Positions 1-64,000 of a DNA stretch of 64,000 nucleotides are shown here, piece by piece (within the stretch, counting starts at the first letter, position 1; every line of letters begins with the position of its first letter). The stretch covers positions 1,240,001 through 1,304,000 of the forward strand of contig OX392532.1 in assembly GCA_947623455.1 (NCBI GenBank). The letters run 5' to 3'. The notes below the pieces were generated by a model that was not told where the DNA came from, did no database searches, and saw nothing but the letters and a program-made list of their open reading frames with translations. A program made the translations under genes and the position numbers. The stretch is from Mimachlamys varia. Lineage: Eukaryota; Mollusca; Bivalvia; Pectinida; Pectinidae.

Positions 1-1593
1 TGCAATCGATATCTATAAGCAAATGGAATTAGAAATAATGATACAATAATGAAAATGTTGCAAAGATATGTTCATAAAGATAATATAAGTAATCTTTTAT
101 ATAAGTAATAGCTTTTACCTCGTCTTTTACCTCTTAAAGTTATTTAAATTAAGTCAGACATGCTTGACTGAATAATTTGTCAGGCATTAACAATGGCCCA
201 TTTCTATGATATTTAGGCTTTGTTTATCTTCGAATTACAAATATACCAATACATTTGACATTCAATATAAACGAGCCAATGTTTGACAAAAATGCGACGC
301 ATAAAATACCGCAAAGAATCTTGATTAGAATTAATTGTTTTGTTACTTTAAGTATAAACAGTATTTTACTTCCAGATTTTTTTTACAAATTTTGCTACTT
401 TAATAAGACGCTTTAAAAATAAATGATATCCTTAATTCGTTTATGACTAGAACAACCTAAGTTATAGCTATAAGATAATGAATTTATTACAATCTATAGA
501 TTTACATCAGACTACCATTAGTATTGTAATTATTACAACTGTCAACCCTACCATCATAAATCTCCGGATACTCTTATCAACATTCCAGAAAACAGAGATA
601 TAGATCTAATTTAAACAAATATTTACACAATTTTATATTATGATCACAACAAAATAATTTGATAATTACTACAAGGAATAAATGAGAATTATTAAATTTA
701 CAAAGGACTGCTACTAAGACATGCTATAGTACAACTGGCTATCCTACCATCCTATTTCTCCAGTCATGAAGGGACCCATTACACAAGTATCAATACTGAA
801 GTAGGACGTATATAATGATACAGATTACTAATTGACATGGATCCTGACAAATCCCTAATATATTGATAAATGTAACGAGACGAAGGTAGACCTACGATAT
901 CCTGTTGTGCCAGAGGTGTTCGATCTAGCAGATAAGGACTAAGTTTTTCTTTGTATGTTTTTGTTGACAGGTAAAATTTGGACAGGTAGAACAAAGTGGA
1001 GGTTAGCAGTGACAGTGATAAATATATCGAGTATTTTTCTGATGTTATCCCTCATTTAACAGTCCATTGGTTCACTCTGTCATGTCAGCGTGTACTTACA
1101 TTAATCAACGTTTATAGACAGGCCCGTTATACAGGAGTCAAACTCTGGGGGGCACGACGGGAAGTGTTTAACCCATTAAAACCAATATTAACATCATAAT
1201 AAATTAATATATTTGACATAAAAGGATTTTTTGCATATAACAATAAATCCCCATTTTAGACAGTATATTAATTAACAGGTAACATCAATATAGATAGTAT
1301 CGGTATGTACGGGTAGTATCATACAACACGGTGACATTAATAACCCCTGAGGTATTCCAAACGAAAAAAATATAACCAAAGGGCTACATTAAATTTCACG
1401 CTTGATCAATTACAAAACGGTACTTGAATGGACCAGGGAGTACGAGGAATTGTATTTATTTATTGATTTTTCTCCGATCAGACAACATCTCCTGGGAGAC
1501 TGGAGTTGGTGTTGTACTTATATACTTAAGTATTAGATATTGTACGTGAATTATAAATCACTACAGACAATTGTATCTAACAAATAAGTAACA
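1..1593. other. AT-rich sequence upstream of the Kir gene
   Basis: No coding exon or RNA gene is recognised here. Short open frames at 779-994 and 996-1199 have no family resemblance and no convincing splice context. The stretch just before 1594 should hold the Kir promoter or a 5' untranslated exon, but I see no decisive core-promoter motif. Confidence 0.5.
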
Positions 1594-1777
1594 ATGACCA
1601 CGGCCGGACAGGAGTTCGGAACGTTCTACATGTATAAGGACACTAAACCAACTGTAGAGAGCCGCTACCCTATACTACAATACGTCAAACGAAAACTTAA
1701 AATCAATCAATATGATCCAGAGGATAAGAGGAGCGCACTGGTAAAGAAATCAGGACATTACCGCGTCAAATACACAG
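1594..1777 (+). CDS. Kir channel coding exon 1
   Basis: Encodes the first 61 residues plus one base of codon 62 (cytoplasmic N-terminus, ending GHYRVKYT). The donor is ACACAG|GTAAGT. Copies of this donor edge recur in the intron immediately downstream. Confidence 0.85.
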
Positions 1778-4700
1778 GTAAGTTATAATTTATATCTATA
1801 TGAAAATACACATATTGATTATATCTATATAAGAATGCACAGGTCAGTTATAATTTATATCTATATGAAAATACACATATTGATTATATCTATATAAGAA
1901 TGCACAGGTCAGTTATAAATCAAATCAATATAAAATACACAGTTTAGATACAAATTATATCTATAAAAAACACACAAGTAAGTTATACTTCATATCTACA
2001 TAAAAATACACAGGTAAGTCATAAATTACATCTGTATAATAAACACGGGTAAGTTATAAATAAATTATATCAACATAAAAATGAACAGGTAAATCATAAA
2101 TTATATTTACATAACAACACCAGGTAAATCATAAATTATATTTACAAAAAACAAAAATGCAAAGGTAAATCATAAATTATATTAACATAAAAATTCAAAA
2201 GTAAATCATAAATTATATCTATGTAAAAATACACAGGTAATTAAGTTAGAAAGTATATCTATATCTAAATACAAAAATAAGATAGAAAAAAAGCAAAGAA
2301 TACCGAAGCGTCAACAAAACCATAATCCGACCTCAAAATTGATCTAACTAGCGGCAAAATATGAACAAAAGAAAGAGTCACAAGGAGACTTTTTTACTTT
2401 TATTTTTATAAGATAATGTGTTCTGGATAAATAATATCTATACAAAAATACACAGGTAGGTTATAAATTATATTTATATGAAGATACTGTCACATTTTGA
2501 AAATGGTTTATTGCTTAATACTTCCGCATCAATTTAGCTTGGAACTTACAAACCAGAGAGTTACTTTACTGGAATTCTGATATGCATTTAAATTAACCAT
2601 TAGAAGAACATATAAAAGGTGTTAAAGACGGGTGCATTGTAAATTTGTAATGGTTTTAACCAATAATGTTACAGTATGAAACGTGAGAGTTTTAGAAGAG
2701 ATTGGTAGAAGCTTTACGGCAGTTACTAACTATGGACATTTTAGGGTATATTTACCTTATCATCATTGAAAGGTGATATAATTATTAGCTTTTAATACAG
2801 AAAATAATCATCTGAACACATAAAGATAGTTAATAATTACTAAAAAAAACATGCTTTATTTACGATACATTACTCTTACCAATTCTTTTGCAATCAGATG
2901 ATTCGTATCCGCACGTTGGCACCTAAACTATTAGGACCTCTTAAAGTGTAACTTATACCGTTCAAGGAGAGAGTTGAGAAATTGGAAGCGCTTTAAAATA
3001 TTAATTATTTTACAGCTCTTGTTGAATGATCCTATTTAGTAAAACTTTCCAATAGTTTCTAGACCATGTTTCACCCATCACAAAATGACATATGAACTTA
3101 TCTTCCGAGAAACTTGTGAGCTTACTAAGATTTGTAGGTGTCGTTACCTGATGTAATTTATTATCGTATGAAATCCTTTCAAGATATCAGGCATGCTCGC
3201 ACTTGTTGCTGTATCTTGGTTTAGAAGGGCGGGTTACATTTAATTGTCCCTGTTTCTTTCCGTATTACATAATACTCTGGAGATTGACATTTATCAGGCA
3301 AATCCTTTTCGTGTGAAGAAGATATAAATTATATGAAATAGTGGCTTCTCCGTCATGTACATATTTTTTTTTTTCCTATTACGGAGCTCACGTGATAAAA
3401 ATGCACGTTTGTTGGTGAAGGTAGTTAGGCTAACGATATACTGACGGGTTTAAACACCACTAGCTGTACGTATGTGGTTAGGCTAACGATATATTGACGG
3501 GTTTTAACACGACTAGTTGTACGTATGTGGTTAGGCTAACGATATATTGACGGGTTTTAACACGACTAGTTGTAAGTATGTGGTTAGGCTAACGATATAC
3601 TGACGGGTTTAAACACAACTAGTTGGACGTAAGTGGTCTTGCTTTCTTTTTAAATAGTGACTTTGAAATAATTTAGTTATCATTTTGTATATTGCAGGAC
3701 TGAAGCAGTTCCGCGGGTTTTTCCTTCGGGACCTCTATATCACGCTGATCGACCTACAATGGCGATATGTCCTCGCTATCGTGTTCAACATGTACCTAGT
3801 CACCTTCTTCTTCTTCGGAGTGTGTTGGTACTGGATCATGGCCAGCAATGGCGACTTTGACCACCTCAACGACCCTAACTGGAAGCCTTGTCTTACCGGG
3901 GTCTATACATTCGCCGGGACACTTATCTTCTCCATAGAGACACAGACTACCATCGGGTACGGGTACGCCTACCTCAACTCGGAGTGTACCAGCACGCTCG
4001 TGTTGCTCTTCATCCAGATCACGTGCGGGATACTGATGGAGAACCTGCTATTAGGCTTCGTCTTTGTCAAGTTTGCCCAGCCAAAGCGCAGACAGAAAAC
4101 CATCGTCTTCAGCAAGACCGCCGTCGTCAACCAGGAAAATGGCGACATCTGCCTACAGGTAAACATCGTTACCCATTATCAATCTTGTCTAGGGTCCATT
4201 TTTCATCTAATGTGAGCGTTCCGTTTGGTTGTCAAGAGTCACAAAGAATAGATAGCAAAATAGATGTGCCTTGCTGTGTTTTATTACAATATAAATTCAA
4301 AATATTTGAAACATCTACAAATTAGCTTCAATCTTATTTCTCACAAATCTAGCCTATAATGTACACCAGTACTAAACAGTGCTTTATCACAGATATGATT
4401 TATCAATCAATTGCCATTTGATATAGTTTTAATCATTGCATTTAAAATTACGTTTTCTGATGTCCTCACAGATCCGCCTCGGAGACATGCGCCAAAGCCA
4501 TCTGCTGGACGCCCGGGTTCATGGAGTTCTCGCCAAGAAACACGTGACAGCAGAAGGCGTCCAGTACCCGCTGTATCTACACGACATGGAGTTCCACGCA
4601 CAGGGGATGGGGGAGAAGATCGTTCTTATGTGGCCACTGATCCTGTCTCACAAAATCACCTCTGACAGCCCGTTCTGGAACATCAAACCTGCAGACCTCA

Positions 4701-5371
4701 TGAGCGACCAGTATGAACTTATTATTTATGTAGAAGGTACCATAGAATCTACAGGAGAGTACTGTCAGGCCCGGACCTCATATCTGCCCTCGGAAGTACT
4801 CTGGGGACACCGGTTTGACAGGCTAGAAGAGTTCGATACCGGAAACGGAAGATGGGAAGTCGACTTCGAGGGTTTCCATGATGTTGTGTATACGACTAAC
4901 ATGCGTAACAGTGCAAAGGAATTGTATGACATGAAACACAGCCCGGCCAAGGACAAGACTGATGACGACACTGCTAGTACCTATCGTAAAACACCAAGCC
5001 CTCCACTAACAGTGTCGCTACACACCATACCATACGACTCTCCGCCATCAGAGTCCGGCACGTTCCATGACGTCACAGACGAAACGACAGAACCCGAAGA
5101 AACTTCAGTAATGCAAGAAATGACGTCAGAGGATGAAATGGAAAACTACTTTCGTTCCGGAAATGAAGGCGGGATTGAATCACCAGACGGTACAGCCAGT
5201 TCAGACACAAATAATAAAGATGGCGTTTCTACAGAAATCCACGTCGACCTCGGAGACGGTAACTTAGGCGCTATTCAGGAAGAGGAGGACAGTGATGATT
5301 TAGCACAATACAAGTATGCTGATGCTGACGAGGACGATGACAAATCAGATGATGAATATCTTTCATCTTGA
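1594..5371 (+). CDS. Inward-rectifier potassium channel (Kir/KCNJ family), three coding exons
   Basis: The spliced product is 514 aa (184 + 461 + 900 nt, phases consistent). Kir channels are tetramers in the plasma membrane that pass K+ inward better than outward and set resting potential. Visible in order: cytoplasmic N-terminus (1 to about 80), M1 about 85-108, an extracellular loop with paired Cys126 and Cys158, pore loop with selectivity filter TIGYG at 146-150, M2 about 159-186, a basic PKRR motif at 190-193 where PIP2 binds in the family, then the cytoplasmic domain. Glu176 aligns with the acidic rectification-controller position of M2, which suggests appreciable rectification (inference). 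The last ~140 residues form a Ser/Thr-rich, very acidic tail not typical of vertebrate Kir proteins. The start ATG at 1594 is the first in-frame Met of exon 1; an upstream untranslated exon cannot be excluded. Which KCNJ subfamily it belongs to cannot be told from reading alone. Confidence 0.95.
1778..2480 (+). repeat. Degenerate tandem array carrying copies of the Kir exon 1 end and donor
   Basis: Directly after the exon 1 donor the intron consists of roughly a dozen diverged units of about 36-40 bp (clear to about 2250, one more near 2440). They repeat AAATACACAGGTAAGTTATA followed by an A/T-rich spacer. The first ~10 bases of that motif are the last bases of exon 1 and the rest is the start of the intron. 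Several copies keep an intact AG|GTAAGT-like donor, for example near 2030, 2050 and 2090. Confidence 0.75.
3418..3636 (+). repeat. 53-bp tandem repeat, four copies
   Basis: Four near-identical units containing GTGGTTAGGCTAACGATATA and an ACTAGTTGTACGTA segment, in Kir intron 1 shortly before exon 2. The unit does not contain exon sequence. Confidence 0.85.
3698..4158 (+). CDS. Kir channel coding exon 2 (M1, pore and M2)
   Basis: The acceptor TATTGCAG precedes 3698 and the donor CTACAG|GTAAAC follows 4158. The exon encodes residues 62 to 215, including M1, the TQTTIGYG pore signature, M2 and the PKRR juxtamembrane motif. It ends in phase 0. Confidence 0.95.
4472..5371 (+). CDS. Kir channel coding exon 3 (cytoplasmic domain and acidic tail)
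   Basis: The acceptor CCTCACAG precedes 4472 and the frame runs 299 codons to TGA at 5369-5371. The N-terminal part (IRLGDMRQSHLLDARV onward) is the conserved Kir cytoplasmic beta-domain, with TYLPSEVLWGHRF-like and EVDFEGFHDVV stretches. The distal ~140 residues are rich in Ser/Thr and then in Glu/Asp, ending EYLSS. The domain would bind PIP2 and form the cytoplasmic pore. Confidence 0.93.
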   Translation: MRLGDMRQSHLLDARVHGVLAKKHVTAEGVQYPLYLHDMEFHAQGMGEKIVLMWPLILSHKITSDSPFWNIKPADLMSDQYELIIYVEGTIESTGEYCQARTSYLPSEVLWGHRFDRLEEFDTGNGRWEVDFEGFHDVVYTTNMRNSAKELYDMKHSPAKDKTDDDTASTYRKTPSPPLTVSLHTIPYDSPPSESGTFHDVTDETTEPEETSVMQEMTSEDEMENYFRSGNEGGIESPDGTASSDTNNKDGVSTEIHVDLGDGNLGAIQEEEDSDDLAQYKYADADEDDDKSDDEYLSS

Positions 5372-6846
5372 TATTTTTAGATTTGTGAAACTATATTTAA
5401 AAACACAAACTATTTAAGAACTGAAACTATTGTTTGTTTTTGCAGATAGTCGCAAGCCTGTGTTTTGTTCCTGTTGTACATAGTACCTACGTCATTAGTC
5501 CCGCCCCCATTTACTTGTATGTCTTTGTATGTCGTCACCTTTCAGTCTCGATTCTCGTCAATGTATTGTGATACCCTTGCACTAACCAAAATAGAAATGT
5601 TTTCAGTGAGGTAAGAAAATTAATGGAATTCCGTTATTTTCGTCACACCTCAAACTCTGCCCCATCATCCCTCGGTGCAAGAAAAATGACTTGCTCCATT
5701 TTCTAATGTGTGTGAAATATATATAATCTAGTACTTATACATTGTATAACCAATGTATATAGTCCTGTGCTGTAAAGTCATATCACAGGGGCCTGCTAAT
5801 TCGTTAGTTAATTTTGGGCTTAAACTAACAAGTTTTCAGTGCAATTTCATACTTTTGGGTGGCTAAATGAGTTTTAAATATGACCATTGAGGAGGAATTT
5901 TCACCGAAAAATGATCTACCCCCCCCCCCCCCCCCCCCCAAAAAAGTATGAAATTGCGCTACAACCCTTAGTTTGGGTCCCAGACTACATAAAGCTATAC
6001 ATTGTAACAAATATCGGGCCCCATTTCTTTCTGTTCTGTTTTTCTACCCCATCCCGTACCTTGTGCTGTACCCGTTCTGACCCGTCACTTGTACATCACA
6101 ATCTACAAATCTGTCGTATGACTCTATTTGTCTCAATTGTACGATTTTTTGTCATTTTTCATTAAAACTATACCTACTTTACTTCTCTCGTTTTCAAGTT
6201 CTTTTTCGTGACTGATTGCAAATGCATTGGTTCTCGATCAAACACGATTTAATCTGGAAAGGCACTATAACCGTAACACCGGGGCCCTTGTTCACGAAAC
6301 CATTATCATGCTAAAAAAATCTGTTTTGTAGCTCACTTTAAAAATTATGTCAAACGATTAGAAAGTAATATGAAAACATTAAAAACAATATTCGGTTAAA
6401 AGTATATTTAACGATCAAATAAAAACACAAAATTTCTTGAACACAACACCACTAATTGAGCATGAGAACAGTTTCAGAAATATACGGGTCCTTATAATTA
6501 TGACAGGAGCCTGATCCGTTTATTGTCAATTTTTGAGCTCACGCCAAAAAAACCCACAAGTTGACAGAAGTGTTAAGTGTGGTAAAAAATGATGAAGAGA
6601 TCAATTAATTGTGATCGCCAATCAATGAAGTTACAGGTCGTTGTCTATGTTAAGAGTCCTTTGTAATCCGGGTGATGCATTGCCTTGTATTCTAGTCCAT
6701 TAAACTTTGGTATTCAAGCATTAAAGTCAAATTATAGACGATATTTATCGGAATGTCAGTTTGATGTTGACTATGTGTATATATATTTTAGGATTCTGTA
6801 GAATTCTGTAACTGTCTGATCATGACCAATACATTGGCTGAATAAA
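5372..6846 (+). other. Probable Kir 3' untranslated region with candidate poly(A) signals
   Basis: No further coding exon is seen. AATAAA hexamers on the + strand occur at about 6418 and at 6841-6846, and an ATTAAA at about 6162. Which is used is unknown. A run of 21 C at 5919-5939 lies inside. Confidence 0.35.
5919..5939 (+). repeat. Poly(C) homopolymer tract (21 bases)
   Basis: Uninterrupted run of C followed by a run of A. Its length is likely to be polymorphic and prone to sequencing error. Confidence 0.9.
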
Positions 6847-8971
6847 TGAACAATTGAATGAACAAATGTATTGCCTTGTTTAATTTTGAGAATCTCGTAA
6901 AATTCATAAATCATTTCTCAACAGAATAAAACAAATTTTGTCACTCCTGGTGTAGCGCATAATTCGCATTTTAGCGTCGACATGTTTTGTGCGGACGAGT
7001 TGTTTTTAGACAGTCAATGCATGTACAACATGTACGTAATGTGATTATACCATGCTGGGATTTCACTAATGTCTACACCCCTGAAATATGTCATTGCAAA
7101 ACTGAAGGCACGAAGAAAGCAGTTTGATTGGTCTTAGGTCAAAGAACCTGACCAATCACTAAGGTGGATAACTTTCTTATGAAGATTACAAAGTAGCCAC
7201 AACCGACTTCAAAGCATGTTAATTTTACAGTGTTCTTCAAAAGGTCAAAGTGGCACACACGGAGCCTTCATTTTTGCTACATATTCCAGGGGCGTAAAGA
7301 GCGCGAGTGAGTGTAACCCCCGGACATTCACTGAATGAAGGTTCTTCACAGAAAAAAAAAAACGATCACAGGGCCATGAATGTATTTTGATTATATATAA
7401 GTTAGAAGATTCTCTCCGTCTAAATAACGGGAGAACAGTAACCATTTAGTGACGTAGGACTGTTCCAGGAATCTCATTTATATTGATGGCAAGGAAGGCT
7501 ATGGGAATATCTATACTTGCATGTATCAAAAATAGCTTTACAACTTGAAAGTTCATCATGCTATGAATTCCAAGTGTTTAGTTTTCATCGATTTCAACAA
7601 AGACATAACCAGTTACGTTCGATATTGAAGTATCGCATTTGTCATTGTAAACGAGATACCTTGAACAGCTTCAAGTCACCAACATATAGAGGACAAATTT
7701 CAAAACCAGGTGATTCAATTCCTTCCACTGCCTCATAAACTCAATTCCCTTTAGCTACGACACTGCTTATTCAGAGCCTTACAGTGGACGTCTTGAAACA
7801 TTTTTATCGATGTTCTTATACGTATATTAACATTGAAAGATACCGTTTGATCCTATAACTACTTTTGGCTAACTTCAACACTGCAAGCATGACCCCCTCC
7901 CCCATTATATTGGTTCTTGGGCAGTATTTCTTAAGGCCAAATTATTTCAATACCCCGTAGCAGAATCGCGCATTTATTACATGTATCAGACTGCTAAATA
8001 ATTGGGTCTTCAACCACAGTGCTTACAAAGTGGCATTATAATTTTCATATTCAAATTAAGAGTGTTCATTAGTTTACATTGAACTGCCTTTAGAATACTT
8101 ACCATGCAGACAACATTTCACATATTTTTTAAAGGTAAGTTATAACATACAAATGTAAAAAAAATCAGTTCCACTTGGACTATTTCTGAGGTAAGGTCTC
8201 CTTCCAGCATCAGAACAAATGTTCAAAATCTGTCAACTTTTTCATATGCATCATCTTGACACTTTGATTTTATAATTTCTGAATTCTTAATAAGACAAAA
8301 ATGACAAAATGTCGGCTCCCTTTAGCTTTTACATTCATCAACTCTATTGTCAAACAATCATATTTTGAACATCAATTTGCGATTGTTTTGTGAAAAATTT
8401 CTTTTGATGCTAGATTTTACAATGATTGACCGATGGAAATTGATATATTTGAACTGATTATCATAATTTACTGTAAGTTATATACATTTAATTGTGTATA
8501 TAGAGTTTACACAACGAATGGTTGTTGGATATAGAATTAATTACACTTTAGTTAATTATTTTTTAAAAGTTAAGAAAGACACAAGCTTTTGGGAGTCTTC
8601 TTAAATAAATAACTCCAGTGAAATAAATTCCAAATCCAACAGAGACTCCCCTAATAATCTTTTTTATTCTGACTAACTTTCCTTCATGATGTCATAACAA
8701 AATGTTAAGCACTTAATTAAAATAAAATTTGACCTTAATCTATGACCTTGTGGTTTGGTCGGTGGACATTTTTTTTATTTTAAATTTTCTTCATAGTGTC
8801 ATATCAAAATACCAATCAGTAAAAAATGGACAGACAGACGAGCTAATTACTATAGGGCACCCACATTGAAGATTGGTACTAATTACCTTGAGGTTTGGTC
8901 AATTATTGTTACATGTATATAATTAGACAGTGAGGGTGAGATTGCATCACCTTTGCGTACACCATTGAATG
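6847..8971. other. Intergenic sequence, no gene recognised
   Basis: Open frames here (7245-7445 on the - strand, 7517-7738 on the + strand) are short and resemble nothing I know. Around 8640-8960 the sequence has GACCTTG-type phrases like those flanking the tandem-core elements further right, so it is probably old repeat DNA. Confidence 0.4.
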
Positions 8972-10935
8972 TTTGAGCAAGGGCCTTAACGGTCATCTGA
9001 CTACCAATTGTGATACCATTATGGAATTAGTTTAAACAATATTTTATTTCAATCAGTGTACATGTATATTACATATATAGAAATTATACAAATAGTGAGG
9101 ATTGGAAAACAAGCTAATAGCTTATATAAATTCCTCTCCTCTAGGAATTAGTAATACAATCATGTAACAATATGCCACACAAATGTGGTTTTCAAGATGG
9201 TGATGATCATGGATTTCTTCGGAACAGTGCGAAAAATAACATTTGGTCAGAATCATTTTAGGCAAGTTTCAGATCATGGAAAGTGTTAGATGTGGATGCA
9301 AAATGGGGGCTGTTGCAGCCATCTTGGATCTCTGACGGACTGGAGAAATAACAACATTTGGTTGGAACTATCTGGGGATCATTTTTCTATGAAAAGTTTT
9401 AAATGTGTATTCAAAATGGGGGCTGTGGCAGCCATCTTGGATGTCTGACGGACCCGATAAATAACATTTGGTTGCGACTATCTGAGGATAATTTTTGCAA
9501 GGTTCAGCTCAATGTCACTGGTAGAACTTGAGAAGTTCAAAATGACATATGTGGCGGCCATCTTAGATTTTCAGCTCAATCCCACGGATAGAACTTGAGA
9601 AGAAGTTTAAAATGTGAAAAGTTTACGGACGGCAATTTTGTTTTTCAAGATGGCGAATCTGGCGGCCATCTTGGATTTTGGACCAACCCGAAATGTAACA
9701 ACACTTGGTCAGGACCATCTCAGGATCATTTCAGCCAATTTTCAGCTTAATCCCAGTGGTAGAACTTGATAAGAAGTTGGAAACGTGTTTTTCAAGATTG
9801 CGGCTCTGGCAGCCATCTTGGATTTCGGACCGACCCAAAAAGTAACAATACTTGATCAGGACCATCTCAGGATCATGTCAGCCAAGTTTCAGCTTAATCA
9901 CACAGGTAGAACTTGAGAAGAAGTTTGAAATGTGTTTTTCAAGATGGCGGCTCTGAAGGCCATCTTGGATTTCCGACCAACCTGAAAAATAACAACACTT
10001 GGTCAGGACAATCTCAGAATCACTTCAGCCAAGTCTTAGCTTAATCCCACAGGTAGAACTTGAGAAGAAGTTGGAAATGTGTTTTGTAAGATGGCGGCCA
10101 TCTTGGATTTCGAACCGACCGAAAAGTAACAACTCATGGTCAGGACCATCTCAGGATAATTTCAGCCAAGTTTCAGCTTAATCCCACAGGTGAAACTTGA
10201 GAGAAATTTGGAAATGTGTTTTTCAAGATGGCGGCTCTGGCGGCCATCTTGGATTTTGGACCAACCCAAAAAATAACAACACTTGGTCAGGACCATCTCA
10301 GGATCATTTCAGCCAAGTTTCATCTTAATCCCACTGGTAGAACTTGAGAAGAAGTTGAAAATGTGTTTTTCAAGATGGCGGCTCTGGCGGCCATCTTGGA
10401 TTTCGGACCGACCCGAAAAATAACAACACTTGGTCAGGACTATCTCAGGATCATTTCAGCCAAGTTTCAGCTTAATCCCAGTGGTAGAACTTAAGAAGAA
10501 GTTTAAAATAGGTGTTGTTCAGGAAAACAGTGATTGCGCAATCATGTCACAAAATGGCCGCCATGGCACAAATGTCGAGAGTTTTTCGGACCCGAAAAAT
10601 AACAACATTTTATGGGCTGCCCTTCCTGAACATCCCTACCAATTTTCAGCTCACAGGTACCAGTGGAACTGTAGAAGAAGTTTAATATGTGTTTTTCAAG
10701 ATGTCGGCTATGGCGGCCATCTTGGATTTCGGACCGACCCGAAAAATAACAACACTTGGTCAGGACCATCTTAGGATCATTTCAGCTAAGTTTCAGCTTA
10801 TTCCCATTGGTAGAACTTGAGAAGAAGTTTGAAATGTGAAAAGTTTACGGACGGCGGACGGCGCACGGCGGACGACGACGGACGAAGCACGGTAACTATA
10901 GGTCATCTTGACCCTTTGGGTCAGATGACCTAAAA
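8972..10935 (+). mobile_element. Non-autonomous tandem-core element A1 (Helentron/pearl-like by structure)
   Basis: The left end carries GGCCTTAACGGTCATCTGAC. About ten diverged units of roughly 145-155 bp follow, each with GGCGGCCATCTTGGATTT and AACACTTGGTCAGGACCATC. A GGACGGCGGACGGCGCACGG-rich tail follows, then a terminal hairpin ending GGGTCAGATGACC, so GGTCATCTGAC and GTCAGATGACC are inverted ends. It has no coding capacity; open frames inside, such as 10430-10774, are read-through of the units. Assignment to the bivalve pearl/HINE group is an inference from architecture. Confidence 0.7.
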
Positions 10936-11092
10936 AGTCATACATTTCTTATCTCTGACCTTTCGGTGAAGGTCACACTCACACTGGCCTATTGACAGTG
11001 CACTTCTCATCATCTATGGGTGGTGCAGGCATACTGACAGTTTTATTAATATATCTTTAATGGTTTAAAACTTATCACTCGGTATTATTTTT

Positions 11093-12654
11093 AAACAAGA
11101 GGCCCAGGGGCCTTAACGGTCATCTGACTATAAATTTATCACTGGAAAAGGAATATATGCAATTATGTTACAGTATGTCTACAAAGGGTTATGTGAAATT
11201 GTTGTTATATTTAATTAACACTTCAGCCAATGTTTACATGTACCCTTATTTAAGTAGTGGACAAGAGAACCTGAGGGATGTTAGGTCAGCATTTAATGAT
11301 TTATATTTGTCAAATGAAAAGATTTATCTGGTCTCTGCTTTTTTTATTTGAATCCACTTGATGCTTCATGTTGAATCTGAGAAGGATTTCTTCAGTACAT
11401 TTTAGAGAAATAGCTATAACCAACTTCAAATGTTAAAATCCAATAGGGTGACCTGTCAGCTATTTTGTTTTCCTAATCAACTTCAAAATGTGCAAGATGC
11501 ACAACTAGGGATCAAGGGGAATATTGATGAGGAATTTGAGGATTGCTTTAGTACTGAATTTTAAATGAGCAAAATTGTCATAACTAGAGGTACCAATATA
11601 TATAATTGAAAGAAGACAAAAAGACAACATTGCCAGAGAATACAACAAAAATGAGAGTAAAAATTAACAACTCTTTGTCAGCTCCAGCATCATTTCAGCC
11701 AAATTTCAGCTAAAATGCACTGATGGAACTTGGGAAAAGTTAAACTGTGTTTTTCAAGATGGCAGTGGAACTTGAGAACTAAAGTTTAACATGTGTTTTC
11801 AAAATGGCATTCATGGCGGCCATCTTGGATTTCTGACCATCCTCAATAATTAGAACACTTGGTCGGGACCATCTCAGGATCATTTCTGTCAAGTTTCAGT
11901 GCAATCCCACTGGTTGAACTTGAGAAGAAGTTTAAAATGTGAAAAGTTTACGGACGGCGCACGACGAAATGTGTTTTCAAAATGGCGGTCATGGCGGCCA
12001 CCTTGGATTTCTGACCGGCCCGAAAAATAAGAACACTTGGTCAAGACGATGTCAGGATCATTTCTGTCAAGTTTCAGTGCAATCCCACTGGTGGAACTTG
12101 AAAAGAAGTTTAAAATGTGTTTTCAAAATGGCGGTCATGGCGGCCATCTTGGATTTCTGACCGGCCCGAAAAATAAGAACACTTGGTCAAGACGATGGCA
12201 GGATCATTTCTGTCAAGTTTCAGTGCAATCCCACTGGTGGAACTTGAGAAGAAGTTTAAAATGTGTTTTCAAAATGGCGGTCATGGCGGCCATCTTGGAT
12301 TTCTGACCGGCCCGAAAAATAAGAACACTTGGTCGGGACCATCTCTGGATCATTTCTGTCAAGTTTCAGTGCAATCCCACTGGTGGAACTTGAGAAGAAG
12401 TTTAAAATGTGTTTTCAAAATGGCGGTCATGGCGGCCATCTTGGATTTCTGACCGGCCCGAAAAATAAGAACACTTGGTCGGGACCATCTCAGGATCATT
12501 TCTGTCAAGTTTCAGTGCAATCCCACTGGTGGAACTTGAGAAGAAGTTTAAAATGTGAAAAGTTTACGGACAGCGCACGGCGGACGGCGCACGACGACGG
12601 ACGGAGCATGATGGCTATAGGTCATCCTGACCCTTCGGGTCAGATGACCTAAAA
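11093..12654 (+). mobile_element. Non-autonomous tandem-core element A2, same family as A1
   Basis: Starts AAACAAGAGGCCCAGGGGCC then TTAACGGTCATCTGAC and ends with the same hairpin (GACCCTTCGGGTCAGATGACC, ~13-bp stem). The last four or five core units are almost identical with an exact 146-bp period, while earlier units are diverged. The core shares GGCGGCCATCTTGGATTTCT and the CAAGTTTCAGTGCAATCCCA block with A1. Confidence 0.72.
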
Positions 12655-13375
12655 ATCACTTATTTGACCTCCGACCTTGAAGTCAAGGTCACAGTGCACT
12701 GCACATCTACTTTAGGTGATGCATGTATACTACAAGTTTCGTCAAGATATCTTCAACGGTTTAGAAGTTACGACCCGGACAAGAATTATAAGAAGAACCA
12801 GAATAAGAACCGGTACTGATACAATATAGGCAGGAAAGACATATTAACCAAGAGTCCTGCGACAGGTTTCTACCACAATAAGTCAGCAGCTTCAGTGTTG
12901 TTTTTTGGAGAGAACCACGGAATACTTGCGTGAAATATGACTTCATATTATATTTCCACCAAATTGTGATGACGTCAGCAATCGATGACGACATCAACAA
13001 TCAGCATGTTGTATTGAACCACATGATTTCCGGTCCAAGTTCAACATCACTACCAATGAAAAGTCCGGAAGGTCATATACCACTAGTGGTATATATCATA
13101 TATTTATCCAACAGTCAGCAAGTTTATACAATGGTCTTAGAGTTGAATTAACACAGGTATTGTAGCAGAAATTATCTATTGCCAGTCTGATGATGTTAAA
13201 ATGCCACATCCAAAAAAGATACATGTAGCAAGTGTACATCCGATAAGTTAGTAAGATCCAGCTAATATTATGTTTTTTAAAGCTAAACGAAGAGCATTCA
13301 TTAATGTCTATGATCAATAAATTGAACAAAATCATAGGTAATTAGATATATTTTAATGGTTTTTTTTTATAAAGA
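12655..13375. other. Repeat-derived flank and probable THOC6 3' untranslated region
   Basis: 12655-12780 (GACCTTGAAGTCAAGGTCAC and following) is similar to 10936-11060, so both tandem-core elements sit beside the same older repeat. Approaching 13375 the - strand should be the THOC6 3' UTR. A - strand ATTAAA at about 13351-13356, only ~20 bp after the stop, is a candidate poly(A) signal but is unproven. Confidence 0.4.
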
Positions 13376-13459
13376 TCAGCTGAACGTTAATGAAAATGCC
13401 TTGTATCCAAAGTTTGTGCAGACATCAATCTTAGGACTGTTCCCAGCAGTACAAAGCAC
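13376..13459 (-). CDS. THOC6: THOC6 last coding exon (exon 14)
   Basis: The acceptor TATTACAG on the - strand precedes 13459 and TGA is at 13378-13376. It encodes 27 residues beginning VLCTAGNSPKIDVCTNFGYK, matching the THOC6 C-terminus. It joins exon 13 in phase 0. Confidence 0.93.
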   Translation of the reverse strand: MLCTAGNSPKIDVCTNFGYKAFSLTFS

Positions 13460-16400
13460 CTGTAATATAACAGGGAAATATCTCAATACATCATACACGG
13501 TTTAAGTACAATGAAAACATCAAATTTTATTTTTTCAATAAGCACTGTCATGGTACCAAGGGTAAAATTTTTGTTCAGTTTTTCAAAAAGTTTTAAAGTT
13601 ACTGAACAAGCTGTCAATTTCTCTGCAAGATGAATTATCATTGTCTATATACACCACATTTTGTTACTGTGTTCACACACCCTATGGTTACATTAAAAGA
13701 TATTTGACAAGTATTTACGGATCACTGTACTACTGCATGCTTTTCTTGTAAAGAGTAGTTTCCCCTTATGATCTGTCCAGTACCATCTCTATACGTACCT
13801 TGTGACTATTGAGGGCGGTGTTGACGACAACACTAAACACGTTGGTAGACATTAAACTGACCAGTACCATCTCTATACCTACCTTGTGACTATTGAGGGC
13901 GGTGTTGACGACACTAAACACGTTGGTAGACATTAAACTGACCAGTACCATCTCTATATGTACCTTGTGACTATTGAGGGCGGTGTTGACGACAACACTA
14001 AACATGTTGGTAGACATTAAACTGACCAGTACCATCTCTATACGTACCTTGTGACTATTGAGGGCGGTGTTGTAAGTACCTTGTGACTATTGAGGGCGGT
14101 GTTGACGACAACACTAAACACGTTGGTAGACATTAAACTGACCAGTACCATCTCTATATGTACCTTGTGACTATTGAGGGCGGTGTTGACGACACTAAAC
14201 ACGTTGGTAGACATTAAACTGACCAGTACCATCTCTATACGTACCTTGTGACTATTGAGGGCGGTGTTGTAAGTACCTTGTGACTATTGAGGGCGGTGTT
14301 GACGACAACACTAAACACGTTGGTAGACATTAAACTGACCAGTACCATCTCTATACGTACCTTGTGACTATTGAGGGCCGTGTTGACAACACTAAACACG
14401 TTGGTAGACATTAAACTGACCAGTACCATCTCTATACGTACCTTGTGACTATTGAGGGCGGTGTTGTAAGTACCTTGTGACTATTGAGGGCGGTGTTGAC
14501 AACAACACTAAACACGTTGGTAGACATTAAACTGACCAGTACCATCTCTATACGTACCTTGTGACTATTGAGGGTGGTGTTGTACCTACCTTGTGACTAT
14601 TGAGGGCGGTGTTGACGACAACACTATACGTACCTTGTGACTATTGAGGTTGGTGTTGTACGTACCTCGTGACTATTGAGGGCGGTGTTGTACGTACCTT
14701 GTGACTATTGAGGGCAGTGTTGTACGTACCTTGTGACTATTGAGGGCGGTGTTGACAACAACACTAAACATGTTGGTAGACATTAAACTGACCAGAACCA
14801 TCTCTATACGTACCTTGTGACTATTGAGGGCGGTGTTGACAACACTAAACACGTTGGTAGACATTAAACTGACCAGTACCATCTCTATACGTACCTTGTG
14901 ACTATTGAGGGCGGTGTTGACGACAACACTAAACACGTTGGTAGACATTAAACTGACCAGTACCATCTCTATACCTACCTTGTGACTATTGAGGGCGGTG
15001 TTGACGACACTAAACACGTTGGTAGACATTTAACTGACCAGTACCATCTCTATATGTACCTTGTGACTATTGAGGGCGGTGTTGACGACAACACTAAACA
15101 TGTTGGTAGACATTAAACTGACCAGTACCATCTCTATACGTACCTTGTGACTATTGAGGGCGGTGTTGACGACAACACTAAACACGTTGGTAGACATTAA
15201 ACTGACCAGTACCATCTCTATATGTACCTTGTGACTATTGAGGGCGGTGTTGACGACACTAAACACGTTGGTAGACATTAAACTGACCAGTACCATCTCT
15301 ATACGTACCTTGTGACTATTGAGGGCGGTGTTGTAAGTACCTTGTGACTATTGAGGGCGGTGTTGACGACAACACTAAACACGTTGGTAGACATTAAACT
15401 GACCAGTACCATCTATATACGTACCTTGTGACTATTGAGGGCGGTGTTGACAACAACACTAAACACGTTGGTAGACATTAAACTGACCAGTACCATCTCT
15501 ATACGTACCTTGTGACTATTGAGGGTGGTGTTGTACCTACCTTGTGACTATTGAGGGCGGTGTTGACGACAACACTATACGTACCTTGTGACTATTGAGG
15601 GTGGTGTTGTACGTACCTCGTGACTATTGAGGGCGGTGTTGTACGTACCTTGTGACTATTGAGGGCAGTGTTGTACGTACCTTGTGACTATTGAGGGCGG
15701 TGTTGACGACAACACTAAACATGTTGGTAGACATTAAACTGACCAGTACCATCTCTATACCTACCTTGTGACTATTGAGGGCGGTGTTGACGACAACACT
15801 AAACATGTTGGTAGACATTAAACTGACCAGTACCATCTCTATACGTACCTTGTGACTATTGAGGGCCGTGTTGACGACAACACTAAACACGTTGGTAGAC
15901 ATTAAACTGACCAGTACCATCTATATACGTACCTTGTGACTATTGAGGGCGGTGTTGTACGTACCTTGTGACTATTGAGGGCGGTGTTGACGACAACACT
16001 ATACGTACCTTGTGACTATAAAGGGCGGTGTTGTATGTACCTTGTGACTATTGAGGGCGGTGTTGTACGTACCTTGTGACTATTGAGGGCGGTGTTGTAC
16101 GTACCTTGTGACTATTGAGGGCGGTGTTGTACGTACCTTATGACTATTGAGGGCCGTGTTGTACGTACCTTGTGACTATTGAGGGCGGTGTTGTACGTAC
16201 CTTGTGACTATTGAGGGCGGTGTTGTACGTACCTTGTGACTATTGAGGGCGGTGTTGACGACAACACTATACGTACCTTGTGACTATTGAGGGCGGTGTT
16301 GTACGTACCTTGTGACTATTGAGGGCGGTGTTGACGACAACACTATACATACCTTGTGACTATTGAGGGCGGTGTTGTACGTACCTTGTGACTATTGAGG

Positions 16401-19400
16401 GCGGTGTTGTACGTACCTTGTGACTATTGAGGGCGGTGTTGTACGTACCCTGTGACTATTGAGGGCGGTGTTGTACGTACCTTGTGACTATTGAGGGTGG
16501 TGTTGACGACAACACTATACGTACCTTGTGACTATTGAGGGCGGTGTTGTACGTACCCTGTGACTATTGAGGGCGGTGTTGTACGTACCTTGTGACTATT
16601 GAGGGCGGTGTTGACGACAACACTATACGTACCTTGTGACTATTGAGGGCGGTGTTGTACGTACCTTGTGACTATTGAGGGCGGTGTTGTACGTACCTTG
16701 TGACTATTGAGGGCGGTGTTGTACGTACCCTGTGACTATTGAGGGCGGTGTTGTACGTACCTTGTGACTATTGAGGGCGGTGTTGACGACAACACTATAC
16801 GTACCTTGTGACTATTGAGGGCGGTGTTGTACGTACCTTGTGACTATTGAGGGCGGTGTTGTACTTACCTTGTGACTATTGAGGGCGGTGTTGACGACAA
16901 CACTAAACACGTTGGTGGGAGTACAAGGTATCCGAGATTTCTGGTCACCATTCACGTACCAATGATTAACGTACGGCTCACCGCCCGCAGATATAATCTG
17001 GAAAATGTTCAAGGTGGTATGAAGGAACAAATATCTGTTTTTTCACACTATATATCTTTCAGATTTTATACTTGAAAGACATTAAAACTATATACCAATT
17101 TTTCCAAATAAGCTTCAAAATAAAAACATAAACAACGGTAAAGTATTGTTGTTACATTGATTAAATAATTAAATATTTTGTCATGTAGACAGCTGTATCC
17201 ATACATGTACTTATCAAATTATGAGGAAAAATAACATTTGCATGGCTTTTTAAAAACAAACACAATATAAGCCCCGTACAATCCTAAAATATTGAAGATG
17301 TATACAAAAGATATATACTGAGATTGTTTTTTTTTTTTTGTACACAAACAGGAATTGAAAATTTAATTTGCGAGCTTTCGAAAACGTCTGTTTCCTTTGT
17401 CAAGCAAAGAGTACAATAGCCGAGTGTCGGTGTTCTGACCGCTGAAATCAGCTCACTACCCAAAATAGGGCGAGTTGGAGAAGTCAGCTGCCAAAAACGT
17501 AGCGCGACATTTCGTCCAAATGTACTCTAGTACTACAGGTAGACAGAGGGACGGGTAAGATGTTTACCCATTCCGCCCCTTATTGGATGTTAAAATAGGG
17601 TCATAAAGATGACTCAACTGGTGTCCCCCCTCGTCTCTGTTCATTGATTCACCTTCCTTCCTAATCCATATGGATTCTTTAATTTTCCTCATTCTCCAGT
17701 TTTCCTCCCTTTCCAACACTTTGGAGTTGTTCCAGTCAATGATATGGTTGTGTATGTTGGCATGGTCTGTGATAGCTGATTTGTTATATTGTTTTTCTGA
17801 TGTTTTTCTAGTATTTCTGGTGTAGACTTGCTGTTCCATGTCTTCCACGTCTTTTTGATGTTCTTTAAGACGCGTTCCAAATTTCCGACTAGTTTCACCT
17901 ATGTATGTGTGGTTGCAGCTGTTACATGGAATTTGGTAAACCACTCCAGTCTTGTCTTCCTTCTGCACTTTATCCTTCGGATGTACTAGGAGTTGTTTGA
18001 TGGTGTTGTGCAGTCGCATAAGTGTGCTGATGTGATGTTTGCGGAGCACTCTTGAAATTGCTTCCGACCCTCCCCTTATATATGGTATAGTGACCATGCC
18101 TTTGGCAATAAGGGGCGGAATGGGTAAACATCTTACCCGTCCCTCTGTCTACCTGTAGTACTAGAGTACATTTGGACGAAATGTCACGCTACGTTTTTGA
18201 CAGCTGACTTCTCCAACTCGCCCTATTTTGGGTAGTGAGCTGATTTCAGCGGTCAGAACACCGACACTCGGCTATTGTACTCTTTGCTTGACAAAGGAAA
18301 CAGACGTTTTCAAAAGCTCGCAAATTAAATTTTCAATTCCTGTTTGTGTACAAAAAAAACAAAAACAATCTCAGTATATATCATTCATACCAAACTGATG
18401 AATCTTATTCCTAGTATATAAAAGATAGTATTCTGTGGCAGTTCATCACAACTTTAATGAATGATGACATAACATAATTATCTCTAAAACTATATCTCAT
18501 ATTAAAGTATTTAAGTATAAGATTGATATACAAATCTGACTTTCGACAAATATACATAGTGAAGATATTGTAATGTTTTTTGCCTCTGACATTAAAAATA
18601 CTTTAAACATCACAAGTTAATAAACTTCCCTATTGCCAGTTAACAACCACATCCCACTAAACTATTATATTATTAATGGTGGTATTTCCCCTCCAGCTTG
18701 TTAAATATCCACCCAGCACATACCGTATCCTCGTAGAACATGACGGTCTTCTGACAAACAGCTGGAGTATCAAACACTGTGGTGGCCTCTAATGATCGTA
18801 GGTGCCATAGCGACATCTTAGGACCGCCCCCACACACCTGTTAACAGGTAAATCATTCAATGATTGGGTAATAGTTAACAGGTAACTCATTCAATGATTG
18901 GGTTCTAGTCCTCAAAGGCAGAAGGTATTCCTGTGTTTCTAAAATTCATACTTTGTACCTACAATAATTCAAGTGTTGTCAAGTTTTAATTTTAATGCAG
19001 TGGTTCAATTTTTTTTATATAGATTTTATGAAACTGAAAAATTATATGAATAATTTGTCCTTATCACAAAATAAAATGCAATAATGTTAAAGTTCATGTA
19101 TTTTTCATTTAATTTATAATGGAAATACATATTACATGTATTGGCTAAAATCATTTTTTTTTAAAAAGGTGTAGAAGTTTGGAAGACATTACATGATGTA
19201 ATAACTAATGTATGGTTTATTCCTTTCTTCATATTTTGCCATTTGTTTAATCATTTTGAGTTCGTAATATAGTTTTATAGGTGCTTCTGTATTTTGAATT
19301 TTTTCCTCAACTTCTCTTTTGATAGAAGAATAGCCCGTACCAAACTGGCTAACTGCAAGTATACTTGAAGTATACTTCAAGTATAAATAAAGTATACTTG

Positions 19401-22400
19401 GTATACTTTTAGGACTGGATATTTGACAAGTATTAGGGAAGTATACTTGAAGTATACTTGACTAATACATGAAGTATACTTGCTGAAACTTTGTCATTAT
19501 TTCAACATTTACGCTAACACTTTCTATACTTGTCAGGACTTAGAAAATTTTCTGTGCCTGTATCAGCAAAATGTTAAAGTCCATGTTCGTAATTTTGTCA
19601 GATTTTTTTTAAAAAATCATATCTTCGCTATTTATTGGTTGATTTTTGTCATCTACGTCTCATATTTCACAAAATTTCTTGTAGAAAACCTATCCTTGTA
19701 TATTTTTGATTTTTTTTTTCAAATTTATTTTTAAACATCATTATTTATTTCAGATTAATTTCCTTAAATAACAATCATTTCAAAATGTACAAAATGCTTT
19801 AGAATCAATAAGATATATTATGACTCAAAAAAAATTAAAAAAAAAATTCAAATTACAAGTCTATAATATATTTAATAATCTACAGATCCAAATTGTCAAT
19901 GTGGATACTTATCCTATCTCTTAAAAAAGTACGGTCATAAAGCCTATAAATAAACAGTCGATTATAAATTAAAAATTATAAACAAAACGAAACCGAAAGT
20001 TGCTACATGTTGTGCACTTCCGCGATCAGCAAAACGTTCAATTCTCAAATTCACGAAACGACATATAACCTATGCGAGAACGTCGAAATGTTTCCCGATC
20101 ATGGCTACCGTTCGTTCAAAATAGTTTGCGAAATTCAACATTATCTATGCCCTCGTTTGAGACAAAACCACGCGTCATTTTGGGTCCAATTTGTTTTCGT
20201 TACATCAGAGTCTTTTCGATGTTTGACACCAACGACGCAAACTCTAGATCAGCGCCACCTACATTTGTACTTCCGGATTATGCGCGCTTAGTTTAACCGT
20301 CAACAGGACCAATTTAGTTTGAACGATTGAACCGTTTAAAGCCGTTATGAGGTATCTGTCTGACGGTACTTTCAGACGAGGTTTGCATGAACATTTGCAG
20401 GTCAGCCGAATTTATACCAGAACATGTTACATTTAAAGACGGGCACATACAGCGAGCAAACATGTCTGGGTGTTTTGTTGAAAGAACGATATTGTTCACG
20501 GTCACCTCGGAATCGTGCTTGGATATTATGCCTAGATGGATTTTTTACTTCATCTATTTACTACAAGTTGTAAGCAAAGTTTGTGTTAGAGGAACGAGGA
20601 AGTATGCTGCCCTTGACAAGACAAGACTGTCACAAGTCGAGAGTTTTGTACCCGGTAGGAAGGGGACAAGATGGCAGCCAGAAAAGTTCGACAAAGGTAA
20701 CGTTACACTTGATAATTTCGTTTTCCAAGCGAATATGCACGACTCTTTTTTTTCTTGCCCTTATCGAGGTGGTTTGTAATAATTGTCGTGAAACATGTTG
20801 GTTATCGGCTGTGATAAATATTTCTGTCAAGTTTCAATTCAATGTGATTTGGTTCAGTACTTAATTATAATGCAGGGATTTGGGGCAGGATTTGGGGATT
20901 TTTAACCATATTTTTCCTGAAAATCTCATTGAAAATTCATAATTGTATAACTTAATAATTTATATTGAAAAATCGCATAGATATTTTGCTGATCCAATAA
21001 AATCCCTCAAATTCTCCCGATAGGTTTTAAGAGTCAGAATTATCCCTGGTAAGACAGAGTGGTGTGCCAAAATTCTGTCATTTTTTTTATTTTGCTTTAT
21101 ATTCTTTGTATTTTCGCCTTTTTTAATGAATTTTTCTAGTGAGTGTTAGCTTATTTTCAGAAGACACTGATACATTTGTATTTAACATGTTCTGATCATG
21201 ACAGTTCATTCCAAATTTTCACTGTTGATTTTGACAATTTTTTCTAAGCATACTGGTGGCCGACCAGTTCTGGCCAAGTACTAGTTGTCGCCAATGGCAC
21301 TGTAATTTGTATATTTCTTAGTTAATTACCAATTTACACTGGAATTTATAACATGTCAATATATAATACGATACATGTCGTTTTTTTATTTTGAAATATC
21401 TTTTTCTTGTTTTACAGAGTCGGGTTTGCCATAAACAAGTACCCTGGAGTAGCAGATCTTGACCATGATGAGTGGGTATTGATCCAGGCAGTGAACGGAA
21501 AATTTCGAAGACTCAAGAATGACATTGAATAACTCGATTCAATGAGTGAAGTTTTATATATATTTGTGAATGTTGAGTATCTGTGGTTGTAAATAGACAT
21601 TACCTGCATGTGGAAATATTTGATTGACAGCACTTGTTCGTGGATGTGTAATTATAATCAACAGGATAAGGAAAATTCACAACCAGACCAAAGTTGGAAA
21701 CCGAGACCTTCTGAACTCAAGATAGATGCTGAACCGATAGAGTGATCTGGTCGCCAAATTCATTGATAATCTTAATCCTTTAAATATCTACTAGATGTAG
21801 GCAGTACCTGTGGATGTATTGTAAAGACAGTATGTGTATGTACAGTATACTGTAGGTACACGATGGATGTGAATTCAAAGACAGAGTCTGTGTATGTGGA
21901 TGTATAATATATAAAATCAATTGTCTTTGGACCTGGTATACTATAATTCAGATATACACTATTTAAATATGTTTTGTGAATATATCAATGAAATATCTTC
22001 CTTTTAATTTGATTCATATTAACTGTATAACATGTTTTGTGAATATAATGAAAATAATCATAATTATTTCAATCTGGTAGTTGATGTATATCTTTTGAAT
22101 GATGCATACATTTATAAATTCATTACTGATATAAAGCTACTCTAGACTTCATGTTTGTCATTAATTCATTCTTTTTGCAAGTATACTTGGAGAATACTTT
22201 AAGTATACTTGATATATACTTGTAACTTTATACTTTCCAGCATTACTTCAGCTATATGGACATTGTACTTGAAGTATACTTGCAAGCATACTTGCAAGTA
22301 TACTTCAAGTATACTTGCATGTATACTTGACAATAGACACCAAGTATACTTGAAGTATACTTCAAGTATACTTGAACTATACTTGCAAGTATTCTTCAAG

Positions 22401-25400
22401 TAGGCAGTACTCCAAGTATACTTCAAGTATACTTTTAGCCTAATACTTGCACCTAATTTGCATACAAAATCAAAATACTTTAAGTATACTTGAAGTATAG
22501 TCCAAAACTTATACTTTAAGTATACTTTAAGGCTATACTTTAAGTATACTTTAAGTATTAGTTAATTCCGTAAGGGAAGTTACTGTGCTTTTAAGCATAC
22601 AAGAATCAAACTATTCATTCTCTGATCGATAGGATCAACCCTGGAAAAAACTGCCAATAAATTCAAAGAAATTCTTAAACAATCAACCCACCAACCAATC
22701 ATCTCCAGTCTCCATAGCTACACATCCCAGCCACTTTCCAAACTCAGGTCGGGCACATAACTAAAATATGGTAAAATCAAAACATATGTTACTGTTGGGA
22801 CACATACACAATGGAGCTGAACTATGGGAAAATAATTAAAAACATAAATATTCGAAAAATTAACATGAATTCCTGCAGTTGCGATTTAGTATCGAGAAAT
22901 AATTTGAAAAGTTTACATTGAGGTAGGGTCATGTAGAAAATTTATATATGAAAAAAACAGGAAACATTCAAATATAAATAAGGAGCCTACATGCTTGTAC
23001 CGGTATATGTATTTCTTGACCCCTCAATTTTAATAAGTCATTATTGCATCGCAACCTTTCTTTTTTTTAAACAAGTAAACAGGACACAGAAATCAGGTGA
23101 CATTTATGTCTTTGTGCACATCTGATAACATTCCTGTAAATCAGGTTAATTACTGGCAATTCTCAAGTTATTTATGTGAATATTGCTCCAATTATTGTTA
23201 TAGAGAACACCTCCTACCTGGTTTTTGTATGGTTCTAGTGTGTGCTCCAATTATTGCTTTAGAGAACACTTCCTACCTGGTTTTTGTATGGTTCTAGTGT
23301 GTGCTCCAATTATTGTTATAGAGAACACCTCCTACCTGGTTTTTGTATGGTTCTAGTGTGTGCTCCAATTATTGCTATAGAGAACACCTCCTACCTGGTT
23401 TTTGTATGGTTCTAGTGTGTGCTCCAATTATTGTAATAGAGAACACCTCCTACCTGGTTTTTGTATGGTTCTAGTGTGTGCTTCAATTATTGCTATAGAG
23501 AACACTTCCTACCTGGTTTTTGTATGGTTCTAGTGTGTGCTCCAATCATTGTAATAGAAAACACCTCCTACCTGGTTTTTGTATGGTTCTAGTGTGTGCT
23601 CCAATTATTGCTATAGAGAACACCTCCTACCTGGTTTTTGTATGGTTCTAGTGTGTGCTCCAATTATTGTTATAGAGAACACCTCCTACCTGGTTTTTGT
23701 ATGGTTCTAGTGTGTGCTCCAATTATTGTAATAGAGAACACCTCCTACCTGGTTTTTGTATGGTTCTAGTGTGTGCTCCAATTATTGTTATAGAGAACAC
23801 CTCCTACCTGGTTTTTGTATGGTTCTAGTGTGTGCTCCAATTATTGCTTTAGAGAACACTTCCTACCTGGTTTTTGTATGGTTCTAGTGTGTGCTCCATT
23901 TATTGCTATAGAGAACACCTCCTACCTGGTTTTTGTATGGTTCTAGTGTGTGCTCCAATTATTGTTATAGAGAACACTTCCTACCTGGTTTTTGTATGGT
24001 TCTAGTGTGTGCTCCAATTATTGTAATAGAGAACACCTCCTACCTGGTTTTTGTATGGTTCTAGTGTGTGCTCCAATTATTGTTATAGAGAACACCTCCT
24101 ACCTGGTTTTTGTATGGTTCTAGTGTGTGCTCCAATTATTGCTATAGAGAACACCTCCTACCTGGTTTTTGTATGGTTCTAGTGTGTGCTCCAATTATTG
24201 CTGTAGAGAACATCTACTACCAGGTTTTTGTATGGTTCTAGTGTGTGCTCCAATTATAGCTATAGAGAACACCTCCTACCTGGTTTTTGTATGGTTCTAG
24301 TGTGTGCTCCAATTATTGCTGTAGAGAACATCTACTACCAGGTTTTTGTATGGTTCTAGTGTGTGCTCCAATTATAGCTATAGAGAACACCTCCTACCTG
24401 GTTTTTGTATGGTTCTAGTGTGTGCTCCAATTATTGTTATAGAGAACACTTCCTACCTGGTTTTTGTATGGTTCTAGTGTGTGCTCCAATTATTGTTATA
24501 GAGAACACCTCCTACCTGGTTTTTGTATGGTTCTAGTGTGTGCTCCAATTATTGTAATAGAGAACACCTCCTACCAGGTTTTTGTATGGTTCTAGTGTGT
24601 GCTCCAATTATTGCTATAGAGAACACCTCCTACCTGGTTGCTGTATTGTTCTAGTGTGTGCTCCAATTATTGCTATAGAGAACACCTCCTACCTTGTTTT
24701 GGTATGGTTCCAGTGTGTGCTCCAATTATTGTAATAGAGAACACCTTATACCTTGTTTTGGTATGGTTCTAGTGTGTGCTCCAATTATTGCTGTAGAGAA
24801 CATCTCCTACCTGGTTTTTGTATGGTTCTAGTGTGTGCTCCAATTATTGTTATAGAGAACACCTCCAACCAGGTTTTTGTATGGTTTTAGTGTGTGCTCC
24901 AATTATTGTAATAGAGAACACCTTATACCTTGTTTTGGTATGGTTTTAGTGTGTGCTCCAATTATTGTAATAGATAACACCTCCTACCTGGTTTTTGTAT
25001 GGTTCTAGTGTGTGTTCCAATCATTGCTATAGATAACACCTCCTACCTGGTTTTTGTATGGTTCCAGTGTGTGCTCCAATTATTGTAATAGAGAACACCT
25101 TATACCTTGTTTTGGTATGGTTCTAGTGTGTGCTCCAATTATTGCTATAGAGAACACCTCCTACCTGGTTGCTGTATTGTTCTAGTGTGTGCTCCAATTA
25201 TTGCTATAGAGAACACTCCTGCCTGGTTTTTGTATGGTTCTAGTGTGTGCTCCAATTATAGCTATAGAGAACACCTCCTACCTGGTTTTTGTATGGTTCT
25301 AGTGTGTGCTCCAATTATTGCTATAGAGAACACCTCCTACCTGGTTTTTGTATGGTTCTAGTGTGTGCTCCAATTATTGTAATAGAGAACACCTCCTACC

Positions 25401-28400
25401 TTGTTTTGGTATGGTTCTAGTGTGTGCTCCAATTATTGTTATAGAGAACACCTCCTACCTGGTTTTTGTATGGTTCTAGTGTGTGCTCCAATTATTGTAA
25501 TAGAAAACACCTCCTACCTGGTTTTGGTATGGTTCTAGTGTGTGCTCCAATTATTGTTATAGAGAACACCTCCTACCTGGTTTTTGTATGGTTCTAGTGT
25601 GTGCTCCAATTATTGTTATAGAGAACACCTCCTACCTGGTTGTTGTATTGTTCTAGTGTGTGCTCCAATTATTGCTATAGAGAACACCTCCTACCTGGTT
25701 TTTGTATGGTTCTAGTGTGTGCTCCAATTATTGCTATAGAGAACACTTCCTACCTGGTTTTTGTATGGTTCCAGTGTGTGCTCCAATTATTGTTATAGAG
25801 AACACCTCCTACCTGGTTTTTGTATGGTTCTAGTGTGTGCTCCAATTATTGTTATAGAGAACACCTCCTACCTGGTTTTTGTATGGTTCTAGTGTGTGCT
25901 CCAATTATTGTAATAGAGAACACCTCCTACCTTGTTTTGGTATGGTTCTAGTGTGTGCTCCAATTATTGTTATAGAGAACACTTCCTACCTGGTTTTTGT
26001 ATGGTTCTAGTGTGTGCTCCAATTATTGTAATAGAGAACACTTCCTACCTTGTTTTGGTATGGTTCTAGTGTGTGCTCCAATTATTGTTATAGAGAACAC
26101 TTCCTACCTGGTTTTTGTATGGTTCTAGTGTGTGCTCCAATTATTGCTATAGAGAACACCTCCTACCTTGTTTTGGTATGGTTCTAGTGTGTGCTCCAAT
26201 TATTGTTATAGAGAACACTTCCTACCTGGTTTTTGTATGGTTCTAGTGTGTGCTCCAATTATTGTTATAGAGAACACTTCCTACCTGGTTTTGGTATGGT
26301 TCTAGTGTGTGCTCCAATTATTGTTATCGAGAACACCTCCTACCTTGTTTTGGTATGGTTCTAGTGTGTGCTCCAATTATTGTTATAGATAACACCTCCT
26401 ACCTGGTTTTTGTATGGTTCTAGTGTGTGCTCCAATTATTGTAATAGAGAACACCTCCTACCTGGTTTTTGTATGGTTCTAGTGTGTGCTCCAATTATTG
26501 TTATAGAGAACACTTCCTACCTGGTTTTGGTATGGTTCTAGTGTGTGCTCCAATTATTGTAATAGAGAACACCTCCTACCTTGTTTTGGTATGGTTCTAG
26601 TGTGTGCTCCAATTATTGTTATAGAGAACACTTCCTACCTGGTTTTTGTATGGTTCTAGTGTGTGCTTCAATTATTGTTATCGAGAACACATCCTACCTG
26701 GTTTTTGTATGGTTCTAGTGTGTGCTCCAATTATTGTTATAGATAACACCTCCTACCTGGTTTTTGTATGGTTCTAGTGTGTGCTCCAATTATTGTAATA
26801 GAGAACACCTCCTACCTGGTTTTTGTATGGTTCTAGTGTGTGCTCCAATTATTGTTATAGATAACACCTCCTACCTGGTTTTTGTATGGTTCTAGTGTGT
26901 GCTTCAATTATTGTTATCGAGAACACATCCTACCTGGTTTTTGTATGGTTCTAGTGTGTGCTCCAATTATTGCTATAGAGAACACCTCCTACCTGGTTTT
27001 AGTTCTAGTGTGTGCTCCAATTATTGCTATAGAGAACACCTCCTACCTGGTTTTTGTATGGTTCTAGTGTGTGCTCCAATTATTGTAATAGAGAACACCT
27101 CCTACCTTGTTTTGGTATGGTTCTAGTGTGTGCTCCAATTATTGCTAGAGAACACCTCCTACCTGGTTTTTGTATGGTTCTAGTGTTTGCTCCAATTATT
27201 GTAATAGAGAACACCTCCTACCTGGTTTTTGTATGGTTCTAGTGTGTGCTCCAATTATTGTAATAGAGAACACCTCCTACCTGGTTTTTGTATGGTTCTA
27301 GTGTGTGCTCCAATTATTGCTATAGAGAACACCTCCTACCTGGTTTTTGTATGGTTCTAGTGTGTGCTCCAATTATTATTATAGAGAACACCTCCTACCT
27401 GGTTGTTGTATAGTTCTAGTGTGTGCTCCAATTATTGCTATAGAGAACACCTCCTACCTGGTTTTTGTATGGTTTTAGTGTGTGCTCCAATTATTGTAAT
27501 AGAGAACACCTCCTACCAGGATTTTGTATGGTTCTAGTGTGTGCGCCAATCATTGCTAAAGAGAACACCTCCTACCTGGTTTTTGTATGGTTTTAGTGTG
27601 TGCTCCAATTATTGCTTTAGAGAACACTTCCTACCTGGTTTTTGTATGGTTCTAGTGTGTGCTCCAATTATTGTTATAGAGAACACCTCCTACCTGGTTT
27701 TTGTATGGTTCTAGTGTGTGCTCCAATTATTGTAATAGAGAACACCTCCTACCTGGTTGCTGTATTGTTCTAGTGTGTGCTCCAATTATTGCTATAGAGA
27801 ACACCTCCTACCTGGTTTTTGTATGGTTCTAGTGTGTGCTCCAATTATTGCTATAAAGAACACTTCCTACCTGGTTTTTGTATGGTTCCAGTGTGTGCTC
27901 CAATTATTGTAATAGAGAACACCTCCTACCTGGTTTTTGTATGGTTCTAGTGTGTGCTCCAATTATTGCTATAGAGAACACTTCCTACCTGGTTTTTGTA
28001 TGGTTCCAGTGTGTGCTCAAATTATTGTAATAGAGAACACCTCCTACCTGGTTTTTGTATGGTTCTAGTGTGTGCTCCAATTATTGTAATAGAGAACACC
28101 TCCTACCTGGTTTTTGTATGGTTCTAGTGTGTGCTCCAATTATTGTAATAGAGAACACCTCCTACCTGGTTTTTGTATGGTTCTAGTGTGTGCTCCAATT
28201 TTTGCTGTAGAGAACACCTCCTACCTGGTTTCTGTATGGTTCAGTGTGTGCTCCAATTATTGTAATAGAGAACACTTCCTACCAGGTTTTTGTATGGTTC
28301 TAGTGTGTGTTCCAATTATTGTAATAGAGAACACATCCTACCTGGTTTTTGTATGGTTCTAGTGTGTGCTCCAATTATTGCAATAGAGAACATCTCCTAC

Positions 28401-31400
28401 CTGGTTTTTGTATGGTTCTAGTGTGTGCTCCGATTATTGTAATAGAGAACACCTCCTACCTGGTTTTTGTATGGTTCTAGTGTGTGCTCCAATTATTGTA
28501 ATAGAGAACACCTCCTACCTGGTTTTTGTATGGTTCTAGTGTGTGCTCCAATTATTGTAATAGAGAACACCTCCTACCTGGTTTTTGTATGGTTCTAGTG
28601 TGTGCTCCAATTTTTGTTATCGAGAACACCTCCTACCTGGTTTTTGTATGGTTCTAGTGTGTGCTCCAATTTTTGTTATCGAGAACACCTCCTACCTGGT
28701 TTTTGTATGGTTCTAGTTTGTGCTCCAATTATTGTAATAGAGAACACCTCCTACCTGGTTTTTGTATGGTTCTAGTGTGTGCTCCAATTATTGTAATAGA
28801 GAACACCTCCTACCTGGTTTTTGTATGGTTCTAGTGTGTGCTCTGCTGTTGAAGGATGTCTCATATCTGAAGAGAAAACATCCAAGTTTTAATAAGGAAT
28901 AATGTACTTCAACACAAAGGCAATGTCGACATAATACATATGCAATGAAGGGCTTAATTGGATTTAACAAAAGTGTCACAGAGGGTCTGTATTGCTTTTT
29001 AAAATACCTACTAGATATTTGTGTTTATCATTGGAAAACAGTCCCAATAAAAGTGTTTTGCAAACATTTCCATGTTTTCAGTCTCCTTTGCTTACATCTG
29101 TTCTAGACTAAATGAAACTGTATACTACTCTATCCCATCATGATACTGGCGACATATCATCACCCAGGGTCTCTTGGTATTATCTTTCACCGCCTTGGGG
29201 GTGAGACATGGAAATCTCAACCTAAGGGTTAAAGATTCTTCAGTTGCCAAACATGAGGCTTGCAGAGTGTTTGGCTGCTTAAAAATCTTACCCCCAGGGT
29301 TAAGATCCCCTATCTCACTACCAAGGGGGTGAATGATTGTTTTTCTCTTACCCTGTGAAACCCAATATATATCTAATATTGACGTTGCATCAAATTGATC
29401 AATGCAAGACAATGTTGATGTGATTGAATTGTCGATGTGTGGATATGTGTGGATATCCCTGTTCATGATTAGAGGATGAATCGTCTCATTACATTTAAAT
29501 ATCTGACCCCTGTATATGGTATATCAAACTTTAGAGTACTCTGTCTGATGTACCTACTGGCCAATTGTATCACTTCTCTAGGCTTAAATCTGATGCTGTG
29601 ACACACAGATGCTATATACAGGTGTGATGTTTACAGAACTCACCCCAGATTTTTACTGTACCATCCTCTGAGGCTGTGACACACAGATGCTATATAAAGG
29701 TGTGATGTATACAAAACTCACCCCAGATTTTCACTGTACCATCCTCTGATGCCCTGACACACAAATGTTATTTAAAGGTGTGATGTATACAGAACTCACC
29801 CCAGATTTTCACTGTACCATCCTCTGATGCTGTGGCACACATCTGCCCCTTGTTTTTCAGTGAAACACTGTGAATGTAATTGTCATGTCCCGACAAACTG
29901 ACCTGTGAAACATAAAGAATTGATCTGCATTTTACACTTTACAGTCCTATCAAAACCAACCAAGAGTTACAGGATCATTAATCTGGAGAGATCATAACAT
30001 CAGTCTAATACTGTGACATCATAAAGTTATAGACAACTTACAGTTCCATTTTAATATTGAATATACAGTTCTCGTATATACCTCAAATGACACATGGAAT
30101 TTAGAGATACACAGTCATGTAATTTGTTTTTTAAAATAAATGAAATTATTGTATGAATATAGCAGTTATAACTGCATTCTTATTAGAAGTAGTGTTTTAT
30201 GTGTTATTCTGGAGAAAGATTTTGAAGTCAAATTCAAATATTCAATATGTCTGCAAACTTGTACAGTTTGGTTTGGTTTGTTTTACGTCCTGGGTCAGGG
30301 TCATTTAAGTTGTACAGAATCACTGAGCTGTAAGTCTCTGATCAATGAAACATTAAATAATAGCATTGTGTTTTAATCCATTAGACTGCAATGATTTTTT
30401 AAATTACCGTAATTTCCTGCGTATTACTCGCGGGGAGTAAATTAGGCAGTTTTGAGGGTTTTGTAAAATGAATTCCAGATAACCCACACGGGCAGATTGA
30501 TACATCCCGAGTGTGTACAAGTGTACTTTGTATGTAACTTTGTGTGACTTATTGTTTTGAATGTTTAAAATCAGAGACATATGATGGAAATATTGTGTTT
30601 ATTTTGTAAATATAAATGTTGATGTGTATATTTAAAGCTATATATAAGCTTTTAAATAATATATTTTGTTTACAAATAGCGTAGATCTACATGTTGATAA
30701 AGTTGGAAACATTTTAACAATGTATAGCCCGCATTTTTTTTAATAATTTGGTAAAAACAATCCAAAGATAGTCTGCACCGGCAAATAGCCCACACTAGGC
30801 ATCTTCTAAATCAGATGAAAAAAAACGTAGAGCCTGCTGGCAATATGCAGGAAATTACGGTACTGTAATGATAGATAAAAATGTGCGGTACATTGCATAT
30901 CTTTGGCTTTTCCACCTGAGATAGTTATCTTTAATTGTATTATCAAACCATTAAAATCCTCTTTGACATCAGAGAACATGAGAGCAATCACCCGTACCAA
31001 ACTGGCTAACTGCAAGTATACTTGAAGTATACTTCAAGTATAAATAAAGTGTACTTGGTATACTTTTAGGACTGGATATTTGACAAGTATTAGGGAAGTA
31101 TACTTGAAGTATACTTGACTAATACATGAAGTATACTTGCTGAAACTTTGTCATTATTTCAACATTTACGCTAACACTTTCTATACTTGTCAGGACTTAG
31201 AAAATTTTCTGTGCCTGTATCAGCAAAATGTTTAAGTCCATGTTCGTAATTTTGTCAGATTTTTTTTAAAAAATCATATCTTCGCTATTTATTGGTTGAT
31301 TTTTGTTATCTACGTCTCATATTTCACAAAATTTCTTGTAGAAAACCTATTCTTGTATATTTTTGATTTTTTTTTTCAAATTTATTTTTAAACATCATTA

Positions 31401-34400
31401 TTTATTTCAGATTAATTTCCTTAAATAACAATCATTTCAAAATGTACAAAATGCTTTAGAATCAATAAGATATATTATGACTCAAACAAAATTAAAAAAA
31501 AAATTCAAATTACAAGTCTATAATATATTTAATAATCTACAGATCCAAATTGTCAATGTGGATACTTATCCTATCTCTTAAAAAAGTACGGTCATAAAGT
31601 CTATAAATAAACAGTCGATTATAAATTAAAAATTATAAACAAAACGAAACCGAAAGTTGCTACATGTTGTGCACTTCCGCGATCAGCAAAACGTTCAATT
31701 CTCAAATTCACGAAACGACATATAACCTATGCGTGAACGTCGAAATGTTTCCCGATCATGGCTACCGTTCGTTCAAAATAGTTTGCGAAATTCAACATTA
31801 TCTATGCCCTCGCTTGAGACAAAACCACGCGCCATTTTGGGTCCAATTTGTTTTCGTTACATCAGAGTCTTTTCGATGTTTGACAGCAACGACGCAAACT
31901 CTAGATCAGCGCCACCTACATTTGTACTTCCGGAATATGCGCGCTTAGTTTAACCGTCAACAGGACCAATTTAGTTTGAACGATTGAACCGTTTAAAGCC
32001 GATATGAGGTATCTGTCTGACGATACTTTCAGACGAGGTTTGCATGAACATTTGCAGGTCAGCCGAATTTATACCAGAACATGTTACATTTAATGACGGG
32101 CACATACAGCGAGCAAACATGTCTGGGTGTTTTGTTGAAAGAACGATATTGTTCACCTCGGAATCGTGCTTGGATATTAGGCCTAGATGGATTTTTTACT
32201 TCATCTATTTACTACAAGTTGTAAGCAAAGTTTGTGTTAGAGGAACGAGGAAGTATGCTGCCCTTGACAAGACAAGACTGTCACAAGTCGAGAGTTTTGT
32301 ACCCGGTAGGAAGGGGACAAGATGGCAGCCAGAAAAGTTCGACAAAGGTAACGTTACACTTGATAATTTCGTTTTCGAAGCGAATATGCACGACTCTTTT
32401 TTTTCTTGCCCTTATCGAGGTGGTTTGTAATAATTGTCGTGAAACATGTTGTTATCGGGTGTGATAAATATTTCTGTCAAGTTTCAATTCAATGTGATTT
32501 GGTTCAGTAATTAATTATAATGCAGGGATTTGGGGCAGGATTTGGGGATTTTTACCCATATTTTTCCTGAAAATCTCATTGAAAATTCAAAATTGTACAA
32601 CTTAATAATTTATATTGAAAAATCTCATAGATATTTTGCTGATCCAATAAAATCCCTCAAATTCTCCCGATAGGTTTTAAGAGTCAGAATTATCCCTGGT
32701 AAGACAGAGTGGTGTGCCAAAATTCTGTCATTTTTTTTATTTTGCTTTATATTCTTTGTATTTTCGCCTTTTTTCAATGAATTTTTCTAGTGAGTGTTAG
32801 CTTATTTTCAGAAGACACTGATACATTTGTATTTAACATGTTCTGACAGTTCATTCCAAATTTTCACTGTTGATTTTGACAATTTTTCTAAGCATACTGG
32901 CCGACCAGTTCTCGCCAAGTACCAGTTGTTGCCAATGGCACTGTAATTTGTATATTTCTTAGTTAATTACCAATTTACACTGGAATTTATAACATGTCAA
33001 TATATAATACGATACATGTCATTTTTTTATTTTGAAATATCTTTTTCTTGTTTTACAGAGTCGGGTTTGCCATGAACAAGTACCCTGGAGTAGCCGATCT
33101 TGACCATGATGAGTGGGTATTGATCCAGGCAGTGAACGGAAAATTTCGAAGACTCAAGAATGACATTGAATAACTCGATTCAATGAGTGAAGTTTTATAT
33201 ATATTTGTGAATGTTGAGTATCTGTGGTTGTAAATAGACATTACCTGTGGAAATATTGTATTGACAGCACTTGTTCGTGGATGTGTAATTATAATCAACA
33301 GGATAAGGAAAATTCACAACCAGACCAAAGTTGGAAACCGAGACCTTCTGAACTCAAGATAGACGCTGAACCGATAGAGTGATCTGGTCGCCAAATTCAT
33401 TGATAATCTTAATCCTTTAAATATCTACTAGATGTAGGCAGTACCTGTGGATGTATTGTAATACGTACACGATGGATGTGAATTCAAAGACAGAGCCTAC
33501 AGGTGTATGTGGATGTATAATATATAAAATCAATTGTCTTTGGACCTGGTATACTATAATTCAGATATACACTATTTAAATATGTTTAGTGAATATATCA
33601 ATGAAATATCTTCCTTTTAATTTGATTCATATTAACTGTATAACATGTTTTGTGAATATAACGAAAATAATCATAATTATTTCAATCTGGTAGTTGATGT
33701 ATATCTTTTGAATGATGCATAAATTTATAAATTCATTACTGATATAAAGCTACTATAGAGCTAGACTTCATGTTTGTCATTAATTCATTCTTTTTGCAAG
33801 TATACTTGGAGAATACTTTAAGTATACTTGATATATACTTGTAACTTTATACTTTCCAGCATGACTTCAGCTATATGGACATTGTACTTGAAGTATACTT
33901 GCAAGCATACTTGCAAGTATACTTCAAGTATACTTGCATGTATACTTGACAATAGACACCAAGTATACTTGAAGTATACTTCAAGTATACTTGAACTATA
34001 CTTGCAAGTATTCTTCAAGTAGGCAGTACTCCAAGTATACTTCAAGTATACTTTTAGCCTAATACTTACACCTAATTTGCATACAAAATCAAAATACTTT
34101 AAGTATACTTGAAGTATAGTCCAAAACTTATACTTTAAGTATACTTTAAGGCTATACTTTAAGGCTATACTTTAAGTATACTTTAAGTATTAATTAATTC
34201 CGTAAGGGAAAGGGAGACCAATCGTGTTAATACTGTGAATTGTAATCAGTCGTGTTTGATACTGTGAGGAGAGACCAATGGTATATATTACTGTCAAGTG
34301 AAACCATGCGTGTTCAATATCGCAACTAGAGCATTTAACAAATTAATGTTGGGTTTCTGTTGGCTTTCAGTGTTTTAGATCAGGAGGTTTTAAGTTCTCA

Positions 34401-37400
34401 GCCAGGGAAAAGTTGTAAATCAGTTGACCTTGACCTAGATACCCGACCTATGACCTTGTCACTCACCAACTGTTCCCCTGTCTCCAGGTCCCAGACATAC
34501 ACATTGTTGTCACCACAACCAGCATATAACCGGCACTGACTTTCCTGTCAAAAATAACAAAACATATATCGGTAGTTGACACTGACTTTCCTGTCAATAA
34601 TAACAAAACATATATCGGTAGTTGACACTGACTTTCCTGTCAATAATAACAAAACATATATCGGTAGTTGACACTGACTTTCCTGTCAATAATAACAAAA
34701 CATATATCGGTAGTTGACACTGACTTTCCTGTCAATAATAACAAAACATATATCGGTAGTTGACACTGACTTTCCTGTCAATAATAACAAAACATATATC
34801 GGTAGTTGACACTGACTTTCCTGTCAATAATAACAAAACATATATCAGTAGTTGACACTGACTTTCCTGTCAATAATAACAAAACATATATCGGTAGTTG
34901 ACACTGACTTTCCTGTCAATAATAACAAAACATATATCAGTAGTTGACACTGACTTTCCTGTCAATAATAACAAAACATATATCGGTAGTTGACACTGAC
35001 TTTCCTGTCAATAATAACAAAACATATATCGGTAGTTGACACTGACTTTCCTGTCAATAATAACAAAACATATATCGGTAGTTGACACTGACTTTCTGTC
35101 AATAATAACAAAACATATATCAGTAGTTGACACTGACTTTCCTGTCCATAAGGAAAACAAAACATATATCGGTAGTTGACACTGACTTTCCTGTCAATAA
35201 TAAAAACAAAATTTTGGCGGATATCTTTTCAGGCAAGTTCTGAACATGATTTTTAAAACTATTACTTATCATGTCTCGTTACTAGTCTATTATTAGAGTT
35301 TATTTCAAAATTTTTGTAGTCTGAGAAAGCACCAATCCAGCACATGCATGTCCATGTTACATCCATTACTGACTGTATACACCTCTATAATATGTTACCT
35401 GTTTGTCTATGATGATGGTGTTGACTTCTGTTTGATAGAACGGACCTCTGAAACAGATCAAAACATGTCCTTAATGTGTTTATTAATGACGTCTGTAAAA
35501 TGTACCACTGCCTTTACATGTTAAAATAAATGAGTCTGAAAGGTTTTTGGTTTTATTTTAAGACTTTTCTTGAATCTGGTGCAAGTCTGACAGCAGAAAG
35601 ACACTGTTGACACAATTTTTTAGATGGGTTATGCAAATGAATAGGATTTTCAAATTCCAGTCTTCTGATGAAAAATCCTGCTGTCACATAGCAAATTTTG
35701 TTATAAATTCTTATAACTAAGAAAATATTTAATACTGAATATTGAGTAGCATGTATTAATAACTTGTTGAACAGGGCTCTTAGGATTATTTAGCACAGTT
35801 TAAAACAATGACATTAATCAATCTACGCCCGCTGCTGAATTACACGAATGTGACCTTTTTTATAAGTGTATCAGTGAGTGAATTAAAAACAATCATATTT
35901 GTTACAGATCAAAATTCCAGGAGAGCAATAAATGTTTTGTTAAACTCATGATACTTACTTCTTAGGTATTGCCCATGACCAAATCACCTTTGGAGACTGA
36001 AAAAGACACAACTTTCAAAATTACCAACAAGTTGGCATAGTGTCCTTTTTTTTCAGTTGTTATACTATACATCTACACTGTGTACTCTAAGATAAATTCT
36101 TAGATTTACTCAAAATTAAAATCATATACAACCGTGAACTGTCCTTATCTTATAAATATGTCAAGGGAAATAACCCTCAAATGAAAATTAATTTGGTGAC
36201 ATCGCAAGTGATCATCTGCCAGAACAATATCACATTCTATATTCAGCTGACATCACATCACAGCTGGATAACATACTAAGCATATACTGTGGAACTTCGT
36301 TACCTTGAACTTATGTTACCCAAAATACTTTAATTTGAAGTATTTCGTTGCCACTTCAGTTGAAAGTAGTAAACTTGATGATCAAGATTGTAAGACTTAG
36401 TCTCAATAAAGTCAATGGACAAAGTTGCTCTCTGATCTTTAATACTTTCACAATAAAAAATTTTACACTTTGATTTTAATGACAATCTTATCATATTAGT
36501 AATGGATTTTGTAATCCATGATGGAAATTGGAACGGACAAACCAATCTTGTTTTAAAATATAATCGATCATCAGCCCATCACTGCCGACCCGATAAAATA
36601 CAGAGAAATGGCAGAGAGCAAAGTACAGATAAGATAAAATACAGAGAAATGGGAGAAAGCAAAGTACTGATAAGATAAAATACAGAGAAATGGCAGAGAG
36701 AAAAGTACTGATTAGATAAAATACAGAGAAATGGGAGAAAGCAAAGTACTGATTAGATAAAATACAGAGAAATGGGAGAAAGCAAAGTACTGACTCAATA
36801 AAATACAGAGAAATGGGAGAAAGCAAAGTACTGATTAGATAAAATACAGAGAAATGGGAGAGAGCAAAATACTGATTAGATAAAATACAGAGAAATGGGA
36901 GAGAGCAAAGTACTGACTTGATAAAATACAGAGAAAAGGGAGAGAGCAAAGTACTGACTCGATATAATACAGAGAAATGGGAGAGAGCAAAGTACTGACT
37001 CGATATAATACAGAGAAATGGGAGAGAGCAAAGTACTGATTAGATAAAATACAGAGAAATGGGAGAAAGCAAAGTACTGATTAGATAAAATACAGAGAAA
37101 TGGGAGAGAGCAAAATACTGATTAGATAAAATACAGAGAAATAGAAGAGAGCAAAGTACTGACTTGATAAAATACAGAGAAAAGGGAGAGAGCAAAGTAC
37201 TGATTAGATAAAATACAGAGAAATGGGAGAAAGCAAAGTACTGATTAGATAAAATACAGAGAAATGGGAGAGAGCAAAGTACTGATTAGATAAAATACAG
37301 AGAAATGGGAGAGAGCAAAGTACTGATTAGATAAAATACAGAGAAATGGGAGAAAGCAAAGTACTGATTAGATAAAATACAGAGAAATGGGAGAGCAAAG

Positions 37401-40400
37401 TACTGACTTGATAAAATACAGAGAAATGGGAGAAAGCAAAGGACTGACTTGATAAAATACAGAGAAATGGGAGAGAGCAAAGTACTGATTAGATAAAATA
37501 CAGAGAAATGGGAGAAAGCAAAGTACTGATTAGATAAAATACAGAGAAATGGGAGAGAGCAAAGTACTGATTAGATAAAATACAGAGAAATGGGAGAGAG
37601 CAAAGTACTGATAAGATAAAATACAGAGAAATGGGAGAGCAAAGTACTGATTAGATAAAATACAGAGAAATGGGAGAGAGCAAAGTACTGATTAGATAAA
37701 ATACAGAGAAATGGGAGAGAGCAAAGTACTGATAACATAAAATACAGAGAAATGGGAGAGAGCAAAGTACTGACTTGATAAAATACAGAGAAATGGGAGA
37801 GAGCAAAGTACTGACTTGATAAAATACAGAGAAATGGGAGAGAGCAAAGTACTGATTAGATAAAATACAGAGAAATGGGAGAGAGCAAAGTACTGATTAG
37901 ATAAAATACAGAGAAATGGGAGAAAGCAAAGTACTGATAAGATAAAATACAGAGAAATGGGAGAGAGCAAAGTACTGATTAGATAAAATACAGAGAAATG
38001 GGAGAAAGCAAAGTACTGATTAGATAAAATACAGAGAAATGGGAGAGCAAAGTACTGATTAGATAAAATACAGAGAAATGGGAGAGAGCAAAATACTGAT
38101 TAGATAAAATACAGAGAAATGGGAGATAGCAAAGTACTGATTAGATAAAATACAGAGAAATAGAAGAGAGCAAAGTACTGACTTGATAAAATACAGAGAA
38201 AAGGGAGAGAGCAAAGTACTGACTCGATATAATACAGAGAAATGGGAGAAAGCAAAGTACTGATTAGATAAAATACAGAGAAATGGGAGAGAGCAAAGTA
38301 CTGACTTGATAAAATACAGAGAAATGGGAGAAAGCAAAGTACTGATTAGATAAAATACAGAGAAATGGGAGATAGCAAAGTACTGATTAGATAAAATACA
38401 GAGAAATAGAAGAGAGCAAAGTACTGACTTGATAAAATACAGAGAAAAGGGAGAAAGCAAAGTACTGATTAGATAAAATACAGAGAAATGGGAGAGAGCA
38501 AAGTACTGATTAGATAAAATACAGAGAAATGGGAGAGAGCAAAGTACTGATAAGATAAAATACAGAGAAATGGGAGAGAGCAAAGTACTGATAAGATAAA
38601 ATACAGAGAAATGGGAGAGAGCAAAGTACTGACTTGATAAAATACAGAGAAATGGGAGAGAGCAAAGTACTGACTCGATAAAATACAGAGAAATGGGAGA
38701 GAGCAAAGTACTGACTTGATAAAATACAGAGAAATGGGAGAAAGCAAAGTACTGATAAGATAAAATACAGAGAAATGGGAGAGAGCAAAGAACTAATAAG
38801 ATAAAATACAGAGAAATGGGAGAGAGCAAAGTACTGATAAGATAAAATACAGAGAAATGGGAGAGAGCAAAGTACTGATTAGATAAAATACAGAGAAATG
38901 GGAGAGAGCAAAGTACTGATAAGATAAAATACAGAGAAATGGGAGAAAGCAAAGTACTGATTAGATAAAATACAGAGAAATGGGAGAAAGCAAAGTACTG
39001 ATTAGATAAAATACAGAGAAATGGGAGAAAGCAAAGTACTGATTAGATAAAATACAGAGAAATGGGAGAGAGCAAAGTACTAATAAGATAAAATACAGAG
39101 AAATGGGAGAGAGCAAAGTACTGATAAGTTAAAATACAGAGAAATGGGAGAAAGCAAAGTACTGATTAGATAAAATACAGAGAAATGGGAGAAAGCAAAG
39201 TACGGCTACATTTAGGGTAGCAACAACAGTATAACACAGTATACCTTGTTCAGTATATAATACAGAGAAATGGGAGAGAGCAAAGTACTGATAAGATAAA
39301 ATACAGAGAAATGGGAGAGAGCAAAGTACTGATTAGATAAAATACAGAGAAATGGGAGAGAGCAAAGTACTGATTAGTTAAAATACAGAGAAATGGGAGA
39401 GCAAAGTACTGATTAGATAAAATACAGAGAAATGGGAGAGCAAAGTACTGATTAGATAAAATACAGAGAAATGGGAGAGAGCAAAGTACGGCTACATTTA
39501 GGGTAGCAACAACAGTATAATACAGTGTACCTTGTTCAGTATATCTGTCCACTTCCATGCACATATGGGTCCATTTCCACCGCTGAAAATAATAATGATA
39601 TAGTAAACATAGTGTGTAACAATATTTATAATATGTGGATGCCTTTCCATTGTTTCTTGTTTACCTAGAACTTTGTTAAAATGAACTATATTGTGTGTAT
39701 TTCACTCATTATGACATAACACTGTTTACATATAGAATCAACATGTAAGGCTATTCCAGTAAAATATTTACCCCGCCCCAGGACTCCAGGTTTTGTTAAG
39801 GGCTAGTCCAGTAAAATATTTACCCCGCCCCAGGACTCCAGGTTTTCTTAAGGGCTAGTCCAGTAAAATATCTACCCCACCCCAGGACTCCAGGTTTTGT
39901 TAAGGGCTAGTCCAGTAAAATATTTACCCCACCCCAGGACTCCAGGTTTTGTTAAAGGCTAGTCCAGTAAAATATTTACCCCGCCCCAGGACTCCAGGTT
40001 TTCTTAAGGGCTATTCCAGTAAAATATCTACCCCACCCCAGGACTCCAGGTTTTGTTAAGGGCTATTCCAGTAAAATATCTACCCCACCCCAGGACTCCA
40101 GGTTTTGTTAAGGGCTATTCCAGTAAAATATCTACCCCACCCCAGGACTCCAGGTTTTGTTAAGGGCTATTCCAGTAAAATATCTACCCCGCCCCAGGAC
40201 TCAAGGTTTTGTTAAGGGCTAGTCCAGTAAAATATCTACCCCACCCCAGGACTCCAGGTTTTGTTAAGGGCTATTCCAGTAAAATATCTACCCCGCCCCA
40301 GGACTCCAGGTTTTGTTAAGGGCTAGTCCAGTAAAATATCTACCCCGCCCCAGGACTCCAGGTTTTGTTAAGGGCTATTCCAGTAAAATATCTACCCCAC

Positions 40401-43400
40401 CCCAGGACTCCAGGTTTTGTTAAGGGCTATTCCAGTAAAATATCTACCCCACCCCAGGACTCCAGGTTTTGTTAAGGGGTACCACCCATAAAATTTATTT
40501 AATAAATTACATAGAAGCAATAGGAATGAAATCCAACCATGGGTAGAGGTGGTTTATTTTGGAGATGTTTTAATGGAATAGCCCTTAACATTTCTGATCA
40601 ACTCAATCTTAATTAGAATAGATAGCTGATATATGTACATCTAACAAACATTGAGTTCTTGGAAATAAATTCATTTTAAACCTCAAATCATAACCAAGTC
40701 TATACACTCTGCAACCAATACCTTGCAGAGGAAGATGGATATTACTATTTTAAATAGTGGTGTTATAAGCAAAATTTTGTATGTATTTGTACATTTCAAT
40801 TTAAAACAAGAGATCCCAGAGGGATCTTGGCGCCCACCATCAAATGATCTAAGTTTGTTTTTTGAAAGATGGTTCTTTTCTCTTCTTTCGATTGTCTCTT
40901 AGGTGTTGATTAAGTGTGAGCAGAGACTCTGGTGGGACACAGATGCATTTTTTTGTTTTTTTTTTTGTGAATTACATTGTCGTTTCCTTATTCTTAGCAT
41001 AGCTAGGCACCAGGAGGAACCTACATATGAAATTTGTGAAAGTTCCCTTCAGTATATTCTCAGAAATAGGGATAACAAACTTCAATTGTCAAAATCCAAG
41101 ATGGCTGCCTGTCGGCCATGTTCTTTTCCGATCTGTCCAAAAATGGAATATGCACAACTAGGGACCAAGGTGAACCAACAAATGAAATTTGAGAAAGATA
41201 CCTTCAGTACTTTCTTAGAAATAGCGATAACAAACTTCAATTGTCAAAATCCAAGATGGCTGCCTGTCGGCCATATTGTTTTCTGATCTGTCCCAAAATG
41301 GAATATACACAACTAGGGACCAAGGTGAACCAACACATGAAATTTGAGAAAGATACCTTCAGTAATTTCTGAGAAATAGCCATAACGAACTTCAATTGTC
41401 AAAATCCGAGATGGCTGCCTGTCGGCCATGTTGTTTTTGGATTGGTCCCAAAATGCAATATGCATAACTACACACCAAGGGGAACCTACACATGAAATTT
41501 GAGAAAGATCCATTCAGTACATTCTCAGAAATAGCGATAACAAAGTTCAACTGTCAAAATCCAAGATGGCTGCCTGTCGGCCATGTTGTTTTCGGATTGG
41601 TCAAAAAATGCAATATGCATAACTAGGCACCAACGGGAACCTACACATGAAATTTGAGAAAGATCCATTCAGTACATTCTCAGAAATAGGGATAACAAAG
41701 TTCAAATGTCAAAATCCAAGATGGCTGCCTGTCGGCCATCTTGAATTCAGATCGGTCCCAAAATGGAATATACACAACTACGGACCAAGGTGAACCAACA
41801 CATGAAATTTGAGAAAGATACCTTCAGTACTTTCTTAGAAATAGCGATAACAAACTTCAATTGTCAAAATCCAAGATGGCTGCCTGTCGGCCATGTTGTT
41901 TTTGGATTGGTCCCAAAATGCAATATGCATAACTACACACCAAGGGGAACCTACACATGAAATTTGAGAAAGATCCATTCAGTACATTCTCAGAAATAGC
42001 GATAACAAAGTTCAACTGTCAAAATCCAAGATGGCTGCCTGTCGGCCATGTTGTTTTCGGATTGGTCCCAAAATGCAATATGCATAACTAGGCACCAACG
42101 GGAACCTACACATGAAATTTGAGAAAGATCCATTCAGTACATTCTCAGAAATAGGGATAACAAAGTTCAAATGTCAAAATCCAAGATGGCTGCCTGTCGG
42201 CCATCTTGAATTCAGATCGGTCCCAAAATGGAATATGCACAACTAGGGACCAAGGTGAACCAACACATGAAATTTGAGAAAGATCCATTCAGTACATTCT
42301 CAGAAATAGGGATAACAAAGTTCAAATGTCAAAATCCAAGATGGCTGCCTGTCGGCCATCTTGAATTCAGATCGGTCCCAAAATGGAATATGCACAACTA
42401 GGGACCAAGGTGAACCAACACATGAAATTTGAGAAAGATTCCTTCGGTACTTTATGAGAAATAGCGATAACAAGAATTGTTTACGGACGGACTAACGGAT
42501 GGACTGACGGACGGACGGACGACGGACCACGGACGCAGGGCGATTTGAATAGCCCACCATCTGATGATGGTGGGCTAATTACGGCTATTACACAAAATAC
42601 AGACTAGTACTAAATATTAATACCTGGCCCCCTATGGCTCTGCCCCGGCTGGGTATTAAATTGGTCCCATGCCTCGTAATGGAGCAAGCCCGGTGTTATT
42701 CACACCAGGGCAATTTTTGCATCACTCATCGGCCTATTGGTTCCCATCAATAAACATATTTAAATCATAAACCAACTCATTCAAAATCTGTGCCTAGTGT
42801 TTTCGCTCCAGGTTCAACTGGGGGTACATTCGCGCTAAAATTAAATCTGGCACATTTAGTTTGAGGGGTTCAGACTTACCTGGCCGAGACTAAATTGCTG
42901 ACTATTGCTATGCGTTTGTTTACCGTGGAATATTTCTGTGCCTTCTGTACTGGTTCAACCTGTAGCGCGAATATACCCTGGTTCAACCTGTAGCATGAAT
43001 ATACCCTGGTTCAACCGGTAGCGCGAATATACCCTGGTTCAACCTGTAGGGCAAATATACCCTGGTAGCCGCATGTACCCCAGGTTTAGAGTAACATATA
43101 AATTGTATTATCATGGCTGAGTCAATCCCACACCTAGAAACAGCCAGGTATTGTATATATGGTGACATGAGACATGTTTTCTGCGATAATTACCTGATTA
43201 AGAAGATGTCTGATGAAGCTAGACAAAATATGGCTCCTTCCTCTGAAGCTGTGAAGATGAAATACAAATTATAGATATCTTGTAATAGTGTTATTGTCAA
43301 TTTGAATGCTTCCATATTAATGTTTTGTATCAAACGCAATTGCTATAAATATAGTGGCTGTATTTATCTCAATATCCAAGAACAGTGGTGTTCTTTATTG

Positions 43401-46400
43401 TGGTCTAGCTAGATGCATGATGTCGTCAACATGTTTTGACAGCTTTGCGGTCGTCATCAGGACTTGAAAGTTACATGAACCAATCAAAAACAAACATTTA
43501 AATGTGTTTCTCTATAACAGAGATAGGTGTCAGACTATACACAAAATGTATAGGTTACCTCTGAAACGTACCTTTAAGTAGACAGGTATCAGACTTTACA
43601 CAGGGATTATAGGTTATCTGTGATACATGCCTTTATAGGAGAAGACAGGTGTCAGACTTTACACAAAGATTATAGGTTACCTGTGATACGTACCTTTATA
43701 GGAGTAGAGAGGTGTCAGACTGTACATGAAGATTATAGGTTACCTGTGATACGTACCTTTAAGTAGACAGTTGTCAGACTTTACATGAGGATTATAGGTT
43801 ACCTGTGATACATACCATTATAGGAGTAGACAGGTGTCAGACTTTACACGAAGATCATAAGTTATCTGTGATACATACCTTTATAGGAGGAGACAGGTGT
43901 CAGACTTTACACAAAGATTATAGGTTACCTGTGATACGTACCTTTATAGGAGAAGACAGGTGTCAGACTTTACACGAAGATCATAAGTTATCTGTGATAC
44001 ATACCTTTATAGGAGGAGACAGGTGTCAGACTTTACACAAAGATTATAGGTTACCTGTGATACGTACCTTTATAGGAGTAGAGAGGTGTCAGACTTTACA
44101 TGAAGATTATAGGTTATCTGTGATACGTACCTTTAAGTAGACAGGTGTCAGACTTTACACGAAGATTATAGGTTACCTGTGATACGTACCTTTAAGTAGA
44201 CAGTTGTCAGACTTTACATGAGGATTATAGGTTACCTGTGATACATACCATTATAGGAGTAGACAGGTGTCAGACTTTACACAAAGATTATAGGTTACCT
44301 GTGATACGTACCTTTATAGGAGTAGACAGGTGTCAGACTTTACACAAAGATTATAGGTTATCTATGATACGTACCTTTATAGGAGTAGACAGATGTCAGA
44401 CTTTACACAAAGATTATAGGTTATCTGTGATACGTACCTTTAAAGGAGTAGACAGGCTTCCAAAGGGCTTCTGTACTGTCTGGTGACAAAGCTGTCGTCA
44501 GACTTCAACAATAAATAAACAAAACTACAGCATACATGTATATATCTATGTGTTACGAATATAACAAGATGCCAGGAGGTTATGCTAATACTCTGACTTA
44601 CCAAATCATTCTGTTTGTCTTTACAAACGTACCAGTAATTGTAATCTTCAATCAATTTTATATTAGTAATTGGTCTAGATTATTTAATTTATCAACAAAC
44701 TACATGAAAATTAATTTACTTCTCTGTTATGACGCTAAATTATTCATTTTTTCCCCTTCTCCAGTACAGACTTAACATACAATGAATAAGGCACTGTACA
44801 AGAATAGCATTTTGTTTTGCATCAAAGTTTGCAAATGCGCAACCAGTTAAAACATGAAAGCATATGGTGGTCGCATCTTCAGCTAAACAATTTTTTATTT
44901 CAATCTAAGCCATGCATATAATTATGTAATATATATATATCTGTTTTGCATTCAGTTACATATTTTTTTATGTTCAGAGACAAAAATTCAACAAAAATTA
45001 ACATGGCTTTTTTTTGTGAAAGACAAAATTTAGGGGAAGGACTTAACTACAGGCACCCACCCTATTCCAAGAACACTTGCCAAAGTGGGGAGTGGGCTTA
45101 TTTGCGAGAAGTGGCTTATTTACAGTAAACTACAGTATATACTTTTACACTCACACTTGTGGAATATGTATGTTATCAAATTGCTGAATAGGAAAATAAG
45201 ACTATTTAACATTCTCTTGATATATAAATCCATTAAACTTTACACTGTACTGTTCATTATTGATGTTTTTAAATAGACGTTCTGAGTTTACCTGAAAATC
45301 GCAATACAACCATGGTTATTTGCTGCAGCCAAGAACTTCCCACAGGGTGAAAAACACTGTGCAAATACAGATGTGTGGTACTGTTTCCGTGCTGCTAGAC
45401 TCCGATCTTGCTGAAATATCAAGAATATTTACATAGAAGCATATATTTGCTCTGAAAAATTATAAGTTGTAGATCAAGGGTAAGACAAAGATGTAATCAT
45501 TGGATGAAGACTGTGAATTGAGTGCTGGAGAGGGCTAGCCCAGTAGACCGACAGACTCTGACATCCGATAAATATCGGGCTGGGTCCGAGTCAGAGCCCT
45601 TGGGACTACATGCCCAGTTGTGTGGATGATATGCACACACTGTATACGTATCACATCTTGGTAATTTTGGTGTTTTGCCAGACTACAACTGTAGCTGGTT
45701 TCAAAATGTTGTATGCATGCATGGCTGTCATTTACTGCCGGACTCTCTCTCTGGTTCCAGGTACATTTTTTCGCCCCTAAATCCTGTTTGCATTATTTTT
45801 TTTTTCACCCTAAATAATTCATTTAAGTCAGGGATAACTTCATCTTCGAATTAGTCTTTTCTACGACTTCAGAAAGCAATTTTCTGATTTTTTTTTTTTT
45901 TTTTTTGGCATTCAAAATCAATTTTATGTACATTGTAAAGAAAATTTGGAGTTTCGAATACATCATTATTTTGTTCACAAACATTTACATTGAATTCAAT
46001 TTTAGAAATAAACAAGAATGTTTATTATAGTGCTGTGTGAGACAATTTTAAAATTGCATTACTTGTTTACTAATACCCAGTAAGACCCATGGCCATACAT
46101 CAACTAGGTAATCAATAATCTCAGATATCACACAAAACAACTATGAATAAAATATTCTAATACTATTCATTCAATAGTCAAACTTTTACATTTGTAAAAG
46201 ATGTGCATTGATAAGGTTGCCTTACAAGCGTGTGCTGTTGGGAATTTCCCTTTAGCTCTGTCAGTAGAGCATCGGGCTGGAGAGCCAAGGGTCGCCGGTT
46301 CGAGCCCCAGCGACGACACTACCTTTATAATTATCACTTTTCCTCGTCCTATTAAACATTATATCTGTTAAAATGTTTAGTCTGTCAATCGACGCTAGTT

Positions 46401-47019
46401 ACTTGTTGCAATCCAGCCAATTTTTTGTCGTGAGTCACTACATCTACATGATTGCCGCCATGGCACTATTGTAAGATAGGACTGTGATATTATCTGATGT
46501 GTCAGAAATATTAAGGCCACACCAATCAAATTTGTCATAGGGGAAAGTTGTCAAAAACCAATATTTGAGTTTTATATTATTATTCTGCAGAAAACGACAC
46601 ATTTTGATATAAATAATAAGTTGTTTTTTTTTCATGGGGAGTGACATAATCTTTCAACAATACCTTAGTCTAACATTGGTAACAATATTTTCCCATGGCC
46701 TGTGTGTCGAAAATTCAAAAGTGTCCAAAATGAGTTACCGCGCCGCTGTATACGTACCATGCATTATTCCTTGAGGATTGTCAATTAAATTACCTGGATA
46801 ACCCAGACCCGCCAACATGATTACTATACCAAGGATCTAGCACAGGGGTTTGTAAGATGAATGATAATTTTGAATAAATAGAGTCGGAATTATAATGGGA
46901 CATGTACACCAACTCTGAATTCATATTACAAACCGGTACCCAACTTGGATGTTCCGTAGGAAGTCATCAGAGGAAATTGTATACAGCACAGATGACACCC
47001 ATATAGTTACCTCTTTCAT
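13376..47019 (-). CDS. THOC6: THO complex subunit 6 (THOC6), 13 traced coding exons plus a short first exon
   Basis: Exons at 45292-45410, 44438-44502, 43194-43248, 39531-39582, 35959-35996, 35399-35447, 34467-34544, 29800-29902, 28814-28866, 22692-22760, 18724-18837, 16869-16997 and 13376-13459 all have AG/GT borders. They join in phase to 335 codons plus TGA; vertebrate THOC6 is ~341 aa. Recognisable THOC6 landmarks in order are [81 protein letters not shown] and TAGNSPKIDVCTNFGYKAFS at the C-terminus. The protein is a seven-bladed WD40 propeller in THO/TREX, which packages nascent mRNA for nuclear export. Introns total over 32 kb and are packed with tandem arrays and transposons. The first coding exon is uncertain; the best candidate (47011-47019) is used for the span. 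Confidence 0.93.
13776..16868 (-). repeat. Tandem array of exon 13 ends with splice donors (about 60 copies)
   Basis: The array fills almost all of the last THOC6 intron. Every unit holds the exon 13 end (AATAGTCACAAG on the - strand) followed by a GTACGT- or GTAAGT-like donor. Three unit types mix: long units of 84 or 81 bp with up to 48 exon-derived bases (ACCAACGTGTTTAGTGTTGT onward), middle units of ~44 bp, and short units of ~32 bp that dominate from about 15950 to 16868. Long units are multiples of three without stops, so frames of up to 118 codons run through the array on the - strand. Confidence 0.95.
16869..16997 (-). CDS. THOC6: THOC6 exon 13
   Basis: Encodes 43 residues, [20 protein letters not shown] onward, ending VVVNTALNSHK. 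The acceptor ATTTTCCAG precedes 16997 and the donor CACAAG|GTAAGT follows 16869. It is the parent of the repeat array immediately downstream. Similarity to THOC6 is clear in the LSAG..VNQW region. Confidence 0.93.
16998..17309 (-). other. THOC6 intron 12, part next to exon 13
   Basis: A/T-rich intron sequence. I see no gene, array or element in it. Confidence 0.6.
17310..18382 (-). mobile_element. GIY-YIG fragment flanked by ~276-bp inverted repeats (Penelope-like remnant)
   Basis: 17310-17585 and 18106-18382 are near-perfect inverted repeats (GATATATACTGAG outer end, ACCCATTCCGCCCCTTATTG inner end). Between them is about 520 bp coding on the - strand for a GIY-YIG nuclease domain and little else. 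Penelope-like retroelements carry this nuclease at the C-terminus of their reverse transcriptase and often have inverted terminal copies. The reverse transcriptase is absent. It lies in THOC6 intron 12. Confidence 0.75.
17564..18097 (-). pseudogene. GIY-YIG endonuclease fragment of a Penelope-like element
   Basis: A 177-codon open frame. Its core is GVVYQIPC, then CNHTYIGETSRKFGTRLKEH, which fits the GIY-YIG pattern (V-Y-x-I-x-C, Y-I-G-E-T, R-x-x-E-H) of Penelope-like elements. A His-rich ITDHANIHNHIIDW stretch and VLEREENWRMRKIKESIWIR follow, also usual in that family. The catalytic-type Tyr, Arg and Glu residues are present. The frame starts near one inverted repeat and ends inside the other. 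Without the reverse transcriptase part it is a truncated remnant, although the nuclease frame is still open. Confidence 0.8.
18383..18723 (-). other. THOC6 intron 12, part next to exon 12
   Basis: A/T-rich intron, no feature recognised. Confidence 0.6.
18724..18837 (-). CDS. THOC6: THOC6 exon 12
   Basis: Encodes 38 residues starting [20 protein letters not shown] and ending MFYEDT. The acceptor TTAACAG and donor ACG|GTATGT are on the - strand. This is the most THOC6-diagnostic exon (GGGPxLxLWHLRS). Phase 0 at both ends. Confidence 0.95.
18838..18905 (-). repeat. Two-copy 34-bp repeat beside the exon 12 acceptor
   Basis: AACAGGTAAATCATTCAATG and a near copy 34 bp later share the CCTGTTAAC that forms the acceptor. 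The copy lacks the AG and any exon sequence, so only the intron side is duplicated. Confidence 0.6.
19334..22576 (+). mobile_element. 3.2-kb repeated element, copy 1, with AAGTATACTT-rich ends
   Basis: Nearly identical, in the same orientation, to 30991-34208. Both begin CCCGTACCAAACTGGCTAAC and end near TTAATTCCGTAAGGG, so the extremes (CCCGTAC and CCCTTAC read inward) are weak inverted repeats. Both ends are packed with the palindrome AAGTATACTT in direct and inverted arrangement. The interior has a CpG-richer stretch (about 19990-20330), then a two-exon small reading frame. No transposase is recognised and I see no clear target-site duplication. It lies in THOC6 intron 11, in the opposite sense. 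Confidence 0.8.
20671..21532 (+). CDS. Small two-exon gene candidate inside repeated element, copy 1 (46 aa)
   Basis: Exon 20671-20696 (ATGGCAGCC start, preceded by an in-frame stop and sitting in an AAGATGGC context) ends CAAAG|GTAACG. Exon 21418-21532 follows TTTTACAG and runs to TAA. The joined product is 46 aa, starting MAARKVRQRV, with KYPGVADLDHDEWVLIQAV and ending RRLKNDIE. I do not recognise the family. A CpG-richer stretch with ACTTCCGG (ETS-like) lies upstream and could be its promoter. The second copy keeps the same frame, splice sites and stop. It could be a captured host gene fragment, a gene of the element, or chance; the second exon's composition looks protein-like. Confidence 0.45.
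22577..22691 (-). other. THOC6 intron 11, beginning
   Basis: Short unique stretch between exon 11 and the 3.2-kb element. Confidence 0.5.
22692..22760 (-). CDS. THOC6: THOC6 exon 11
   Basis: Encodes 23 residues, LCARPEFGKWLGCVAMETGD then DWL, matching the (S)RP..G(R/K)W(I/L)GC segment of THOC6. The acceptor ATTTTAG and donor TTG|GTGGGT are on the - strand. Phase 0 at both ends. Confidence 0.92.
23180..28813 (-). repeat. 59-bp tandem array of exon 10 ends with splice donors (about 95 copies)
   Basis: 5.6 kb of head-to-tail 59-bp units begins exactly at the exon 10 donor. On the - strand each unit reads GAGCACACACTAGAACCATA, then CAAAAACCAG|GTAGGAGGTG, then a variable CTATARCAATAATTGG spacer. 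About 30 bases per unit are copies of the exon 10 end and nearly all copies keep the AG|GTAGG donor. Variation between units is patchy (TTGTTTTGGTATGG, GTTGCTGTATTG and other forms recur in blocks), which suggests continued unequal exchange. Confidence 0.97.
28814..28866 (-). CDS. THOC6: THOC6 exon 10
   Basis: The acceptor TTCTCTTCAG precedes 28866. It supplies two bases of the Asp codon, then 17 codons MRHPSTAEHTLEPYKNQ, and ends AACCAG|GTAGGA. This corresponds to the WDLRT...YKHE segment of THOC6. Its last 30 bases are the template of the neighbouring array. Confidence 0.9.
28867..29589 (-). other. THOC6 intron 9, proximal part, with an imperfect foldback at 29170-29345
   Basis: 29170-29220 and 29285-29345 form an imperfect inverted repeat (GCCTTGGGGGTGAGA against TATCTCACTACCAAGGGGG), probably a decayed foldback element. 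A similar phrase occurs in UNC119 intron 4 near 53070. Nothing else is recognised. Confidence 0.45.
29590..29799 (-). repeat. Partial copies of the exon 9 end and donor, ~78-bp period
   Basis: Two full copies and one partial copy lie immediately downstream of the exon 9 donor. Each has the exon end (GAGGATGGTACAGT, AAAATCTGGG) followed by GTGAGTT, with about 42 exon-derived bases per unit. Donor copies lie at about 29641 and 29717, the genuine one at 29799. Confidence 0.9.
29800..29902 (-). CDS. THOC6: THOC6 exon 9
   Basis: Encodes [20 protein letters not shown] onward, then [12 protein letters not shown], plus the first base of Asp. This is a classic WD40 GH...WD blade matching the GHTDYIHCLAL..SGGEDGAVRLWD region of THOC6. 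The acceptor TTTCACAG and donor TGGG|GTGAGT are on the - strand. Confidence 0.95.
29903..30404 (-). other. THOC6 intron 8, start
   Basis: A/T-rich intron without recognised features. The + strand open frame at 30140-30376 resembles nothing. Confidence 0.5.
30405..30862. mobile_element. MITE with 16-bp terminal inverted repeats
   Basis: The ends TACCGTAATTTCCTGC (30405) and GCAGGAAATTACGGTA (30862) are perfect inverted repeats around ~425 bp with no coding potential. The family is unknown to me. It lies in THOC6 intron 8. Confidence 0.75.
30991..34208 (+). mobile_element. 3.2-kb repeated element, copy 2
   Basis: Second copy of the element at 19334-22576, same orientation, differing by scattered substitutions and small indels (for example 20-30 bp near 33460). 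The similarity starts at CCCGTACC and stops at CGTAAGGG. The flanks on both sides are unrelated to those of copy 1, which fits two insertions better than a simple segmental duplication. It lies in THOC6 intron 8. Confidence 0.8.
32322..33173 (+). CDS. Small two-exon gene candidate inside repeated element, copy 2 (46 aa)
   Basis: Same structure as in copy 1: exons 32322-32347 and 33059-33173, with ATGGCAGCC start, CAAAG|GTAACG donor, TTTTACAG acceptor and TAA stop. By eye the frame differs from copy 1 by one amino acid (Ile to Met near residue 14) and a synonymous GCA/GCC change. Function unknown. Confidence 0.45.
34467..34544 (-). CDS. THOC6: THOC6 exon 8
   Basis: Encodes 26 residues, [20 protein letters not shown] then ETGEQL, matching the (L)ILAGGDCQLHTMDLETG blade of THOC6. 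The acceptor TTTGACAG and donor CAGTTG|GTGAGT are on the - strand. Its first bases are the template for the upstream acceptor array. Confidence 0.95.
34545..35210 (-). repeat. 46-bp tandem array carrying copies of the exon 8 acceptor and exon start (14 copies)
   Basis: Each unit reads on the - strand TTTGTTATTATTGACAG|GAA, then AGTCAGTG, then TCAACTACCGATATATG. The part after the bar copies the first 11-12 bases of exon 8. The array lies upstream of the exon in the transcript, so this is the acceptor-side counterpart of the donor arrays. Units are almost identical. Confidence 0.95.
35399..35447 (-). CDS. THOC6: THOC6 exon 7
   Basis: One base completing Lys, then 16 codons GPFYQTEVNTIIIDKQ. 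It matches the [20 protein letters not shown] region of THOC6. The acceptor TGTTTCAG and donor AAACAG|GTAACA are on the - strand. Confidence 0.9.
35448..35958 (-). other. THOC6 intron 6
   Basis: A/T-rich, no recognised feature. Confidence 0.5.
35959..35996 (-). CDS. THOC6: THOC6 exon 6 (38-nt micro-exon)
   Basis: Encodes SPKVIWSWAIPK plus two bases. The acceptor CTTTTTCAG and donor AAGAA|GTAAGT are on the - strand. It fits the KELWRRQPP segment of THOC6 in position and phase, though sequence similarity is weak. It is needed to join exons 5 and 7 in frame. Confidence 0.82.
35997..36587 (-). other. THOC6 intron 5, unique part next to exon 6
   Basis: A/T-rich, no recognised feature. Confidence 0.5.
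36588..39502 (-). repeat. 41-bp tandem array (about 70 copies) downstream of the exon 5 donor
   Basis: On the - strand the unit reads TTTGCTCTCTCCCATTTCTC, then TGTATTTTATCTAATCAGTAC, a pyrimidine tract ending in CAG that looks like a 3' splice site in the transcribed sense. At about 39190-39255 the array is interrupted by a second copy of the exon 5 end (TATACTGAACAAG|GTATAC) with the ~50 bp of intron that follow the true donor. The array therefore grew from a segment that included the exon edge. Frames of up to 297 codons across it are read-through of the repeat. Confidence 0.95.
39531..39582 (-). CDS. THOC6: THOC6 exon 5
   Basis: One base completing Ser, then GGNGPICAWKWTDILNK, matching SAGDGEVKAWLWAEMLKK of THOC6. 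The acceptor TTATTTTCAG and donor AACAAG|GTACAC are on the - strand. Confidence 0.92.
39742..40592. mobile_element. MITE whose left terminal repeat is amplified into ~12 tandem ~60-bp units
   Basis: The unit GTTAAGGGCTATTCCAGTAA followed by ATATCTACCCCRCCCCAGGA recurs about 12 times. At 40574-40592 a single inverted copy (TGGAATAGCCCTTAAC, preceded by AGATGTTTTAA) pairs with the unit over ~27 bp with a few mismatches. The whole looks like a terminal-inverted-repeat element with one end expanded in tandem. THOC6 intron 4. Confidence 0.75.
40803..42577 (+). mobile_element. Non-autonomous tandem-core element B (155-bp units)
   Basis: Begins AAAACAAGAGATCCCAGAGG then GCGCCCACCATCA, followed by about ten units with an exact 155-bp period (AAGATGGCTGCCTGTCGGCC, AAATTTGAGAAAGAT). 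A tail of GACGGACGG-type repeats follows, and the element ends in the hairpin GCCCACCATCTGATGATGGTGGGC. It has the same architecture as elements A1 and A2 but a different sequence. THOC6 intron 4. Confidence 0.75.
42578..42950 (-). other. THOC6 intron 4, unique stretch
   Basis: No feature recognised apart from a GC-richer patch around 42620-42720. Confidence 0.4.
42951..43064. repeat. 28-bp tandem repeat, four copies
   Basis: Unit TGGTTCAACCTGTAGCGCGA plus ATATACCC, four copies with few differences, in THOC6 intron 4 about 130 bp from exon 4. Confidence 0.85.
43194..43248 (-). CDS. THOC6: THOC6 exon 4
   Basis: Two bases completing Ala, then SEEGAIFCLASSDIFLI and two bases of Ser, matching the [20 protein letters not shown] blade of THOC6. 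The acceptor CTTCACAG and donor AATCAG|GTAATT are on the - strand. Confidence 0.92.
43518..44437 (-). repeat. ~54-63-bp tandem array of exon 3 ends with splice donors (about 14 copies)
   Basis: On the - strand units read CCTGTCTACTCCTATAAAG|G, then TACGTATCACAGGTAACC, then TATAATCTTTGTGTAAAGTC. The first 19 bases copy the end of exon 3 (CCTGTCTACTCCTTTAAAG) and the GTACGT donor is kept in nearly every copy. The array starts at the exon 3 donor and runs ~0.9 kb into intron 3. Some units lack ~9 bp around the exon-derived part. Confidence 0.95.
44438..44502 (-). CDS. THOC6: THOC6 exon 3
   Basis: One base completing Ser, then LTTALSPDSTEALWKPVYSF, then K, plus one base of Ala. It matches [23 protein letters not shown] of THOC6. 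The acceptor TTGTTGAAG and donor TAAAG|GTACGT are on the - strand. Confidence 0.9.
44503..45291 (-). other. THOC6 intron 2
   Basis: A/T-rich, no clear feature. Open frames at 44536-44775 and 45085-45276 on the + strand resemble nothing. Confidence 0.5.
45292..45410 (-). CDS. THOC6: THOC6 exon 2
   Basis: Encodes QDRSLAARKQYHTSVFAQCF onward, then [18 protein letters not shown] and two bases of Ser. It matches the [33 protein letters not shown] start of the THOC6 propeller. The acceptor ATATTTCAG and donor TTTTCAG|GTAAAC are on the - strand. Confidence 0.94.
45411..47010 (-). other. THOC6 intron 1
   Basis: Contains a tRNA-like segment at 46245-46318 and, at 45510-45600, a short inverted repeat (GACTCTGAC / GTCAGAG). 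No coding exon is recognised. Confidence 0.45.
46245..46318 (+). repeat. tRNA-like segment (degenerate tRNA or tRNA-derived SINE head)
   Basis: TTTAGCTCTGTCAGTAGAGC fits an A box and D arm, and GGTTCGAGCCCC fits a B box and T loop, at correct spacing. The anticodon, T and acceptor stems do not pair properly, so a functional tRNA is unlikely. A tRNA pseudogene or a SINE promoter region is the better reading. Confidence 0.5.
47011..47019 (-). CDS. THOC6: Candidate THOC6 first coding exon (three codons)
   Basis: ATGAAAGAG|GTAACT on the - strand gives a phase-0 donor matching exon 2, with a promoter-like region just upstream (47104-47234). A rival is 47282-47335, with start MMTPVTITNK and ending GGQ|GTAAGT. 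It is also phase 0 and adds 18 residues, but it would overlap the presumed UNC119 5' UTR. Sequence alone does not decide. Confidence 0.35.
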
Positions 47020-47388
47020 ATTTAGATTTTTCTGTATCAATGGTCCTTTTAAATGCGATGAAAATCTTATCTCTGAGTGATAAACACCATCAGGAACTTT
47101 TTATTTCCCGCAAAAGATTGATTTCCGGTCGACAAATGAGCGTATAAAATTAGAAATGGAGAATGGACCGGACTTTTTGTCTACCGGAAATAACAAGTGC
47201 TTCCCAGGATTCCCGTTGCCACCGCCGCCATATTCTCAAGCTCGGAAGACAACGACGCCTGTCATTGTTCAGTCGACTTACCTGTCCCCCGGAACAAAGG
47301 CTTTGTTTATTTGTGATTGTCACGGGGGTCATCATTTTCACATAATAATATTGACTTTAAATTGAGTGAATCTACATCTATATTTACC
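47020..47388. promoter_or_regulatory. Head-to-head promoter region between THOC6 and UNC119
   Basis: Start codons of the two divergent genes lie at most ~370 bp apart. Between them are an E2F-like TTTCCCGC (47104-47111), ETS-like TTTCCGG (47122-47128) and ACCGGAAAT (47183-47191), and a YY1-like GCCGCCATATT (47224-47234). This is the usual motif set of TATA-less housekeeping promoters. A 69-codon upstream frame on the + strand (47156-47365) ends before the UNC119 ATG and would be a uORF if transcribed. Confidence 0.6.
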
Positions 47389-47548
47389 ATGAGCCAAGCT
47401 ACAGGTAAAAAGAAGGGAGGTGGGTTTTTGTCCAGGGCAGCAAAAGCCAAAGATAAAGTGACGCTGGAACCGATCACGGAAGACGAATTACTAAAGAAAA
47501 AAGACATTTCACCCGACGAAGTTTTACGTTTGCAAAAAATATCAGAAA
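47389..47548 (+). CDS. UNC119: UNC119 exon 1
   Basis: Encodes 53 residues from [13 protein letters not shown] to [11 protein letters not shown] plus one base; the donor is CAGAAA|GTGAGT. The IxPDEVLxLQxI motif is the family's conserved pre-domain stretch. Confidence 0.93.
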
Positions 47549-50500
47549 GTGAGTTGTTGACATTGAATCTTTTTACCTTTATTAAAAACCTAAGTAAGTT
47601 AGTAGTCCAAGGTGTAAAAAACGTCAAAACCGAAAATAGGTCAAAACTATTTTGCGTAATATAATGGGTCCTAAATCAATTATAAAATAGTAACAACACT
47701 TATTTCAAAAATGTCAGTATCGATAAAGTAATCGTTCAAACTCACCATGGCAGCTTGTTATTAGGTTTTTTGTGTGCAAAATTACTACATTTAAGTGCCA
47801 GTCTAGACTCTAGTTATATTCCACAAGCTGATCAGGTGGATGTAAAAGAGTTATATATATATCAGTATAGACTATGTTACTATAATATAGATAGGTATTT
47901 GCTGTAATGCACACATAGGAAAAGTTAAAAGTCATAAAATGCAGTAGCGTTTGCAATTGTAACTGATTTTTGTAAAATTACTCGACTCGAGTAGGAAGTT
48001 TTAGTCCTCAAGATATATAGAACTTGAGTTCGGCATATTATTGAATGGTCTGCAACCAATGAACTTCTTTTATCCAATAGCATTATGCATTCCTTTTTTA
48101 TGTTCTCACAGGTTTACTAAAGACATTATAAAGTAACCTTAATATGTCAACGGTAAAGCCTTAAAAGAGCATATAGCTTTAGTTCATCTTGGATATTTAC
48201 TGTTCATTAATCAAGTACGGGTTCAGAATGAGATAAAATTTCCATAATTTAAAGTTGACAAGTCGAAAAAATCAGTCTCTGAAGCAATGTATAAATGCAA
48301 CAGACATAAAACGAAAGATATTCAGGTTTAAATATTTCCAACCTTCGGGAATTAACAGATGAAGGTCGAGTGTGATGCTGCGTAAGAGTGTGAAATTGGG
48401 GTGTTTCTGGTTTCCCCACTGGAGGGCTACTTCAGGACGAAAACAATCTAAAGGCAAAGGGTAGCAAGGGACATTTTGTTAACGCATGCATGTGTTACCT
48501 CAAGTGCTTAATTTGCTCAGGTGCCTGAGAGCTCATTGTATGTCCCTAAATTACTGTAGCTAATTAACACAGGTGCCTGCAAATTTGAGTAATATTGAAT
48601 TTTTTCGTGGGTGATGTTGCAGTTTTTTTTTGAGTGAGGGTTTTTTTTAAGAAAATTCAGGCCTCTGTGGGAGGAGGATAGTGACAATAACTCCAAATGC
48701 GGTGAAACCATTGACCCAAATTATTGCTTATAAATGCAGTGGTCTGGAGGACAACACCCCGACCAACTGGGTTAGATGCGTTCACGTCAACTCCACTGGG
48801 CAATGCATTGATTTCCACCATAGATGAACTTGATTTAGATTATGAAACAATTGAAGGACTCCAGTTTGAGTGTGATTACTGTTAGGGCAGATAAGTTTAA
48901 ATTTTAATGTTTGGATTAAAATATACATAGGAGCAGTTAATTGAACCATGTTTACAGAAATGGAAATGACAGTGCGGTACTAACTAGTAGAGTCTATTGA
49001 GAGGTAATAAGGAGCTGTTGATTCGTTACAGTTATTTGAACCATGTTTACAGAAATGGAAATAACAGTGAGGTACTTACTAGTAGAGTTTATTGAGAGGT
49101 AATAAGGAGCTGTTGATTCGTTACGGTTGAACCATGTTTACAAAAATGGAAATAACTGCAGTACTAGCAGTGATCAATTTACAATTTATTTTCATGGGTC
49201 CTTTTGTACATATTTTTGAAAACGGTGGGTCCCACAATGTTAAATTGAAGTATTTCCAGAATTTGTATGACAAACTGTCCTATCTTAATTTTATGAGTAC
49301 TTGACTCAGGACTCTCACGTAGGTTAATCACTGTACTAGTAGAGTCTAATGAGAGTTAATATTAATAAGGAGGAGCTGTTAATTTGTTACGATTGAACCA
49401 TGTTTACACAAATGGAAATAACAGTGCAGTACAAAAATTGAGTGTTAATAAGAAAATAACATTAATTAAAAGAAAGCAAATTGAAATAAAACTCTTTGCA
49501 GTTATTTTTTTCACAAGATTAAATTAATTAATAATTCCCAATGTTAAATTTTTTTTTTCTGATCGAGCAAAACAAAAATATCCCTTTTACATTTTCATTA
49601 TTATTATTTTTTTGTCTTCGTAGGAAGTCTTGTGAATAACTCGGAGTGTATTTTGTGTTATATAGTTCTCAAGCTGGCATTCTCGATCTTTGGACTTTAG
49701 AAGTCTTTTGAAATGATCTTCAGCAGAAGCAGACAAAACTCAAAGTTAATGTTTATGCATCAAAATTAGGATCTTGATGTGCAACAAATATCATCTGCTA
49801 AATAATGGTGTTGTTGTGATTGATTAAATATGCCAACAGATTGATTAAGCAGATCAGATTTAAATTTAATCAAATTAACTCTTTGGTTCAATAGTTATCA
49901 ATATATTCATATAGTTTCATACGAACACTACATTTGTATGCAAACTAGTACTGAACAATTATCATAATCGTTAAAAAAGGGCAAAAAACAGACTCATAAT
50001 ACAGTAAAATAAAACTCAGTTTTTTCATAGCTGAATTAAAGCATATCTAATAAAAATGTTTACAATAAATAAATTATAAAAAATTAGGTCTGAAACATAA
50101 AATTGGTTTGTGCTGAAGTGAGAAAAATGAAAAAATTCTCTGACATCATTTTTGTCACAATAAAGAACAGAGCTTTGCATGTTCATGTAAAAAAAAGTAG
50201 CAGGTTAGTTTTACTGAATTTGATATTGATAGTATCTATTAATGCCCTTTGATACCCCAGTAATGCATGGTTTATACTTTTGTACAAATTGTACTTGACA
50301 ATGCTATATATTGCAGAACTAATATTAGTTTTACATGTACTTGACCATGCTGTGTCACTGATTTCAGGATATTATGATGGGACTGATTGTGTTAACATAA
50401 TGACCGAACTAATTAGTTATTATAAGCAGACACACAGACTATTTTTGTAAAGGTGTGTCGACAGTTGGTGCTATATATGGACAATGTATTGTGGTACATT

Positions 50501-53500
50501 ACTGTAATAATCAATATATATCTGGTGCTGTAGTACTGAATAACCTTATATCTATTATGTCAGTATTATTCATTATCTGTATCTAGTAAAAATCCTTACT
50601 CATATACTTGTACTTATGGTTACCGAAAAGTTCACTGGATACCACCAAAACGACCAGGTTTTATTCCCCAATGTAGCTCTGTAATATTCAAACTACAGGT
50701 ATTAATATAATTCATGATCATTACATATGGCTTTGTTATTACCATAAATAGTTTGTTATATTTGGTCTTTTTCTGAGTCAGTGACAATATTACACAAGAA
50801 ATAAAAATAATCCGATCATTTTATACATTAGGAATTTCAGTTCATTGTACATTTGTTGTAGAATACCTGTGCTCACCGGACGCTAACATCTATGGCATTG
50901 ACTTCACACGCTTCAAACTTCGTGACATGGAGTCAGGAGCAGTGCTGTTTGAAGTGGCGAAGCCGCCCCCAACAGGTTTGTACAATTACTACCTCGGTGC
51001 AGGGACCTATGTAGTTCTGATCCATATCATTGTTCAGAGCATGCGTGTCTGTCATTAGAGAATCACATCATTATTTTGGAAACAATGGATTTTCAAACTT
51101 TAAACAAGTGTCATGAATATTCTTATGTTACCCCCCTAGCTAGTTATTACTTTTGTTGAGTAAATTTGTATTTTAGCAAGATCTGAAGGTGATATGGTAT
51201 TGGTAGGGGTTATAAGATAGCTCTAAAGATTTGAAGATACTTTACAATTACGAGGTAACAGCAGACATGTTTGTGAAAACACACTTGATATTGAAGGTTG
51301 TTATGCCTGCATTCAAATACAATGTATCTGGATTTGTTTTCTGGTCAGATTACGATTAAGGGAGTTTATGGCCCTTTTATGGGAAAAATTGTCTGAATAG
51401 ATTTTGATGAGACTTCACATGAATGATCAGTATGTTTTGTAGTTGTGCATCAGCGTTTTAATTTCAGATTTTGACTTCTTTTAAGGGAATTACATCCCTT
51501 TATGAATATGAGAAATAATTTTTTTGACATCTTCATCACCCTTAGTGTGAAATTTCGAAATGAAGAGTTTCTCAAGAAAATTCCCATTTCTCTAAGTTGA
51601 CTGTCAAAGTCAGTAATAGATTATAAACTAACACCATCTGTGGGGAGTATTAGTTATCAGGGTTCTCATTAAAAGCTGGTTGCCGACAAAAGTAGCCTGT
51701 TATTCACCAACTCTGAACCAGCTATTTTTCAGAATTTTATATAAGTCAACATTACCAAATGTGAAAATTTAATCGGCTATTCTTTCGACGTCAACCAATT
51801 ATTGCAAAACTTAGTGAGAACACTGGTTATCCTATGGATGACAGTTCTAGTTGAATATTACATTAACAAGTATAAGTATAAATTGACTCATTATGCAAAC
51901 TTAAATGGACTAAAAAGATAAATATTTTGGCCTTAATTTCATAAGTAAAGGTACTTGTGTCATTTAAGTACAATATTTGAAATATTAAATTAGGTATCAA
52001 TTACTATCACATCAGTTTAGTAGTATCACAATACTATCACAATGGTAATTTTGTGTCAGTATTCACTCCTTATACGATGTCATGTTTTGTTTTCTGATCA
52101 GATGATGATGAGGACATGGATCCTGAGGAAATTGATCCTAATGCTGGCAGATTTGTACGGTATCAGTTCACACCACAGTTCCTTAAACTGAAAACCGTTG
52201 GTGCTACGTATGTATAAATACTTACACTGGGAAGTTATAGATGAAAATAAACAATTTTTGTTTCCTATTCAACAATGAAGATTGAGTAATTAATAATACA
52301 GTTATAGATATATAGTCACTTGCATACAAATTCACATTTAGGATCATATTTTATCTGGCACAGGGGATATATTTTGATTACCAGATTATGAGATATGATT
52401 TAAAATTTCAGTTTTTATCAGAAAGAAAGAAAAGATGTTTTTAACCTTCTCCGTGTATGCTTGCAATTTGAATGGATTTTACCTGTAATGTTTATGGTCA
52501 GTTGACGTTAATGATCGTTTTCGTATCTATTTCAGAGTGGAGTTTGTAGTTGGAGATAAACCTGTAAACAAATTCCGAATGATTGAGAGACATTACTTCA
52601 AAGAAAGAATGCTGAAAAGCTTTGACTTTGAGTTTGGCTTCTGCATCCCTCAAAGTAGAAATACAGTTGAACATATATATGAATTTCCATACCTTTCTCC
52701 AGATGAAAGTAAGTATTCTCAATGATCAGAAATCTTCAATGTAACTTTATAATATAACTAGCTAATGGCTCTATTTAATCCCTGGTGGATACTGATTTGC
52801 CTCGAACAAACTGATGAATCATGATCATTAGATAAATTCACTAATAAAAGTTTGAATGGTTTCATAACCCCATAAACAGTTTTGTTTTAACAAAATCGAA
52901 AACAACAACTACCCAGTAATTTTTAAGCTCGCCTATCGGAAGGCAAGTAAGCTTATACCACATCACAGCGTCCGTCAACTTCCCTGTAAAATACTACTTG
53001 TCCTGAGAATTTGATCTGAGTTATCCTTGGGTCAATGGCACTGAATTTTGTATAATCAGCCCCCGACAAAGGTGGGGTGGGGGTGAGGAACATGTCTCAC
53101 TAGGGGAAATAGAGGTAAAGCCTTAAAAACTGTCCTCTACCATGGGAACCAAGAGATTTATCCTTATCTGGTATTTAGTCTAGAGTATGTTAATTGGAAC
53201 AAGGCTACACAGGTACTCAATTTTGTATAAGCACTGTGTGGGGCCCCTGAGGCAGAGTGGTGTGACTGCTATTTATCCAGTAGTACTAGGATGGATCTCT
53301 CTTAAAATTTTTTTGATTTCGTACGTAACAGATTACATAAGAGTACCTCTACTATCGTGGATTATTATATCTTTACTTTATGTCTGTGACTTTACATGAC
53401 CAGGTGATTGATGTGGGCCCTCTGGTACTCTTGTAGCTTATTTTCTCTATTTTGAAAACAAACTTGGATCATGGATGAGTTAGTTCACATCTGTATTTTA

Positions 53501-53767
53501 CGGGCTGAAGATATTCTGCCATTCTGTGGAAACAAATATGCTGAAGAAAATGTTTTATTGAAATTTGTTGTTAATAGTGTTCACAGTATACTGCTGTCTG
53601 GTAGAGTATTGTAGGGTTGTTAGCATAACTAACATGTTTAATCTTTGTCAACAGTTGAAGAAATGATCGACCACCCATTTGACACCAGATCTGACAGTTT
53701 CTACTTCGTAGATGATAAACTGATCATGCACAACAAAGCAGACTACGCGTATAACGGTGGAACGTAA
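47389..53767 (+). CDS. UNC119: UNC119, lipid-binding chaperone of myristoylated proteins, five coding exons
   Basis: Exons 47389-47548, 50862-50975, 52102-52207, 52536-52708 and 53655-53767 (160+114+106+173+113 nt) join in phase to 221 aa plus TAA. UNC119 is a soluble immunoglobulin-like beta-sandwich that takes up N-terminal myristoyl groups of proteins such as G-alpha subunits and Src kinases. It releases them at ARL2/ARL3-GTP, serving ciliary and synaptic trafficking. Family landmarks: [86 protein letters not shown], and the ending [20 protein letters not shown]. The N-terminus is short and Lys-rich (starting [13 protein letters not shown]), unlike the long Pro/Glu-rich vertebrate one. Length is close to the ~240 aa of the family. 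The ATG at 47389 is the first in-frame Met of exon 1. Confidence 0.96.
47549..50861 (+). other. UNC119 intron 1
   Basis: 3.3 kb, A/T-rich, with a ~93-bp repeat at 48944-49432. No other gene is recognised. Confidence 0.6.
48944..49432 (+). repeat. Diverged ~93-bp repeat, about four partial copies
   Basis: Copies share TTGAACCATGTTTACAGAAA, TGGAAATAACAGTG and AATAAGGAGCTGTTGATTCG. The first two are adjacent and complete, later ones partial. No exon sequence is involved. Confidence 0.75.
50862..50975 (+). CDS. UNC119: UNC119 exon 2
   Basis: The acceptor TTGTTGTAG precedes it and ACAG|GTTTGT follows. It encodes [37 protein letters not shown], the first strands of the beta-sandwich. Confidence 0.96.
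50976..52101 (+). other. UNC119 intron 2
   Basis: A/T-rich, no feature recognised. Confidence 0.5.
52102..52207 (+). CDS. UNC119: UNC119 exon 3
   Basis: The acceptor CTGATCAG precedes it. It encodes an acidic linker ([11 protein letters not shown]) then [24 protein letters not shown], with donor GCTAC|GTATGT. Confidence 0.96.
52208..52535 (+). other. UNC119 intron 3
   Basis: Short A/T-rich intron with no feature seen. Confidence 0.5.
52536..52708 (+). CDS. UNC119: UNC119 exon 4
   Basis: The acceptor TATTTCAG and donor GATGAAA|GTAAGT bound it. It encodes [40 protein letters not shown] and [17 protein letters not shown], the most conserved part of the family. Confidence 0.97.
52709..53654 (+). 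other. UNC119 intron 4
   Basis: Contains a repeat-like piece at about 52927-53020 (AGCTCGCCTATCGGAAGGCA, ACAGCGTCCGTCAACTT), a style of mobile-element end seen in bivalve DNA. Otherwise unremarkable. Confidence 0.4.
53655..53767 (+). CDS. UNC119: UNC119 exon 5 (last coding)
   Basis: The acceptor GTCAACAG precedes it and TAA is at 53765-53767. It encodes [20 protein letters not shown] then [16 protein letters not shown], the conserved UNC119 C-terminus. Confidence 0.96.
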
Positions 53768-56703
53768 CGTCATCTTCTCCTTCAGGCCAGCTGGACTGGA
53801 CTCATCATTTCAGGGCTCACTGCAGCCCGACACATCTCATACCAACAAACATGTGCAAACAGAGACATATGCCCACTGTGTAAATATCTTCACAGAGAAT
53901 GTGTGTAGCGGAGTCACATACAAGACAGCTGTCTTAACTCAAATTTCTGGCAGAACTGATCATTTTATCAAAGGAAATAATGACTTGTTCATCAGTATGT
54001 TGATAATCCCCTACAGTTTGTTTACGTCTGGGTCTGCAAGCAGTAGAAATACAGAGCTGGAATATAGCACGGTCTAGAACTACAAACAGTAGAACTATAC
54101 ACTTCTATGTTTATTTAATTTGTACAGGTAGGTATACACAGGCAGAGATAACTGAGTGTCCTACCTATGATTCATTTAGTTTAGTTGATATGTTTTTGAG
54201 CCACAATTTATTCTGCTTAAAGTCCAGGGGGGGGACAACTCCGAGTCTGTGACTCCAAATTGACTAGTCCTCCAAATATCCAGGGATCTTACTTACTTTC
54301 ACTCTCTTCACCCATGCATTGTCATAGCAAAATTCAAGGCATTGATTTTGTTTCAAGTAAAAAAAAATGACCAGTCACTATGTGCTATTCTTTGTAGATT
54401 ACAGAGGAACCATGCCCAACTTGAAAGCCAGCATTTAAGATTTACCATAGATAACAAATCTGTGAGATTCTTTTGATGTACAGCAATGAATTCTCGTCTC
54501 ATCCAGAAAGTGGCACACTGAGCAACCAATGTTATGACATATTGCAGGGTTAGAGAGTGAAAGTGAGTGTACCCTCTTGATATCCAGAATAAGAAGTAGA
54601 TGGAGTTGAACTTGTAATCAGACATGGTTATTGTTATAAAACAGATACAGTTATATAATTTAATTTGTTGGGTATAGTCATTATATATGATGAGCACAGG
54701 AAATGAACAACTGCTAGAGGATGGGTTGATTATTGCCTCCTGTTTGTGACCTGTGGATGATACACATACTTGCTCATTATTTTTTGGTTCACCGATACAA
54801 CAATTAGCAGCCAAGCAACTTGTGAACTTCAGCAATGAAATCCATTTAGAAGATTACACTGTTTTTATTGCGCTGTATACTTTTTTTTTATTTTAGACAA
54901 ATAATTTCAATTGATTTTTAAAGAATTGAGATACAGGAGAACTGTGTGTTGGTGGTGTTGTAACTGTGATTATATACATTGTAGAGTAATGGCTGCTGTA
55001 CAAGGCCCCCTCATGTTATACCTCTCATATACCTCAGCAGCACTTCCTATAACACGTATACTCAATAGGCTTCCTTATCTAACTATTGATTTCATAGTAA
55101 ACAGCCAAAACATCTTGTATTATTTTCACTTTTGTTAACAGAAGAATTTTTATCCCTTTTCAAATGAGAAAAAAATATTAATGAAACAGGAAGTTCCTTT
55201 CATCTAGCTTCTACAGGAAAGTTTCTGAATTATGAATCAAGCTTTATGGAATGGAATGAGCATTAACCATTAAATAATGAATAACAGAAATTAAATATTT
55301 TTTTATTTTTCTAAAAAGGTATGTAGGATATGCTTCTATATTAAGAAATGAATTCCGTGAACTGCTATTTTAAAGGTGCATCCACTTGGTTCTGTCCTGT
55401 ATTGATTAGCATCATATACTTTGCTTGCTGATTAAAAAATACACTTCATGTTACAAAAAAAGAAGTTTCTGTGAATCCCAGGGAATAAATATACATTATA
55501 ACCAAATTTCATGTGAATTCGTGGAATTGCAGGTTTAAATGTAAATTGTAAATATAAATTCATTGTAAATTTTATAATGCCACCATCAAGAATATACTAA
55601 TTAAGGGTTGCTATTATAGTTAGAGTTATGATATATGATATATTATACTGTATTGCATAAAAATACTAGTAAAACCATTTGTGTGTGTTTTACCATTGTT
55701 TACATTAATTTTCATATATAGTGGAACCTTAGATCAACACAGTTTACATCTGAAAATGTCACTAAAGAGCTAGGTGGCATCAGGGACGTAAACATCCCTG
55801 GCGGCATATACCCAAATGTATGAAAATAATAATAATAAAAAAAATGAGTAAATAATAAATGATGATAGTTTGAAAGAATTTGTTTATACGTGTATAATAG
55901 ATTAAAACAATGCCTATTTTGCTATATACATGTAGTACGAAATGTGTACTTTATGTTTTCAAGAAAAAGTGAAGCATGGCTGTAAATACGGTTTTTACAT
56001 TCTACTAAATGGAATCAGAGCCTAATGCTAGCTACGCACATAGTTTGTTTTGAAGAAATGACAGATCAAGAGTACCTTGATACTGAGTATATCTAATCCT
56101 GGTGCTACATTTCTGTTAATGGATTCGAGACATCACCATCCCGAGGGATTATTGTGGTTCATGATCAGCTGGGTTGTTATCCAAAGTATTGGACACAAAC
56201 TGTCTTATTCTAGCACTGTTAAATTTTCCCATTTAGATAGTGATAAAAATGGAAATTTCAAAATTTCTAACTTAATGGTAAAATAACCATCATTTTATAC
56301 ATTTTAGTGAAATGTTGCCTAAACCATTGAAAACCATCGTTTTAAGCTTTTTTTCATATTACACAAAAATGTATTTTGATATTTTCATGTTTGACAGTAG
56401 AATGTTCGTACATATATGTTTGACAGAATAATGTTCGTACATACAGGTGGACATTTTGGAAAAGGAAACAAAGAATGTGTACTCAAAAGAGGCGAATCAT
56501 TTCATATGTTTGGTCATTTGCACAATTTTTTGTTATTCAAAATTTGATTTAATAGTAAAACAATAGCATCAGAATTGGTATTTGATTATAGACTTCCGCT
56601 AACTTTAATTTTGTGATATCAAACATTCCAAGAAACCATACACATTCTGAAAGACTGGAATGGTTACTGTGTTAGGTAGAATAGTTTGAATTGTTTTGCC
56701 AAC
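53768..56703 (+). other. Probable UNC119 3' untranslated region and intergenic DNA
   Basis: An AATAAA at about 55485 is one candidate poly(A) signal. The - strand 160-codon frame at 54353-54835 is antisense and resembles nothing known. No gene recognised. Confidence 0.4.
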
Positions 56704-56919
56704 TACTGTAAATCACTTTGATTTAGCGAGCTTACCTTTTGAGACATATTCGCGAATACATAATTTTGCGAATGTCTAGCTAGAAGTGACATTGACGATA
56801 GAATATACACGGGCACCTCTGGAGAAAGAAATAATCGAGAGGTATTTGAATTTGTAATTGAATCTCCACGAGAATTAACGCGAAAAATAAATGCCTCGCG
56901 AAGTAAGTGATTTACAGTA
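56704..56919. mobile_element. 216-bp MITE with ~26-bp terminal inverted repeats
   Basis: TACTGTAAATCACTT...GCGAG at the left pairs with CTCGCGAAGTAAGTGATTTA...AGTA at the right with a few mismatches. No coding potential. Confidence 0.75.
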
Positions 56920-59900
56920 TCTAATATTGTATATTTTTGTTTCATGTCATATTTGTATTTATACTGGAATTTAATTAAAATGTGTTATATCCTGTAAGTA
57001 AATGATACTAAAACATATCTACGTCACCTGGAATGTATGGCTTGTGTATTTAGTGTATATCATCTGTGTGTAAGGCTACACCGTTTCAGGTGTTACGTGT
57101 TGTTGGCAACATTTGATACCAACTTACCCATTTTTAGACTTTCATATACATTGTACTAAACATTGAACAATAAGTTTACTGAATCGTTGCTGTTATTACA
57201 GATGTAGAGATGAAATCTGCTATCCCTGCTTGAAACATCAAAATAGTATATCTAACAGGAACTATTCAGAGTTCTGAGGAGTTGTCACGAAATCCTGATT
57301 TTAAGTTTTCTGTTGTTTCTTAAGGAAACGAACTTTGAAACATAAAACTACATACATTGTGTCTAACATCTAATCTGGTTATTTTCGTGGTAGTTTGATG
57401 TCTTTAATTTGCCAAATTTCAAAATAGATCCAACAGATGTTTATGTATGGTACATGAGAAATACTAATTCTATAATAGAGTAACATCTTTGATGGGGAAT
57501 GCATGTACTTTTAATAATTAAAAGCCCAAATATTGACAGAAGTCGTGATAACTGATTGGAACTCACAATTATCTTCTATGATTTAAGATATAAGTGGTTG
57601 AAATTGTTTCAGTGTTCTTGCGTTCATACCTGTTTATTGCTAGTGCAAGTCACAAGTCCACACTTGTTAAACATAATTATCTCTCAGCTGTGCTTCATCC
57701 CCAAGCTACCTGAGGGGGAGGGGCAGGGTCGTACTTTATCTTCATTGATTCTGTATTTAGGGTTCAGGTTAGTGTTAATTATATATATAGTGCCTCCCTG
57801 TCCCTAACCCACCACCCAGCTGTACAGGATAGCCAGCACTAAGACTGGACTCCATGTTACATGTCCAGCATGGTCAGAACTGTGGTGGTAAGGTGTGGGG
57901 CATTTGTTTTCTTTGACATGAAGTTTATACTACAGGTACAAGTGATAACAGCACTAGAATTCTATGATGCATATCAAATTACATTTAATCATTATATATT
58001 ATACCTGCTGTGCTATTCCAATGAAATGCTCAAGTTTCTACCCCTACATTCAATGTGTTTTGTACATAATTGTGTTGTGTCCGAGTCGTACCACTTGTTG
58101 TACTTTCCAGTACACTAATATGATTTACGTATAACTATTATTTATTAATTTTTTAACATTTAGAAACAAGCATATCTCCATATATCTGTATAGAGATGTT
58201 TGTGGTGATCCATTAAGTTGTAACTTATACATCTGTGTTTTTAATGAATCCAATATTATTATATAAAGTATAATGTTGTTGTTTTAGTTTATTATATGTT
58301 TGATTTTAAGGTAAACATTTTCCTCGTGAATTAATGTCAAAAACTGTAATTGATTAAGATTATAAATGAAAAAATATTTTGTTTATGCAGTGAATGCAGA
58401 ATTTTCACTTAAGTGTTTTTGAATCTCGATGAAAAAAAATATTTTACTCGCAATTGAAACTGAAGATTGTCAATCATATAAATTTTCTGTTAAATGACAA
58501 TTTAACATAATTTACAATCATATTTTACTGAATAGCTATAGAATTTCTCGCTTTCCTGCTCAGTATTTTGCCATTTTGTTTGAGCAGGAGAGTGCCCTGG
58601 TTTGGATTTATAGAAGTTTCATTATATTTAGAATGTTTTGTTGTTTGTATGAAGTGTTTTAATGCTTTCAAGTAGTTTGTATTAGTTAGTACATGTAGCG
58701 TTAGTCTATTTATTCTGACAGGACTATCAGTATTTCTCTTGGACTAGCGTTAGTCTATTTATTCTGACAGGACTATCAGTATTTCTCTAAGACCGCTCCA
58801 CTAATGTTTTGTCATTACTCATAATTAATTTTCATTAACTACTAATGTTAGAGAGAAATGAGACTTGAATATTCTAACTTCTGCATATCAGATTTATCAC
58901 AAAACTCATTTGCTTTGTCCCGTAATCTTCATTTGAAAATATCCCAGTTAACCTGTATGCTTTTTCATGTTCATAAATGTCATTGTGTGTATCGATAGAT
59001 TTCAGCCTTGTTGGTTGCCTGGGTACAATTCTAGAGAAGGATTTAAACATTCCATTTAACATTCTCAATATGTCATAAGGTCATATCCTAGACTCTTCTA
59101 AACTTCTTAGTTTGCAGGCATAAACATTGTTCATTTGTAAAGTTCAAACCGACAGACTTTCTAGTGTGGTATCATTAAAAAATTGTAATAGTTTTCTCTT
59201 TCTGTCAGAATCGAGGTGGACAAATTTATCACTGCTCTCAGAGGATTCCACATTTAATTACTTGGAATGTAAAATCAAGAAAAACAAAATGAGGCTTACA
59301 TACAGAGATTTCATGGCTTTTTTTTTCTCTTTGACTATGAAGATTTACTGATGTTTTCTAGTGAAAATGGAGGTTGCCATTTGTTTCGTTGGCTTTTATT
59401 GTAAATGGTGAAAAAAAAGTTGTATGAATGTTAGCAAAAGATGATTGACTGTAAATTTAGCATGCTTTTGTACATTCCTTTAGAGTAACAATGTGATATC
59501 GCCTACCTACTCAGTGAATAAAAAAACTAGGGATTTATAAGAGAATATTCTGATCTCAGTGATGGCATAGAAAACTGCCATCGTATACCACTGCTATTGT
59601 GATTGGCGATGTTAATGCATGCATAATAAGAGTAATTATTTATTGATCCTGCTTGCTTGTGCTACAGAAATATTGGGGTTTACATTCATTTAATTTTACT
59701 GTTATGAATCAAATAAAGAAGGAGGGTTGGGTTGGTAAAATGGAATAATTTAGATAAATCAATAATAGAGAGAAACAAATGTATAGTTGTTGTAAACTAT
59801 TTACGTATACTTTAATAATGATTATACGAATATATCGCAACTTCTACAATCAACACACCTTTTCATATCTTTGAAATATAATTGATATTTTTTTAAGCAA

Positions 59901-60599
59901 ATATTATTTTTATGTATGAACAGTACACTTAACTTGTTGTATGGTGAATGACTTGCATAAAATGTAATTATTTTTTAAGAAGCTTTAACGCGATGCAAAT
60001 TTTATTTCTTCATTCAGTTCCGTCCATACCCCCTTGCTCTAAGTCATTTTGAAGGCTTCTTTGCTATAGTTTATAGATCTTTTTAGGAAATTAAATTTTG
60101 AATGTAAGAAAATTGATATTGGCGGAGATAGTTTATATTGTGATGTTATTATCATTCCTCTTGCAATGACTCTCACAATCATTGCATGCCTTGTCAAATA
60201 TGGAGTTGGCATTATATAAACTTTTCTTATGCAACAACCATAAAGCACAGTATATGAAACTGAGAGTAGTACTTGTATGTAGGTTATGAATCTGTTGTAC
60301 ATGTATCAAGGTTCATTGAGATAACAACAATTTATTTTGATTATAAATCAGAAGGTTTTTTGTTGATTAAAGCTGAAAGTAGAATGTACATATCATGAGA
60401 TCAAAAAATAATATTCAGGTTGTATATATGCAAACCGAATCATACTTACTTTAAAAAAAAAAAGGAAAATAGACTAAGCTGAATTTTATGAAGCGTTATA
60501 GAACTGCATCCTGTCAGCAACTATATCACCCTGGTGACGACTAGTATTATAGGTACTGTTACCATAGTGACTTACTACAGCGACTATCACACTAGTACA
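56920..60599. other. Intergenic A/T-rich sequence
   Basis: A two-copy 49-bp direct repeat (GCGTTAGTCTATTTATTCTG) lies at 58696-58790. Short frames (57556-57807, 57861-58118, 60039-60302) have no recognisable similarity. Confidence 0.4.
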
Positions 60600-60900
60600 G
60601 TTAGAACTTCGGCTAAGTATCCACTTGCAAATAGTTCGTCCTGCGTTCGCACAGCGTGCGTTCTCCGTTCGGTTTGCGGCTAGGCACCGTTCGGTTTGCG
60701 TTCGTTCGTTGCGGCTTTAGCGGCCGTTTCACTTTCGTTCGTCTTTTGTCGTAGAATTCCGTCCGATCGGCTAAAGCGGTCGAATCGTTCGATCTGCTAA
60801 AGCGATCGAATCGTTCGATCGGCTAAAGCAGACGAATCGATCGATCGATCGGCTTTTCCGGTCGTTTTCTAACGGCCTTTCTTTGCCTGCCGACTACTCA
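60600..60900. repeat. CpG-dense patch with TCGATCGGCTAAAGC repeats
   Basis: Unlike its A/T-rich surroundings, this stretch is rich in CG dinucleotides and in short repeats: GTTCGGTTTGCGGCT-type at the left, GATCGGCTAAAGCGGTCGAA-type (about 28-bp period, three to four copies) at the right. No reading frame of note. Confidence 0.6.
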
Positions 60901-61612
60901 TGCGTGTCCCGGGCTTTGTATGCCACTAACATTACCTATTGTCGGCATTCATCCGTGACGCTCGATCAGCCGCTACCTCACTAAGCTGGTAACCCTTATC
61001 TTGCTCCAGCGATACAGTCCACTGCAAAATTTACCCACAAACAGAGACGTGGCTTTATACATCTCTGCCAGAAAAACGACAATACAAATGTTTTTTTATG
61101 AATGATAATCATAATCTGGCTCTGTTCGAATGGAGCAAGTATTTACATGTATTGTTGGTCACTAACGGAGGTTTCTTTTATTGGGAGGGGGTGTTTGCTT
61201 TTATACAGGTGATACATGTACTAGCAAAGTCTTTAAATACGGTCAAATCAATAGTAATTGCCATTACACACGATAAAATGACGAACAGAAAATAGCATTT
61301 TTACTTTCGGATCAACAACACTTAGTGTATTTAATACATTGTGCTATATAATTGACGAAAGAAAACAATATTTAACTCGTGTCCTGAACTGTATCAAATC
61401 AAGTCAGAAATACTCACATTTCCTTCATTTACTCATTATACAATAAGGAATACAAAATGTACAATGTGATGCATTTCATTTAATTTCCGTGTAACATGTC
61501 AATATCATATTTACAACAAATCGTATCTACATAGTTTAATATTCTTTTTCATTCATATTACATAAATACGAAAATACCGTCCTATTTAGTTTGAGATTAC
61601 AACTGAACTTTG

Positions 61613-61900
61613 CTAACAATGGCGACGTAAGATTCGAAAGGTATTGTCATTCATGTAGATGAGAGATCTCCGTAGCTTACTATTGATTAGATTTTTATCT
61701 GGATTTACACTCTCCAAGACTCCCCTCCCCGGCCCATTCCCAACATAACAGACATACACTTTTCCTCCACAATCTGCAATAATTGATATCGTACCGGAGG
61801 TCCACAGCCTGGTGGACACTGGTGTTTTGTGTTTTACATTGTAGATCCCATTTGCATAGTGTAGATATTCTACCCGGACAGGTGTACTAATTGATTTCAT
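61613..61900 (-). CDS. Uncharacterised 95-codon open frame
   Basis: The frame starts MKSISTPVRVEYLHYANGIY and includes SIIADCGGKVYVCYVGNGPG, ending RILRRHC. The composition looks more protein-like than neighbouring frames, but I cannot name a family and see no supporting exon, promoter or partner. It may be a fragment of a mobile or duplicated gene, or chance. Confidence 0.2.
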   Translation of the reverse strand: MKSISTPVRVEYLHYANGIYNVKHKTPVSTRLWTSGTISIIADCGGKVYVCYVGNGPGRGVLESVNPDKNLINSKLRRSLIYMNDNTFRILRRHC

Positions 61901-61908
61901 TTCATACT

Positions 61909-61930
61909 GGGGGGGGGGGGGGGGGGGGGG
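61909..61930 (+). repeat. Poly(G) homopolymer tract (22 bases)
   Basis: Uninterrupted G run just upstream (in - strand terms) of the 61613-61900 frame. G-quadruplex-capable and likely length-variable. Confidence 0.9.
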
Positions 61931-62985
61931 TGACTCTTTCTACATCCGTTACAATCCTTGGACTAAACTTAAGGTGCAGAGTTATTTTGGACTTTTTGGA
62001 GGATGAGGAATAAGATATGACGCCATCTCATCGATTCAGAAATGAACTCCGAGTAAATTTAATGCACAATATATCGAATATATACATACCACAAAAGTGT
62101 ATAAGTTACACCGTGACTCAGTTAGAAGATGTGTAAAACAGGCACGCAATCCAGTTAATATATGCTGGCTTTATATTTCTGTGGTACAAATGTACTTATC
62201 AAAAGCTTTACCAATCGTACGTAATATCTCAATTACATTTGCAGCGAAATTGTCAATGACTTACGTACATGTACATCTATTATGCTAGCACCATATTTAT
62301 GTAATGAACGTATCGGTTTCTAGATATGATGTCGTTACACTGTACATATTTTCTGTAAATCAACCGTATTTTAGTTTTTTAATCAGATACAAATTTGAAA
62401 TTGGATGCAAATTTCAATATTATATTAATTCGACATTTATATATGTACAATGTGATGCATGCGAGTTGGAGATAACCAGGGGTGTGAGGTACAATGTACC
62501 TCTCTTACTTACCATATCAAGATTCTCTGTAGTATTTACACATATTCAAACTTTATACATCGTGATTGTCGATTCCTGTATCAATAAGCATTTTGAAAAT
62601 TAATGATGACCACAAATGAATTCAGATATTCTTTATAATCGATTCCTCGTGTTAAATGTTATAGAGTTGTCATTTTAGCGGACTTTATATCGTTTACGCC
62701 AGCGGTCGCCAATAGGCCGATCGCAGAATGCGAAAAAAAACATTAATTCAGTGATAAAAAAAAACAGTGTAGTCGATGAAAAATAAACGCCATTTGTTTT
62801 ACCAAAATTTGTATAAAATGTGCCTTGTGTCAATTCAATTTCAATTTAGATTCAATTTCAGAGCAAAACTATAGTACAGGTAAAACGTAACTCACTGTCC
62901 AGTTAACTAATTAGTGTCTCATCCCCTGAATGGCACGGCACGCCCGGGGGCACACTCAGTGACCCCTGGTCGCCAGGTGTTAGGA

Positions 62986-63054
62986 GCCCTATTCAATAGC
63001 CAGAGACGTATAAAGTTTTATACAGTACTGCATGTCTCTGGAATAGCCTAGGGC
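62986..63054 (+). repeat. 69-nt stem-loop
   Basis: GCCCTA...CCAGAGAC pairs with GTCTCTGG...TAGGGC, with an internal loop of 7-8 nt on each side and a nested GTATAAAGTTTTATAC hairpin. It could be a small foldback element; nothing shows that it is transcribed. Confidence 0.5.
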
Positions 63055-64000
63055 ATTCGGGACTTAGTCATGAGTGGTAAGGAAATGTTATCCCCTATAA
63101 ACTACCTACCAAACTCCACTAGCATAATATAAACAAGAACCCGATTAAGAAAAACGATCTATATTCTAGGCAAAATGATGATCAACTCTCGATTAGAATT
63201 TAATGTGAAGTAAACAGTCTAAATATAAAAACCTTTCACTTACTAAAATACTTCTTCACAAAGTCTTATGAGGATAAATATTTTCTCTCCATGAAACGTT
63301 ATTTTTCGGCCAAACAAGAAATTGTGAGTATTGACTTATTAGTGTAACCACGGACTCAGATAATTCTATGGTGTAACTAAGTGTTAGACGGAGGATCCGG
63401 ATCAAGATGCAGGATATTTTCTAATTGTTTTAAAAAATCTGTTTAGATACAATACTGACCATGTTTGAAACAATTAAAATTCCAAATTGATTTGGTAATA
63501 TCGTTGTATTAATAATAATGAATGGGGTAGGGGGATTTTTCAAGTTACCTTATACATGGTAAATTTGATTTTTAAAGTTACCTTATACATGTTAAATTTG
63601 TCGGCATAAACATTGCTTATGATAATAGATAAAGTGGCGACACAGAATCTTTTCTTTCAGAGTCTTACCACTGTCTTGATATCACATGGACAAAACATAT
63701 CTCATATATTTTTGATCGTTGAGACTATCATTTATTAAGCCGTATTTAATCAGATTTTGTTATGGCTGTTGTGTGAATATATATATCATTTGTAAGATAA
63801 AGCGGAGTGTCAAGGTCACGATTTAGTATAAGAATTGTTGGATTGTTGTGGTCTGTGTGACCAGTTGAAATATTTTGGTATTGGGACATTTGAATAGTTG
63901 TTTAATCGTCATATTTCTTTGGTAAAATCTCACCCTTCACACATTTAAAAACTAACATTAAAATAATCCCGAACATCGAGATACCCGGTGTACAAACATA

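What the first reader, a model, noticed from the sequence alone, without database searches (positions are those of the whole stretch)
13776..44437. Tandem arrays in THOC6 introns are built from exon edges plus splice sites
Five donor edges (exons 3, 5, 9, 10, 13) and one acceptor edge (exon 8) of THOC6 adjoin a tandem array containing the edge itself: 10-48 exon bases joined to the intact GT or AG. Six of about 13 introns is far beyond chance for unrelated minisatellites. The periods differ (about 32-84, 59, 78, 46, 41, 54-63 bp), so these are separate events of one kind. A neutral route is likely: a tandem duplication across a splice junction leaves the mRNA unchanged if the exon-proximal site is used, so such duplications are tolerated and can expand. 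A functional alternative is that dozens of extra U1-binding sites per intron protect the long pre-mRNA from premature cleavage, or tune THOC6 output. I know of no named feature class for this.
Basis: partly seen in the sequence, partly recalled or inferred. Interest (0 to 1): 0.88.

Follow-up and report, generated by a model that had tools for sequence, protein, structure and literature searches.

The report
Splice-edge minisatellites in scallop THOC6
In this scallop gene several introns have been inflated by tandem copies of the exon's own end plus its splice site, a kind of repeat known as a mirage in lancelets; it looks mostly tolerated rather than useful, but it is unusually frequent here and offers a way to study how introns grow.

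Summary
THOC6 (minus strand, 14 exons, 338 aa, 326 identical to the scallop Ylistrum balloti) has exon-edge copies at 6 of 26 splice edges, in 6 of 13 introns. Five are clean arrays: donors of exons 3, 9, 10, 13 and the acceptor of exon 8. Exon 5 is weak: its edge occurs twice and the 41-bp unit lacks it. Random placement gives 1-2 straddling arrays against 6 seen.

The genome shows it elsewhere: 7 of 82 sampled exons (kinesin 7 of 56, TCP1 0 of 26). That total is not clearly above random placement (317 of 4000); donors are (35 of 4000). THOC6 is an outlier.

Their structural criteria are met. Donor columns are not clearly more conserved, so U1 decoys are unsupported. Best reading: near-neutral mirage minisatellites, locus-private where tested (2 of 2), tolerated because the exon-proximal site is used; that use is inferred. 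Interest moderate.

The parts
13376..47019 (-). THOC6 gene from start codon to stop, 14 exons: 47019-47011, 45410-45292, 44502-44438, 43248-43194, 39582-39531, 35996-35959, 35447-35399, 34544-34467, 29902-29800, 28866-28814, 22760-22692, 18837-18724, 16997-16869, 13459-13376
   Evidence: Continuous 338-aa frame with GT/AG at the junctions; 326 of 338 identical to Ylistrum balloti; PDB 7apk_F THO complex subunit 6 E=6.5e-84; the strong matches of a genome search all lie at this locus
43521..44456 (-). Array at the exon 3 donor, unit 63 bp, 19 bp of exon included; 14 further edge copies, 13 with GT
39245..39544 (-). Exon 5 donor edge in two copies 286 nt apart inside a compound repeat; the neighbouring 41-bp array (36592-39489) does not itself contain the edge in its unit
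34534..35203 (-). Array at the exon 8 acceptor, unit 46 bp, 11 bp of exon included; 13 further gapless copies, all with AG, plus one with a one-base deletion seen in the sequence
29589..29841 (-). Array at the exon 9 donor, unit 78 bp, 3.2 copies by TRF, 42 bp of exon included
23184..28843 (-). Array at the exon 10 donor, unit 59 bp x 96, 30 bp of exon included; 94 of 95 further copies keep GT; fills 93% of intron 10
13773..16905 (-). Array at the exon 13 donor, interleaved 32- and 84-bp units, 37 bp of exon included in the TRF span; 61 of 61 further copies keep GT; fills 91% of intron 13
1594..5371 (+). Kir (inward rectifier K+ channel) gene, exons 1594-1777, 3698-4158, 4472-5371
   Evidence: Complete frame; Pfam IRK 3.7e-41 and IRK_C 1.6e-50
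1768..2273 (+). Decayed array (about 36 bp x 14, 69% matches) at the Kir exon 1 donor, containing the exon end ACACAG|GTAAGT; 11 further edge copies, 9 with GT

Best explanation
These are mirage-type minisatellites. A short tandem duplication (about 30-100 bp) happens to span a splice junction. The mRNA is unchanged as long as the exon-proximal site is still used, so the extra copies sit in the intron as near-neutral DNA and grow by slippage or unequal exchange, inflating the intron. Shown: the anatomy, the intact splice dinucleotides, locus-private arrays (2 of 2 tested, by a search that scores only its best candidates), no clear extra conservation at the donor columns, recurrence elsewhere in the genome. 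Inferred: that the exon-proximal site is used, that growth is by slippage or unequal exchange, and that the donor excess arises because decoy donors downstream of an exon are better tolerated than decoy acceptors upstream of one.
For: Edge copies at 6 of 26 THOC6 edges and 1 of 4 Kir edges. Unit periods differ between the edge arrays, so events are separate. 180 of 184 donor copies keep GT (sum over six donor arrays, Kir included). Donor or acceptor columns conserve about like the rest of the unit: E3 0.941 versus 0.928, E9 1.000 versus 0.952 (about 4 units), E10 0.969 versus 0.963, E8 acceptor 0.982 versus 0.993. The E13 and E10 arrays matched only their own place in the 975-Mb genome. Use of the neighbouring copy would give a premature stop 329-886 nt before the last junction for E3, E5, E8, E9 and E10 (5 of 6 THOC6 edges; E13 would instead end in the last exon at 345 aa) and after 64 aa in Kir, so correct choice should dominate. 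In E13 0 of 61 copies, and in Kir 1 of 11, score as high as the authentic donor; the authentic E8 acceptor has five T directly before GACAG, against two or none in the 13 gapless copies. The duplicated block at E10 is bounded by the same 5 bases, GAGCA, on exon and intron side. Same anatomy in 7 of 82 sampled exons of the genome. In amphioxus, Adh3 data and globin RT-PCR suggest that mirages do not disturb regular splicing.
Against: In E10 77 of 95, in E3 10 of 14, in E9 2 of 2 and in E5 1 of 1 copies score as high as or higher than the authentic donor, so site strength does not explain the choice there. No RNA evidence was available. Tolerance alone does not predict the donor excess (12 of 97 donors, 2 of 97 acceptors, Fisher P=0.010; 11 and 2 if only TRF straddles are counted, P=0.018) nor 6 of 13 introns in one gene versus 7 of 82 sampled exons (P=0.002; 5 of 13 by TRF straddle, P=0.010; the gene was picked because it looked striking). 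The GT columns themselves are invariant in the E10 and E13 sets, though 6 of 53 and 16 of 30 neighbouring column pairs are as invariant (copies there were chosen by similarity). In the E10 array, variants in the exon-derived part fall 36, 22, 15 on codon positions 1, 2, 3, which I do not explain. Divergence along the array shows no trend in E10, and in E13 the exon-proximal copies are the closest to consensus, unlike the diverged edge units described for BflGb6.
Confidence: 0.8

Rival explanations
1. Donor edges are mutational hotspots for minisatellite birth in this genome (for example through transcription- or splicing-linked breaks), so the donor excess reflects biased origin and not only tolerance.
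For: 6 donors and 1 acceptor in the window, 6 and 1 in the independent sample; pooled 12 of 97 versus 2 of 97, P=0.010 (11 versus 2 by TRF only, P=0.018). Donor straddles in the sample exceed placement, 6 versus 1.9, 35 of 4000. THOC6 is over-represented.
Against: A purely selective filter on acceptor arrays gives the same asymmetry; total straddling in the sample is not clearly above random (317 of 4000); kinesin alone does not separate donors from acceptors (6 of 56 versus 1 of 56, P=0.11); 0 of 26 TCP1 exons.
Confidence: 0.3
2. The arrays are functional U1-binding decoys that protect the long pre-mRNA from premature cleavage or tune THOC6 output.
For: Dozens of donor-like sites with intact GT (180 of 184) in a gene whose product acts in mRNA export (family knowledge, not from a call).
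Against: Donor columns are not clearly more conserved than other columns, and in the E13 array 22 of 23 blocks are no more variable than the donor block; one THOC6 array is at an acceptor; the same structure occurs in kinesin and Kir genes.
Confidence: 0.06
3. Ordinary minisatellites that touch exon edges by chance in a repeat-rich genome.
For: In the sample the total, 7, is not clearly above the placement mean of 3.9 (317 of 4000; kinesin alone 165 of 3000); 8 of 13 merged arrays in THOC6 do not straddle an edge.
Against: In the window 6 of 15 arrays straddle, versus means of 1.07-1.79 (0 to 27 of 5000); donor straddles exceed the null in the sample too (35 of 4000).
Confidence: 0.12
4. The arrays are assembly artefacts.
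For: No reads were available to me; tandem arrays are where assemblies fail.
Against: Units carry distinct variants, periods differ between introns, and similar arrays occur on other contigs.
Confidence: 0.03

Closest known systems
'Mirage' minisatellites of amphioxus (Adh3; globins BflGb6, BflGb9; also PGBD5 and troponin C as cited) - PMC3087553 section 16 read in full, PMC3902484 one passage; the original Adh report (NAR 2002) seen only as a reference, not held
   Same: Minisatellite-like tandem copies spanning an intron/exon boundary, at either the 5' or 3' boundary, many copies with AG/GT; unit lengths in the same range (10-72 and 150-160 bp there)
   Different: Mollusc instead of cephalochordate; up to 96 copies and 5.7 kb (BflGb6: 3 and 6 units in two haplotypes); six introns of one gene affected; splicing and length polymorphism not tested here
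[quoted passage not shown] title seen in a reference list; paper not held; gene assignment recalled)
   Same: By its title, a minisatellite supplying several splice donors
   Different: Details not read; one gene
Tandem repeats at exon-intron boundaries of human genes in segmental duplications (PMC2812944, outline and passages)
   Same: Variable repeats at exon-intron boundaries that change intron structure
   Different: Reported as producing novel introns or alternative splicing; here the ancestral reading frame is intact if exon-proximal sites are used
Intron gain by tandem genomic duplication (PMC3443670, passages)
   Same: Duplication of a segment that carries a splice signal
   Different: There an exonic AGGT segment is duplicated to make a new intron; here introns lengthen. 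Whether any THOC6 intron is new was not tested

Membership tests
[quoted passage not shown]
   Edge copies at 6 of 26 THOC6 edges (exon 5 only one extra copy) and 1 of 4 Kir edges
Mirage minisatellites | Both 5' and 3' boundaries can be affected | tested here: met
   5 donors and 1 acceptor in THOC6; 6 donors and 1 acceptor in the kinesin sample
Mirage minisatellites | Many copies retain AG/GT splice signals | tested here: met
   GT in 180 of 184 donor copies; AG in 13 of 13 gapless acceptor copies
Mirage minisatellites | Regular splicing is not disturbed | not testable with these tools
   No RNA data; the ancestral frame is intact when exon-proximal sites are joined
Mirage minisatellites | Length instability between haplotypes or tissues | not testable with these tools
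   One THOC6 locus found in the assembly
Mirage minisatellites | Concerted evolution inside the array, edge units excluded | tested here: inconclusive
   Mean column conservation 0.93-0.99 in four arrays, but first and last copies are not clearly more diverged in E10 and E13
Introner-type mobile introns | Near-identical copies dispersed in other genes | tested here: not met
   E13 and E10 arrays matched only their own place (2 of 2 answered; the search scores only the best candidates and skips common words)
Intron gain by tandem genomic duplication | A new intron position created by the duplication | not tested
   Intron positions of THOC6 in other species were not available

The most novel reading that the evidence does not exclude
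In this scallop lineage splice donors are preferred birthplaces of minisatellites, a process strong enough to build 10.5 kb (31%) of a 33.6-kb gene from arrays seeded at its own exon edges, so that exon-edge duplication is a leading engine of intron growth and of raw material for new exons and introns in molluscs.
Probability: 0.25. Interest if true: 0.68.

Novelty: new member of a known kind. Interest (0 to 1): 0.5.

Why it matters
How introns grow and how the spliceosome picks one of dozens of near-identical sites are open questions. An intron with about 95 further copies of its own donor is a natural test of exon definition. If the sampled rate holds, mirages are not a lancelet oddity but a recurrent route of intron expansion in animals with repeat-rich genomes.

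Tried and rejected
Selection on donor copies: tested by column conservation; not supported. Dispersed element: rejected for E13 and E10; the same test on the E3 array and on the 155-bp array did not complete. Array-encoded peptide as an annotated protein: one open stretch of the E13 array (window 15036-15347) found no homologue at E<=0.001 among 152 candidates. Structured RNA: no Rfam match at gathering score in the window. Papers on scallop or bivalve cases: none recognised in the listings of searches, which cover only an open-licence library. The bounding repeat of the founding block could be read cleanly only for E10; the E9, E3, E13 and Kir tails are ambiguous.

Limits of the genome sample: of 131 kinesin matches I dropped 21 (near-identical paralogs on C10, 7.99-8.95 Mb); of the 110 kept, DNA was held for 56. 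The set is the 30 best matches plus one granted batch of 14 regions, not a random draw. Exon edges were predicted from the domain match and a recalled donor weight matrix plus a simple pyrimidine score, not from annotation; arrays touching other exons in these stretches were not counted as straddling. TCP1: 26 of 52 matches examined, in four regions chosen for holding many exons. The rule 'at least 8 bp of exon, period >=15' was set after seeing the window, and the 60-bp cap after seeing the first kinesin count (the cap removed none of the seven). Kinesin alone: null means 1.74 donors and 1.83 acceptors, total >=7 in 165 of 3000, donors >=6 in 11 of 3000. In one search five loci were put in the wrong orientation; rebuilt the set without that step. 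The window counts use a probe (exon 5 included), the sample counts use TRF straddles; one search repeats the tests with TRF straddles only.
Full report
What was checked. I rebuilt THOC6 from the minus strand: 14 exons with GT/AG junctions and a continuous 338-aa frame. The protein matches human THO complex subunit 6 in the PDB (E=6.5e-84) and is 326 of 338 identical to the scallop Ylistrum balloti, from which I infer that the window is from a pectinid scallop. In the 975-Mb assembly the strong THOC6 matches all lie at this locus; two weak ones elsewhere (33% identity) look like other WD40 genes.

Edge copies. A 24-base probe over each edge recurs in the adjoining intron at 6 of 26 THOC6 edges: donors of exons 3, 5, 9, 10 and 13 and the acceptor of exon 8. 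Shuffled probes never recurred (20 per edge). Counting with a 20-base probe, the six donor arrays of the window (THOC6 and Kir) hold 184 further copies, 180 with GT: E3 13 of 14, E5 1 of 1, E9 2 of 2, E10 94 of 95, E13 61 of 61, Kir 9 of 11. The acceptor array has 13 gapless copies, all with AG. Exon 5 is the weak case: its edge occurs twice, 286 nt apart, and the 41-bp unit does not contain it.

A case outside the finding. The plus-strand gene at 1594-5371 is an inward rectifier K+ channel. Its exon 1 ends in ACACAG|GTAAGT and runs into an older, decayed array of about 36-bp units at 1768-2273 with the same edge. So both genes mapped in this window carry the feature. Genes in the 47-64 kb part were not mapped.

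Chance. Fifteen merged arrays lie in the two mapped genes and 6 straddle an edge. Random non-overlapping placement gives means of 1.07, 1.39 and 1.79 for three limits on exon overlap, with 6 or more in 0, 4 and 27 of 5000 runs (an earlier version without intron 1 gave a mean of 1.4 and 4 of 4000).

Genome-wide sample. The own genome became reachable. Of 131 kinesin matches, 56 had DNA in hand (32 stretches, 203,540 bp, 74 merged arrays). Seven of these 56 exons have an array over their edge, periods 41-105 bp and 1.9 to 31 copies; 6 are donors and 1 is an acceptor. Further edge copies keep GT or AG in all counted cases except C8:31177503, where 12 of 20 do. TCP1 exons gave 0 of 26, with 5 arrays. 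Together 7 of 82 exons and 79 arrays; random placement gives 1.9 donors plus 2.0 acceptors; total 7 or more in 317 of 4000, donors 6 or more in 35 of 4000. So the structure occurs elsewhere in the genome, the overall excess is unproven in this sample, and the donor excess is supported. Pooled with the window, 12 of 97 donors and 2 of 97 acceptors are affected (P=0.010; 11 and 2 by TRF straddles only, P=0.018). THOC6, 6 of 13 introns, exceeds the sample rate (P=0.002; 5 of 13 by TRF only, P=0.010), with the caveat that it was picked for looking striking.

How it most likely works. The exon parts of the arrays are coding sequence largely conserved in Ylistrum, so the exon came first. Duplication over the junction leaves the message intact if the exon-proximal site is used. 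Had the neighbouring copy been used, premature stops would follow at E3, E5, E8, E9, E10 and in Kir, while E13 would give a 345-aa frame-shifted end. In E13 and Kir the authentic donor is the strongest or tied with one copy, and the E8 acceptor has the longest T run next to GACAG; in E10, E3, E9 and E5 many copies equal or exceed the authentic donor (donor matrix recalled, not from a call), so choice there must rest on position or exon definition, which is inference. Donor columns are not clearly protected: E3 0.941 against 0.928 elsewhere, E9 1.000 against 0.952 on about 4 units, E10 0.969 against 0.963, E8 acceptor 0.982 against 0.993; the block test gives 19 of 46 for E10 and 22 of 23 for E13. 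GT is invariant in both of those sets, as are 6 of 53 and 16 of 30 neighbouring column pairs. This speaks against strong selection on the decoys but cannot exclude weak selection. Arrays make up 77-93% of introns 3, 5, 7, 10 and 13 and 23% of intron 9. At exon 10 the duplicated block is bounded by GAGCA on both sides, as expected from slippage or exchange at a short direct repeat; one clean example only. The arrays at E13 and E10 matched nowhere else in the genome.

Known kind. [quoted passage not shown] A lancelet PGBD5 paper repeats the term (PMC3902484, passage). A human minisatellite with multiple splice donors is known to me by title. The arrays here meet the three structural criteria I could test; splicing and length instability could not be tested and concerted evolution was inconclusive. 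New, as far as the papers I could search go, are the phylum, the size, and the recurrence within one gene.

Noticed in passing
   Followed up: yes
window 19334-22578 and 30991-34210: A 3.27-kb direct duplication, 96.6% identical, lies in THOC6 introns 11 and 8; probably a mobile element or local copy.
   Followed up: partly
window 17327-18364 (-): Intron 12 holds a frame with a weak GIY-YIG match (E=6e-4, below Pfam's cut-off) flanked by 259-bp inverted repeats, 98% complementary; looks like a Penelope-type element (recalled resemblance).
   Followed up: partly
window 9276-12557 and 41003-42473: Arrays of 113-178 bp units (with longer periods also listed) sharing AAGATGGC / GGCCATCTTGGAT-like motifs, not at exon edges of mapped genes.
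   Followed up: no
window 3424-3637: A 53-bp x 4 array ends 60 bp before the Kir exon 2 acceptor without containing the edge.
   Followed up: partly
window 47389-47550 (+): Start of an unidentified gene (54-aa frame read, no Pfam match) opposite the THOC6 start, possibly a shared promoter.
   Followed up: partly
G000:C14:17929186-17930582: A kinesin exon acceptor with 31 copies of a 45-bp unit, the longest of the seven edge arrays of the sample.
   Followed up: partly
G000:C10:7.99-8.95 Mb: About five near-identical kinesin-motor gene copies in a cluster (21 match rows, dropped from the sample).
   Followed up: no
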